Shown here: positions 1 through 64,000 of the stretch, one piece after another
Position numbering within the stretch: the first letter of the stretch is position 1
How the letters are laid out: each line of letters opens with the position of its first letter
Assembly (NCBI GenBank): GCA_030737835.1
Contig: CM060848.1
Coordinates: 6,742,568 to 6,806,567, forward strand
Source of the DNA: Acorus gramineus
Taxonomy: Eukaryota; Streptophyta; Magnoliopsida; Acorales; Acoraceae
Direction of reading: 5' to 3'
DNA: 64,000 nt
Notes under the pieces: generated by a model
Databases searched by the model: none
What the model was told of the DNA's origin: nothing
Seen by the model: only the letters and a program-made list of their open reading frames with translations
Translations under genes and position numbers: made by a program

Positions 1-250
1 GCGTTCTGAACCCGGGTGGCGTCCCAGGTGGTTCAGGTAAAAGCGAGTCCAGCTTCGGAGCTCGCGAGCGCATGGTGAAGCTTGTTCAAGGTGGAGTCCA
101 GATCCTTATTTAGAGACGCAACACAGAGAAGGCGTTTTGAACCCGCGTGGCGTCCTAGGTGGTTCAGGTAAAATGCGAGTTTAGACATTTGGAACTCGCG
201 AGCGCGTGGTGTAGCTTGTTTAAGGTGGAGTCCAGACGACCCTTCTTCAG
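1..250 (+). repeat. Two tandem copies of a 131-bp unit in the copia tail
   Basis: GCGTTCTGAACCCGGGTGG at 1 recurs as GCGTTTTGAACCCGCGTGG at 132. Both copies run through a CTCGCGAGCGC block to a GGTGGAGTCCAGA block. The period is 131 bp and the copies differ at scattered positions. Each ends in a purine-rich AAGGTGGAG string resembling the true polypurine tract just before the LTR. Confidence 0.75.
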
Positions 251-938
251 AAACGCACATAGAGCATGCGACAGATTCACATGATTACCAAGTCAAGATG
301 CTGACTTGGAGATGCAGCAGTGCAGACTTCCGGAAGAAGAAAAGTTCTTCAGCCAGGTGGAGTTTGCAGAGCGAGGTGGAGACATCAACAGAAATCTTCA
401 AGGGGTTCGTGGAAGTCGGAGTTTACCGAATTCGAGCCAAGGTGGAGATTGTTGGGATTATGTCTCGATCCGGTGTATCAACATCGGATGGCCATGATGA
501 AACCATATTAGGGTGGGCACCTAATTGGTAATTAGTTAAGATTTGATCTTAATTAAGATATAAAGTGAATCTCCTAAAATCAGGGAAACAGATTTGTTTG
601 TTACAGATTTGTTTGTTAGGAGATTACTTAGAGATGAAGTTATTTATTCATATAAATATCCTCTAGTTTTTCAGGGTAAAACTTGGCATGACTAACATAA
701 ACAAAATGTAGAGATCCATAGGAGAGAGGTTGAGAGGGTTCAAGAGAGGATAACTCCATGAAAGAGAGTTTGTAAGGCTTTTTTGTATCTCAACTATTAT
801 AGTGGATTCTCAGTTTTCGCCCCGTGGATGTAGGCCTAGGCCGAACCACATATTTTTGTGTTCTTTGTGTGATGGTGTTCCGTTCTTGTATTTGATCTCG
901 TCTTTTATTGTGGACTTTCACGTATCCGTTTCCCAACA
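1..938 (+). mobile_element. 3' end of a Ty1/copia LTR retrotransposon (internal tail plus 3' LTR)
   Basis: The left edge of the window cuts this element. The non-coding internal tail runs to 449 and ends in a purine-rich tract of the form AAGGTGGAGATTG, the usual polypurine tract of plant copia elements. The 3' LTR spans 450-938, opens TGTTGGGATTATG and closes CCCAACA, and has a TATA-like TATAAATAT near 652. The same LTR family appears as solo copies at 53732-54317 and 55077-55626. The rest of the element is outside the window, so whether it is whole cannot be judged. No coding part is visible here, and the short open frames across it are not convincing genes. Confidence 0.8.
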
Positions 939-3900
939 GGTTGCTGAACCTCTTGCAAAATCCGCTACTCCATTTGTTGTCGCATTTGCTTCATCAGCTG
1001 CTACATCTGTTTGCTCAATAAACCAGACACCACAACTCACATTATGAAACATGTAAAAGAGAAAACCCTCCTATGCGTTCTCTTCAATATTAGAGCCACA
1101 AAACAGAGCAAAAAAAAAAAAAAAAACTATACACGTATAGAAAAATCATGAGAACCTACGATCACATATTCATAAAAAAAAAGTCCCCTGGTCAATTGGT
1201 ACATACAGATTCATGAGGATAGAAATTTTAGCAATAAATACATAATTGTGTAAAATTAAATATGGAACTAGAAACATGTGATATTCCATTAGCATCAATC
1301 ATAGCAACACATGCCATATTTTGTTTGCTAGGATTCTATATCTCACCTTCCATTGTAGGCTTTTTTATAAGAAGTTGGATGAATAAAACACGTTGATTGG
1401 CTGTTAGCTTAACTTGCTTGATTTCTGTAATATATATATAACCCTTGTTTTCTTGAATCAAGATATAATAATTGATGGGCTGTATTTGAAAGCTTACCTG
1501 TCTTTCTATTATTACATAAAAATTATGTGGGGAATCCACTGTCTTCAACCAGGAGGGGTTTTGCTGAGGAGGATCCTTTTTTTTTTTTTTGGCTGATTAG
1601 AAAGGGGATGGATTCAAATGCATACGCTCCAACTTATAAAAATACTAAAAGAACAGGCCTTTGTTCCACTACTCTAAAATCAAATATTTTATTCAAGAGC
1701 TTCTAGAAAGTATAGCTTAATTCTTAAAAGATGTCCAAGTTCCACTCTACTTCAGAAATCTTGAGGACTACCTCAATCAAACATGAGTCAGTGTTGAGTC
1801 TAGGGTTCTCTATAATACTCAGGTTATAGATTCCTATAGTGAATTGCTTTGATGGAAATGGAAAGGTTTTGATGTTTGGTTTGTTGAATTGTTTTGAGTG
1901 GAAATTGTTTTAATGTTTGAATTTGTTGAATTGTTTTGATGGAAAGGTTTTTGATGGAATGTTTTAGAGGAAAATTTGAGTCCAGGCTTTTAGGAATGGT
2001 TACGCGAAAAAAAAAAACTTTAAACTATGACAACATTTAAGAAATTGTTAATGAAATTGTTTTGTAGTGATAATTATATTAAAATTGTTACCTACGGTAT
2101 TGAATATTGTGTAAATATTTACAGGTCAAACTAAAATCAATTGGTTGTGTCTATTTAACTACAGTGTTTTATGAAATGCAGCTTATGTATATATATAGTG
2201 ATGATTTCAATCAACTGTCGTCAAATAAATGCTAGTGTATCACATTTTTCTTGTCGTGTTATCTGGATTTACTGCAAAGAGGATCTCATTTGTATATTAT
2301 ACACTAAAATGAATGTTTTTTGTTTAATGTTCCTCAATTTTTAGATAGAGAAACAAAAAAAAACTCTTCTTTATTTTTTTTTTTTTTTTTTTTTTTTGGT
2401 GTCAAGGCTTACTCAAGGTGATTTATGTTACTAATCAAAATTCAGATGCATGTTTTTATTTTTTTAAAATAGTAAACATCACCTAATGAGATATATGTTT
2501 TAATAAAAAATATATATAGATCTATTTTAAGTTGAATGAACCAATTTGTAGTAACTGTAATAAAAAATCTAACGAAGTATATACATCATTTAACAAAGTA
2601 TATTGTTCATGAAATTTGTAACAAGGTATATAAGATTCTATTTTGTTTGGTAAAAGAAACTGAGTGTAACAACTCCCTTTCTTCATTCACAAAAATATAC
2701 TATTTACAATATACTGGGCTCCCTCAACGTGATCTATACATTGAAATAAGTTTACAAAAATTGTACTAAAGTAAGTTGCAAACCTGGAAATCTTCAAGAT
2801 ACATACTGTCCTGATTTCTTACTTCTCTATGCAAATTTAGCTACAATTTTAGACCCTTACAAAAAAGTCTCATGAGACTTTAACAAACTGTAAACTTGCA
2901 TGACAAATATCTTATTTGTCGGACCAATATAAAGCCCCATTGATTAAATATTGTCTTGACTATAAAATCAAATATTTCTCCATGTTCTTTTTCTCCCTCT
3001 CTTATATTTCTATATATATAATCTAACAAAATAAAGAAGAGCGTTGATTATTATTGCACGTGCAGTTTTATTTAGCTGACCTATAAATCAATAATGTCTC
3101 ATCGTAACTATATGACGTGGATTGCCGGTTAATATAAAGTTGGCAAACCAACATGACTTTGCTTTCAATGGTTTGTAGTCAAAACCTAAATGTCATACTG
3201 ATTTAGTTTTATTTTCTTTTTTGGGTCATCTAGGACGGCCGATTTGATTATTTTAGTGTTGCATGACTTCTTGTTCCAAAATATTTAAAGCTGATTGGAT
3301 GAACAACCACCTCTCTTGGAGACCCAAAATTCAAAACCATGCAAATTAACAATAACCCTTTGACACATGAAAAAGGATGATGGTTAAAAGATAGTGAAGT
3401 AACAATGCCAATCATAATAATCCCCACAGACACATTGAAAATCCCTACCAATTAACAAATCACAATATCTCTGTAGAGAGACACGAGGCTCTCGAATAGT
3501 GCAACCAAAGTCACACTAACCCAAGACTCACAACCGAAAATGAACAACTCCAAGATGAGGGATAAATTGACAACTATATTTTACTACAAGGAACAAGTTT
3601 ACATTTAAAATTGGGCTACTAGAGACATGCTTGCACAAGTGTGTGTTTTAGGTGGTGTTGAGATTTTATGGAGTGAGCTAAATTGAATTGAAATGATGGA
3701 GAGGGTCTCCTTTTATAGGCAAAGAAGTATGAGAAATGTGTTGTGTGTAGTTAGATTCATAACATCTAGTGAAGTACCAAAATATGGGTAAATGGAGGTT
3801 TATGAGAAAAGGGTAGTCAAAGTGGTTTACCAAGGCAGTAATAGGGGGGTTTATGGTTTTCAATACATGGGTAAATGGTGGGTGATATGGCAAGTCATAA

Positions 3901-4043
3901 ACTTGGGAAGTGATGAATTTAATATGATGGTTGGTAGTGGAAAGTGTAGGAGATATGTGATGGTGAATACTTATGTAAGTAAGTCAGTGGTACTCTACAT
4001 AAAATACAAAGTTGCCTCACTACATCTTTTAATATAAAAAGCT
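939..4043. other. AT-rich intergenic DNA, no gene recognised
   Basis: It contains long A and T runs (for example 2371-2397) and short unrelated open frames. Immediately right of the LTR (940-1047) lies a more GC-rich, open stretch on both strands that could be a scrap of a host exon, but I recognise no family. On the minus strand a TATAAAAGG sits near 3710-3718, with no convincing reading frame downstream of it. The T-run at 2371-2397 followed by GGTGTCAAGGCTT resembles the 3' tail of a minus-strand LINE but is too short to claim. Confidence 0.5.
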
Positions 4044-4053
4044 AATATAAATA
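4044..4053 (+). promoter_or_regulatory. TATA-like box upstream of the secreted-peptide gene
   Basis: AATATAAATAG lies about 110 bp before the ATG at 4160, a normal distance for a short plant 5' leader. Several A/T-rich alternatives are nearby, so the exact box is uncertain. Confidence 0.35.
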
Positions 4054-4159
4054 GATAGATAAATAACAAAGTTCACTTTAAAATTTTACAATCTCAATCA
4101 TCTCAAAGAAATTACCATAGCTTTCACCCAATGAAACCATCCAATTCAATTGCTTGGCA

Positions 4160-4339
4160 ATGGCTTCCAAAACTTTCTTCCTCTCATGCGCTGGCGTCCT
4201 CTTGGTTCTCCTCTTCCTGAACAATGGCATCATGAGCCATGCAGCTCGACATCTTTTGGATGCTCCAGAGCACGAATCCCCACCCCATATACCAGCATTC
4301 CCTAAACCGAAGTTTTTTCATTATATTAACCAAATCTGA
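4160..4339 (+). CDS. Small secreted proline-rich peptide, PELPK-like
   Basis: A 59-residue product. The start is the ATG at 4160; a TTG six bases upstream is in frame but not a credible start. Residues 1-28 form a signal peptide (MASKTFF, a Leu/Val-rich core, then a Ser-His-Ala cleavage site), so it should enter the secretory pathway. The mature part begins ARHLLDAPEHESPP and continues with IPAFPKPK. ARHLLD followed by Pro-Lys-Pro blocks is typical of plant PELPK-type or repetitive proline-rich cell-wall proteins. Those are usually longer, with many repeats; here one repeat-like block is followed by FFHYINQI and a stop. It may be a genuine short secreted peptide or a truncated relative. No intron is apparent. 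Family assignment is by motif only. Confidence 0.55.
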   Translation: MASKTFFLSCAGVLLVLLFLNNGIMSHAARHLLDAPEHESPPHIPAFPKPKFFHYINQI

Positions 4340-4950
4340 ATTACTTATGTGATTACAAGCCTAAAAGCAGAGAATCTTTAACGATCTCAACAAATCATCT
4401 GTCTAAATCTCTAAAAATAAGAATAAATCCTAATTAGATCTTAACTAATATTTAATTTCCAATTCAAATAAAAAATTTAAATTCAAATCCAAATCTATAT
4501 CCTCAAAAACGGAAAGAAATTCTAACAAATTTAAAAACTGCTAAAAATAGAAAAAACAAAACTTTGGCATAGTGGCATAGTGAGCATCCTGTAGGGCTCG
4601 TCAATAAGAACACGTGAACATGTAGATCGCTCAATTCTGACATACGGTTTGAAAGTTTGGGCTATTTGAAGTAATAGTGCTCTCAAACGATCAACATGTT
4701 TTCTTGTTTTCTAATCCATTTGATCTCGTTCATCCATGCAACTTGTGGCTATGATATATACATCACTTGGGCACTTCCCATCAATTGCCCATGGGTCAAT
4801 GCACTTTTGACTCCTCAAATGTTTGGGAGGAGTTGAGAAGTCTCAATACTTTTAATTCCCCTGTTTTCTGCAATCTAATTTGCTTTCTTCTTTGTAAATA
4901 GTGAAGGTGCAGCACCGTCATTGATGGATTTCTATATGTTTTAATGAACC

Positions 4951-4982
<32 letters not shown>

Positions 4983-5070
4983 ATATATATTCGCCTTATG
5001 ATTTTATTATATATTAAATAGGAGTTCCACATTTCAATTTTACTCTCACAATCGTTAAATGACTTATAAC
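4340..5070. other. AT-rich spacer with an AT microsatellite
   Basis: No gene is seen. An AT dinucleotide tract lies at about 4951-4990, interrupted once. The rest is anonymous and may include the 3' UTR of the peptide gene. Confidence 0.5.
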
Positions 5071-5656
5071 CTGCGAAACACGGATACTTCCCTAGAGGCT
5101 TTGTATCCGTGTCGGCATGTGTCAGACATGGACGTAGACATGAGGCAGACATGGCCCAGACACCGCCTCCAGCCGTGTATGTCTTCATTTTGTTTGAACA
5201 CACTTAGGACACGACCCAAGGCACACCTGAGACACGGCCCAGGATACGGTCCAGCCAGTTTCAGCCCAAAAGTTAAAAACAAAAAGAAAAAAAGGCCTAA
5301 ACATAGCCCATAAGTATTCAACCCATTTAAAACAGCCTGAAAAGACTCATTTAAACAAAATCTATTTTTGAAGGTTAAAAGAAAAAAATGATTTATTATA
5401 TAAAAGCAGTGATTTATAGTTTAAAACAATTATTTATAAAAACAATGGTTATTGGTTTAAAACAGTGATTTATTTGTTTATACAATTGCTTATAAATAGT
5501 GAATTAAATGAAATGTGTTTGTTTATATAAAATAATAATATATATTTATTTATTATATTAACTTATTTGTTGTTGTGTACTACTCATACCCGTGTCCTAT
5601 TTTTTTGAAAATTACCGTGTCGCTGTTTCACCGTGTCCCGTGTCCGTACTTCATAG
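5071..5656. mobile_element. hAT-like non-autonomous DNA element
   Basis: The imperfect inverted ends are CTGCGAAACACGGATAC on the left and, reading inward on the other strand, CTATGAAGTACGGACAC on the right; 12 of 17 positions match. The flanks carry TTATAAC on both sides (left 5064-5070, right 5660-5666), consistent with a slightly decayed 8-bp target duplication of the hAT superfamily. Both ends are rich in CACGG/CCGTG sub-terminal motifs. The interior is AT-rich with no transposase, so it needed an autonomous source. Confidence 0.55.
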
Positions 5657-5887
5657 CTGTTATAACCATGTATCCATCCAATCTACTATTATACCTTTAT
5701 ATATTAAAGGATTGAATTTCAATTTTATATTCCCATTTTACCTTATCACAATAGAAAAATTAAAATATTATATACACACACACAAATTCACTGTTACCTT
5801 ATATATCAACCTATACCTTATATATTAAAGAAAATGAGTTCAAATTTTGCCTTTTTAATCTCCCAGAACTAAGCAACAACTTGTATA

Positions 5888-6310
5888 TAAGGGTGGTAAA
5901 CGAGTCAAGCTTTGACATATTCAAGCTTGGCTCGTTTATAAACGAGCCCAGCTGAGCTGAGTCGAGCTTACGAGCCTCAATGAGCCTAGTGCTCTTTTTT
6001 ATTTTAGGGTTTTTAGGGGTTGAAAACTAAATTTTAACCTAAATGAGCCAAGTTCATGAGCCTAATTAAACGGGCATAACTTTGTATTGGTTTAATGTTT
6101 TGATTTTACAAAGGAGTTGAGTTAAGTTTCAACTAAGTTTTTTTATAACACAAATGAGTCGAGTTTGAACACAAAATGAAGCTCGATCCATGTCCCGAGC
6201 CTAACCGAGCTTTAAAAATTGTTCAACCTCGCTCGTTTATCTAATTGAACGAGCCTGAACAAACTCAAACCGAGCCGAGCCCGAGCGGCTTGGTTCGTTT
6301 ACCAGCCCTA
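5888..6310. mobile_element. hAT-like non-autonomous element with GAGCC/GGCTC sub-terminal repeats
   Basis: The left end GGGTGGTAAACGAGTCAAGC and the right end GGCTTGGTTCGTTTACCAGCC are inverted copies of each other. Flanking CTTGTATA on the left and CTCGTATC on the right agree at 6 of 8 positions, as expected for an old 8-bp target duplication. Many GAGCC/GAGCT and CTCGTTTA words lie inside both ends. No coding capacity is present. Confidence 0.6.
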
Positions 6311-7283
6311 CTCGTATCCATATATTCACATTATATGTTATCTATATTAATATATACTAGTTTTATATACATGCCAAATACTCGTGGAATTAAATGATTA
6401 ATATAAAATATAATATTGTTATAAATAACTAATGAAATGTTCATAGAATACAAAACCATGCAAAAACCTCGTTCCATAAATTTATATATCATAATATATA
6501 TATACACACACACACACACACTAAAAATGATGAACAACATAAATAAGATATAATATGATATATAATAATAAAACCTTTAAAAAATTCAAACTAGGGTTAG
6601 AGACAAGTTAAAAATCTAATTACATAAGGATATATTAGTCTTTTAAGTTTATAAAATTGTAAAATATAATTTTTTTTATAATTAAAAAAAATAGTTTATT
6701 TGAGTATTTCAAACTTTTAAGAGAATTTCTTTTTTTATCATTTCCTCATTGCTAAATTTATGGGAGGAAAAAAACGGAAATGGAAGCTGGGCAGTTTCAC
6801 TAAACATATATAAGCATTTCAATTTTCTATTCTAATTTTACCATCCTATAATTGTTAATGAGTTCCAATTATACATACCAATTTAACCTCTCACAATTGA
6901 CAATTGACTCACATCCACGTGTCAGATAATCTATAAAATTAGTTTCAATTTTACAATCTAATTTTACCATCCCACGATTAACTAATGAGTGACTTATATC
7001 CATATAATCACCTTCTATATTAAAGAGAAAGTGTTTCAATTTAATACTTCAATTAATCATCCACGATCGATCAGTGACTTATATCAATATATTAATTATT
7101 ACTAACTTTTGTAAACCAACCATCTGTTAATTTATTACCAGGACAAATATTGTAAGGGATTTCAAAAAATCTTGGTCAAATAAATCAAAGATCCTAACCA
7201 CCCAAAAAAAGCAACCCAAAATCTCTCAAAATGAATTCAATGGAAAACAATTATGCAATTAACACACTTTCAATGAAGTCCCC
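6311..7283. other. Upstream flank of the full-length MADS unit
   Basis: AT-rich, with a CA microsatellite at about 6504-6521. From about 6740 onward the sequence is shared with other units: the segment containing GAAAGCTGGGCAG and ATTTTACCATCC recurs near 14760-14880 and 52940-53000. The last 150 bp resemble the upstream region of every micro-MADS copy, so it is the shared promoter block. No other gene is seen. Confidence 0.6.
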
Positions 7284-7292
7284 TATATATAA
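7284..7292 (+). promoter_or_regulatory. TATA box of the full-length MADS gene
   Basis: CCCTATATATAATGAACACA lies 78-86 bp before the ATG. The same CCCTATATAT(T/A)ATGAACAC block occurs at the same distance in the micro-MADS copies, implying a leader of roughly 50 nt. Confidence 0.55.
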
Positions 7293-7369
7293 TGAACACA
7301 ATCTACAGAACCATCAAATAGAAGAGCCTCAACATTGAAGTCCTCTGATTTTCAATTGGGTTTTCTTTC

Positions 7370-7885
7370 ATGGCGCGCAACAAGACGAAGATTGCTTACA
7401 TAACCTCCAATGTGACTCGTCGCCGCACCTTCGAGAGGCGCAAGAGGAACCTCCTCAAGAAGGTGGACGAGCTGAGCGTGCTTTGCGGCGTCGCAAGTTG
7501 CGCGCTTGTCACCACGCCTGGCGAGCCCAACCAACCGGAGATCTGGCCTTCCATAGTCGACGCGGACAACCTGATCGCTCGACTCAGAGACCTCCCCTCG
7601 TTGGGTCAGGACAAGCGCACCCTCGATCAAGAGAGGTTCCTATCGAAGGGTAAAGAAAGGTTGGAAGAGCAGCTCAAGAAGCTCGAAAAGGAGAACCGCG
7701 AGGCGGAGGTGAAGGCGGCGCTGATGCGGTGCCTCTGCGGGGAGGGTGTGCAGAGCGCGGACTTGGATGAAGTGGGTTCGCTTGCGGAGGGGAAGGTGAG
7801 AGCTGTTACAGAACGCATTGAGTGGCTCACGAAGACACTGTATCTGGCGCCACCACCGGCCGCAGACCTTCAACTTAGGTTATAA
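7370..7885 (+). CDS. Type I M-gamma MADS-box transcription factor, AGL80/PHERES-like
   Basis: A single-exon protein of 171 residues, predicted nuclear and DNA-binding. Residues 1-60 are the MADS domain: MARNKTKIAYI, the basic helix RRRTFERRKRNLLKK, then DELSVLCGV and a CALVTTPGEP strand. Residues 57-85 (PEIWPSIVDADNLIARL) match the conserved stretch after the MADS box in M-gamma proteins. Residues 93-118 (EEQLKKLEKENREAEVK) are a predicted coiled coil, followed by a GEGVQSADLDEV motif and a second helix near 140-157. There is no K-box, as expected for type I. AGL80-like proteins form heterodimers with M-alpha partners in the central cell and endosperm. The start is supported by the shared leader and an upstream in-frame stop. 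It is shorter than AGL80 but intact, and is the only undamaged full-length copy in the window. Confidence 0.92.
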   Translation: MARNKTKIAYITSNVTRRRTFERRKRNLLKKVDELSVLCGVASCALVTTPGEPNQPEIWPSIVDADNLIARLRDLPSLGQDKRTLDQERFLSKGKERLEEQLKKLEKENREAEVKAALMRCLCGEGVQSADLDEVGSLAEGKVRAVTERIEWLTKTLYLAPPPAADLQLRL

Positions 7886-8075
7886 GAAAATAAAAGTTGA
7901 AATAAAAAGATTACTGTGAACAATTTTAGGAGTATTCTTATGGAATTTTAGTGGAACTATTGACAGGATCTGAATTTTAATGTTTTTCTTTTGTTCGTTT
8001 TTGTTTTTCTTTCTCTTCGATTCAGAACACTCTACATTAACTTGTGAAGAGATTGTGTTAGTGTACAGATCGATC

Positions 8076-8081
8076 AATAAA
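8076..8081 (+). terminator. Polyadenylation signal of the MADS gene
   Basis: AATAAA inside CGATCAATAAAAG, 191 bp after the stop. The micro-MADS copies carry the same ATCAATAAA block after their stops, so the 3' UTR is part of the shared unit. Confidence 0.55.
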
Positions 8082-9207
8082 AGAAAAAAGTAGTCTTATA
8101 ACGATGCGTGTATATGTTTGTTTTTGTGTTTTGTTTGGTGAGAGTGGTGTGGTGTATTAGAAAAACTGAGCGGTATCGCAGCGATACGGCGATACCAACA
8201 ATGCTGAGTTACAGGAGGTGATGGGAGACGTCTATGACCATGATATGATGTTGTTTGTTTTTATAGGTATGTTATAGTTTGGCTATTGTTTAATAGATGG
8301 CCACGGTTTTTTATCAATTGCTTTAGGTTGTTCATATAGTGAGCTCTGTTTTAATTTGTGATGAGCAGTTTTATTTTATTTGTATTTGATTTTCTTGGTT
8401 TGTGCATACATACGATATTTGTGTGTATGACTTCCGTTTTTTATTGATCCATGCAAAAATTTGTGGTTAAATTGTTTTTGGTTTGCGTATACAGATTATA
8501 CATATGATATTTCTCTGTGTATAGCAAAAAAAAAAAAAAAAAGACTGTACAAAGATAATATTAGGAACAACCTCAAATATTATCTCATATACCTACATTA
8601 GTCAACTAATGAGGTATATATATCTCCCTAGATAAAGTAATATGTATATATATCGTTAAATTTTTTATATATTAAAAAATGAGTCTATTCAATTCAAAAT
8701 ATAACAATATGCACTTTTTATCAAAATATATAACTCATTAGATAAGATTAATTTATTATTTAATATATGTGTGTGGGTGGGCCATGCACACGCGGCCTGT
8801 CTGTCGGACTGCATATGAGGCTATCTCTAACATTTTCTTTTTTTTCACATGATTAATTTTCTTATAATATGGTGTCAAGGTCCATATTGGGCTTATATAT
8901 TCAAAAACTAAAAAGCTGTTTACATCATTTACAACACCATAGTCCTTGGCTTCCTGTATACATTGATGTACAGATTGCATACGTGGTGTGAGGTAACTGA
9001 TCATCATCTAGAGCATCAGTAATTACTGTTAATTGGTTCCTCACACCCTGTTTGGCAAGGCTTTCAGGTGCTTGAACCACCAGACACCTTTGTATATGTG
9101 GACCAATGAAGGATGATGTATACTCAACTTGCACCAAATAATGGACATACACTCGATTCCGTTCATACCATTTATATACATTTAATGCACTATATATATA
9201 TAGTTAT
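8082..9207. other. 3' flank of the MADS unit; duplicated segment
   Basis: No gene is recognised. 8240-8560 is shared with 45150-45465, for example TTGTTTAATAGATGGCCACGG against TTGTTTAATGGATGGCAATGG, showing that the duplicated unit extends well past the gene. The remainder is AT-rich. Confidence 0.5.
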
Positions 9208-9745
9208 AACCAATATATGAATGTTCCTTAACAATTTATACTCTCTTTCTCTCCATTGACTACTTATGCCCTTTTTTAATTTTCAAGTAAGAGGAACTAT
9301 ATACATCTTGGAACTAAATCTTAGCAAGTCTAGGTTGTGGATAAGATAAAAGAGATTTATCAAGATTTGAGATTCCATCTGATCCTCAAAGATGTGATCT
9401 CCAAGAAATCTTAGGGACACTATAAAAGGGAACTACGTATGACTTGATTCCCGGAGGAGAATTAAGAGCTAGAAATCAGTGGGGTACGTAGGCAGCCTTC
9501 AGTAAAAAAACAAAAAAACAATTCTCCACCTTGTCTAGGAGAGGGGAAGCCGAAACGGGCAAGGAGGAGATCGGGAGGAGCAGAGTCGACGGATCTTGAC
9601 GGCCCGAATCCGAATAGTCAATATAACCAATATATGAATGTTCCTTAACAATTTATACTCTCTTTCTCTCCATTGACTACTTATGCCCTTTTTTAAATTT
9701 TCGAGTAAGAGGAACTATACATAGTTATAACCAATGGAACTAAAA
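9208..9745. repeat. Direct repeat of about 85 bp flanking an LTR-like fragment
   Basis: CCAATATATGAATGTTCC and the following ~80 bp occur at about 9209-9300 and again at 9623-9715. The ~310 bp between them (about 9305-9615) contain GACACTATAAAAGGGAAC and GGGGTACGTAGGCAGCC, words typical of plant LTR leaders, so it may be a relic of an LTR element. No ends or coding parts are visible. Confidence 0.4.
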
Positions 9746-11068
9746 ATTCAAGCAAGCAATGGAGAGACCCGTTGCAACATGGAAAATAAGAGAACGCTTT
9801 GAAACACAGAGTTACCCTACTTGTTTTTTATTTTTTTATTTTATTTTATTTTTTTATTTGTGCAAAGGCCTTTGAGGCTTATTCATGTATTAATATAGTA
9901 ACAGAACTACATTCACCCAGTAAGGCTCGAAGGAGCTGCAAGATTAACAAACCAAGAACAAAAAGAAGATGAACAAACCAAGAAACAACAAGTTGAGCCT
10001 GTAAAATTCAGCAAACAAGTTGAGCCACATTGGAGTATGTAAGACCGGAAGAGCAAATGCGACTCTGGAAACAACAGCCTTCACGTGTAAGAGCGTTATA
10101 CAAATATGTGTTGTGCCTCAATGCAGCAGATGATATTTAATTAATATTCTAAATCCTTATTGCATTTTTTTGCTTGGCTATTCACATATTTTAATGGCTT
10201 CATTAATACATATTCATTTTTTTGAAGAAGCATCATCATTTAATGGATTTTATCATAAAAACTCAAATTATATTGCATATTTCTCACAAAATCCACCTCA
10301 TCACAAAGAATCTAGAATATAAAAAAATTTACATGAGAATGTGTGAAATATATTAACAAAATTAAGAGGATGAAATATTTTAACAAAATTAAGAGGTATG
10401 AAATATGTTAAAGATCTAATTACATAAGGGCAGGTTAGTCTTTTGTGTTTCCAAAATTGTAACATGAGACTTTTTCAGATATAATTTTAAAAAGTGACTG
10501 ATTTAAATATTTTTAACTTTTAAGAGACTTTTTTTTAGTCATTTTCCTTTTTTTATTAAGAAATATTTAGTGGTATAAAATTAAATGTGATATTTGTCCT
10601 GATATAAAAATAGAAAGCATGTTTTTGGAAGTTATACAAGCAAAAAAACTAAAAATAAAATTTATATATTGCAAAATCATCAATATCAATTTTCTCATTT
10701 CCATTATATTTTAATTAACTTATTACCAAATACTGTAAGGGATCTCTAAAAATCTTCATTAGATTCAAAGATCCTAATCGCCCAAACCATAGTTTAATTA
10801 TTACAAGCACGTAATCTTTTCATCCGTCGCATAAAAAAACCCAACAAAAATCTCTCACAATCATCAATGAAAGATCCTTAATTAACTAACCCAAAATTAG
10901 TTCAGAGTGAAATTGTTAAATTTTGCAATTAAGGCATTCAAGGAAGTCATTAAGCCCGTATATATTTTGAACACACACAATCAAATCAATTCCGAATATA
11001 TACAATTAAATATATTTTGCAATTAATGCACATTGAATTGAATCGATCCTTCACAGGTCACAAGCCCC
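9746..11068. other. Upstream flank of micro-MADS copy 1
   Basis: It begins with the marker AATTCAAGCAAGCAATGGAG, also present near 16545, 35153 and 46633, so it marks one edge of the duplicated unit. An extra T-rich and anonymous stretch of about 300 bp (about 9820-10130) is absent from the sister units. The last 350 bp contain the conserved promoter blocks (CATCCGTCGCATAAAAAAAC, CTCTCACAATCATCAATG). No gene other than the one downstream is seen. Confidence 0.5.
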
Positions 11069-11077
11069 TATATATTA
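11069..11077 (+). promoter_or_regulatory. TATA box of micro-MADS copy 1
   Basis: CCCCTATATATTATGAATAC sits about 65-71 bp before the ATG at 11140. The ATG that overlaps this box at 11077 opens an in-frame upstream extension, but it would normally lie upstream of the transcript start. Confidence 0.5.
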
Positions 11078-11139
11078 TGAATACAAGCATTCAACGGAGA
11101 GCCTCAACAAGTCATTTGTTTTTCATTGGGTTTTCTTTC

Positions 11140-11394
11140 ATGGCGCGCAACAACAACAAGGTGAACAAGCAGATCAGGTTCCAGATCGAAAGGCGAAAAG
11201 AGCAGCTTAGAAGGCTTGAGAAGGAGATCCGCGAGATGGAGGCGAAGGTGGCGTTGAGTCGATACCTCCGCGGGGAGGGTTTGAAGGGCGCGGACTTGGG
11301 TGAAGTGGCTTCTCTTGTGGACAGGAAGTTAAGAGCTATCACAGAGCGCAAAGAATTTCTCAATGCATCATCACATGTGGTGCCGCCAAAATAA
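11140..11394 (+). CDS. Micro-MADS copy 1: M-gamma-derived small protein lacking the MADS domain
   Basis: 84 residues, one exon. It begins MARNNNK, the start of the full-length MADS protein, then joins directly to VNKQIRFQIERRKEQLRRL, which aligns with residues 85-106 of the full gene (LDQERFLSKGKERLEEQLKKL). The rest follows the parent: EKEIREMEAKVALSRYLRG against EKENREAEVKAALMRCLCG, then GEGLKGADLGEVASL against GEGVQSADLDEVGSL, then RKLRAITERKEFL. About 80 codons, nearly the whole DNA-binding domain, are missing with the frame kept. A charged coiled coil at residues 15-37 is the likely dimerisation surface. Start chosen by homology to the parent leader TTTTCTTTCATGGCGCGCAA. It could act as an interaction-only microProtein or be a silent relic; the function is inferred. 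Confidence 0.72.
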   Translation: MARNNNKVNKQIRFQIERRKEQLRRLEKEIREMEAKVALSRYLRGEGLKGADLGEVASLVDRKLRAITERKEFLNASSHVVPPK

Positions 11395-14300
11395 GCGTAT
11401 AGTCATAAATAACTCTTCCAAGAATAAGTACTCGTATATACTTAAATATAATATATATATATATATATATAAGCTGGCTATTATAAGAGTGTTTTGATGT
11501 ATTTTCTTTAAGTTTGTTTTTCTTACATCTCCAAGTCACAATACCCTATATAAATTAGTCAAGGGGTTGTGTACAAATCAATCAATAAAAGACAAGAAGT
11601 TTTATAAAATGTGTATGTGTTTTAAAAAATCTGTTTTTAGTTAATCTTTGCACTGATCTATGGTTAATAAAAAATCATTTAGGATTTCTTCCACTTTAAG
11701 GGATAGAATTTAAACTACAAACGACTTTTGCCCACAGTTATATGTATATATTTTAATAACAAAAAATCAATATTGCACAGTAACATAACATGTACATACG
11801 GGAGATATTGTCAACCCATCTATTCCATCTATACAGATAAAACAAATTTGATTATCAAATTGTAAGTTTGTACACATACAAATTAAGCATACACACATAA
11901 ACAATTTGTTGCAAATTTATTACAAATAAGTAAAATGATATCTCTAAAATAACTTACAAGTGTGGTCCTCAAACCTTAAGGACTCCAACCTAATCTAAAC
12001 ATTACATAAATCTTCAAAACAAGCTCATACACAAGGACCTATTACAACCTACACAAGTCTCTCTCATCCAATCATCTGACATTGAAATCTATTACAACTT
12101 ATGTCTAAGCATTTGTCTTCAAAGACATCAATCATTGCTTGCTCAGATCATATAGAAACAAGAAGAATGGTGATACTTAGACTTTGACTTCCAGCCATTA
12201 TCAGATGGTTCTTTTGGTTATCTTTAGTAGTATTGGATATTTGGATGTAAAGCATGTATACTCATCATTAGCATGCAATAAGCAAGCCATCAGTGCATCA
12301 AAAAGGAGAAATATATTTGAAACTGTAATCGGTAAAACATATATACTTTACTTTTTAAAGGTTGTTGCATGTTTTCTTTCCTCTGTTCACAACTTGGAAT
12401 TTCAGTTCACATGAGATGGTTTATAATTTTGTAAAATGACTAGTTATGCTAATATAAAAATAATAAAGAAAAAAACCTTGATATTCTAGTCATTGGGAGC
12501 TCGAATACGGCGTGGTTATTTCCTAATAGGGGACTGATAGTAATAGACATGCGAGACATTTGTTGAAAAAAATAACTTGCGAGTTTAATTTTATGCATTA
12601 AACCTTTTATTTCAATACAAAACTTGTTCAGTTCATTTCAATGCTATAAAAAATAAAGTTTATTTCGTTGTCATGTTGTCTAATTCAATGCATGAGTTAG
12701 TTAATTAATAGATTGTTTAATTTAATTTATGGTCGAGATTAAGATTAACAGATGTGTCACTTCAAGAGAAAAGGATTACCATAAAAAGGTTCTGAAGAAC
12801 TACCTCTATGAGGTATTGGATGCATTGACAGATTTAACATATACAATTGCAACAATTGGCATGAGACACTTATTTTTCTGGTTTTCATTATCACAAACCA
12901 CAAATATAATCAAACAACACACAATAAAAATCACACCCTAACCACAAAGAACAGTGTGATTGTCCTAACTCAATAGCCATTCCTGAGAACCAATTTTGCA
13001 CTGAAAAAAAAAAACCACATTATTCAAGAACATTTGATCCAAACATAAACACGCAACCTTAACCATAAAGAACAGAGTGATTGTCCTAACTCAATCTCCT
13101 TCTCCTCATGCGACTCCCATCGAAGGTCCATAGGAGAACTTCATATGGATTTCCATTTTTCAGTTTTCGAAGATAACCCACATCATAACAAGATTTGGGT
13201 TTTTCTTCAAAACCAAAACAAAAGAAAACCCTAAATAATTAAATAACAGAACAAATCGAAACCCTATACCTAAATGATTGGATACAAAGGCAACTTAAAG
13301 AAAATACTTACGTTGAATGTTTTACGGAGACGGTACCGATGAGGTGATGGTGCGAGGATGGGATGCCACATTTGATTGAAGAGGTGCCGGAGAAGGAGTG
13401 CCAGAGGGGGAGAGGGGGACACATGAGCAATGGCAGCTCCAAGAATTTTCATAGATGGGGTCATTAAAAAAAAAATTTCTCAAAAGTTTTAAAAAATCTA
13501 CTCTTATCATATATTGAAAATTTTTTCTTAGCCCTCGACCCGAAAGAATATTGTTCACATTAACAGAACTTTGCTTAACATCACAATTTTCTTCGGTAGG
13601 ATAAAAAAATTATTTTGTAGTTGATTTTCTTTTTAAAATTTTATCTATTGAATAAATGACACATTATGTAAAATAAATTTTTTATAACTATAAATACATA
13701 AAAAAATTAAGCAACCAATCAACTAAAGACCCACCCCACCTTCCTAAAACACACTCCAGAAGCCCCCTCCCCCTCCCCCAAGCATATATTAAATTATATT
13801 TGAATACACATATGGGTGAAGGGGCTTTTGATATGTGAATGAAAGAGGGGTGTAATGTTGAGGGATTTTGTTCATTATTCATACACGATTATGCAGTGAT
13901 GGAAGAGATTCAGATTAACATACAAATATGATTAAGGGAAAAAAAATTAAAACTAAATCTATGATTAGATATCTGAAACAGAGTAGGGAGAGGAGATCGG
14001 CAATGTGATGAGCGACTATCGATGCTCCGTTCGTCCGTCAATGTTCGGCGTGTCTGTCCATGAGTAGGTGATTGGCCAGTTTGCTAAGGGGTTCTTGTCC
14101 GGCTGTCCCCTAATTTTTTTTTAAGATAGGGTAGTGTTTTAGGGTTTTTGTTTTATTATTTTAGGGTCCCACTATGTGAGTGTAAGGTTTTTAATGGACA
14201 AAACTTTAAACTGGACTAAAATGTTATGGTTTTTAATGGGTCCCACCTAATATGGTGTCATTATTTTTGAGAGTGTTGTTTTACTTTTTTTTCTTTTTTT

Positions 14301-14888
14301 TTAATATGTTGTTTTGCTTCTTTTTTAAAAAATATTTGATGGGGTCAATTGACCCCATCCTTTGAAGGGTGGCGCCGCCTTTGCGCATGAGAAGAAGAGG
14401 TGGTGGAGGAGAGAAGGGAAAGTGAGAGGGTTTGGTTAGGGCAGAGAGACCCCTCAAAACGAGAGGGTTTTGTGGGTTTCATTTTCTTTTTCTTTTTCTT
14501 TTTAAACGGACCGTCCGATCGGTGGAAACTTGATCGGACGGCCCAACAATGAAACCACACAGAACAGTGTAATCCACATTATCGCATAGTATCGCGAGTC
14601 TATATATATATATATATATATTAATTTATTAAAATTTGAAAATATTAATATGATTTACTTTGAAATCTCAAAGTATATTTATGATTTATCTAAATCTGAT
14701 TTAAAATTTTAAATTTTGGATCAATAGATATTTGTAATTTCTAAATTTATGGGAGGGAAAAAATGGAAATGAAAGCTGGGCAGTTTTACTTAAATAAATA
14801 TAAGTTATATATATATATATGCATTTCAATTTTATATTCTAATTTTACCATCCTATAATTGATAATGAGTTCCAACTTTACATGTATA
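11395..14888. other. 3' flank of copy 1 followed by anonymous AT-rich DNA
   Basis: The first ~430 bp are the shared 3' flank, with an AT microsatellite (about 11448-11470) and the polyadenylation signal AATAAA at 11584-11589. A near-repeat AAGAACAG(T/A)GTGATTGTCC occurs near 12945 and 13070. 13290-13460 is GC-richer with no recognised protein. GGGGTCAATTGACCCC at 14342-14357 is a perfect palindrome. 14516-14540 holds CGTCCGATC and GATCGGACGG in inverted orientation. An AT tract lies at about 14602-14622. 14636-14880 is again shared with the MADS unit upstream flank. Confidence 0.45.
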
Positions 14889-14978
14889 GTGGCTTCTCTT
14901 GTGGACAAGAAGTTGAGAGCCATCGCAGAGCGCGAAGAATTTCTCAATCAACCGTCACATGTGGTGTCGCCAAAATAG
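14889..14978 (+). pseudogene. Micro-MADS 3' fragment joined to a MADS-unit upstream flank
   Basis: The last 29 codons of a micro-MADS frame (VASLVDKKLRAIAEREEFLN through SHVVSPK) and its TAG are preserved, followed by the usual 3' flank (CATATAGTCATAAA). Immediately 5' is sequence matching about 6740-6870, upstream of the full MADS gene. The 5' part of the gene, its promoter and about 53 codons are absent. This is a non-functional recombination product that joins two different parts of the array. Confidence 0.75.
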
Positions 14979-17541
14979 GCATATAGTCATAAAAAAACTC
15001 TTCGAAGAATAAGTACTCGTGTGTGTGTGTGTATATTATAAGAGTGTTTCGATGTATTTCCTTTATGTTTGTTTTTCTTAAATCTCTAAGTCACAATACC
15101 CTATATAAATTTGTGAAGGGTTGTGTGCAAATCAATCAATAAAAAACAAGAAGTTTTATAAAATGTGTATGTGTTTTAAAATATCTGCTTTCAGTTAATC
15201 TTTGCACTGATCTATGGTTAATAAAAAACCATTTAGGATATCTCCCACTTTAAGGAACAGAATCCAAACTACAAATGATTTTTGCCCACAATTATATATA
15301 TATTTTAATAACAAAAAATCAATATTGCACATTAACATAATATGTACATATGGGACATATTACAAGGTTTCACAATATCCCTCAAGCCTCTCAATATATC
15401 ACTATAGTTTACAACGGTCTCCTACATATATGTCTCGAACCATGCACGTAGCACATGGCTTCTATATTTTATTTTTATTATTATCTTTTTACTCCAAATA
15501 TAATCATAAAGGGATCGAGTTAACACAAACACCCAAACTAAACATGTAGCCCAATACATGAAAGCATACACAAATACACATATACATTAACTGGGCCTAT
15601 TATTTTAGTCTCATATCTGTTTTTTGGAAAAAGCTTTGAGGATTTATAAGGTGGACTCTTTGTATTCTAGTGAAATCCTTCTTGATGGACACATTATAGT
15701 GGATCTTTGATGCGGGGTGGTGCGTAGCATGGGCGCATCGTCACTAGGAGTTGGAGCCTTTTCTTTTTTGCTAATCGGATGTGGAGATTGTTTTGATCAG
15801 ATACAATCTGAACCGTTCAATGGATGATAACTCAGATGCAATGTGCATCGTTGGATTGATCAATTGGTGGTTACAAATATCAAAGGGTGTCATTGGAAGG
15901 GATGCATTGTGTGGTGGACGATCTGGACCACACGATTGTGTGAAAATGGTGGACCACTGATTGGACAGTTCGTGTAACTCCCCATTCATGAAAGGGTGTG
16001 TCTTTTCACCAAGAAACACTATTTTGCCTATAAAAGGGTCCTAGATCCAAAATTAATAGTACAACAACCACTCATCCTCTCATCTTTTCTATTACAAGTT
16101 AACATCATCAGCCCTTGAAACAAAGAGAGTTCTCAGATGTTGAAATAGAGAGTATACACTATGTTTTCAACACTATCATGAAGGATGCACTTCTTCATTC
16201 CCTCGTGCACTCGCGGTTCTTATCGGAACAGAAGAAGTCTGTCTAAAATCATTCAACTCCATTGATTCTTGAAGCACTGGCACTGATTTTGTCTTCTTCC
16301 GCTTCCCGATTTCTAAGAATAGTCAATTAAAAACCACACATAATCCATCGTGACATTCTAGTATTCATTTTCTTTTAATAAGATCAAAACAATAAAAATG
16401 ACCAGAATTGTTTTTTTCTTTTATTTATTCCCTTGCTTAAGAAAATCAAGGTTTATTTAAAAAATCGGAAAACTAATTTATCAACAAATGAAGTTGGACT
16501 TGGACATCTTACAAGCATATATTTTTTGCAGGTCTGCAACTAGAAATTCAAGCAAGCAATGGAGGGATCCGTTTGAATTGAACATGGAAAATAAGTGGAA
16601 CGCGCTTTGAAATACAGAGTTACCTTGCTTAATTATTAGGTTAATTGATCTATTGCATATTGAGCTACCTTATTTATGATCATTATTGAAGAATGATGAA
16701 ATTCATCATAGTTATGAATGATGGTAAGCTTTCCTTCTTTTTTTTCCTTTTTTTTTTATTGGTAAGCTTTCTTTAAGAATGATGGAAATTCATTATAGTT
16801 AAATTTGATTTTAGTTAAAAAATATTACAAAGACACACGTTTTTTCATTAAGAAATATTTTAATGGTGTAAATGAATTGTGATATTTGTGATGATATAAA
16901 AATAGAAAACATGCTTTTGGATGATATATGTGAAAAAAAGCTCAAATTCCATTATGGATTTTATCAATTTCCATTGTAATGAACTTACTGTCAAACACTG
17001 TAAGCGATCTCTAAAAATCTTGATTAGAGATCTCTAAAAATCTTGATTATATAATTCAAATATCCTAATCGCCCAAAACTACAATTTAATTAAATATTAC
17101 AAGCATGTAATCTTTTCATCCGTAGCATAAAAAAAAAACAAAAAACTCACATTTTTTCATAAAAAATATTCTAATGGTAGAAAATAAAATATGATTTCTG
17201 TGATGATATAAAAATAGAAAGCATGTTTTTAAATGAAATACATGCAAAAAATTGAAACTAAAATTGATATATGTGTAATTATCAATCTCAATTTTTTCTA
17301 GTTCCATTATAATTAATTTATTACGAAGTACTATAAGGAATCTCATAAAATCTTTTTTTCTGATTTGACAATGAATGACACAAAATCTATTGAGAATATA
17401 TGCAGTTGAATATATATTTTGCAATTAATGTATGTTGAATTAAATTGATCATTCACATGTCACAAGTCCCTGTATATTACGAACACAAGCAATCAAGAAA
17501 GAGCCTCAACAAGTCATTTGTTTCTCATTGGATTTTCTTTC
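14979..17541. other. 3' flank of the fragment, duplicated non-coding block and promoter flank
   Basis: Up to about 15550 this is the shared 3' flank. 15600-16320 is a block repeated near 43940-44165 and 34460-34920; it contains a TATAAAAGGGTCC box at 16029-16041, which is CACAAAAGGGTCC in the 34.6-kb copy, so it may once have been a promoter or LTR. 16330-16640 holds the unit marker AATTCAAGCAAGCAATGG. 16850-17540 is the shared promoter flank in two rounds. No gene is recognised in the block. Confidence 0.45.
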
Positions 17542-17736
17542 ATGGCGGCGCCCAACAAGGTGAACAAGGAGATCAAGTTCCAGATCAAAAGGCAAAAAGA
17601 GGAGCTTAGGAGGCTTGAGAAGGAGATCCGTGAGATGGAGGCGAAGGTGGCGTTTGAAGGGACTTGTGATCTTTTCATCCGCAGCATAAAAAAAACCAAC
17701 AAAAATCTCTCACAATCATCTATGAAAGATCCTTAA
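17542..17736 (+). pseudogene. Micro-MADS 5' fragment, truncated and running into the next copy's promoter
   Basis: It starts MAAPNKVNKEIKFQIK and follows the micro-MADS coil (EELRRLEKEIREMEAKVAF), then switches after about 39 codons to GGGACTTGTGATC and on to CTTTTCATCCGCAGCAT, a promoter block that normally lies several hundred bases upstream of a micro-MADS start. The frame ends 25 codons later with a novel tail. It arose by deletion between two tandem copies; the next copy starts 165 bp further on. The 64-codon frame retains the coiled coil but loses the C-terminal helix. Confidence 0.65.
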
Positions 17737-17900
17737 TTAACTGACCCAAAATTAATTGAGAGTGAATTTGTTAAAGTTTGCAATTAATGCACATTGAATT
17801 GAATCGATCCTTCACAAGTCACAAGTCCCTGTATATTATGAACACAAGCAATCAAGGGAGAGCATCAACAAGTCATTTGTTTTTCATTGGGTTTTATTTC

Positions 17901-18149
17901 ATAGCACGCAACAAGGTTAATGAGAAGATCAGGTTCCAGATCGAAAGGCAAAAAGAGCAGCTTAGGAGGGTTAAGAACAAGTACCGTGAGGTGATGGCGA
18001 TGGCGGCGGTGATGCGATGCCTCTGCGGGGTGGGTTTGAAGGGCGCGGACTTGGATGAAGTGGCTTCTCTTGTGGAGACGAAGTTGAGAGCCGTCGTAGA
18101 GCGCGAAGAGTTTCTCAATGCATCGTCACATGTGGCACCGCCAAAATAG
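17901..18149 (+). pseudogene. Micro-MADS copy with ATG changed to ATA but frame still open
   Basis: The position matching the family start reads ATAGCACGCAACAAGG. The frame from there is open for the family-standard 82 codons: ARNKVNEKIRFQIERQ, a divergent coil (RRVKNKYREVMAMAAV), then MRCLCGVGLKGADLDEV and REEFLNASSHVAPPK. MRCLC and ADLDEV are closer to the full-length gene than to the other micro copies. In-frame ATGs exist upstream (17787, 17838), but 17838 lies at the TATA box; downstream in-frame ATGs begin within the coil. Probably no longer translated as a family member, although initiation elsewhere is possible. Confidence 0.6.
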
Positions 18150-18486
18150 ATATATAGTCATAAATAACTCTCCGTCGGTTAAGAATAAGTACTAGTATAT
18201 ATTTAAATATAATATAGGATATATTAAGAGTGTTTCGATGTATGTTCTTTATGTTTGTTTTTTTATTTATTTTCCAAGTCACAATACCCTGTATAAATTT
18301 GTGAAGTGTTTGTGTACATATGGATCAATAAATTTCAATTTCAAACTAGTATTCTTGATCTTCAGCTATTAGTATGAGATTTTGGTTTTACATTTTTACC
18401 ATTAATCTTTGCTCTAATCCATGGTTAATTAAAAAACATTTAAGATGTCTCTCACTTTAAGGGACAGAATCCAAACTGCAAAAGAC

Positions 18487-19084
18487 TTTTGCCCACAGTT
18501 TTATATATAATATAATAACTAAATCAATATTACACTTTAATATAACATATGGAGATATTATGACTAAATGACTATAATATTGCACATTTTATTTTTGGGA
18601 GATATAATAATAGAGATATTATGACATACCTATATTTTATGGTCAGTATTAGTCACATAAAACTAACATACATGCTGTTACCTCTAAAGATGGCATCATT
18701 CCGAGTTCTTGAATTCTTCCATGCGTCAGCGAGCACCACTGATTGAGTGATTCTGGCTGAACTTCCTATTTGTGGCGTTCGTTTGGAGGGTCCATTAAGA
18801 CTTTTGCCTACAGTTTTATATATAATATAATAAATAAATCAATATTGCACTTTAAAATAACATACGGAGATATTATGACTAATATACCTATTAACATAGC
18901 ACATGGAGATATTATGACTAAATGACTATAGTATTGCACATTTTATTTTTGGGAGATATTATAACGGAGATATTATGACATACCTATATTTTATGGTTAC
19001 TATTAGTCACATAAACCTAACATACATGCCGTTGCCTCTAAAGAGGGCTTCATTCCGAGTTCTTCAATTCTTCCATTCGTTCGT
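18487..19084. repeat. Imperfect tandem duplication of about 270 bp upstream of the U4 gene
   Basis: The block starting TTTTGCCCACAGTTTTATA at about 18487 and ending CATTCCGAGTTCTTGAATTC near 18717 recurs at about 18803-19080, with an extra ~40 bp in the second copy. GGGTCCATTAAG also recurs at 18788 and 19150. The block derives from the micro-MADS 3' flank. Confidence 0.6.
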
Positions 19085-19188
19085 CATGTTGAAGTTGGTT
19101 CCAAAGTAAACCAGTCTCGTTTTTTGTTGTTGTAGACATGTTGGTTTAGGGGGTCCATTAAGTCAAAGCAAATGAGGGGAAACTAATA

Positions 19189-19199
19189 GCCCCACATTG
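19189..19199 (+). promoter_or_regulatory. Upstream sequence element (USE) of a plant snRNA promoter
   Basis: GCCCCACATTG matches the plant USE consensus RTCCCACATCG at 9 of 11 positions. It lies 33 bp before the TATA box, the four-helical-turn spacing characteristic of RNA polymerase II-type plant snRNA genes (about ten bases shorter for polymerase III). Confidence 0.6.
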
Positions 19200-19232
19200 A
19201 AAGTTAGGAAGAAAAACATGCATTGGGTGGTT

Positions 19233-19239
19233 ATAAAAG
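19233..19239 (+). promoter_or_regulatory. TATA box of the U4 snRNA gene
   Basis: TATAAAA, followed 27 bases later by the predicted U4 5' end. It works together with the USE at 19189. Confidence 0.6.
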
Positions 19240-19266
19240 GAGGGCCTTGGGTGACAGGTAAAAGAC

Positions 19267-19418
19267 ATCTTTGCGCTTGGGGCAATGACGCAGTCAGTGA
19301 GGTTATAACCGAGGCGTGTCAATTGCTGGTTGAAAACTATTTCCAAACCCTCTCTTAGGCCCAAGGCTTGCTCTCTGTGCCTCTGAGAATTTCTGGAAGG
19401 ACCCCTCTAACCCAGGGT
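19267..19418 (+). ncRNA. U4: U4 spliceosomal snRNA
   Basis: Begins ATCTTTGCGCTTGGGGCAAT, the plant U4 5' end that pairs with U6 (stem II). Next is the 5' stem-loop with its k-turn core (GTGAGGTTATAACCGAGGC), closed by TGAC/GTCA. Then come TTGCTGGTTGAAAACTATTT and CCAAACC (the stem I region), a 3' stem formed by CTCTTAGGC with GCCTCTGAG, and an Sm-type site AATTTCTGG at 19389-19397. The 3' end is near 19418; plant U4 is about 150 nt. In the nucleus it chaperones U6 within the U4/U6.U5 tri-snRNP. USE and TATA at proper spacing suggest an active locus rather than a processed copy. The 3' end position is estimated. I recognised this from conserved blocks, not by alignment. Confidence 0.85.
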
Positions 19419-19918
19419 AAGGTCTTACAATCCTGAATTGTTAAAACTTTTGAACTTAAATTTTTTGTTAATTGAAAAAACATACACAGATGAGCTGAAA
19501 ATAGAATTGTAATGTATTTATGAATTTATCAAACCATTTAGAACTTCTCCACAATTATAGATTTTAGAGATTTTATTATTTCATCATTTTAAAAAAAGGT
19601 TTACCTTTTTATTAAAATGTTTCTTACAAAATTGACACAGTTGAAAAATATAAAATAATAATTTTAGGATATTAGTTAACATTAATATCTGTATAATTTT
19701 TAGTTGTGATTGGTTCAATGAACTTTAAAAGTACCTAACTTTTTGAGGATGAAAATCATAATGCATAGGATCATTAGTTTTCTTTTCACCTGCTAACACA
19801 TTTTTTTTCTCTTCTATTTCACTACCGTCAACCTTATTTAGGAAGCATAGAAACTTCAATAGATATTTTGTGTCTATATATGTCTGGCATGTATGAAACA
19901 TTGGACACGTACAGTTAC
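19419..19918. other. AT-rich spacer between U4 and the copia element
   Basis: No gene is seen. CAATCCTGAATTGTTAA at 19428-19444 loosely fits the plant snRNA 3'-end box (CA, spacer, AGT-like, AA), but this is weak. GTTAC at 19914-19918 is the left target duplication of the copia insertion. Confidence 0.4.
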
Positions 19919-20066
19919 TGTTAGACTTTAGGGAAGAAAGAATAATGAGACCTGATTCATTAAGAGAGGGATTAAGCCATATATATAATAGTACAAGACC
20001 TAATACATGTGTAATACAATAATACACATGTAACACAGTAATAATATAATACACATGTAATCTAAC
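19919..20066 (-). repeat. 3' LTR of the minus-strand copia element
   Basis: Matches 23334-23481 with about six differences. The polypurine tract on the minus strand (GAGTTTGAGCGGGGGG) abuts its inner edge. Confidence 0.85.
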
Positions 20067-23000
20067 CCCCCGCTCAAACTCAAGGTGGATCAAACAACGT
20101 GAGTTTGCGAATTAGAGATTGAAATCTAGGAACTAGATGAGACTTCGTGAAGAAGTCCGTGATCTGTTCAGCAGAGGAAATGTGCGGAAGCGTAAGTGTC
20201 TGAGCAAGGAAGTGCTGACGGATAAAATGACAGTCAATCTCAATATGTTTAGTCCTCTCATGAAAAACCAGATTACTGGCAATCTGAATAGCACTCCAAT
20301 TATCACAGTAAAGTGGAGTAGGACTTGTAACATCAACTCCAAGATCGACTAAGAGACGTCTGAGATGAACGATATCTTTAGTCGTGATGGCCATAGCTCG
20401 ATACTCGGCTTCTGTGCTGGAAAGAGAAACGACATCTTGTTTCTTGCTGCGCCAGGAAATAAGAAGAGAATCTCCAAGAAATATGCAAAAGCCAGTAGTG
20501 GATTGACGAGTAGTCGGATCTCCCGCCCAGTCAGCGTCAGAGTAAGCTCGAAGAACAAGAGATGAAGATGATGACAGATAGAGTGATGTAGTAATAGCCC
20601 CACGTAAATATCTGAGGATCCTCATGAGAGCACTATAGTGAACCGAACGAGGATCGGAGACGAACTGACTAACAATGATGACTGCATGACCAATATCAGG
20701 TCTGGTGATGCACAGATACACTAGCTGACCCACAATATACCTGTATTGTGTAGGATCTAGAAGAAGCTCTCCATCAGTAGGACGGAGCTTTACATTAAGC
20801 TCAAGGGGAGTGTCAACACTGCGAGTGTCAGATATAGCGGCACGATCAATAATATCTGCTGTGTACTTCTGTTGGGAGAGAAGAATCCCCCGCTTACTCT
20901 AAGCAATCTCTAGCCCTAAAAAGTAGCTAAGAGCACCGAGATCTTTCATCTGAAACTGACTACTGAGGTGACGCTGAACAAGAGTAATACCAGCTGAGTC
21001 GTCACCAGTGATGATCATATCATCCACATATAGAAGTAGAATCACACGACCCTGCGATGATGATCACACAAACAAAGAGTGATCCTGAGAGCTCTCAACG
21101 AAACCAACTGATAGAATAACACTGTGAAAACGCTCAAACCATGCACGAGAAACCTGCTTGAGGCCATATATAGCACACCGGAGACGACAGACATGTTGTG
21201 GGGGAGTACGAAGACCAGGAGGTGGTTGCATGTAGACCACCTCTGATAAGTCCTCGTGAAGAAAGGCATTCTTCACATCCATCTGAAAGAGCAGCCAATG
21301 ACGAGTCACAGCAACGACAAGAAGTGTGCGAACAGTGGTCATCTGTGCAATAGGGGCAAAAGTCTCCACATAATCGATCCCATACTCCTGTGTGAAATCG
21401 CAAGCAACTAGACGAGCCTTGTGTCATTCAATGGATACATCAGGTCGATGTTTGACCTTAAGTATGGAACTATCAAGTGTCATGTGATGGGATGCACCAG
21501 AAAAAAAAATCCAAGAAACTGAATTACCCAGAGTAGAAGAGAAGGCTAAGGGAGCAGTAGACTCAGACTAAGGTGGATGCTGTAAGAGTTGCGCAAGACG
21601 CTGATTGATTAGGGTGTCAATATGATCAGAGGTAGGCAAGCCTGGTGTAGTGGTGGTAGCAACAGCAGCAGTAGTAGGACGACAATGAACCAGACCATGA
21701 CCACGACCATTAGAAGCTTGCAGTGGCATACGAGAAACCGGACGTTTCTCTGGATGAAGATCCCAGCAATAATTAATGTTATGTCCTGGCTTTTTATAGT
21801 GAGCACAAAGAATTGTAGAACGTGATGAAGGTGCAGAAGCAACGTAGGAGATGTAGTAACTAGAACTCCATAACACCTGGTCGAGGAAGTAGTCTGTCGA
21901 GATGCCACAGTGCGAAGATGAGTCTCCTCGACAACAATCTCAGCTAGAGCAACCTCTAAGCGTGGTAAAGGATCCCGATGTATCAACTGTCCAGCCAAAG
22001 CGGAAAATTCAAGACGAAGAGCCATAAGGAACTGGTACAGCTCACGACGTTCACGAAAGACAGCTCACTCAGCTGCAGATGCATGTGGACCGGGCTCAAG
22101 ATTACGTAGCTCACGAAAACAGGTGCGCATGTGATTGTATAGGTCTGTGATAGACAGATCTCCCTGAACAATTGTTTGAGCCTCAGCAAGTAACTGGTAC
22201 TCTCGAGCGCCGCTTTTCTCCACAAAGCGTTCAAGAAGAGATGCCCAAAGCTCTGCTGCTGTATCAAAGACACTGAGATCAGCCCGAAGAGAGCGATCAA
22301 CGGAGTTAATCACATATGAAGAGGTACGTTGATCACGCCTGCGCCACAATGCATACGTTGGAGCGCTAGGCAATGGAGCAACAGAAGTACCATCAAGGTG
22401 ACTGAATAAATCACGTGGACTGAGGGTGCTCTTTACAGTGGTGCGCCAGGACGACCAATCATCCACATAGCTCAGAAGAAAGTCAGTCGAGTTCCGAAGA
22501 ACATCACAAAATGACTCAATTGAGTCCACAGGAACAGTTTGTTGAAGATCAGTGGTGACTGTCATCAAAGGTTCCGTATTAGTAGGATTATCAGGCAAAG
22601 TCATGATCAAGATTTCTCAAATGAAGCCGAAATATATACGAATGCGTGGATGATGAAAAACTGAATAAAATGAGTACCTAGATGACTAGAATCGGAGTCT
22701 GAACGGAGCCGTAACAGTCCAGGAAAGAAACGCAACAAAACTTTGCCGGCGACAGATAGACGGCGGACGGACGGCTGTCGGCGGCAAACGGACGGCTGCC
22801 GGACAGTAACTGGACGGTATCGGACGGCTGCCGGACAGTGGCCGACGGCAATCGAACGGCAACTGACGGTGACCGTCGAAGATAATCGGAGCCGGGTAGT
22901 CGGATCCGAGTACGGGCTGGCGGGCCGGGCTGGTGGATCCGGGTTGGTAGGTCGGGACTGGCGGGCTGGGCATCGGACGTGAGATCCGCGAACACGCGAA

Positions 23001-23333
23001 CGCGATTATGCGTGCGTTCCGCACGATTTTCCTAGATTGGCTGGGATTTCGCGCGAGATTCCTGGGATTCGGTAGGATCTCACGCGGACGCGGACTCATG
23101 TGAATAGGCTGCACGGACGGGACTGCATGGACGGGGCTGCTCGGCTGGGGCAGCGCGGACGGGGCTGCACGGACGGGTACGGACAACGGCGCGATGAAGA
23201 CAACGACAACGCGAAGAAGACGATGGCATGAACAACAATGGCGCAATGACGATGACGATCTAACAAGCGTCGAATCTCAACAAAGATCCGAAAAAAAAAA
23301 AAAAATTGAGGTCTCAGAGGGGCTCTGATACCA

Positions 23334-23482
23334 TGTTAGACTTTATGGAAGAAAGAATAATGAGACCTAATTCATTAAGAGAGGGATTAAGCCCTATATA
23401 TAATAGTACAAGACCTAATACACGTGTAATACAATAATACACGTGTAACACAGTAATAATATAATACATATGTAATCTAACA
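23334..23482 (-). repeat. 5' LTR of the minus-strand copia element
   Basis: Opens TGTTAGATTACAT and closes AAAGTCTAACA on the minus strand; followed by the tRNA primer-binding site TGGTATCAGAGCC. Confidence 0.85.
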
Positions 23483-24687
23483 GTTACAAAATTCAAAAAA
23501 TAATTTTTTAAATTTTAGACACACGTTGAATATTGGATGGACATGGAACATACACAGCTCTTAAGCAACACAACCTTGTATATATTCCTTTTTATGTTTA
23601 AAGGTGATCAAAACCTGGGTTTTTCAGAAGCGGTAGAGAGACAACTTACTGTGAAATCGGTTTTAAACTCAGTTTTTATTTAAAATCAATTTTATAATCG
23701 TACAACCAAACGCAGCTGAGATACTGTTATTTTATGATCGGAGTGAACATAGATCCTTTGTCTCTTAACACAAAGGATCTGATCATAGACATAATAATGA
23801 GATACACTTTATCATGTTGGGAGGTTTTCTATGGTGGCCAATTTAAACAAAATAAATAGGTGTGAGAATAGTGAAAGTTGTAATATTTTGATAAGTAATG
23901 AATAAACATGGGAAATTTCAGAAAAAAAGGTTTTCTCACGACACATGTGACACTCCTCTAGTAGCTTCCACATAGAACTTTTATGAGCCTAGAATAAAGT
24001 CATTACACAAGTACATATACCTTAAAAAAGAGTTCAAAATATGTTGGGGTTGCTAAAAAAATTCTCAAACTTGAGATGACATGTTGGGCCACATGCACAC
24101 GGCAGAAGTTCATAATTGGTAAAAACCTAAACCGAGGAAAAAAAAAATCTTTACCAAGGAAATATTGCCCTCCGTAGAAACCTTATTGTACTATTTCCTG
24201 GATAAATATAAAACAAAAATATTTATCAAGAAAAACATTCCTTACTAAAAACCTAATTAAATTATACGCCAACCGAGTACTAAAACATATTCAATCTTGA
24301 TTAATCAACCAAGAAATTTAAAAAAAAAACAACATAAAATAAATCTTCCTATTGCCCATCTCTAGAAAAAAATCATGCTCTATTATTCAGTCCAGCAAGG
24401 GATGCAACAAAATGACAACATGATATATCATATATATGAGTTTGTCACAAACCAAGGAAATCTACACATCTATGCACATTACATAATGTGCAGACAACAT
24501 AAAATTCACTTGTTCGGGCTTCCTCTTGTGAGCTAATGATCTTCTAGTTGAACTCCATTTTGTAAAGGTTTTTTTGGATACTTTTGTAAAAAATTTCTTT
24601 TTCATATAGCAATACAAATCTTGATTAACAATTAAAAAAAACACAAAATTCACTTAATACTCAAATCAACTAATCACACCTCCCTCA
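23483..24687. other. Spacer between the two copia elements
   Basis: No host gene is seen. About 24360-24687 looks like degraded minus-strand retroelement DNA and may be the other part of the older copia relic at 29510-29830, now split by the plus-strand copia insertion. CCTCA at 24683-24687 is the left target duplication of that insertion. Confidence 0.4.
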
Positions 24688-24818
24688 TGTTAAATGTGTA
24701 TACATGTTAGGGTTAAGGGTATATTAGTCTTTTCCTCTTTTCCTTTTTTGTACTATAAATATTGGGTATAAACCCTAATAATATTTTGATTCATTCTTTT
24801 CAATTCATGATTCTAACA
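24688..24818 (+). repeat. 5' LTR of the plus-strand copia element
   Basis: TGTTAAATG to TTCTAACA, with an internal CTATAAATATTGGG promoter-like box. Confidence 0.88.
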
Positions 24819-27800
24819 TGGTATCAGAACTTAAATTTAATTTTTTTTTCTTTGATTTTTTGTTGACTTTATTCTCCGTTCACGAAATCGACGTTCCGCT
24901 GTCCATCGCCCCATTCGTGTCACCGCTACGCCGCCGCACCCAGTTCTGCTGCCCCCACGCAGCCCCGTGCTGCCCCGCACAGATCCGTTGTCCCTGTCGC
25001 AGTCCTGTGCAGCCCCGCCGCTGCCCCGCACAGATCTGCTACCTTTGTCACAGCCCCACCGCTGCCCCGCTCAGATCCGCCCTTGTCGCAGCCCTGCCGC
25101 TGCCCAGTGCCGCCTGAGCCACCCCGCCACCGCTGCGTGTGCCGGCCCAGTCACGCCCTGCCCTACCGCACCGCGCGCCCTATCCTGCCGCGCCCACGAT
25201 TGTGCCCAACCGCGCCCAGTCGCGCCCTGCCCTGCTGTGTCGCCCTGCCGCCCACGATCACGCCCAATCGCAAACAGTCGCGCCCTGCCTTTCGTGCCGA
25301 GTCGTGCCCTGCCGCGTCGGCAAATTTTTCCCCTCGCGTGACCACGATCGTGTTCAGATTTCCCGGGATATGCTGCGTCCGCAAAATCCGCCTGGACAGC
25401 TAGCACCAGCGCGATCGAGCTCGTCCTGCCTTGCGCCCGATCCGGATCCTGCCCGCGCCCGACCCAGTTCGCCGGATCCCGTGCGTGCCCGGCCCAGTTC
25501 GCCCGGATCCCATGCGCGCCCTACCCAGATCCCGCTCGCACGTACCCGGTTCAGCACGCCCAGTCTAGTGCCCGACCCAGCATCCGGCACCCGTGCGATC
25601 CGTGCACTCGGCTCCTACGCCGTCACTGCCGGCCACCGCCGCCGGAGGCAACATCCAAAAGTTGCCAGGAACCGCTGGATGCCGCCTCAGGCCACCGCTC
25701 CAGCCACCCTGTCGGCAATTTTTTGGTAGTTTTCTCTCTTTGCCCACTATGGGCTCATTTAGACTCCGAATATAGTCATTTTGGTACTCATTTTTATCAT
25801 CTTTTCGTGCTCTACACATCTGTGATTGTTTTGGATCTATCAAATACTGTTTGTTTTGATCTGTTGCTATGCAAGTGCTATGGATTGCAGATATTGTCAT
25901 TCCTTTGGTCATGTTACCCTCGAATGCCGCAAGTTGGCTAGAAAACGTGCTCGAGATGTCGTTCTCTCATCATCAATTCATTCGTCTGCTCAATCACCTC
26001 GTCATTAGGATCAGATTTGTGCATCAGTTGCATCTAGTATTACTTCCGCTCCACCACAGTTTACTACACCTCAACTTATTGCACATTTAAAGGGGTTACA
26101 TGACCAATACCAGCAGCTTTATGACATGTTGCGTTCATTGATTGATACAGATCTTTCTGCCTCCGTTCAGTCTGCTTCTACTCCTATACCAGGCATACCG
26201 ATAACCTCATGGGTTCTTGATTCCGGGGATTCCCATCATATGACATAGGATGCATCGATCCTTGTAAATTGTACACCACCACATTCTCCTTCACTTATTT
26301 GCACCACTTATGGTTCTCCTATGTCTGTCTCAAGCTCTGGCATTCTTTCTTATCATTCTCATCAATTCAATGTGCCTAATGTTTTACATGTTCCTAAACT
26401 TTCCATGAGTTTGTTTTCTGTCAGTCAGCTTGTTTACCTTGGTTATACGATCACATTTGATTCATCATCTTGTTCTATTCAGGATCGATTTACTGGGAGA
26501 CGAATTGGGACTGGACGATGACAAGGTGGACTCTATTACATGGATCAGCTTCATGTTCATCAACCTTCCGCTGCCTCTGTGCGGTTAGATACAAATTCCC
26601 CTTCCCTTTCCCCTTTCGATCTTTGGCATCGTCGTCTTGGTCATTTGTCTTAGCCTAGACTCCGATATCTTGCTAGCACCGGTGCATTAGGATCATTTTC
26701 TCGCACGGATCTTCAACCATGCGTGGGTTGTAAATTGGGTAAGCCCGTGGCTCTCCCTTTCCCTTCCAGTTAGCATATTTCTGATTCTCCCTTTAATTTA
26801 GTCCATTATGATATTTGGGGTCCATCTCCTGTTTTTTCAAAAGGGGGAAATCGATATTATGTTATTTTTGTCGATGACTATTCTCACTTCACTTGGCTTT
26901 ATCTTCTATCTAGTCGTTCAGATTTATTGCGTATTTATACTTCTTTTGCTACCATGGTTGAGACTCAATTTTCTCGTCGTATTAAGGTGCTACACTCTGA
27001 TTGTGGTGGTGAATATTGTTCTAAGGTTTTTCGTGAGTTTTTGTCATCCCAAGGTACTCTTCCTCAGTTTTCCACTCCTTATGCTCATCAACAAAATGGA
27101 GTTGCTGAGCGTAAACACCGTCACATTCTTGAGATGACTCGATCTTTACTTCTTTCTGCATCCGTCCCTGTTGAGTTTTGGGGTGAGGCTGTTCTCACAA
27201 GTGTGTATCTCATTAATCGCACTCCGTCACCTGTTACTGGTGGTATCTCGCCATCTGAGCGGATTCACAATCAGCCTCCTGATTATTCTCGTCTTCGTGT
27301 TTTTGGTTGCACACGTTTCGTTCTTCTTCCTCCCACTGAACGCACCAAGCTTTCTCCTCGTTTTGCTATGTGTGTTTTTCTTAGATACAGTATTTAACAT
27401 AAGGGTTACAAGTGTTATGATCCTATTGTACGACGTCTTCGTATTTCTTGTCATGTCACCTTTCGGGAGCATCATCCTTATTATACTCTTCGCTCACCTC
27501 CGGCTCCACTTCCTCCGTCTACCATTGATGACTTTATTTTTCTGGATTTTTCGACTCCTGAGTCCTCTCCATCATCTGTCTCACCGGCTTCTAGTCCATC
27601 TATCCCATTTATGACCTTGCCATCTCCTATATCTCCTCCTCCGGATGATTCATGTGAGCCGAGTCCCCTTGTTGTTGCTCATGTGCCTGATGTTGTTCGA
27701 CCAACAGTCGACCCCGCACCAGCAGTGGACCCCGCACCAGCTCCTCCTCGCATTCCACCTCATGATCGTTTCCCCCTCATAGGCTAAGTCTAATTGCGTC

Positions 27801-29375
27801 TGACTCATTTTCTCCCCATTTTCAGAGCTTTCTTGCAACCATTTCATCTCATTGGGAGCCCTAGTCATATCGTGAGGCAGTTGGTATTCCTGAATGGGAG
27901 AATGCTATGGCAGAGGAACTTGGTGCGTTACAACACAGTCATACTTGGGATCTTGTCCCTCTTCCTACGGGTAAGGTTCCCATTGGCTGTATGTGGGTCT
28001 ACAAGATCAAGACTCACTCCGATGGTTTGATTGAGCGTCACAAGGCTCGGTTGGTTGCCCGTGGATTCACTCAGCAGCATGGTATTGATTATGATGAGAC
28101 ATTTGCTCCTGTAGCGAAGATGACGACTGTTCGCACTTTGATTTATGTTGCTTCTGTTCGTCAGTGGCCCATTTATCAGCTTGATGTCAAGAACGCCTTT
28201 CTTCATGGTGATTTATCAAAGGAAGTTTACATGACTCCTCCCCCAGGCTTTCCTCATCCATTTGGTCACGTATGTCATCTTTGTCGTGCTCTCTATGGTC
28301 TCAAGCGGGCTCCTCGAGCTTGGTTTGCTCGATTCACTGATGCTATTTGTGCTGCTGGGTTTGTTCCGAGTTCTTCTGATCCAGCTTTATTTGTTCACAC
28401 ATCCGGTCCTCGTCGTACTATTCTGCTGCTTTATGTCGATGACATGATCATTACCGGCGATGATTCTTCTCATATACAGTCGATCAAGCAACATCTTCAA
28501 CATCAATTTGAGATGAAAGATCTTGGCAAGCTTTGATATTTTCTACGCTTTGAAATTGCGTCTGCTCCGCGTGGTTATCCTTTCTCCAACGCAACTATGC
28601 CGCTGACTTGATCGACCATGCATGTCTGACTGATGATCGCATTTCTCCTACTCCTATTGAGCTTCATGCTAAGCTTTGGCCTGACGATGGAGAACATCTT
28701 TCTGATGTTACTCGTTATAGACAGCTTGTTGGGAGCCTCGTATATCTCACTGTCACTCGTCCTGTGCATATTGTCAGTCAGTTCGTCGTTGCCCCTTGTA
28801 CTGTTCATTATGCAGTAGTTCTTTGGATTATACGCTATCTACGTGGCACCATATCTCGTGCTCTGTTGTTACCGTCTTCTTCTACTCTTGAACTTCACAC
28901 TTATACTGATGTTGATTGGGCAGGAGATGTCACAAATCGAAAATCCACGACTAGTATCTGTGTGTTTCTTGGTGACTCTCTTATATCTTGGAAGGCCAAG
29001 AAACAGGACATTGTTTCTCGTTCGAGTGCTGAGGCTGAATATCGTGCTGTGGCGTCTGCTACTGCTGAGTTTGTTTGGCTTTGGCGCCTCCTCTCTGACA
29101 TGGGTGTCATTCGATCTGCGTCTACTCCTCTATATTATGACAACAAGAGCGCCATTCAGATTACTGGCAATCCAGTTTTTCATGAACGTACGAAGCACAT
29201 TGAGATCGATTGTCACTTCCTCCGTCATCATTTTGTTGCAGGCACTATATCACTCCCATATATTCCTTCGTCTCTTCAGTTATCTGACTTTGTCACAAAT
29301 TCACATACACTTCAGCGGTATGGTTTCTTACTGAGCAAACTCTTGGTGTATGATCCACCATGAGTTTGAGGGGGG

Positions 29376-29506
29376 TGTTAAATGTGTATATATGTTAGGG
29401 TTAAGGGTATATTAGTCTTTTCCTCTTTTCTCTTTTTGTACTATAAATATTGGGTATAAACCCTAATAATATTTCGGTTCATTCTCTTCAATTCATGATT
29501 CTAACA
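29376..29506 (+). repeat. 3' LTR of the plus-strand copia element
   Basis: Same ends as 24688-24818, about six differences, preceded by the polypurine tract. Confidence 0.88.
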
Positions 29507-29509
29507 CCT

Positions 29510-29830
29510 CAAATCCTGATGAAGAAGATGTTAGAGTAACAGCACAGAGTATATGCATTCATCAGTTTTTAGCAGGCATTGAGCATGTCACCAAACACGT
29601 TTGAAGTAGACCTTCTTTTCTGATGATCGGCCGAGTTCAATGTTCTGATAGGGACTAAGTTCGCCACATGAAAACTTCTCCTCTTTGTAACATGTAATCA
29701 GTTGGCGTGAGACCGAACCCCAGCTCATCCCAATTTACATCAGCATAACCATAGGTTGTCCTGTAATTTTTCACCAGACGACAAACCGTTTTTGCATGTT
29801 AACCATATTCTATGTGCAACTGGTGGTTTA
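29510..29830 (-). mobile_element. Older copia-like RNase H relic
   Basis: On the minus strand GYADVNWDELG at about 29722-29754 and LQRGEVFMWRT at about 29665-29700 match the start and middle of a copia RNase H domain. It is badly broken and has no visible LTRs. The plus-strand copia element appears to have inserted into or beside it, so it is the older of the two. Confidence 0.5.
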
Positions 29831-31542
29831 AAATAGAGAATCCATAATTTCAAGGTGTATTTACATAACAGATCATCCAAATAAAATCTCCTATGACAAT
29901 CCAATCTCCCTTTAGTAACTAATAGTAGTCAGAGCAACACATACATATATGTACCAAGTTGAACCTATATGAAGATTATCAGTGATATAACCTCTATTGG
30001 GTATTGTTTACACAGATTTTGTTTCCTCAATGTAAGCCTGAACATTCTAAGGAAGTTTAATGGTTTCGGATAGTAGTCCTGATTCGATACCCAAACCAAA
30101 AACTGAATGCCTTTCTATCTCGGAATGACAAATCTAATGATAATTGTCTGACCACTCTATTTTTTTGTAGTCCATTATAAAACGTGCATTCAGCTCTTTA
30201 TTGGAAGGTAACTTAATTAGCGAGTGATGGTCCAACATTTAGAAACACAGTGAAGCTATATGAATTAATATATGTATGACAAATGAGACAAATAAACTAA
30301 GAAAGGGGGCTGAAGGACATAAAATGCAATCATTTGGAGTATTTATGAGGTCCATTAAAAATAATTAATGATTCTGCGTATCAAAAGAAGTTGTTAACAG
30401 TTTCTATACATAACCACAATGCCCAATGCCATTGCATTGCCAGCCGCCCAAATACATTTTATACAATTAAAAATCATAAGTGGAACTAACAGTTATCAAC
30501 ATAAGTAACTTAAATACTTTTCAAGATATAAGAACTTACACAATTTTTTTCTTCTGGTTAGTGATGAAATAAGGAATCTGTATCCTCTGTCAACTCCATA
30601 ACTTTTTTTGTTTGGAGGGTAAATAAATTGTATTGCTATAGACAAAATTCGTATCCCATGACCATACAGAAAAACTTTGTAGGTAATTAATTGATCTATT
30701 ACATATTGAGCTACGTTATTTATGATCATTACTGAAAAATGATTTAGATCCACCATAGTTGATGAAAGAGAAAAACACAAATCTTAAATTTGAAAAAAAA
30801 AAAGGGAAGGGGGTAGTTTGAAAGGAGGCAAAAGAAAGAATGGCTCACGAGTGATATGAAAAGACTAAAAGATTAATTAGGTTATTATGTTTAATTATAT
30901 TTACATTATAAAAATATTACGTTAAAATTAATTTAGGTTATTTTTACTTATTGATTAAAAACTAACTTTAGTTAAAATTGATTTTGATTAAAAAAAATAT
31001 GACAAAGGGACATATTTTTTTATTAAGAAATATTTAGTGGTATAAAATTAAATGTGATATTTATCATGATATAAAAATAGAAAGCATGTTTTCGGAAGTT
31101 ATACATGCAAAAAAAAACTAAAATTAAAATTTATATACTACGAAATCATCAATATCAATTTTCATATTTCCATTATATTTTAATTAACTTATTACCAAAT
31201 ACAGTAAGGGATCTCTAAAAATCCTCATCAGATATATTCAAAGATCCTGATCACCCGAACCAGAGTTTAATTATTACAAGCATGTAATCTTTTCATCCGT
31301 AGCATAAAAAAAAAAACCAACAAAAATCTCTCACAATCATCAATGAAAGATCCTTAAATAATTGACCCAAAATTAATTGAGAGTGAAATTGTTAAAATTT
31401 TCAATTAAGGCATTCAAGGAAGTCATTAGGCCCCTCTATGTTTTGAACACATGCAATAAAATCAACTCTGAATATACAATTAAATATATTTTGTAATTAA
31501 TGCACATTGAATTGAATTGATCATTCACAAGTCACAAGCCCC
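29831..31542. other. Degraded retroelement-like DNA, then the shared promoter flank of micro-MADS copy 2
   Basis: 29830-30150 may continue the old copia relic. From about 31020 (TTATTAAGAAATATTTAGTGG) the sequence is the upstream flank shared with 10550-11060 and 35530-36010, including CATCCGTAGCATAAAAAAAA. No other gene is seen. Confidence 0.45.
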
Positions 31543-31551
31543 TATATATTA
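31543..31551 (+). promoter_or_regulatory. TATA box of micro-MADS copy 2
   Basis: CCCCTATATATTATGAACAC, 70 bp before the ATG at 31613, at the same spacing as in the sister copies. Confidence 0.5.
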
Positions 31552-31612
31552 TGAACACAGCATTCAACAAAGAGCCACAACAAGTAATTTGCTTTTCATT
31601 GAGTTTTCTTTC

Positions 31613-31861
31613 ATGGCGCGCAACAAGGTGAACGAGAAGATCAGGTTCCAGATCGAAGGACAAAAAGAGCAACTTAGGAAGCTTGAGAAGAAGATCCGCA
31701 AGATGGAGGCAAAGGTGGCATTGAGTCGGTACCTCCGCGGGGAGGGTTTGAAGGGTGCGGACTTGGGTGAAGTGGCATCTCTCGTGGACAGGAAGTTGAG
31801 AGCCATCGCAGAGCGCAAAAAATTTCTCAATGCATCGTCGCATGTGGTGCCGTCAAAATAG
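31613..31861 (+). CDS. Micro-MADS copy 2: M-gamma-derived small protein lacking the MADS domain
   Basis: 82 residues: MARNKVNEKIRFQIEGQ, coil EQLRKLEKKIRKMEAK, then LSRYLRGEGLKGADLGEV, RKLRAIAERKKFL and a SHVVPSK end. It keeps exactly the first five residues of the parent MADS protein (MARNK) before the jump to the coil. A one-base difference in the leader disrupts the upstream in-frame extension seen in other copies, which supports the MARNK methionine as the family start. The 3' flank with its own ATATATA tract follows. A 1-kb inverted-repeat element lies about 640 bp downstream of the stop. The function as a dimerisation-only protein is inferred. Confidence 0.7.
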   Translation: MARNKVNEKIRFQIEGQKEQLRKLEKKIRKMEAKVALSRYLRGEGLKGADLGEVASLVDRKLRAIAERKKFLNASSHVVPSK

Positions 31862-32209
31862 GCATATAGTCATAAATAACTCTTCAAGGAATAAGAACTC
31901 ATATATACTTAAATAATATTACATATATATTATAAGAGTGTTTCAATGTATTTATGCCTAGCTATTATATGATTGTTTCAATGTATTTCCTTTATGTTTG
32001 TTTTTCTTACATCTCCAAGTCACAGTACCCTACATAAATTTGTGAAGGGGTTGTGTACTAAAAGACAAGAAGTTTTATAAAATGTGTATGCATTTTAAAA
32101 AATTAGCTTTCAGTTAATCTTTGCACTGATCTATGGTTAATCAAAAACCATTTAGGAGGTCTCTCACTTTAAAAGGCAGAATTCAAACTACAAACAATTT
32201 TTACCCACA

Positions 32210-32262
<53 letters not shown>

Positions 32263-32503
32263 ATGGTACACTACAAGAAATTTGATTATTAGCTACGAAC
32301 TTATAGCTGCGTATATATATTTTAATAATAAAAAATCAATATTGCGCATTAACATAACATGTACATATAGGAGAATTTACAAAGTTTCACAAAATCCCTC
32401 AAGCCTCTCAATATATCACTAAGTTTACAGCGGCCTCCTGCATATATGTCTTGAACCATGCATGTTGCACAGAGCTTTTAGATTTTATTTTTATTTTTAT
32501 TTT
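31862..32503. other. 3' flank of copy 2 with a TA microsatellite and a CACTA-end scrap
   Basis: Shared 3' flank up to about 32210. A TA tract runs 32214-32257. CACTACAAGAAA at 32269-32280, followed by TAGCTACGAAC, is a short left-end scrap of a CACTA element; flank homology resumes near 32320 (ATATATTTTAATAATAAAAA). Confidence 0.5.
32269..32318 (+). mobile_element. CACTA transposon left-end scrap
   Basis: The terminal CACTACAAGAAATTTG and sub-terminal words AGCTACGAAC and AGCTGCG resemble the left end at 46918. Only about 50 bp remain, and no matching right end or transposase is present nearby. Confidence 0.5.
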
Positions 32504-33550
32504 GGGAAAAATCCATATAACCCCCAAAAATCTAGCTTAAATCCATATAACTCCCTGTAATCAGACCCCAAAATCCGTATAACCCCCTCCGTCCGCCTTC
32601 CGTCAATCGAGTTAACAGCGATGAATTTATGCAGGGGGTTATATGGATTTAAGCCAAATTACAGGGGGTTATATGGATTTTTTCCTAAAATTTTTTTTTT
32701 TTTTTTCTCTACATGTGGTTTAAAAATTGAGCTGTTTAACATTTATTTTTAAATTTTTTTTTAAGATACCATGCATCTTTAATTTTAATAAAAGAAAATG
32801 GTTATTTAAATCATAAACACATACAAGATCACCCACCAAAGAGATATATATTATATCTCTTGGTATTTTAAAAAAGAACTCAAAATTACTCATCCACATA
32901 CAGTTTATCCCCAACAAAAATCACTCTCATGACACAAACACAAGATGTGCCCCAAGATTTAATAAAAAAATAAAACTCATCCTCTTGGCATTTTTGAATT
33001 TTTAGAAATTTTTTTCCAAAAACTGTCACATCTATCATATCACACACACATCTCTCATACTTATTCCCAACACAAATAATTTATGCAGGGGTATAGTTGT
33101 CATTTAAAAAGTCATAAACTCTTATAAATCTCTTATCTACCATTTATCCTTATTTTATCCAAGGTGAATCAAATAACAAAAATATCAATTTTACGTTTCT
33201 CAATGAGACAACAAAACAAATATTTACAATTCATTAGATGTTAATGTATGTAAATATTAATTTACTCCATTATTAATGTGTTGGTTATGAAATCACATGT
33301 CATTTATAATTTAAAAAAAAAGCATAAATAAAAAAAAATTGGGAAAAATCCATATAACCCCCTGTAATCTGGCTTAAATCCATATAACCCCTTGCATAAA
33401 TTCATCGCCGTTAACTCGACTGACGGAAGGCGGACGGAGGGGGTTATATGGATTTTGGGGTCTGATTACAGGGGTTATATGGATATATGAATATTGCAGA
33501 GGGTTATATGGATTTAGGTCAGATTTAAGGGGGTTATATGGATTGTTCTC
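32504..33550. mobile_element. Long inverted-repeat DNA element, copy A
   Basis: Ends GGGAAAAATCCATATAACCC and GGTTATATGGATTGTTCTC. Each terminal ~190 bp holds several CCATATAACCCC words and their reverse complements, plus a block (TCCGTCCGCCTTCCGTCAA on the left) that recurs inverted on the right (GACGGAAGGCGGACGGA). The flanks are TTTTATTTT on both sides, a 9-bp duplication of the size made by Mutator-like transposases, though low in complexity. Sister flanks near 15470 and 40200 lack it and give an empty-site comparison. No transposase is encoded; superfamily by inference. Confidence 0.65.
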
Positions 33551-36014
33551 TTTTATTTTTTTTTACTCTAAATATAATCATAGAGGGATGTAGTTAACAT
33601 AAACACCCAAACCAAGCATGTAGCCCAATACACGAAAGCATACACAAATACACATATATCTCTATATCCCTCTCTGTGTATCCACAAACCAGTAAAATCA
33701 AATGCAAAACTGATTACATCACAAAAGAGAACTCAATATAAACGCCATTAAACAGTCAATCTATCCCCAAACAGAGTCCGGACTTTCATTGATGACCGAA
33801 GCCAAATCGTATGCATGGTGAGTTGCCTTGATTAATCAGACAGTTGGTTTCGGGTGATTAGGAAGGGATTTAATCTCTCTACAAGAGTTTTTTTTTACAT
33901 CTCTTATTAGCTTAACAGTACACTAGGCTCCTTTTTTTATTCAACATAATCATGCCACTTGACAACTGAACTGGTCGCAAGAAAATATGCTAAATATTTA
34001 ATAAAAATTACCCGTTTATCACCATTCTACATTAATCAAGCAATATTTTTTTTGCCATACCGTGATATTTGTATATTTCTATTACCTGAACCATCACAAT
34101 TTCAAGTATTTTAGATTTTATTAATTTACTGCAACATAGCATCATTAACATAAAAAATTTAGATTCACAAACAAAATATTTAAAATCAAAATATATGTGA
34201 AAAATAAATAACATATAAAAATGATGTGATTTTTTTATATTGGAAAACAACGAAGAAAGAAAATTGAGAACTTTGTGAAGATTTAGGATTTATCATTACA
34301 TGGAAATGGCATACATTGCTTTCTGTCTTATCCCAGGGTTACATAAATTATTCTCAGTTAACCACCTTTTTCTGAGGCATCCAAACGCGTTCGACATTAC
34401 TTATTCAAAAAAGTAGCATATAATTGATTTTTTACACCTAAACAAATGCAATGTCCATCGATGAATGATCAAAGGGTGCCATTGGAAGGGGTGCATTGTG
34501 TGGTAGACGATCTGGACCACACAATCATGTGAAAATGGTGGTCCACCAATCGGACAGTTACTGTTACTCCCCATTCATGAAAGGGTGTGTCTTTTGCACC
34601 AGAAGGCAATATTTTGCCCACAAAAGGGTCCTAGATTCAAAATTGATAGCACAATATCAACTCATTCTCTTATCTTTTCTATTACAAGTTAGCATCATCA
34701 GTTCTTGAAACAAAGAAAGTTCTAAGAGGTTGAAACAGAGAGTACACACTCTGTTTTCAACACCAGTGAAGGCTTTATTGTATCCTGAAGGCTGTATTTC
34801 CTCATTCCCTTGTGTACTCGCGGTTCTTATCAGAACAGAAAAAGTCTGTCTAAAAGCATTCAACTCCGTTGATTCTTGAAACAATTGTACTGGTTCTATC
34901 TTCTTCCGTTGTCCCGATTTCTAGCAATAGTCAACTAAAAACCACATATAATTCATCTTGATATTCTAGCATTAATTTTCTTTTAATAAGTTCAAAACAA
35001 TAAAAAAGACCAGAGTTGTTTTTTTCTTTTATTTATTCCCTTGCTTAAAAAAATCAAGGTTTATTTAAAAAATCTAAACACTAATTCATCAACAAATGAA
35101 GTTGGACTTGGACATCTTACAAGAATATATTTTTTGCAGGACAGGAACTAGAAATTCAAGCAAGCAATGGATGATCCGTTAGAACATGGAATATAAGAGG
35201 AAAACGCTTTGAAATATAGAGTTGATCTCTGCATATTGAGCTACCTTATTTATGATCATTATTGAAGAATGATGAAATCTATCATAGTTGATTGACAGAA
35301 AAACCCTAATTTTTTTTTAAAAGGAGGCATGAAAAGAAGGTGAGAGGGAGAACGGTTCATGATTGATATAAAAAGAGGAAGAGATTAATGTGATTATTAT
35401 GTTTAATTATGATAACATCATAAAAATATTATGTTAAAAATATTTTTGTCATTTTTACTTATTGGTTAGAAACTAACTCTAGATAATTTGATTTTAGTTA
35501 AAGAATATGATAAAGAGACATATTTTTTCATTAAGAAATATTCTAATGGTATAAAATGAATTTTGCTATTTGTGATGATATAAAAATAGAAACATGTTTT
35601 TGGTATATATGCCAAAAAACCAAAATTCCATTATAAATTTTCTAAATTTCCATTGTAATGAACTTACTGTCAAATATTGTAAGGGATCTCTAAGAATCTT
35701 GATTAGATAATTCAAGATCCTAATGCCCAAAACCACAGTTTAATTAAATATTACAAGCATGTAATCTTTTCATCCGTAGCATAATAAAAACCAACAAAAA
35801 TCTCTCACGATCATCTATGAAAGATCCTAAATTAACTGACCCTAAATTAATGGAGAGAATTTGTTAAATTTTACAATTTAGGCATTCAACGAAGTCATTA
35901 AGCCCCTGTATATTTTGAACACATGCAATAAAATTAATTGAGAACTATACTATTGAATATATATTGCAATTAATGCACATTAAATTGAATTGATCCTTCA
36001 CAAGTCACAAGACC
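33551..36014. other. 3' flank of copy 2, duplicated block, promoter flank of copy 3
   Basis: 33560-34440 is the shared distal 3' flank (CAAGCATGTAGCCCAATACACG; GAGAACTTTGTGAAGATTTAGG, repeated near 41415, 43445 and 61200). 34460-34920 repeats 15880-16320. 35145-35215 has the unit marker AATTCAAGCAAGCAATGGATG. 35530-36014 is the promoter flank. No independent gene is seen. Confidence 0.5.
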
Positions 36015-36030
36015 CTATATATATATATTA
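36015..36030 (+). promoter_or_regulatory. TATA box of micro-MADS copy 3
   Basis: CCCTATATATATATATTATG, slightly expanded by AT repeats compared with sister copies, ending about 63 bp before the ATG at 36093. Confidence 0.5.
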
Positions 36031-36092
36031 TGAACACAAGCAAACAACGAAGTGCCTCAACAAGTCATTTGTTTTTCATTGGATTTTCTTTC

Positions 36093-36341
36093 ATGGCGCA
36101 TAACAAGGTGAACGAGGAGATCAGGTTCCAGGTCGAAAGGCAAAAAGAGCAGCTTAGGAGGCTTGAGAAGGAGATCCGTGAGATGGAGGCGAAGGCGGCA
36201 TTGATGCGGTACCTCCGCGGGGAAGGTTTGAAGGGCGCGGACTTGGGTGAAGTGGCTTCTCTTGTGGATCAGAAGTTGAGAGCCATCGCAGAGCGCAAAG
36301 AGTTTCTCAATGCCTCGTCGCATGTGGCGCCGCCAAAATAG
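36093..36341 (+). CDS. Micro-MADS copy 3: M-gamma-derived small protein lacking the MADS domain
   Basis: 82 residues: MAHNKVNEEIRFQVERQ, then EQLRRLEKEIREMEAKAA, LMRYLRGEGLKGADLGEV, DQKLRAIAERKEFL and a SHVAPPK end. LMRYL is intermediate between the parent LMRCL and the LSRYL of copies 1, 2 and 4. Start by homology; the upstream in-frame ATG at 36030 overlaps the TATA region and is unlikely to be in the transcript. The ORF is intact and the 3' flank conserved, with AATAAA near 36529. Interaction-only role inferred from architecture. Confidence 0.7.
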   Translation: MAHNKVNEEIRFQVERQKEQLRRLEKEIREMEAKAALMRYLRGEGLKGADLGEVASLVDQKLRAIAERKEFLNASSHVAPPK

Positions 36342-38195
36342 GTATATAGTCATTAATAACTCTATGTTGGTTAAGAATAAGTACTAGTATATATGTAAAT
36401 ATAATATAAGATATATTAAGAGTGTCTCGATGTATTTTCTTTATGTTTTTCTTTTCTTATTCTTCAAGTCACAATACCCTATATAAATTTGTGAAGGGGA
36501 CGTTGTGTATATATCAATCAATAAATTTCTATTTCAAATCGGTATTCTTAAACCTCAACTTTTGGTATGAGATTTTGGTTTTATATCTTTACAGTTAATT
36601 TTTACACTGATCCATGGTTAATTAAAAACCATTTAGGATGTTTCTCACTTTAAGGGACATAATCCAAACTACAAACGACTTTTACCCAAAGTTTTATATA
36701 TAATATAATAACTAAATAAATATTGCAATTTAACATAACATATGGAGATATTATGACTATATGACTATAATTAATATTGCACATTTTATTTCTATTTTTG
36801 AGTAAAATGCGTTTAGACCCCTAAAGTCTTTAAAACCTGTAGAAACATCCCCCAGGGTTCTAAAACATGCATTTACATTCCACGCTATTAGATTTCTCGT
36901 TAAGATGAAACAAAAGTACGATTTTATCATTTTAATTAAAGATTTATCATGTTTTTGCATTTTCATTAACTGTTGTGTGACTTAATTCTTACAAAAAAAA
37001 ATTGTATCCACGTGCATTTGAAAAGTTGATTCATTTATATTTTTACTCTAAATAATAGATGATGGATCTAGTTAACACAAACACCAGAGTTCTCCTAACA
37101 TATACATCCCAAACCAAGCATGTAGCCCAGTACACGAAGGCATACACAAATATACATATATCTCTATATCTCTCTGTGTGCGCAAACCAGTAAAATCAAA
37201 TGCAAATAAAATGGAACTGATTACATCACAAAAGGGAATTCAATATATGAACATCCTAACAAAAATCAATCATCATATACGCCAAATACTACTCGAACCC
37301 CATTAAACAGTCAATCTATACCCAAACAGAGTCCAGACTTTCATTAAAGACTGAAGTCAATTCGTATATAGGGCTTGTGACTTGTGATGGAAGTTTTCAT
37401 TTTCTTGCGTGCCATGAAATAAAATGATGTAGGACAGATTATGTAAATGGGACTCCAAAAGAGGTCTATCAAATAAATTACAAATCAATTGTCACGATCT
37501 CAGAATTGCACGAAATTTTACATGGTGAAATATATTGAGAAGATCTTCTGGATTAGTTGTTTTACAACTAAGAATTCTTATTTTTCAAAAATTCATTTAT
37601 TTAGGTCTTTAAATTAGATTTTACGATTTTTAGTAAGTTAGATTTGTGATATCTCAATCATAACAGATCGGAATTGCATTCTATAAATTCATATGATCAT
37701 TTAGGATCTCATAGAATCATAAAAATTAGTTTTTGAATTTTACTATTTTTAGTAATTTTTTAAGTTTATGTTATTAGTATAAATAGCTGACTTATAATCA
37801 AGGGTTTTCAGTTTTTTATCAATAATATTTCGAATTTCCTCTCTTTTGGGGTTTTCTTCCTTGTGGATTCAAGGAGCTTATGAGATCTCAATGCTGGTTG
37901 GATCTTTTTATCAGTTTTTTTAGTAAGAAATATTTAGTAAATGTGATATTTGTCATGATATAAAAATACAAAGCATGTTTTTAGAAGTTATACATGCAAA
38001 AAAACTAAAAATAAAATTTATATATTGCTAAATCATTAATATCAATTTTCTCATTTCCGTTATATTGTAATTAATTTATTACCAAATACAGTAAGGGATC
38101 TCTAAAAATCTTCATTAGATTCAAAGATCCTAATCGCCCAAACTAGAGTTTAATTATTACAAGCATGTAATCTTTTCATCCGGCGCATAAAAAAA
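36342..38195. other. 3' flank of copy 3, a small inverted MADS-start scrap, promoter flank of copy 4
   Basis: The shared 3' flank runs to about 37370, with an unshared block at about 36790-37040. At about 37375-37425 the minus strand reads TTTCATGGCACGCAAGAAAA, a MADS-type leader and start in inverted orientation, then CATCACAAGTCACAAGCCC, a piece of the promoter. 37430-37915 is anonymous. 37920-38195 is the promoter flank, interrupted by the inverted-repeat element at 38196. Confidence 0.45.
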
Positions 38196-39096
38196 GGGGA
38201 AAAATCCATATAACCCCATGTAATCTGGCCTAAATCCATATAACCCCTTGCAATTTTCATAAATCCATATAACCCCCTGTAATCACCCCTCTATATCCAT
38301 AAAGCCCCCTCCGTCTGCCTTCCGTCCGTCTTGTTAACGGGGCAGGGGGTTATATGGATTTATGACAGATTTACAAGGGGTTATATGGATTTTTCTCTTT
38401 TTTTTTATTTTCTTTACATGTGGTTTAAAAATCAAGCTGTTTAACATTTGCTTTTGAATTTTTTTCAAGATACCATTGACATTTAATTTTAATAAAAAAA
38501 AAGGGTTATTTAAATCATAAACACATTCAAGATCACTCACCAAAGAGATAGAAGTAAAAGAGAATGAATTTTGTAATAAAAAGTGTGTAACATCAACCAA
38601 CAAAATTTCAAAACTGCGAATTATATTTTTTATTAAATCTTGGGGCACCTCTTGTTTTGGTGTCATGAGCAAATTTTGTTAGGGATAAACTGTACGTGGA
38701 GGAGTAGTTTTGGGTTCTTTTTTTGAAATACAAAGAGATAAAGTATATATCTCTTTGGTGTGTGATCTTGTATGTGTTTATTATTTGAATAACTCTTTTT
38801 CTTTTATTAAAATCAAAATTGCATGGTATCTTAAAAAATAAATTCAGAAGTAATTGTTAAACAGCTCAATTTTTAAACCACATGTAAAGAAGAAAAAAAA
38901 AGGGAGAAAGATCCATATAACCTCCTGTAATCTGTCATAAATCCATATAACCCCCTGCCTCATTAACCAGACGGACGGAAGGCAGACGGAGGGTTTTATG
39001 GATGTAAAGGGATTACAGGGGGTTATATGGATTTATGAAAATTACAGGGATTATATAGATTTAGGCCAAATTACTAGGTGTTATATGGATTTTTTC
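38196..39096. mobile_element. Long inverted-repeat (hairpin) DNA element, copy B, inserted in the copy 4 promoter flank
   Basis: Ends GGGGAAAAATCCATATAACC and GTTATATGGATTTTTTC. The two arms, about 38196-38600 and 38690-39096, are inverted copies almost to the centre: CTTTACATGTGGTTTAAAAA on the left faces TTTTTAAACCACATGTAAAG on the right. A transcript across it would form a hairpin with arms of about 400 bp. It sits in an A-run between the CGGCGCATAA block and the CAACAAAAATCTCTCAC block; these are adjacent in sister units (10820-10860, 31300-31335), so the empty site is known. No transposase. Confidence 0.7.
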
Positions 39097-39341
39097 AAAA
39101 AAAAAAAAAAAACAACAAAAATCTCTCACAATCATCAATGAAAGATCCTTAATTAATTGACCCAAAAATATTTGAGAGTGAAATTGTTAAATTTAGCAAT
39201 TAAGGCATTCAAGGAAGTCATTAAGCCCCTATGTATTTTGAACACACGGAATAAAATCAATTCAGAATATATACAATTAAATATATTTTGCAATTAATGC
39301 ACATTGAATTGAATTGATCCTTCACAACTCACAAGCCCCCA
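39097..39341 (+). promoter_or_regulatory. Remaining proximal promoter of micro-MADS copy 4
   Basis: Shared sequence from CAACAAAAATCTCTCACAAT to the TATA region; about 315 bp separate the inserted hairpin element from the ATG. Confidence 0.45.
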
Positions 39342-39348
39342 TATATTA
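39342..39348 (+). promoter_or_regulatory. TATA box of micro-MADS copy 4
   Basis: CCCCCATATATTATGAACAC; one base differs from the sister CCCCTATATATTATG, shortening the box. Confidence 0.45.
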
Positions 39349-39410
39349 TGAACACAAGCATTCAACGGAGAGCCTCAACAAGTCATTTGTTTTTCATTGG
39401 GTTTTCTTTC

Positions 39411-39659
39411 ATGGCGTGCAACAAGGTGAATGAGGAGATCAAGTGCCAGATCAAAAGGCAAAAAGAGCAGCTTAGGAGGCTTGAGAAGGAGATCCACGTG
39501 ATGGAGGCGAAGGTGGCGTTGAGTCGGTACCTCCGCGGGGAGGGTTTGAAGGGCACGGACTTGGGTGAAGTGGCTTCTCTTGTGGACATGAAGTTGATAG
39601 CCATCGCAGAGCGCGAAAAATTTCTCAATGCATCGTCGCACGTGGTGCCACCAAAATAG
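39411..39659 (+). CDS. Micro-MADS copy 4: M-gamma-derived small protein lacking the MADS domain
   Basis: 82 residues: MACNKVNEEIKCQIKRQ, coil EQLRRLEKEIHVMEAKVA, LSRYLRGEGLKGTDLGEV, MKLIAIAEREKFL and a SHVVPPK end. It has more private amino-acid changes (CQIKR, HVM, GTD, LIA) than copies 1-3, so it may be under weaker constraint. The ORF is intact and start and stop are conserved. The distal promoter is cut off by a 0.9-kb hairpin element and the TATA box is altered, so expression may differ from the sisters. An AT microsatellite (about 39715-39741) lies in the 3' UTR, with AATAAA near 39854. Confidence 0.65.
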   Translation: MACNKVNEEIKCQIKRQKEQLRRLEKEIHVMEAKVALSRYLRGEGLKGTDLGEVASLVDMKLIAIAEREKFLNASSHVVPPK

Positions 39660-39710
39660 GCATACAGTCATAAATAACTCTTCGAAGAATAAGTACTCGT
39701 ATATACTTAA

Positions 39711-39742
<32 letters not shown>

Positions 39743-39888
39743 AGCTAGCTATTATAAGAGTGTTTCGATGTATTTCCTTTATGTTTGTTTTTCTTACAAC
39801 TCCAAGTCACAATACCCTATATAAATTTGTGAAGGGTTGTGTACAAATCAATCAATAAAAGACAAGAAGTTTTATCAAATGTGTACGT

Positions 39889-42800
39889 GTTTTAAAAAAT
39901 CTGCTTTCAGTTAATCTTTGCACTGATCTATGGTTAATCAAAAACCATTTAGGATGTCTCCCATTTTAAGGGACAAAATCTAAACTACAAATAATTTTTG
40001 CCTACAGTTATATATATATTTTAATAATAAAAAATCAATATTGCGCATTAACATAACATGTATATATGGGAGATATTACAAAGTTTCACAACATCCCTCA
40101 AGCCTCTCAATATATCTTTATAGTTTACAGCGGTCTCCTACATATATGTCTCGAACCATGCATGTAGCACAGAGCTTCTAGATTTTATTTTATTTTATTT
40201 TATTTTTTTACTCTAAATATAACCATAGAGGGACCTAGTTAACACGAGCACCCAAACCAAGCATGTAGCCCAATACACGAAAGCATACACAAATAGGCAT
40301 ATATCTCTATATCTCTCTTTGTGTATGCGCAAACCAGTATAATCAAATGTAAAAACTGATTATATCACAAAAGAGAACTCAATATAAACATCCTAACATC
40401 TTAACAAAAATTTATCACCATCTACATCAAAATACAACTCAAATCCCATTAAACAGTCAATCGATCCCCAAACAGAGTCCGGACTTTCATTGAAGACCGA
40501 AGCCAAATCGTATGCATGGTGAGTTGCCTTTATTAATCAGACGGTTGGTTTGGGGTGATTAGGAAGGGATTTAATCTCTCTACAAGAGGTTTCTTTTGAC
40601 ATCTCTTACAATATCATGTGATAATCAATAATGCATATCTCCTTGTTATTGAAAAAAATTGTTAGCAACCATCACTTTTGGTTTTGAATAACGTTAGGTA
40701 CAATCCTTTTTTCTGTCTTAATTTCATTATACACGTGTTTTGAATTTTTTAAAAATATTACACCTCATCTAATGAGTTACATATTTTTATAAAAAATGAA
40801 ACATATAATCCAATGAATTCCATGTATACATTTATAGAAAATGTAATTTTTTTCTATCGAAGCATATATATACCTCATTAATGTGACTATATGCTCCGGA
40901 CACATATGAGTCTGGAATTTGGGTTGAAACAAAAATTATGCGTAATAGCTCTCATTGGTTTTTGATGCCCATGATCTTTTCGTAATATGAATACTTATCT
41001 AGTGCACATATAGACAAAAATGAAACACATTTATTTTGTATTTTTCATATCTTGACATATATTAGCTTAACGATACACTAGTCTAGCTCTTTTTTATTCA
41101 ACATAATCATGTCACTTAACAACCAAATTGGTCGCAAGAAAATACGCTAAATATTTAATAAAAATAACCCGTTTATCACCATTCTACATTAATCAAATAA
41201 TATTTTTTACCATACAGTGATATTTGTATATTTTTATTACCTGAACCATCACAATTTTAATTATTTCAGATTTTATTAATTTATTGCAATATAACATCAT
41301 TAACATAAAAATTTAGACTCGGAAACAAAATATTTAAAATCAAAATATATGTGAAAAATAAATAACATATAAAAATGATGCAATATTTTTATATCAGGAA
41401 ACAACGAAGAAAGAAAATTGAGAACTTTGTGAAGATTTAGGATTTATCATTACATGGAAATGGCATACATTGCTTTCTATCTGATCCCAAAAGGGGTTAC
41501 ATAAATTATTCTCAATTAACCACCTTTTTTCTGAGGCATCCAAACACAGTTCTTCATTACTTATTCGGAAAAGTAGCATATAATTGAGTTCTACACCTAT
41601 ACAAATGCACTATAAGTTTCTAGTTACTAATACAAAAGGTGGGCTTCTAGAGCCACCCCATTAAGATGGAACCCCCCAATCTCCGGCTATTGAAATTAAA
41701 CAAATAAATGCATTCCTTCGTAATGATATTAGAACATAAATCTCAGTTGAACCTTAATGCACCAACAAACTTTTTTTTTTTTAATCCTAAAACCCCATCT
41801 ATGATTATCCAATAATAAAAAATAGGCCAATCCCATCCATGCAAAATATGGCCAAATGACCCGTCTAGTTGTTGGACATTTTCAAAAGGATTGGCCATGT
41901 GATGGATGAAAAGTGGTCCTATTCTTTTAGTCTCACATCTGTTGTTTTAAAAAATCTGCTTTCAGTTAATCTTTGCACTGATCTATGGTTAATCAAAAAC
42001 CATTTAGGATGTCTCCCATTTTAAGGGACAAAATCTAAACTACAAATAATTTTTGCCTACAGTTATATATATATTTTAATAATAAAAAATCAATATTGCG
42101 CATTAACATAACATGTACATATGGGAGAATTTACAAAGTTTCACAAAATCCCTCGGCTTATATCACTATAGTTTACAGCAGTCTCCTGCATATTTGTCTC
42201 GAACCCTGCATGTAGCACAGAGCTTTTATATTTTATTTTTATTTTTATTTTTTTTTATTCTAAATATAATCATAGAGGGATGTAGTTAACATAAACACCC
42301 AAACCAAGCATGTAGCCCAATACACGAAAGCATACACAAATACACATATATCTCTGTATCTCTCTTTGTGTATGCGCAAACCAGTATAATCAAATGCAAA
42401 AACTGATTATATCACAAAAGAGAACTCAATATAAACATCCTAACAACTTAAAAAAATTTATCACCATCTACATCAAAATACTACTCAAACCCCATTAAAC
42501 AGTCAATCTATCCCCAAACAGAATCCGGACATTCATTGAAGACCGAAGCCAAATCGTATGCATGGTGAGTTGCCTTGATTAATCAGACCGTTGGTTTGTG
42601 GTGATTAGGAAGGGATTTAATCTCTCTACAAGAGTTTTTTTTATGACATCTCTTACAATATCAGGTGATAATCAATAACACAAAAAATTTTGTTACCAAC
42701 CATCACTTTTGGTTTTGAATAATGTTAGGTAAAGTCCTTTTTTGTCTTAATTTCATTGTACACATGTTTTGAATTTTTTAAAAATAGTAAACTTCATCTA

Positions 42801-43975
42801 ATGAGTTACATATTTTTATAAAAAAATGAAACATATAATCCAATGAATTCCATGTATACATTTATAGAAAATGTAAATTTTTTTTATCGAAGCATATATA
42901 TACCTCATTAATGTGACTATATGCTCCGGACACATATGGGTCTGGAATTTGGGTTGAAACAAAAATTATGCGTAATAGCTCTCATTGGTTTTTGATGCCC
43001 ATGATCTTTTCGTAATATGAATACTTATCTAGTGCACATATAGACAAAAATGAAACACATTTATTTTGTATTTTTCATATCTTGACATATATTAGCTTAA
43101 CGATACACTAGGCTTTTTTTTCAATTCAACATGATCATGTCACTTAACAACCAAAATGGTCGCAAGAAAATACGCTAAATATTTAATAAAAATAACCCGT
43201 TTATCACCATTCTACATTAATCAAATAATATTTTTTACCATACAGTGATATTTGTATATTTTTATTACCTGAACCATCACAATTTTAATTATTTCAGATT
43301 TTATTAATTTATTGCAATATAACATCATTAACATAAAAATTTAGACTCGGAAACAAAATATTTAAAATCAAAATATATGTGAAAAATAAATAACATATAA
43401 AAATGATGCAATATTTTTATATCAGGAAACAACGAAGAAAGAAAATTGAGAACTTTGTGAAGATTTAGGATTTATCATTACATGAAAATGTTATACATTG
43501 CTTTCTATCTGATCCCGAAAGGGGTTACATAAATTATTCTCAGTTAACCACTTTTTCTGAGGCATCCAAACACAGTTCTTCATTACTTATTCGGAAAAGT
43601 AGCATATAATTGAGTTCTACACCTATACAAATGCACTATAAGTTTCTAGTTACTAATACAAAAGGTGGGCTTCTAGAGCCACCCCATTAAGATGGAACCC
43701 CCCAATCTCCGGCTATTGAAATTAAACAAATAAATGCATTCCTTCGTAATGATATTAGAACATAAATCTCAGTTGAACCTTAATGCACCAACAAACTTTT
43801 TTTTTTTTAATCCTAAAACCCCATCTATGATTATCCAATAATAAAAAATAGGCCAATCCCATCCATGCAAAATATGGCCAAATGACCCGTCTAGTTGTTG
43901 GACATTTTCAAAAGGATTGGCCATGTGATGGATGAAAAGTGGTCCTATTCTTTTAGTCTCACATCTGTTGTTTAA
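39889..43975 (+). repeat. Tandem direct duplication, two units of about 2.03-2.06 kb
   Basis: GTTTTAAAAAATCTGCTTTC at 39889 restarts at 41944, and the two units run in parallel to about 41940 and 43975. Shared landmarks include CGCATTAACATAACATGT, GTGACTATATGCTCCGGACA (40882 and 42914), GTGGGCTTCTAGAGCCACCC and GATATTAGAACATAAATCTC. They look nearly identical apart from a few small indels. The unit is micro-MADS 3' flank with no coding region, so the second copy has no gene. Confidence 0.8.
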
Positions 43976-46117
43976 AAAAAGCTTTGAAGATTTATAAAAT
44001 AGACTCTTTGTATTCTCGTAAAGTCCTTTTTAGTGAACACTTGTAGATCTTAAATGTGGGGTGATGCATAGAATTGGCGCTTTGTCACTAGGAGCTGGAG
44101 CTTTTTCTTTTTGGCTAATCGGATGGTGGAGATTGTTTTGATCAGACGCAATCTAGACCATCCAATAGATGAAAATATTGATATGATTTATTTTGAAATC
44201 TCAAAGTATATTTATGATTTATCTAAATCTAATTTGAAATATGAAATTTTGAACAAATAGATGTGTAATCGCTAAAGGAAAAATGAAAAAAATTCTTAAA
44301 AGTTAGAAATACCCAAATCAACCAATTTTTAAAAATATACCAAAATAAAAAAAATCTCATTTTATAATTTTGAAAATTCAAAAGATTAATCTACCATTAT
44401 GCAATTAGATCTTTAACATGTCTCTAACCCTTATTATGTTATTTCACATATTTTAATTTTATTAAAATATTTCACTAATTTTAATTTTGTTAAATTTTTT
44501 CACACATTCTTATGTAAAACTTTTTTTACTCTAAATTATTTGTCATATGATGGATTTTGTGAGATATGTGTCATATGATTTGAGTTTTTTTTATAAATTC
44601 CCTTAAATATTGATGTTTCTTTAAAAAGTGAAAATCTACCAATGGCACCATAAAAATATGTGAATAAGAATTTATAATACAATAATATCATCCGTTGCAT
44701 TGGGGCATAGTGCAGATTTAGGGCCCGCCATGAGATCTGAAAATTTTGGTGGGGCCCCCAGTAAAAAAAATCTTGTTTAAATATAACTAAATAGATTGTC
44801 ATGACGTTGATATAATAAATGCATAAAAGATTAAATACTATGATATACTTTATATTTATTTTACATGCGGAAATTAAATATTTAAATAATGAATGAATAA
44901 ATAAATAGGGATTTTCAATATTCATCATCTAAAAATAATGAGATTTTCATGTCTAAACTTTTTAATTTTATCTTCGATAACCAGAATATGTGAATATAAT
45001 TAATAAAAAAATAAATCCAATAACAAAAAAAGAAAAAAAAAAAAAACTAAACAAAAATATATAACCATTGGATGGATGGTATTATATTTGGATGGGCTCA
45101 TATGGGTTATAAAAATAAGTGTTGTTATATAGTTTTTTTTCCAGCCATGATATAATGCTGTTCTGTTTTCATAGGTATGTTAGTTTGGCGATTGTTTAAT
45201 GGATGGCAATGGTTTTTTTATCAATTGTTTTAAGATGTTGATATAGTGAGCACTGTTTTAATTTGTGATCAGCGGTTTTATTTTATTTATATTTGATTTT
45301 TTTGGTTTGTGCATACAAATGATGTTTGTGTGTGTGACTTCCTTTTTATTTTAATCCCTGCAAAATTTGAAGTTAAATTGTTTTTGATTTGCGGTCCTAG
45401 ATGATACATATGATATTTCTGTGCACGGCTGTAAACAAAATTGTGTAAAAAGAATAATATTAGGAACAACCCGAACGAATATAACATGATAGATTGAATT
45501 GGAGTTGACCTCTTCGGGTTTGAGAGTTGGGTTGAGTTGGAATTTTGATTGGTCTCCTCCAATTCTGGGTTTGGTTTGGATTGAAGTACTCCAACTAGAC
45601 CCAACCTGTTTGGCTGCAATCCTATCCTGAACCAATGACCAACCCTACCTCTGACCGATGGATGATGTATACTCGACTCACGCATATGTATACTTGCATA
45701 AAATGATGGAGGTACAATCAACTCTGTTCATAACATTTATCCATTTAATGCACCATATTATATGTGCAACCAACCCCATCTGTGGTCCTCACCAGTTCTT
45801 TTTTTTAAACTACACTCACCCATTAAAGTTAATGATATAATGTTATAAACAGTAACACATATATTGATATACATTAATATTTTTTTTGAGTTTGATATAC
45901 TATGATAATAGAATATATTGCGGTAGGTTTACATACAATTGAAGAACTATTTTTAGGATGTAGAAATAGACTAAGTGTATCAATTAAACAATATAATAAT
46001 CAAACGAAGGAACAAAGGATGTATGGTTTCCATCTTGGCTCTATGTGTACCAGTTAATGCATTAATTATGGGTGGCAAATGAACAAATGAATTCAATCTA
46101 ATCAAAATTAAAATTCA
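43976..46117. other. Mixed duplicated flanks, no gene
   Basis: 43976-44165 repeats 15600-15800. 44165-44280 repeats 14636-14750. 44500-44700 repeats 52470-52640 and resembles MADS upstream flank. 45150-45465 repeats 8240-8560 (MADS 3' flank). Together these look like a MADS-unit shell without the gene. Longer open frames on the minus strand (44536-44928, 45287-45721) show no recognisable domains. Confidence 0.45.
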
Positions 46118-46200
46118 CACTACAAGAAAAATTCTCTTTTGTGATGAAATATTTTGCGACAGAATGAAAAACAATCACAAATAATATTATTAGCGACAGA
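46118..46200 (+). mobile_element. CACTA left end with GCGACAG sub-terminal words
   Basis: CACTACAAGAAAAATTC followed by TTTTGCGACAGAATG and TAGCGACAGAC. The GCGAC words match those of the right end at 60449 (TTTCTTGTAGTG, GCGACGG), not the GCTACGAAA type at 46918. It may be the displaced left end of the 57-60.4 kb element, but the 3-bp flanks (TCA and CAT) do not match. Confidence 0.5.
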
Positions 46201-46917
46201 CAAACTTAAGGGTCAGTAAATATTTGATTGAACAATCAAGTTCCCCAATGAATCAATTTGCATGTACCATTAAAATGAGTGCATGCCACTCCACAACAAA
46301 CATAAACATGAATACACACATCTATGATTATCAAAAAAGAAAGAAAAAAGGCCAATAAAAAACACCATGCAAAATATGGCCAAATTAAAAGACCCATCTA
46401 GTCAATTAAAAACCACACATATTCCATCTTGACACTCTAGTATTCATTTTCTTTTAATAAGATCAAAACAATAAAAATGACCGGAATTTTTTTTTTTTGT
46501 TTATGTATTGCCTTGCTTAAGAAAACCAAGGTTTATTTAAAAAATCTAAATACTAACTCATCAACATATGAAGTAGTTGGACTTGGACATCTTACAATAC
46601 ATTTTTTTGCAGGTCAGGACTCAGGAACTAGAAATTCAAGCAAGCAATGGAGAGTTCCGTTTGAGCAAGGAATATAAGAGGAAAACGCTTTGAAATATAG
46701 AGTTGATCCACTGCATATTGAGCTACCTTATTTATAATCATTATTGAAGAATGATGAAATCCATCATAGTTGATTAACAGAAAAACCCTAAATCCTTTTT
46801 TTATAAATAATTATGTTTTGGCGAATCTTCCCCTATTAGCATAGGGCAAGACTCAAATATATGTACCCCACTAAAAAGGGGTACCTCTTCTATCCTACCA
46901 ATCTTAAATTGAAAAAC
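46201..46917. other. Duplicated flank between CACTA ends
   Basis: 46390-46800 repeats 16330-16700 and 34925-35300, including the unit marker AATTCAAGCAAGCAATGGAG. No gene is seen. Confidence 0.5.
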
Positions 46918-47655
46918 CACTACAAGAAATTGGCGCATTAGCTGCGAAATATTTCGTAGCAAAAACCCCATTTTTCGTAGCTAATAACTTTTCTCGACGA
47001 AATGAGTTCGTTGCAATTATCATTGCAAAAGCCTCGTATCAGAATATCTTTTACTACGAAATATTTATTTCGTAGCAAAAAGGTGCCTTTTGCTACGAAA
47101 AATATTTCGTAGCAAAATCTATTTGCTACCAGAGAATAGAGCATTAGCGGTGAAATATTTCGTAGCAAAAACCAGTATTTTCGTAGCAAAAGGTCTTCAT
47201 TTGCTACGAAATAATTTCGCAGCAAAAAGTTATCTTTTGCGACGAACATATTATCGCAGCAAAAGGCTATCTTTACCACGATGGACACCATTTGCTACGA
47301 AAATAGTGTCGTCGCAAATAGCAACCTTTTGCTACGAGAATGTTTTTTCGTAGCCAAAAGTAATATTTTGCTACGACATTAATTCGCAGCTAAAAGTTTA
47401 TAAATTTAATAAAAAAAAAATTTGACCTTTCCCTGCGAAATATTTTGCAGGGAAATGTCACATTTCGTAGAAAAAAACCTTTTTGAATTTTTAAAAACTT
47501 TTTTATTACAATTAAATATATATTTAATTATGACAATAATAATAAAAGCAATCCAAATTTTTAACAAATAGTAATTGTATACATTACAAATTGTTATATC
47601 TTTTATATGAAGAAAAATTTCAACAAATTCTGAAATTAAAATTTACCTTCATTCA

Positions 47656-47751
47656 CCAACTAGAGCTGTCCAAATCAAAGTCCATAGTGTAATCATATTC
47701 AATTGTTGGAATTACAAACGCCACAAATCTTAGGAAGACAAAGAGGCACCT
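47656..47751 (-). other. Possible terminal exon inside the CACTA segment
   Basis: On the minus strand, after a TTTTTGCAG acceptor, a frame reads FVIPTIEYDYTMDFDLDSS then W and a stop. The acidic, compact ending looks like a real C-terminus, downstream of the kinesin exons in transcription order. I do not recognise the family; it could be an element-encoded 3' exon. Confidence 0.25.
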
Positions 47752-48847
47752 GCAAAAAGTATGCATTCAAAGTATGTGTTAGTGGTTACTCTTAATCATC
47801 ACTATAGCATGGGTATCACCATAAGAAGAAGCCACAGAGAAGAATTAGCATGTTGGTTGAAGAAGCACGCATTTAATTGACCTTGAAAAGAGTTCTGAAA
47901 ATCACCCAAGGATGACAAAGAGATTGCAAGAGAATAGTATGCTTCAAAGAGATTGCCTTTACCACATGAGAGAACATTTGAAAATAATAATCTATTCAGA
48001 AGGATTTCTACTGACGTTATACATATAAGATCAATATTAGCATCTGCAGGTGCATAAGGGCACTATGGGTGGCCACATAGTGCCAGATCAATTACAACTT
48101 AATTAAAAAAAACACGAACTGCTTCAAATAAGTTTCTTTAGCACCACATGCACTCATTTTAATGAAATAACTATCCATCTAATTAATAGACAAATAGTGC
48201 ATACAACAAATGAATATTGGTGCAGGCTACTAATGCAAGGTAACTCAATTGCCAAATAAAGAATTTGCATAATTTAAACAACCACGAGTATGATAAGTAA
48301 CTAAAGCAACAGCAAGAAATCTTAATTGAACATGGTCTAAAAATAAGCAGCTAATACATACACAAATAGAGTCAACCAAACTAGACAAAATCAGTACCGT
48401 ATTATAGATATTCTTAGCACATCTATGATCTCATCCAATTCAAAGATACAATCTTGAGCATCCAATATTAAAAGGTTTTTTTTTATTCTCAAATCCAGGC
48501 CAACACATAAACCCATTGGACTTAAGCTTGGGGTAATATTTTTTTATATACATGGACATGTACTGTTACACATCGTTCTTATTGGTAGTCAACGTGGAGT
48601 CTCATATCATTAACAGGGTATAACTTTAGTTAAACGAAACATGTAAATCAAATGACTTATTCCGTAATTTCTTTTATCTAAACAGCACAAATTATTCACA
48701 TATAAATATTGAAAAAAGAGTGATATAAAAGAGAGATCAGTTGTCGTGTCAACCTTGACTGGTTGTTCTTGCTATGAGGAAGGCAAGTTAAAGAGAAAAA
48801 AAGAATATCACAAAACTACAGAAAATGAACAAAATACTTCTCCATAC

Positions 48848-49259
48848 CTCAATAAATGAAACGTGTAACTGAAACTCAGTGCAGTGCTTCAGATTTTCAA
48901 TCTTGCTGAATAATGCACTCATTGCTTGATGGATAAGTCCAAATTGATATCCATCTCTACCTCCAGTGCCCATGGTGTACGTTTTCCCAGGATGTCTTCA
49001 GAAAATTAAACATTTAAAATGATGTTAATGGCATGGGAACAAAGGCCTTTGCACAGATTAGACAATTTTTCATCATTCAACAAGTTCTTCAACAACGATA
49101 ATGATGCTTTACCTGACCATAAGCAAGAACTGTTGCATTATATCCTTGAAATAAACCATCAACAAGGGGGGCAACACATTCTTCAAACATTGCAGATGAT
49201 GGGGATCCGCCGCTCCCATAGACATTATCAAAAGTGAAAGAATGAGTGCCAATTTGCAC
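48848..49259 (-). pseudogene. Two captured exons of a KIN-4 (FRA1-type) kinesin motor domain
   Basis: The first exon, 49259-49113 (147 bp, 49 codons), begins VQIGTHSFTFDNVYG and ends NATVLAYGQ, with an AG acceptor and GT donor. The second, 48995-48848 (148 bp), should start TGSGKT but is two bases short in the P-loop, then continues YTMGTGGRDGYQFGLIHQ to EFQLHVSFIE and a GT donor. The order and boundaries match plant KIN-4 genes, whose chromokinesin-like motors act in cell-wall deposition. The preceding exon (the R-P-L strand) and all later ones are not seen. The P-loop frameshift and missing exons mean no functional motor. It lies inside CACTA DNA, so transposon capture is the natural explanation. 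Confidence 0.82.
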
Positions 49260-50548
49260 CTGAAGCAAATAAAAAGAAAAAGAAAAAGAATGACACTTCA
49301 AAATGAGAAAATAAATATCAGATACATCAAACTTGATAATTATTCAAATGTTAAGTCACAACTGAGAACTGGAAAGGCAGATAAAATATGTTACATGAAA
49401 TGAACAACTTTCACCAATTTACATAGAAAGGATCTGGGAAAATAGTCTGCAACTGAGACAGTAACAGGACCAAAAGGGAGGAAAAGGAACTCTACATTTT
49501 AAAATGAGGGTTTAGTTGTATTATAAATTGAGCTTTCACCACAAACCACAATGTCATGGGACTCAAGGCCAGTGCCACTAAGATAGATGCCACTGCTCAA
49601 AATCTCCTAAACTTAAATTTCAATTATATCCTCATGGAATTATATTCATAAATCATACATATGATACATAAATGCAGATACACATTTGTTTACAATTGTG
49701 AACATCATCACTTCTGATGCAGTTATATTTGAACTTTTGACATTGCACACAAACCAAACAGTTCATAAAGGCCGACACCTGAAAGAACAAGAAACTTACA
49801 GGCGCAAATTTTCCTTTTTATGATTAGGAAATAAAACATCCTGGAAGCATGAGCCAGAATTTTTCATATAACTAGTGGGGGTCAAATGTGTCACAGAAAT
49901 GTGCACGTGCATTATCGATATAACATGCTAAAATTTTGAGGCTTGCCTCTATATGAATGTATGCATGGATCTTCTGTGATTGAGGTAGAGGCATACCCGA
50001 TACCTATAGGAAGCGAGGAGAATCCTAGATGAAATCCACACTGAAGTTTAGTGACCAAACAGGCGGTAGCAAATACAAATTCAATGAGGGAATTTACTCA
50101 TGTTGGACACTGTTCAATCTTTTAAGATGTTCAAGGTGGCATGAATGGTCATAAGAACTGGAGGTCAGGCCTCATCCAGGCAGGTATTTTTGTGCCACTA
50201 CGAAGAAGGTAAATCATGATGACCTTGTAGTTTACTTAGTATCCTAGATGCAATAGTGAGTACCGTATATTGCAGTGAATATGAATGTTTCAGACCAATT
50301 TCTTTATTTTATGCCTAATTTTATTGCGCGAATACCATGAATAACACGATGCCATTAACCATAAAAGAGTTTGAGATGAGAGAAACGGGACGAACATCGC
50401 AAGAAATGTGTCACAAAGGAAGGGGTCAATTTCCTAGTAACAACCGTAAATTAAGATGGATGATTAGCTTCACACTAGAAACATACAAGAGCAAAAAAAA
50501 ACCTCATATGAAAAACACAATCAAGGAAGAGAAGAAGTAGATATAGAT

Positions 50549-50549
50549 C

Positions 50550-50584
<35 letters not shown>
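50549..50584. repeat. GA/CT microsatellite
   Basis: A GA tract on the plus strand (CT on the minus strand). Upstream of the minus-strand kinesin exons, a CT tract of this type resembles a plant 5' UTR and may have come with the captured gene or belong to the element's promoter. Confidence 0.7.
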
Positions 50585-50588
<4 letters not shown>

Positions 50589-50634
50589 TTCAATGTAACC
50601 GTTCTTTCCGATAGTCCCCGCGGCGAGGTTGTTC

Positions 50635-50830
50635 GGTGAAGGTGGCGAGGCAGAGGCGATGGTGATCGGCGAAGGTGGCGAGGCAGCTTTTGCGAGCTCT
50701 CGAAGGTGGCGAGGCGATGGTGATCGGCGAAGGTGGCGAGGCAGCTTTTGCGAGCTCTCGAAGGTGGCGAGGCGATGGTGATCGGCGAAGGTGGCGAGGC
50801 AGAGGTGATGGTGATCGGCGAAGGTTGTTT
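50635..50830. repeat. GC-rich minisatellite, GATCGGCGAAGGTGGCGAGG
   Basis: Units of about 58 bp built on GATGGTGATCGGCGAAGGTG and GAGCTCTCGAAGGTGGCGAG repeat about three times with truncations. The open frames across it are repeat artefacts. No homology is recognised. Confidence 0.6.
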
Positions 50831-50945
50831 GGAGATGAAGGGTTGCAGAGAGGGTTATTTGGGCGTGGAGGGTTGTTTGGAGGGTTATTTGGTTTGTAGG
50901 GATTTTAGGGATTTCAAAATCAATGGGTCTATTTGGTTCAAGTGA

Positions 50946-52329
50946 TTTAAAATCACGTGGGATTTGTTTTACATGGATTAGATTTTCAAGACTATATAAT
51001 TTAGTGGTAGTTTTAGAAGATCACTGGATATTAAAGATATTAATTTTATTTTTATTTGACTAAGTGATTTGGATAATATCAAGAATAAATTCAAATTAAA
51101 GATAAAATTTAAATAGATTTATATATATCATAAAAAATCTTATGAATCAAATCATATCATATTCAAATTTAAACCCAAAATCTTATCAATTTTACTACTA
51201 TAATTTCGTTAAAGTTTCCCACGGGATCAGGATTACAAATTAATATTTAAATTAAATATAAAATTGAAATAGAATTCGTATATTTTAGTTATATCTATAA
51301 AGTATTGTGAATAAAATCATATCGCAACATATACTTTATTAACCTGAGCATATGCTATAATATGACATGTACATCGCTCTACAATCAATGGACCCCCACA
51401 TAGGAGCCGTTTGGTTTGAAGTAATTTCAAATACTTAAGAATTTATTTTACACGGATAAGCTTTTCCAGGAAAACAAAAACTAAATTGCATGTTTGGTGA
51501 CAGTGAATTTATTTTATCGAAAATGATTTCCACTGTTTGTTTATCAGGAAAATATTTACATTATATATATTTTTAATGTAAAACATTTATTCAAAAAACA
51601 CTTACAATGTTGTTTCATAAAAATCTACGTGTATAATATAAAAGAGTTATTAAAAAAAATTATACATATGTTGTTTCATAAATAAGAGGTATTAAAATTT
51701 ATGCATATAATAATCAAATTTATGTAAATCATATAAATAAACTTTCAATATTTTAAAATCTATTGTCGTTGTTTTATATGTTCATATCTACTTAATCTTT
51801 GTATCACTTTTATTATATCCTAAAACTTCTCCTATAAATAAGACAATATTCAAATTTTAAATCTTTTATGTGTTGTTTTATATGTTCATTATCTACATAA
51901 TCTTTCTATCTCTTTCACTATATCCTAAAAAAACTAATAAGATAATATTCAAATTTTAAATCTTTTATGTATTATTTTTAAATTTTCATAATCCTTTGAT
52001 ATGCTTTATTATATCCTATAAAATCTCTTATAGATAAAGATAATATTCAAACTTAAATCTTATATATACTTATATCCGATTTAACTTTTAGACCATAGAT
52101 TAAAATAGTTATTATAATATGTTAACAGCGTTCCTACGCCACTACTCTAATTTTTAAAGCATTCTGAATTTCAAATAATGATTTGAATTTGAATTTAAAT
52201 ATTAGTAGGGATTAGATAAGGATGTAGTTATTATTTTTAGTTTAGATTGGAATAATCAATTGAGATCTCAGTCCAATAGTGATGCAGTGTATTTTGATTT
52301 CATAACAAATTAAATCTTTTGAAAATTCT
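50946..52329. other. AT-rich interior of the CACTA segment
   Basis: No gene is seen. TTTGGTTCAAGTGATTTAAA near 50930 and TTTGGTTTGAAGTAATTTCA near 51412 are similar, and ACAATATTCAAATTTTAAAT recurs near 51844, 51944 and 52033. Confidence 0.4.
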
Positions 52330-52463
52330 TAAATATTTTGCAACGAAATTCAATTTTGCAGCCAAAAGTCACTTTTTCGCAGCTAAAAGTATTTCTTTTA
52401 CTACAAAATCAAACATTTTGCTGCGAAATAATTATTCGCAGCTAAAGGTTAACTCTTTTGCTA

Positions 52464-53622
52464 CGCAAATACTTTAAATTATTTGTCATTAGGTAGATTT
52501 TGTGATACATGTATCAATATGACTTGAGTTTTTTTTATGAACCCCCTTAAATGTTAATGTTTCTTCTAAAATTAGATATCTGTCAATGACACCATAAAAT
52601 ATATGAATAAGAATTCATAATACTATAAAATCATCCGCTGCATTGGAGCATAGGACATATTCAAATTACAATATACAATGAAAAATGTTAAACAACATAA
52701 AATAAGATATAAGAAATGTACGATATGATATATAAGAACAAAATCTCTAAGAAATTCAAACTAAAGTTAGAGGCAAGTTAAATAATTAATTATATAAGGA
52801 TAAATTAGTCTTTTGAGTTTCGAAAATTGTAAAATGAGATTTTTATTTATATAATTTTTAAAAGTAACTAATTTAAGTATTTTTAACTTTTAAAATATTT
52901 TTTTTGTCATATTTCCATTACTTTTAAAATAAAAGCTCGGTCAGTTTCAATTAACATATATAAGCATTTCAATTTTATATTCTAATTTTACCATCATATA
53001 ATTGGTAATGAATTCCAATTTAACCTCTCACAATTGACAATTGACTCACATCCACGTGTCACCTAATCTATTAAATAAGTTTCAATTTTACAATCTAATT
53101 TTACCATCCCACAATTAATTAGTGACTTATATCCATATAATCACCTTCTATATTAAAGGGAAGGTGTTTCAATTTAGTACTCCAATTAATCGTCCACAAT
53201 TTAACAATGACTTATATCAATATATTAATTATTACCAACTTTTGTAAACCAACCATCTATTAATTTATTACCATGTCAAATATTTTGAGGGATTTCAAAA
53301 AATCCTGGTCAAATAAATCAAAGATCCTAACCACCCTAACAAGCAACGAAAATCTCTCAAAATCAATTCAATTTTAAACATTATGCAATTAACACAGCTT
53401 CAATGAATTATGAAGTCCCCTATATAGTATATATTATAAACACACGCGACACAACCATCAAATAGAAGAGCCTCAACATTAAGTCCTCTAATTTTCAATT
53501 ACATTATGCAATTAACTCACCTTCAATGAAGTCCCCTATATATATATTATGAACACAAGCGACACAACCAACAAATAGAAGAGACTCAACAAGTCCTCCT
53601 ATTTTCAATTGGGTTTTCTTTC
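52464..53622. other. Upstream flank of the disrupted MADS copies
   Basis: Parallel to 6540-7369. The proximal promoter block with the TATGCAATTAACAC and CTTCAATGAA words is present twice (about 53390-53480 and 53500-53600), so an extra partial promoter copy precedes the gene. Confidence 0.55.
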
Positions 53623-53731
53623 ATGGCGTGCAACAAGACAAAGATTGCTCACATAACTTCCGATGTGACTCGTCGCCGCACCTTTGAGAGGCGCAAAAGA
53701 AACCTTACTAAGAAGGTGAACGAGTTGAGTG

Positions 53732-54317
53732 TGTTAGGATTATGTCTCGATCCGGTGTATCACATCGGATGACCATGATAAAAGCATATTAGGTTGAGCA
53801 CTTAATAAGTAGAATATTATTTAAGATTTGATCTTAATTAATATTTAAAGTGAATCTCTTAAACTAGTAAACAATATTTGTTTGTTAGTTAGGAGAGTGA
53901 ATATCTTCTAATAATGGGAACAATATTTGTTTGTTAATTAGAAGAGTAAATATATCCTAATTAATGGGAACAAAATTTGTTTGTTACTTGGGAGATTATT
54001 TGGAAAGGGAGTTATTTATCCTTATAAATATCTTCTAGGGTTTCATGGCAAGACTGGACAAGCCATAATATAATGTAGAGCTCTTAAGGAAGATTGAGAG
54101 GTTCTAAAAGAGGATAACTCTTTGAGAGAATTTGTGAGTCTTTTAATGTATCTCAACTATCAAAGTGTATTATCTGTTTAGATTATCTGTTTTTGCCCCC
54201 ATAGATGTAGGCCTAAGTCGAACCACATATATCTTGTGTTCTTCGTGTGATGTGATGTTTCTTTCTTATGTTCAATCTCGTGTTTATTGTTGACTTCCAC
54301 GAATCACCTACCCAACA
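53732..54317 (+). mobile_element. Solo copia LTR inserted in a MADS box, copy 1
   Basis: 586 bp from TGTTAGGATTATGTC to CCTACCCAACA, the same family as the LTR at 450-938. Flanks GAGTG and GTGCG are compatible with a decayed 5-bp target duplication. A TATAAATA box lies at 54023-54030. A solo LTR arises when a full element is lost by LTR-LTR recombination. Confidence 0.85.
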
Positions 54318-54729
54318 GTGCGTGCTCTGCGGCGTCAAAAGTTGTGCGCTTGTCACCGTGCCTGGTGAGCCCAGCCAACCGGAAATCTGGCCTTCCATAG
54401 TCGATGCGGACAACCTGATTGCCCGACTCAGAGACCTCCTCTCTTTGGGTCAGGACAAGCGCACCCTTGATCAAGAGAGGTTCATGTCGAAGGGCAATGA
54501 AAGGTTGGAAGAGCAGCTCAAGAAGGTCAAAAAAGAGAACTGCGAGGCAGAGGTGAAGGTGGCGGTGATGCGGTACCTTGGTAGGGAGGGTGTGCAGACC
54601 GCGGACTTGGATGAAGTGGGTTCGCTTGCGGAGGGGAAGGCGAGAGCCGTTGCGGAACGCATTGAGTGGCTCACGAAGTCATTGTATCTGGCGCCGCTGC
54701 CAGCCGCGGACCTTCAACTTCGGTTATAA
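54268..54729 (+). CDS. Chimeric LTR-MADS open frame, copy 1
   Basis: 153 codons. The first 18 (MFNLVFIVDFHESPTQQC) come from the LTR and the remaining 135 are MADS residues 37-171 in frame, including the coil EEQLKKVKKENCEAEVK and TADLDEVGSLAEGK. The basic DNA-binding helix is absent, so a product could dimerise but probably not bind DNA as a standard MADS dimer. The LTR also offers a promoter (TATAAATA, 54023), but several short upstream ATGs precede this one, so translation may be inefficient. It is retained open in both tandem copies, which may simply reflect recency. Confidence 0.4.
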   Translation: MFNLVFIVDFHESPTQQCVLCGVKSCALVTVPGEPSQPEIWPSIVDADNLIARLRDLLSLGQDKRTLDQERFMSKGNERLEEQLKKVKKENCEAEVKVAVMRYLGREGVQTADLDEVGSLAEGKARAVAERIEWLTKSLYLAPLPAADLQLRL

Positions 54730-54829
54730 GAAAATAAATGTTGAAATAAAAAGATTACTGTGAGCTATTTTAGGAGTGTTTTGATGGAATTTTAGTGGAA
54801 CTATTTGACATGATGTGAATTTAATTGTC

Positions 54830-54967
54830 AATAGTGGAACTATTGACAATTATGCAATTAACACACCTTCAATGAAGTCCCCTGTATATTTAGAACACAA
54901 TCGACAGAACCATCAAATAGAAGAGCCTCAACATTAAGTCCTCTAATTTTCAATTGGGTTTTCTTTC
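54830..54967 (+). promoter_or_regulatory. Short shared promoter between the two tandem disrupted MADS copies
   Basis: GACAATTATGCAATTAACAC through CCCCTGTATATTTAGAACAC to the leader, about 140 bp. The TATA-like TGTATATTTA differs from the TATATATAA of the intact gene. Confidence 0.4.
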
Positions 54968-55076
54968 ATGGCGTGCAACAAGACGAAGATTGCTCACATA
55001 ACTTCCGATGTGACTCGTCGCCGCACCTTTGAGAGGCGCAAAAGAAACCTTATCAAGAAGGTGAACGAGTTGAGCG

Positions 55077-55626
55077 TGTTAGGATTATGTTTCGATCCGG
55101 TGTATCACATCGGATGACCATGATGAAACTATATTAAGTTGGACACTTAATAAGTAGAATATTATTTAAGATTTGATCTTAATTAATATTTAAAGTGAAT
55201 CTTCAAAATAGTAAACAATATTTGTTTGTTAATTAGGAGAGTGAATATCTCCTAATTAATGGGAACAATATTTGTTTGTTAATTAGAAGAGTGAATATCT
55301 CCTAATTAATGGGAGAAATTACTTGGGGAAGAAGTTATTTATCCTTATAAATATCTTCTAGGGTTTCATGACAAGACTGGACAAGCCATAATATAATGTA
55401 CAGCTCCTAGGGAAAGATTGAGAGGTTTTGTGAATCTCTTAATGTATCTCAACTATCAAAGTGGATTATCTGTTTTTGCCCCGTGGATTCTCTGTTTTTG
55501 CCCTATGGATGTAGGCATAGGCCGAACCACGTATATCTTGTGTTCTTCGTGTGATGTGATGTGATGTTTCTTTCTTATGTTCAATCTCGTGTTTATTGTT
55601 GACTTCCACAAATCACCTACCCAACA
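55077..55626 (+). mobile_element. Solo copia LTR inserted in a MADS box, copy 2
   Basis: 550 bp, TGTTAGGATTATG to CCTACCCAACA. A duplicate by descent of 53732-54317, not an independent insertion. Flanks GAGCG and GTGCG differ at one base, as expected for a 5-bp target duplication. Confidence 0.85.
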
Positions 55627-56038
55627 GTGCGTGCTCTACGGCGTCCAAAGTTGTGCGCTTGTCACCGCGCCTGGCGAGCCCAGCCAACCGGAAATCTGGC
55701 CTTCCATAGTCGATGCGGACAACCTGATTGCCCGACTCAGAGACCTCCCCTCTTTGGGTCAGGACAAGCGCACCCTTGATCAAGAGAGGTTCATGTCGAA
55801 GGGCAATGAAAGGTTGGAAGAGCAGCTCAAGAAGGTCGAAATAGAGAACTGCGAGGCGGAGGTGAAGGTGGCGGTGATGCGGTGCCTTGGTAGGGAGGGT
55901 GTGCAGACCGCGGACTTGGATGAAGTGGGTTCGCTTGCGGAGGGGAAGGCGAGAGCCGTTGCGGAACGCATTGAGTGGCTCACGAAGTCATTGTATCTGG
56001 CGCCGCTGCCAGCCGCGGACCTTCAACTTCAGTTATAA
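55577..56038 (+). CDS. Chimeric LTR-MADS open frame, copy 2
   Basis: 153 codons beginning MFNLVFIVDFHKSPTQQC in the LTR, then MADS residues 37-171 (LYGVQSCALVTAPGEP to ADLQLQL). Arrangement as at 54268; about ten amino-acid differences between the two. A truncated MADS product without the basic helix is possible. Expression is unproven. Confidence 0.4.
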   Translation: MFNLVFIVDFHKSPTQQCVLYGVQSCALVTAPGEPSQPEIWPSIVDADNLIARLRDLPSLGQDKRTLDQERFMSKGNERLEEQLKKVEIENCEAEVKVAVMRCLGREGVQTADLDEVGSLAEGKARAVAERIEWLTKSLYLAPLPAADLQLQL

Positions 56039-56276
56039 GAAAATAAATGTTGAAATAAAAAGATTACTGTGAGCTATTTTAGGAGTGTTTTGATGGAATT
56101 TTAGTGGAACTATTTGACATGATGTGAATTTAATTGTCAATAGTGGAACTATTGACAATTATGCAATTAACACACCTTCAATGAAGTCCCCTGTATATTT
56201 AGAACACAATCGACAGAACCATCAAATAGGAGAGCCTCAACATTAAGTCCTCTGATTTTCAATTGGGTTTTCTTTC

Positions 56277-56464
56277 ATGGCGCGCAACAAGATGAAGATT
56301 GCTTACATAACCTCCGATGTGACTCGCCGCCGCACCTTCGAGAGGCGCAAGAGGAACCCCTCAAGGAGGTAGATGAGCTGAGCGTGCTTTGCAGCGTTCC
56401 AAGTTTCGCGCTTGTCACCACGCCTGGCGAGCCCAACCAACTGGAGATTTGGCCTTCCATAGTC
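56277..56464 (+). pseudogene. Third tandem MADS copy, 5' part only
   Basis: Starts MARNKMKIAYITSDVTRRRT, then a one-base deletion at AGGAACCCCTCAAGG (parent AGGAACCTCCTCAAG) shifts the frame. Similarity ends at CCTTCCATAGTC, where a copy of the 42.18-kb flank begins (TCCTGCATATTTGTCTCG). The shared bases AGTC at the join suggest microhomology. Confidence 0.8.
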
Positions 56465-56818
56465 TCCTGCATATTTGTCTCGAACCCTGCATGTAGCACA
56501 GAGCTTTTATATTTTATTTTTATTTTTATTTTTTTTTATTCTAAATATAATCATAGAGGGATGTAGTTAACACAAACCGCATGTAGCCCAATACACGAAA
56601 GCATACACAAATACACATATATCTCTGTATCTCTCTGTGTATGCGCAAACCAGTAAAATCAAATGCAAAAACAGATTATATCACTAAAGAGAACTCAATA
56701 TAAACATCCTAACATCTTAACAAAAATTTATCACCATCTACATCAAAATACAACTCAAATCCCATTAAACAGTCAATCGATCCCCAAACAGAGTCCGGAC
56801 TTTCATTGAAGACCGAAG
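56465..56818 (+). repeat. Transposed copy of micro-MADS 3' flank
   Basis: Matches about 42180-42545 (CTGCATATTTGTCTCGAACC; CATCTACATCAAAATACAAC; GAGTCCGGACTTTCATTGAA). It is inserted between an upright and an inverted MADS fragment. Confidence 0.7.
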
Positions 56819-56820
56819 TC

Positions 56821-57050
56821 AACGCGGGGAGGTCTCGGAGTCAGCCAATCAGGTTGTCGGCGTCGACTATGGAAGGCCAGATCTGTGGTTGGTTGGGCTC
56901 GCCAAGCACGATGATGATCGCGCAAGCGGGGACGCAGTAGAGCACAACTCAGCTTGTCCACCTTCTTGAGGATGCTCCTCTTGTGCTTCACAAAGGTGCG
57001 TCATTTTTAATCAGAGGTTATGTAAGCCAACTTTGTTTTCTTGCATGCCA
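56821..57050 (-). pseudogene. Inverted M-gamma MADS 5' fragment
   Basis: On the minus strand it reads MACKKTKLAYITSD, a damaged basic region (CACCTTTGTGAAGCACAAGA), then CTCAAGAAGGTGGACAAGCTG and CCAACCACAGATCTGGCCTT, ending near the region of parent residue 75. The frame is broken several times. Its end point is close to that of the upright fragment at 56464, as in a head-to-head rearrangement. Confidence 0.75.
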
Positions 57051-57121
57051 TATGGCATATTCAAATTGTAGTTTTTTTATACTCATAATTCTAACACAAT
57101 GTATGTAAATATGTTTTGCAG

Positions 57122-57613
57122 TCTCAGATGGAACATCGACTTTCTGATGTGCCAGAGCCCGAACAAACACAAGCTATTCGAGAGAGAGTTTTCACTTCAG
57201 TGATGGGACCTGATGGACATGGTCGTGTACGAACATTTGGTTTTGGTCCCTCCCCGACAGACATATTTGGTCGACCACATATATCATCGAGGCCTTCTCA
57301 AGAATTATTGGATAGGATGCGTGAGGAGATTCGTAAGGAGATTCGAGAGGAGATTCGAGATGAGATTCGAGAGGAGGTGCGTAATCAGTTACGAGAAGAG
57401 ATGCATAGTGAGTTGCAAACTGCTGTACTAGTAGCAGTACGAGCTCACATGGAGTGTCCACGTGTGGCGACAACAAACCCTTCTACTAGTGGACAGGTAA
57501 ACTATTACATATACCACTATGTATTTGTTATTATTTATAAATATTATAACATATGATAATTCTGTTTGTAGGTTCCTGATGCATGTAGTTCGCATCGTCC
57601 ACAATCTCCTTGA
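57122..57613 (+). CDS. 3' exons of an En/Spm-type plant transposase-associated protein (Transposase_24-like)
   Basis: Exon 57122-57496 begins after a TTTTGCAG acceptor with SQMEHRLSDVPEPEQTQ, then HGRVRTFGFGPSPTDIFG, a block typical of plant Ptta/En/Spm transposase-associated proteins, then a highly charged helix of repeated REEIR units and VLVAVRAHMECPRV. The donor GACAG|GTAAAC joins to an exon at 57572-57613 (VPDACSSHRPQSP and stop). Only the C-terminal part is present; the start and upstream exons are missing. In intact elements this is ORF1, which binds sub-terminal repeats. A truncated relic. Confidence 0.65.
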
Positions 57614-59239
57614 TCGGTCAAGTTAGCATTGTAAAGATTTTGATATAGTAAGTTTTTTTTGTTATCCAAATCACTTTAATGGATGAACTTAGACCTTTGT
57701 TTCTTGTTTTATGACATGCTAAATAGAATTGCTTTTAACTAGAGAGTTAACATATGGGATTTTGTGCCTATCTAGTTTTATGTGATCCTAGAAAGTTGGT
57801 ATATGTAAATACAATAGACTCATGTTTTAGATGGAGCAGTAAATACAATAAATTGATCACATATTGAAAGCCTCCACCGACCACCCTTTAATGGAAAAAA
57901 TCCAATCCACATGACAAGTCTGCCGCCTCCAATCTCTCTTTTGCTTGGTGGTTTTGTCTGATATACCTGAGACTGTATTGCTGTCCCTTTTAAACAGAGG
58001 ATGAAAATGTGGACATGTACTGTGAGGAAAATGAAGAATCTAGTCAGGTAATTTCATTTCACATGTTTTCTTTTACACTGATTTCCTGCATTGATTGCCA
58101 TGTGTGGTTTCTGCGCCCCAGTCTTTATGTATTAAATTCGAAAAAAGGAGGGTACTGGGTAGGAGATTTTAGAGTATACTATTGAAGTTTTATTTTGTGG
58201 GTAATAGTGCATGAAAAATATGAAACTGAAATTTTATTGTAGTCACCGTCAAATAAAATTTTAGTTGTTTAGTGTTATTCAGATGTCTAATCGATTCTAT
58301 CCATCAATTTTCACTGATTTGAGATTTTTGAGACATAGTTTTAGAGTTTGAAATTTTAAGAACAGATAGAATTCTTGTATACATGCAGATAATTTACTTT
58401 GATTGCAAGTTTATGATTTCTAGAGTTTTTGTAGATCTTGAGTTGGTTAAAAAATGATGAAAATTTTTGGTTTCATGTTAAATTGGCTTAATGTCAGATT
58501 TTAGCTACAATGTAGCCACTTCTTTATGCTCTGCCGCATGCTATAGAGTCCTTATGATGTGAATGTAGGATGACAAGTGAGCACTGTGTCATTTAGTGGT
58601 ATATAGTCTTGTCTCTAAACAGGATATGGATCTATTCTTTTCACATGTACAGATTGGTTTATGCTTTTTAGCTTGGTTTTAATGCTCTGACTACCACCTG
58701 CAGCATAGGATTCTATTCTTGTTTTATTTTCCACTTCTATGGAAGAATATGATTCACATACATGCACATCAATAATAATAAAACTGAACCTAACCATCAT
58801 TGATCATCATGGAGTACTGGAGTAATTAAAACACCAATGGTGGTAAATGCTGACCAGAGGAACTTTGTTATCAAGCTGTGTTCTCTCTTTGTTCTGAGGA
58901 ATTTTTTTATTTATTATTATCGTTTATTCGTTTTACTCATAATAAGTGGTTATGATCTATTATGGGCTATCTTTCAGAAAAGAAGTCTGTAAGTGTTGAA
59001 CTTGTTATGAATACGGTGTTGGATAAACACCTCCAAAGGATTGATATTGCAAAGTAACAAGTGAAATAGTGTGTGCGTCAGTGTCTGCCATGGATCTAGT
59101 GTTGAACATGGCTTTAACACCTAGACAAAAAAATTGTTTCTTATGCTTTTCATTACAAATTAATTATCGGATATATTTTAGTGCTTCTCTATATTTGTAG
59201 CCGGTTTTATATTAATGTGAAACGTGGATGTTTCTTCAG
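57614..59239 (+). other. CACTA interior, possible further captured exon
   Basis: TTTTAAACAG|AGGATGAAAATG at about 57999 to TCTAGTCAG|GTAATTTC at about 58047 has clean splice signals and encodes an acidic segment (EDENVDMYCEENEESSQ) of unknown family. No other coding region is recognised. Confidence 0.35.
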
Positions 59240-59439
59240 GTTTGCACAGGAGCTAAAAGTGAACATCAATCTAAATTGGCAGCAAGGAAGGTAAATAATT
59301 TGAAGAAAATTGAATAACATTATAGAGGCAATTCTGCATTGCCTCCTTTTCTGATTATAACTTCCTTCAACATGACAATATCTTTGCCTCACAGTATGCA
59401 CGGATCATTCAGAAGCTCGGATTTGATGCTAAATTTCAG
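59240..59439 (+). pseudogene. Two captured exons of a TATA-binding protein (TBP) gene
   Basis: Exon 59240-59290 (51 bp, after TTCTTCAG, before GTAAAT) encodes VCTGAKSEHQSKLAARK. Exon 59395-59439 (45 bp, after CCTCACAG, before GTAGTT) encodes YARIIQKLGFDAKFQ. These match two consecutive small exons of plant TBP genes in the first repeat of the saddle domain; the usual residues are GFPAKFK. Phase and both splice sites are preserved. Neighbouring TBP exons, such as those with the NIVSTVNL and DFKIQNIVGS segments, are not seen, so this cannot encode TBP. It lies in CACTA DNA in the same orientation as the transposase-like exons, so a spliced chimeric transcript is conceivable. Confidence 0.85.
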
Positions 59440-60109
59440 GTAGTTGAACAATGGAACTTTACTCGTTATATGTTTATCGTATTTGTTTGTGAGTCATGAT
59501 AACAGTAAATGGCATGAGTGATGCACTTTAGCATCTTGATTTTTACATGGTGCCACATTTTATGGAAGAATTCACACACCCATTAAATAGTAAGATTTGA
59601 AATTTTCAATAAATTGCTGGTTCATGTATTTGGATAAATGAATGTGATTCTAATCCTTCTGTTGTTGAAAACATATGTACCAGCGGCATGGAAGAACATT
59701 GATTGAGAAGAATCACCTAGAGGGGCCACAGTCAGTCGCCCAAAAGAGGGATGCAAAAATCTTAATCATTGCGGATCGGTCGGTGGTTCGGTCTTCTATC
59801 GATCTCTGTTTTTGTCGTTGTCGTTTGTTTCAGATATTTGGTTATGTGTTGGCTGAGGTTAATTTATGTTATGATGGATCTTGTCATGGATATTGTTGAA
59901 TGATGAATTGTTAGGTTCTATATCGTTTTTTTTTTTTTGTTTTGTTTAAATTTGGATGTTTTGTTTTTGGATTTGAAGATTATGGTTTCTGGTCATTTAA
60001 GGTTATGATGTGATGGTATGGCTTTTTATTTTACAGGCTTAGCAAAATATTTATTTTTATTTTTGATCTTATGGGATCTACTGCATGTCTTTCTAAAATC
60101 TCAAATAAA
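59440..60109 (+). other. CACTA interior 3' of the TBP exons
   Basis: An open stretch at 59681-59899, entered after ATGTACCAG, encodes RHGRTLIEKNHLEGPQ and continues with no recognised domain; it could be a 3' exon of the element's transcript. The rest is T-rich. Confidence 0.3.
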
Positions 60110-60449
60110 AAAAAAAAAAAAAACATTATTTGCGACGGTTTTAGGCCTCTGTCGCAAAAGTCAAAAAATGAAAATAAAAATGTTTTTTGCGACAGCTAGT
60201 TTATCCGTCGCAAAATATGTAGTTTACACGACTGCAGTAAAAAAAGGAAGTTTTTGCGACGGATTATTTGCGACGGTAGCAAAACCGCTATAAAAGATAT
60301 TTGCGACGGCTAAAAACCGCTGCTATTCTTTTGCGACGCCGTTTGGTACGACAGAACCCAAACCGCCGCAGAACCGTCGCAAAAGGGTATTTGTGACGGT
60401 TATAGAGTCTTTTTGCGACGGTTTTGCAAAAATGGTTTTTCTTGTAGTG
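60110..60449 (+). repeat. CACTA sub-terminal repeat array and right terminus
   Basis: About fifteen TTTGCGACGG-type words in both orientations, ending TTTTTCTTGTAGTG. Paired opposite words (for example GCGACGG with CCGTCGC at 60361-60430) could fold. Confidence 0.75.
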
Positions 60450-61360
60450 CATGAAAGAACAAAATGTAAAAAAGCAGAGATGACTGGTTGAGGTTTTTCA
60501 ATTGGTTGATTGTGACTTGTGATGGAAGTTAAGAATGGATGAAGTGGTTTCATTCAATGTGAGGGTGGTGAGTTGGCTTGAGAGTTGGCTTGATTGCAGA
60601 AAATCAATCAATTCGACCGTTGGTGATTAAATTTTTTTATCGATGTATATACCTTGTTAACATGAGCATATGATCCGAATGCATATGGGTTTGGAATTGG
60701 GGTAAAACAAAAATTATGTGTAATAGCCCTCATTAGTTTTTTATGCCCATGATCTTTTCATAATATGAATACTTATCTAGTGCACATATAGACAAAAATG
60801 AAACACATTTATTTTGTATTTTTCATATCTTGACATATATTAGCTTAACGATAGACTAGGCTTTTTTTTCGATTCAACATGATCATGTCACGTGACAACC
60901 AAAATGGTCACAAAAAAATACACTAAATATTTAATAAAAATAACCCGTTTATTACCATTCTAAATTAACCAAGCAATATTTTTTGCCATACCATGATATT
61001 TGTAAATTTTTTATTACCTAAACCATCACAGTTTCAAATATTTGTGATTTTATTAATTTACTGCAACATAACATCATTAACGTAAAAAATTTAGACTCAC
61101 AAACAAGATATTTAAAATCAAAACACATGTGAAAATAAATAACATATAAAACTGGTGCAATTTTGTTATATGGGAAAAAAACGAGAAGAAAGAAAATGGA
61201 GAACTTTGTGAAGATTTAAAATTTATCATTACATGGAAATGGTATACATTGCTTTCTATCTTATCCCAAAATCGAGATTTTAAAGGGGTTACAGAAATTT
61301 TTCATAGTGAACAACCTTTTCTGAGGCATCCAAACGCGCTCGACATTACTTATTCGAAAA
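60450..61360. other. Duplicated micro-MADS distal 3' flank
   Basis: From about 60640 the sequence parallels 40860-41570 and 42890-43600 (TTTTTCATATCTTGACATAT; GAGAACTTTGTGAAGATTTA) with more differences, so it is an older copy. CTTGTGATGGAAGTT near 60520 echoes the scrap near 37385. No gene. Confidence 0.55.
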
Positions 61361-61489
61361 AGTAGCATATAATTTTTTATTCGCCTGTTTGTCCCGGTCC
61401 CACGAAAAATTCTTTTGAATAATCGCTTACCGCTAAACCCTGAACCGTTGTGCTATGACCACTGGGGACTAAAGTAGTAGCATATAATT
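61361..61489 (-). mobile_element. SINE-like insertion of about 101 bp with a 14-bp target duplication
   Basis: AGTAGCATATAATT occurs at 61361-61374 and 61476-61489, flanking 61375-61475. Sister flanks (41570-41586, 43600-43616) have this string once and no insert, giving an empty site. On the minus strand the insert reads GTCCCCAGTGGTCATAGCAC, then AACGGTTCAGGGTTTAGCGG, and ends GGCGAATAAAAAA. A terminal A-run, a long target duplication and tRNA-like A/B-box words are hallmarks of a SINE mobilised by LINE machinery. The family is unknown to me; 101 bp is short for a complete plant SINE. Confidence 0.65.
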
Positions 61490-61910
61490 GAGTTCTACAC
61501 CTAAACAAACGCACTATAAATTTTTAGTTACTAATGCAAAAAAGGTGGGCTTCTAGAGCCACCCCATTAGGATGAGCCAAACACCCCCCCCCCCCAATTT
61601 TGTTATGTAGAGGCGGGCGGAGAAGGCGGCAAAGGCAGATGGAGGAGGTGATGGCAATGGGGGAGGAAGAGGCCAACGGCTTGGGAAAAAAGGAGAGAGG
61701 CCGAGAAGGGGGTTTCGTCATACGACGGGCTTAGGGGGCACGAAGATGATGGGGAGGGGGTGGGCAGAATGGGCAGCTAGCCATCCTCTCTTTTTCTCTC
61801 CATGCCCCCCAAATTTGTTTTTCAGCCATTGTGATTAAACAAATAAATGCATTCCTTCATAATGATATTAGAACATAAAACTCAGTTGAACCTCAGTGCA
61901 CCAACAAACT
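61490..61910. other. Flank with a C-run and GC-rich insert
   Basis: A run of 13 C near 61584-61596, then a purine-rich GC stretch (61610-61770) absent from sister copies; no protein or element is recognised. After it the shared flank resumes at GTGATTAAACAAATAAATGC. Confidence 0.45.
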
Positions 61911-62812
61911 TTTTTTTTTTTTTTTTTTTTGGTTTCAAGGCCTTCATCTTGAATATTCCGATAATCAGAAGAAAAAAAATTACATGGATCCTATTTATAG
62001 ATAGGATGGCTTAAGTTTGGATAGAGTCAAATCTCAACAGAGTTTGTTAATTAAATCATTTAGTTGAGATTTGATATTATCCACAACTCAGTCAAACTCT
62101 TATTCTTAATATTACTATGTATCCAAAAAAATTATACAAGAGTTCCTGTCAATCCCCTACAAGACTGGCCCTGTACAAAACATTCCTGTAAAGTATTAAA
62201 CACAGGACATATTAGTTTACGAAACAAGGGATGTTCTAAATCTCGAGTAAAGCTAGTCACTTGCATATGAACCGCATTGCGATTCACCTTTATGAAACGA
62301 ACACTGTCCAGATTAGCCTTGCAAGCTTGTATGTTATCCACCAGATGAGCTAATCTTGAGGGTTCTAATCCAAAACCCTCTAATAAGATGACTAATACCT
62401 CAGAATCTGTACATAACAGACCTGTCTGTATACCCATTTCATACGTAGTCTGAATTCCCATATCAATCGCCTCTGCTTCAACCCGCAACGGTGAAGACCC
62501 AAGGCCATGCCACGATTTGTGTTGGCTTCTGCTGCAATATAACAAAGGCAGGCACCGGTGTAGTTCCATCTGTGATGATAAACATTTCAGCCAGGGAAGG
62601 TATAGTTAGCCTATGCTTCACATCTAGTCCCATTGGGTGAAATTTGTTTACATGAGGTAAAGCCTCATCATCCTTCTGCTTTCCCAACATCTTAATGCAC
62701 TCCTCTGCATAAGACATAACTTGACCGGCCATGGCCTCTGTCAACTCTTCATCTTCATGAATCATGAACAGATCTGCAGCAACTTTCCACGCAGGCCCCT
62801 TCACACATTGCT
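61911..62812 (-). mobile_element. 5'-truncated LINE with an RNase H-like (RVT_3) domain
   Basis: A T-run at 61911-61932 is the poly-A tail on the minus strand. Upstream of it the minus strand encodes MFIITDGTTPVP (about 62550-62585, with the first RNase H aspartate), then, in a second frame, VEAEAIDMGIQ (catalytic Glu) and LLCTDSEVLVILL (second Asp), followed by LEPSRLAHLVDNIQ and HMQVTSFTRDLEHPLF, in the style of plant LINE-associated RVT_3 domains. One frameshift separates the first aspartate from the rest (between about 62490 and 62569). Upstream is a non-catalytic linker (IHEDEELTEAMAGQVMSYA). Reverse transcriptase and endonuclease are absent, so it is a dead 5' truncation inserted into the duplicated flank at a T-run. 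Confidence 0.6.
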
Positions 62813-64000
62813 CATTTAATTTTACACAAAATACGTGAGATTATTGAATTTGTGATCTTGGAACACGGAATATTGAGCATGTCATAACTTTTTTCCCCTT
62901 GAAATTATGGTTGTTGTATTGCTTCCCGTTAAAATTTATCTTGCAGAATTTAAAGATGGCAGCCGGTGTGTTGAAAAAAATGCAATTGTGCTGCCTTTAC
63001 ATATTTGCTTTGGTGGCTGATCACGATTTAGTGTTTTGGTCGTTCCTGTAGTTTCTGAAGTTTAACCTTCCAGGAACTGCTCAATCACCAGCCATTCCGG
63101 TAATGCATTCTTAAACCATGTGGATCTTAGGCAGAAAATGTTACACATAATCATTCATGTAGTTAATCTTGTAGACAAAACAAGTTTTGAATTCTCTTGG
63201 ATTATACTATAGTTTAGTGAAGCACTTTCACAAAAAGTGACATGCATACTCGGATGATATGAATGCACACATTTTTGCATTTTTCGTAATAGATTGTACA
63301 CTAATATAGTAGTGAATGTACTGTATGAGAGATTTCATCTATCGTGTTAGGTGATGTGGCATCTGATTATAGCAAAAGTGTCTCATTCCCATTTTTTTCC
63401 ATTCCATTCTCACCCCTACTTTTGGAAACAAATGCACAAGATGAGTAAAATGTGTGTTTCAGAATTTGCTTAATTTTTTTGTGTGATTTGGTGTTAACTT
63501 AGAAATTTGATATTTTAAAAAACATAATTTTTTTACTCCATAAATGAAATGGTGAAAGAAACTAATAACTTCATTGACATAGTGATATGAGCCCATCATT
63601 TGAGTGTCGACAGAATCACTTTCAGACAATGAAAAATATAATATGAGACGCTTTAAAGCTCTGTATTATAATTTTATATACAATGGAATGATGGATGAAT
63701 ATATAACATTTCTTTTGTATTAGGAGCGGGTTCCAGCAACTAATCTCAGTCCCCCAACAATTTCTTTTCAATATATATATACTTCTCTTGCTTTCTTTCC
63801 TTTTTCTTTTTCTTTTTGTTACTCTGTTCAAACTTCAATCTAGTACCACCACTAACAGGTCCTCTGTGAGCTCCTCCAATTTATTTTGTTATCATTGCAC
63901 ACATGCGAGATGCACCTGAGGCCGCTGGTGTTGTGGCCTTAACTGCAGGTGTTTAGTCCTACCCTGAGATGAGAATACTAATGATATGAACTGTCCATTC
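62813..64000. other. No gene recognised
   Basis: The sequence no longer matches the MADS array. TTATCTTGCAG|AATTTAAAGATGGCAGC near 62938-62962 resembles a splice acceptor and short exon, but no family is evident. 63740-63830 is T/C-rich. 63840-63990 is of mixed composition and open, without recognisable motifs. Confidence 0.35.

Follow-up and report, generated by a model that had tools for sequence, protein, structure and literature searches.

Comparison of the short M-gamma-derived genes of the Acorus gramineus window (the whole 64,000-nucleotide stretch of DNA that was analysed) with their full-length relatives showed a predicted gene family that shares one join, where an in-frame loss removed codons 6 to about 83, which by position make up the M+I module. 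It also showed that the shortened gene, as reconstructed, was multiplied together with its leader and upstream element in a 0.84-Mb cluster beside full M-gamma genes. The evidence supports, without proving it, that the short ORFs truly code for protein and are subject to weak purifying selection, which may be weaker still in the youngest copies.

Short genes of the window and their full-length neighbour

The full genes are labelled M-gamma on the basis of motifs, and presumably belong to that group. The following genes and gene fragments were considered in the window:

7370..7885, + strand, full-length MADS-box gene of the M-gamma type (171 aa), local relative of the full type (ORF, Pfam SRF-TF match)
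11140..11394, + strand, short MADS-less gene, 84 codons, intact, with two extra Asn codons
14889..14978, + strand, damaged short copy, 3' part only
17542..17655, + strand, damaged short copy, 5' part including the join, stops after about 38 codons
17901..18149, + strand, damaged short copy, start ATG changed to ATA, rest of the 82-codon frame open
31613..31861, + strand, short MADS-less gene, 82 codons, intact (ORF, no Pfam MADS match)
36093..36341, + strand, short MADS-less gene, 82 codons, intact
39411..39659, + strand, short MADS-less gene of 82 codons with an open frame, substitutions near neutral (omega on its branch about 1 or higher)

The four intact ORFs (11140, 31613, 36093 and 39411, with 84, 82, 82 and 82 codons) were all found where the first-pass annotation had placed them, and the three damaged relatives that it mentions lie at 17901-18149, 17542-17655 and 14889-14978. 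The longest listed ORF begins at an upstream in-frame ATG in three of the four.

When the full protein 7370 was used as a query, five short copies matched its C-terminal half (E 2.0e-12 to 9.5e-20), and comparison of these five copies with the full gene showed matches of 73-76% over the leader and TATA region and 71-74% over the 3' blocks. The leader, TATA region and 3' flank that short genes had been said to share with 7370 were recovered at the DNA level, and the C-terminal half at the protein level. The start, described earlier as MARNK-type, was more variable: MARNN and MARNK are present, but MAHNK and MACNK also occur, and 11140 carries its additional Asn codons. A Pfam scan gave an SRF-TF (MADS) match for the full gene (E 4.7e-10) and no SRF-TF/MADS match for 31613, the only short protein scanned. 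With the MADS and I regions absent from their predicted sequences, the short proteins are not MADS-domain proteins.

The short protein is basic, of 9.3-9.5 kDa, and probably helical as judged from its sequence. Position 31 of the helix is M or V in 13/13 short sequences and A in 15/15 full-type sequences. Heptad periodicity was not significant (P 0.08 and 0.10), and a profile search of solved structures returned nothing meaningful (best E 0.2).

The upstream element

A conserved 64-bp element was found upstream of the full gene and of short genes in the window:

7144..7207, + strand, conserved 64-bp element of the full gene 7370
10727..10786, + strand, 64-bp-type element of the short gene 11140
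17015..17078, + strand, 64-bp-type element upstream of the damaged copies 17542 and 17901
31196..31259, + strand, 64-bp-type element of the short gene 31613
35671..35732, + strand, 64-bp-type element of the short gene 36093
38083..38142, + strand, 64-bp-type element about 1.3 kb upstream of 39411
53277..53339, + strand, 64-bp-type element upstream of a full copy that is split, at 53623

A genome search with this element gave 29 matches with an E of at most 0.01, every one of them within the C2 cluster or on contig C121, and no match elsewhere in the genome at that threshold. The short-type sequence differs by 12-23% from the copies of eight intact full genes, and much of the sequence surrounding the element does not align. 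The earlier claim of a retained promoter sequence is borne out by the leader, the TATA region and the 64-bp element, all common to short and full genes.

The join and the extent of the family

Alignment with the full proteins showed that VN(E)E most likely corresponds to the LDQE motif, which leaves codons 6 to about 83 missing. At the other end, roughly eight final residues of the full protein are absent from the short proteins, and shortly after the join these show a gap of two or three codons. The loss of about 80 codons at one constant join had been claimed; the C-terminal loss and the small gap come in addition. A derivation of VNE from KVDEL of the MADS domain was considered as well, but the LDQE alignment gives a better fit. 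Nearly the whole MADS domain is gone under either alignment.

The genome searched comprises 398.6 Mb. A protein search and a DNA search across the join returned the same 18 loci on C2, plus one copy on the haplotig-like contig C121; one 3' fragment was also found. The identical in-frame join is present in 18/18 of the C2 loci, which lie between 5.995 and 6.836 Mb, interspersed with full M-gamma genes. Twelve of the 18 are intact (82-84 codons), two are open with an altered C-terminus and four are broken or truncated. Local amplification of the shortened gene, as proposed from the window, is supported. The family extends beyond the window and is larger than the window copies alone indicated.

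Origin of the short genes

A tree of the C-terminal region was made with 13 short copies (the 12 intact ones and 17901), leaving out a6217, a6014, b6738, a6442, the two fragments and the C121 copy. The outgroups were seven of the ten stretches holding other M-gamma genes (L028-L037), L030 (ORF cut at 123 aa), L029 (a close relative of L028) and L037 (no full ORF) being omitted. The 13 short copies, of 18 bearing the join, formed one clade with 100% ultrafast bootstrap and a long stem, in a tree that gene conversion between copies may disturb. This clade grouped with the local and 5.65-Mb full genes (94% support); support for the branching order inside the group was 39%. By descent, as the tree places them, the short genes are of the M-gamma lineage. 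The first-pass annotation had proposed a single in-frame deletion followed by local multiplication; because the 13 copies form one clade, and with the same join in 18 loci, one deletion event is well supported as the reconstruction of these sequences. Patchwise sharing of sequence between copies was seen by eye in an alignment of 17 copies.

Tests of constraint on the reading frame

The results of the tree-based tests showed an omega of 0.54 across the 12 intact copies, with omega = 1 rejected (2dlnL 8.96, p about 0.003), and the same short-gene value on a tree that included the full genes (2dlnL 7.5 against 1). Omega of the same region in the full genes was 0.34, which did not differ significantly from 0.54 (2dlnL 1.2). 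Over three tree-based tests on overlapping data, omega ranged from 0.41 to 0.54 and each test rejected omega = 1. In neutral simulations of 200 runs each, the observed pN/pS was reached in none of the runs with no CpG excess and in 0.5, 2.5 and 3.0% of those with CpG factors of 4, 10 and 4, respectively. No nonsense change was found among 169 inferred substitutions (codons 2-82, 17 copies; P 0.014). Indels per substitution in the 17 copies were 6-10 times rarer in the ORF (0.022) than in the leader (0.138) and the 3' flank (0.217), a difference that the AT-rich flanks may inflate.

Other measures were closer to neutrality. Substitution divergence of the ORF (0.11) fell between those of the leader (0.08) and the 3' flank (0.16). 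On the 12-copy tree, the tips had an omega of 0.71 and omega = 1 was not rejected (2dlnL 1.96), while a second tree showed no difference in omega between tips and internal branches. A count by CpG class over 17 near-full copies found 108 nonsynonymous changes where 118.3 were expected, a shortfall that is small. The reading frame appears weakly constrained, as estimated from these alignments. Divergence like that of the flanks with dN/dS near 1 had been named beforehand as one of the marks of decaying fragments, and this combination was mostly not observed: substitution divergence is indeed flank-like and some tests are near neutral, but omega is below 1 and indels are depleted in the ORF.

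Two comparisons were discarded. The branch contrast within the window (omega of about 1.1 for the start-lost 17901 against 0.37 for the rest) fell as evidence of selection once genome copies were added: with its intact sister b6836 included, most of the 17901 changes map to the shared branch and its own tip has an omega of 0.28. A flank comparison over 826 gap-free columns included non-homologous inserts and was replaced by short adjacent flanks.

These data bear on the possibility that the family is debris of birth and death, in which repeated duplication, tandem and segmental, of a cluster holding full genes would have spread an M-gamma pseudogene that was truncated but kept an open remnant. 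The frames would persist through the youth of the copies, homogenisation by gene conversion, or constraint that acted before the truncation only. M-type genes are said to have rapid birth and death and some are thought to be pseudogenes (excerpt of PMC13293092), and the broken loci, the altered C-termini, the near-neutral tips on one tree, the small nonsynonymous deficit and the patch-like sharing all suit this explanation. Yet the median dS among intact copies is 0.23 and the stem is long, with no nonsense change and few indels, and the rejection of omega = 1 also speaks against it. Judged as pseudogenes, two thirds of the copies are intact and overall omega is below 1, yet some branches and counts are near neutral. 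Debris is a serious candidate that we consider about as likely as the reading favoured below.

Relation to microProteins and other known systems

The microProtein interpretation of the first-pass annotation is only partly supported. Trans-microProteins have their own genes and are small, with a limit of 150 aa in PMC7534434, and the short genes are separate ORFs of 82-84 aa with their own leader and TATA-like region. As in trans-microProteins and siPEPs (RADIALIS, miP1a/b), which go back to a larger protein through duplication and the loss of domains (excerpts of PMC6003976 and PMC7534434), they are predicted to have lost the DNA-binding domain of a larger protein, and they are homologous to the M-gamma C-terminal half. 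In those proteins the interaction domain is retained, whereas here the known pairing module is, by position, the part that is gone. In Arabidopsis, the M+I segment (PHE1 1-95, AGL80 1-88) pairs with the M-alpha protein AGL61, and M alone does not (excerpt of PMC8346517). The premise that the short proteins retain the dimerisation region is not supported here, the lost codons being by position nearly all of M+I. A classical microProtein, which would use the normal MADS dimer interface to pair with an M-alpha (or M-gamma) protein and so block DNA binding, matches the published cases in small size and origin by domain loss, but the pairing segment is, by position, nearly all deleted and we regard this mechanism as very improbable. 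Titration through the retained C-terminal region, which may offer another interaction surface, would be possible.

A role at the RNA level, with transcripts of the short genes feeding small RNAs or acting as decoys that silence full M-gamma genes, was also considered. All 18 of the short copies compared, the C121 copy and the leaders included, have an unbroken run of 19-29 identical bases in common with a full locus. Seven of the 12 intact copies share 21-29 bases, six of them over the leader and start (the longest being 11140 with 7370) and b6836 at the TATA region; in the other five the shared run has 19-20 bases and lies at the TATA region. Within coding sequence, 24 bases of the start-lost 17901 recur in two full genes. 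However, the intact copies have at most 15 identical bases in common with full coding sequences, the matches in the TATA region reach no further downstream than the likely start of transcription, and an RNA role alone would leave the frame-specific constraint unexplained. This role is very unlikely.

The short genes resemble type I M-gamma clusters (PHERES1, AGL80 group) in that they have the leader, the first five codons, the C-terminal region and the neighbourhood in common with the local M-gamma genes, and differ from type I M-gamma genes in lacking the MADS and I regions. Frequent duplication of type I MADS-box genes is described, as is a loss of the K-box in M-type genes (excerpt of PMC13293092). 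The ZmTMM1-type grass genes are likewise a truncated MADS-box lineage retained in evolution, but ZmTMM1 is a MIKC gene that keeps the MADS part, lacks K and C, and is expressed and active (excerpt of PMC7382388). A cleavage fragment of SRF is, like the predicted short products, part of a MADS protein and has a microProtein-like dominant-negative effect on its parent; the inhibitory SRF fragment, by contrast, is the N-terminal DNA-binding part and is made by proteolysis (excerpt of PMC6003976). No MADS-less M-gamma family of this kind was found in the available parts of the open-licence PubMed Central literature. Proteins that lack a MADS domain were dropped in one MADS survey (PMC5598432) and re-annotated in another (PMC8829350), so that MADS-less families could easily be overlooked.

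Proposed function

We tentatively favour, at somewhat less than an even chance, the joint reading that the short genes truly code for protein, are subject to weak purifying selection and titrate partners of the M-gamma C-terminal half. Their transcription would take place in those reproductive cells that also express the full M-gamma genes, and the short protein would compete with the M-gamma C-terminal half, titrating the co-factors or coiled-coil contacts that this half binds. The MADS dimer interface is absent from the predicted short protein and hence would not be the site occupied. The fuller proposal, that a MADS-less family shares the promoter element of the full genes, is made in the same cells of gametophyte or endosperm, and sets M-gamma dose through these partners, is rather unlikely. 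M-gamma genes play a part in hybrid seed failure. If the proposal is true, a dosage brake would be sited beside the genes that it restrains. A co-regulated family without the pairing and DNA-binding module would show that M-type proteins have, in their C-terminal half, a poorly understood part with a selectable role of its own.

Structure of the short genes

The first-pass annotation had described four intact open reading frames (11140, 31613, 36093 and 39411) and three damaged relatives as shortened M-gamma genes, and all seven were found in the window as it described them, the damaged ones at 17901, 17542 and 14889. The short genes retain the leader, the TATA region and the MA(R/H/C)NK start of the full genes, which we take to be M-gamma genes; 11140 has two extra asparagines. 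The start is directly followed by VN(E)E, which aligns best to what we take to be the LDQE motif of M-gamma proteins, and therefore codons 6 to about 83 are missing. About the last eight residues of the full protein are also absent.

Five short copies matched the C-terminal half of the full protein 7370 (E 2.0e-12 to 9.5e-20), and Pfam gave a MADS match in the full protein and none in the one short protein scanned. The short protein is basic, with a mass of 9.3-9.5 kDa (computed for four proteins), and probably helical. Two of its positions are hydrophobic: position 31 is M or V in 13/13 short proteins and A in 15/15 others, while position 28 is I or Y rather than the N of local full genes, other M-gamma genes being mixed.

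Distribution and state of the copies

The genome comprises 398.6 Mb in 137 contigs, and the window occupies C2:6742568-6806567. Our protein search returned at least 57 matches, namely at least 18 near-full short copies (at least 17 on contig C2, which holds the window, and one on contig C121), two window fragments and at least 37 others. By-eye comparison placed a Pfam MADS match within about 400 bases 5' of 33 of the 37 others, the remaining four being two insert-split window copies and their two C121 counterparts. A DNA search across the join, the point of the in-frame deletion, recovered the same C2 copies (at least 17), the 5' fragment and the C121 copy; the matches listed otherwise comprised just four that were weak and covered parts of the leader or start. 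These counts are lower bounds because both searches score best candidates only. A 39-base match to the short-gene leader is located on a different chromosome, at C3:5304838-5304876, with MADS matches within about 10 kb.

The C121 copy differed from the C2 copy b6836 at 1/249 coding, 17/885 upstream and 9/1187 downstream bases (gaps aside), as if C121 were an alternative haplotype. In the C2 cluster full genes alternate with short ones, and at four places a short gene is preceded, at a distance of 2.9-3.5 kb and on the same strand, by a full gene:

C2, near 6054 kb: full gene preceding a short gene
C2, near 6185 kb: full gene preceding a short gene
C2, near 6226 kb: full gene preceding a short gene
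C2, near 6750 kb: full gene preceding a short gene

Twelve of the 18 listed join-bearing C2 loci are intact, with an ATG, an open frame of 82-84 codons and a normal C-terminus. Copies a6217 and a6014 have a common indel that alters the last residues and leaves the frame open for 85 codons, b6738 and a6442 each carry an early frameshift, 17901 lacks its start codon and one further locus is a truncated 5' fragment. The copy at 17901-18149 and the intact gene at C2:6836003 (L019) form a divergent subclade with a common changed helix, KYREV, which suggests a second subtype of short gene. Judged by eye, an internal patch of the copy at C2:6014681-6014926 (L018) has a match farther on in that gene, which suggests gene conversion or slippage.

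Several other elements were seen in the window:

53623-54729: full-type M-gamma copy, split by an insert
54968-56038: full-type M-gamma copy, split by an insert
56277-56464 (+) and 56820-57051 (-): M-gamma fragments, one frameshifted, the minus-strand one with stops
20080-22604 (-) and 26954-29363 (+): broken retrotransposon ORFs among the short genes, presumably copia-type from their motifs

An insert of roughly 550-590 bp interrupts one and the same codon in both split copies; it has TG...CA ends, shows an imperfect 5-bp duplication and looks, by eye, like a solo LTR. What is left in each copy is an ORF of 153 codons (54268, 55577) whose start lies within the insert and from which the first half of the MADS domain is missing; C121 (L038) also has two 153-aa ORFs.

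Origin, age and upstream sequence

A tree of the C-terminal region was built from 13 short genes, 8 local full genes and 7 further M-gamma genes, and it united 13/13 short genes at 100% ultrafast bootstrap. Support was 94% for the group of short genes, local full genes and the gene at 5.65 Mb, and 39% for the order within it. The proposal of a single deletion followed by amplification is thus well supported by the sequences compared. The dS among the 12 intact copies had a median of 0.23 and a maximum of 0.34; at a plant substitution rate of about 7e-9 per site per year this suggests an age of roughly 15-20 million years, and the join would then be expected in relatives.

A 64-bp block was located within 520 bases upstream of 8/8 intact local full genes and within 620 bases upstream of 12/16 short copies examined, the C121 copy included. 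Among the other four of these 16, it lies farther out, about 1.2-1.3 kb upstream, in a6221, a6050 and 39411, and 17901 has a partial match. Of two copies additional to the 16, b6738 has a 53-base match and a6442 no match within the upstream stretch examined. Genome-wide, at E 0.01 or better, there were 29 matches, of which 27 are on C2 and 2 on C121; every one belongs to the C2 cluster or to the corresponding part of C121 and has the orientation of the genes. Short-type copies of the element were 12-23% different from those of full genes, and the intact short genes of the window had a K-region dS of 0.37-0.68 to 7370. Much of the sequence around the block does not align between full and short genes, save smaller blocks and the leader. 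Common descent alone explains the presence of the block, which is probably a conserved cis-element.

The short-gene leaders contain two similar TATA-like stretches, CCCCTGTATATTTTGAACAC and CCCCTATATATTATGAACAC in consensus, located in 11140 at about -187 and -77 from the ATG, about 110 bases apart; the core promoter seems to be duplicated.

Tests for selection on the reading frame

Three tests on overlapping data gave an omega below 1 for the short genes: 0.41 for the four window ORFs (2dlnL 8.57 against 1), 0.54 for the 12 intact copies (2dlnL 8.96) and 0.54 in a larger tree without 17901 (2dlnL 7.5). The last value was not significantly different from the 0.34 of the same region of full genes (2dlnL 1.2), whose M+I part gave 0.22. 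CpG decay could raise dS in the short ORFs because they are GC-rich in AT-rich surroundings. Neutral simulations (200 runs per setting) reached the observed pN/pS in 0% of runs without CpG excess, 0.5% with a CpG factor of 4, 2.5% with a factor of 10 and 3.0% with a factor of 4 and higher kappa. For the four window ORFs, P was 0.029 when changes were counted class by class.

Other results speak against selection. The dN is near flank divergence, and 17 copies showed 108 nonsynonymous changes where 118.3 were expected. On the tips of the 12-copy tree omega was 0.71, a value for which the test against 1 was not significant (2dlnL 1.96), and nonsynonymous changes are in excess in 39411.

The frame itself gave stronger evidence for constraint than the substitution tests. 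None of the 169 inferred substitutions was a nonsense change, where 4.1 would be expected (P 0.014), and indels per substitution were 0.022 in the ORF, 0.138 in the leader and 0.217 in the 3' flank, in pairwise sums that are not independent and with flanks that differ from the ORF in composition. Taken together, the tests point weakly but repeatedly to constraint on the coding sequence.

Possible function

According to PMC8346517, AGL61 of Arabidopsis pairs with the M+I parts of PHE1 (1-95) and AGL80 (1-88) but not with M by itself; PMC13293092 assigns both dimerisation and DNA binding in MADS proteins to the helix-strand-helix unit and describes the K-box as lost in M-type genes. By position, nearly all of this unit is missing from the short family, so the view that a dimerisation region had been kept is not supported, and a block of the normal MADS dimer interface is unlikely. 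Trans-microProteins are described in PMC6003976 and PMC7534434, and abstracts from the literature search give RADIALIS and miP1a/b as examples; as defined, that label is not earned by the short family.

We found no description of a MADS-less type I family in the open-licence literature, and the sections available of PMC4427850 and PMC9197559 do not mention one. PMC5598432 removed proteins without a MADS domain, PMC8829350 re-annotated such candidates, and the truncation in PMC7382388 is the opposite of that in the short genes.

An effect at the RNA level is less likely than one through the proteins, though the leaders have up to 29 bases identical to full genes. The short genes are a genuine family that has been amplified; they have a single join and, as far as the copies tested show, a single origin, and on present evidence non-functional debris and function are about equally likely. 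If the proteins are made, they would most likely compete with the M-gamma C-terminal half for its partners.
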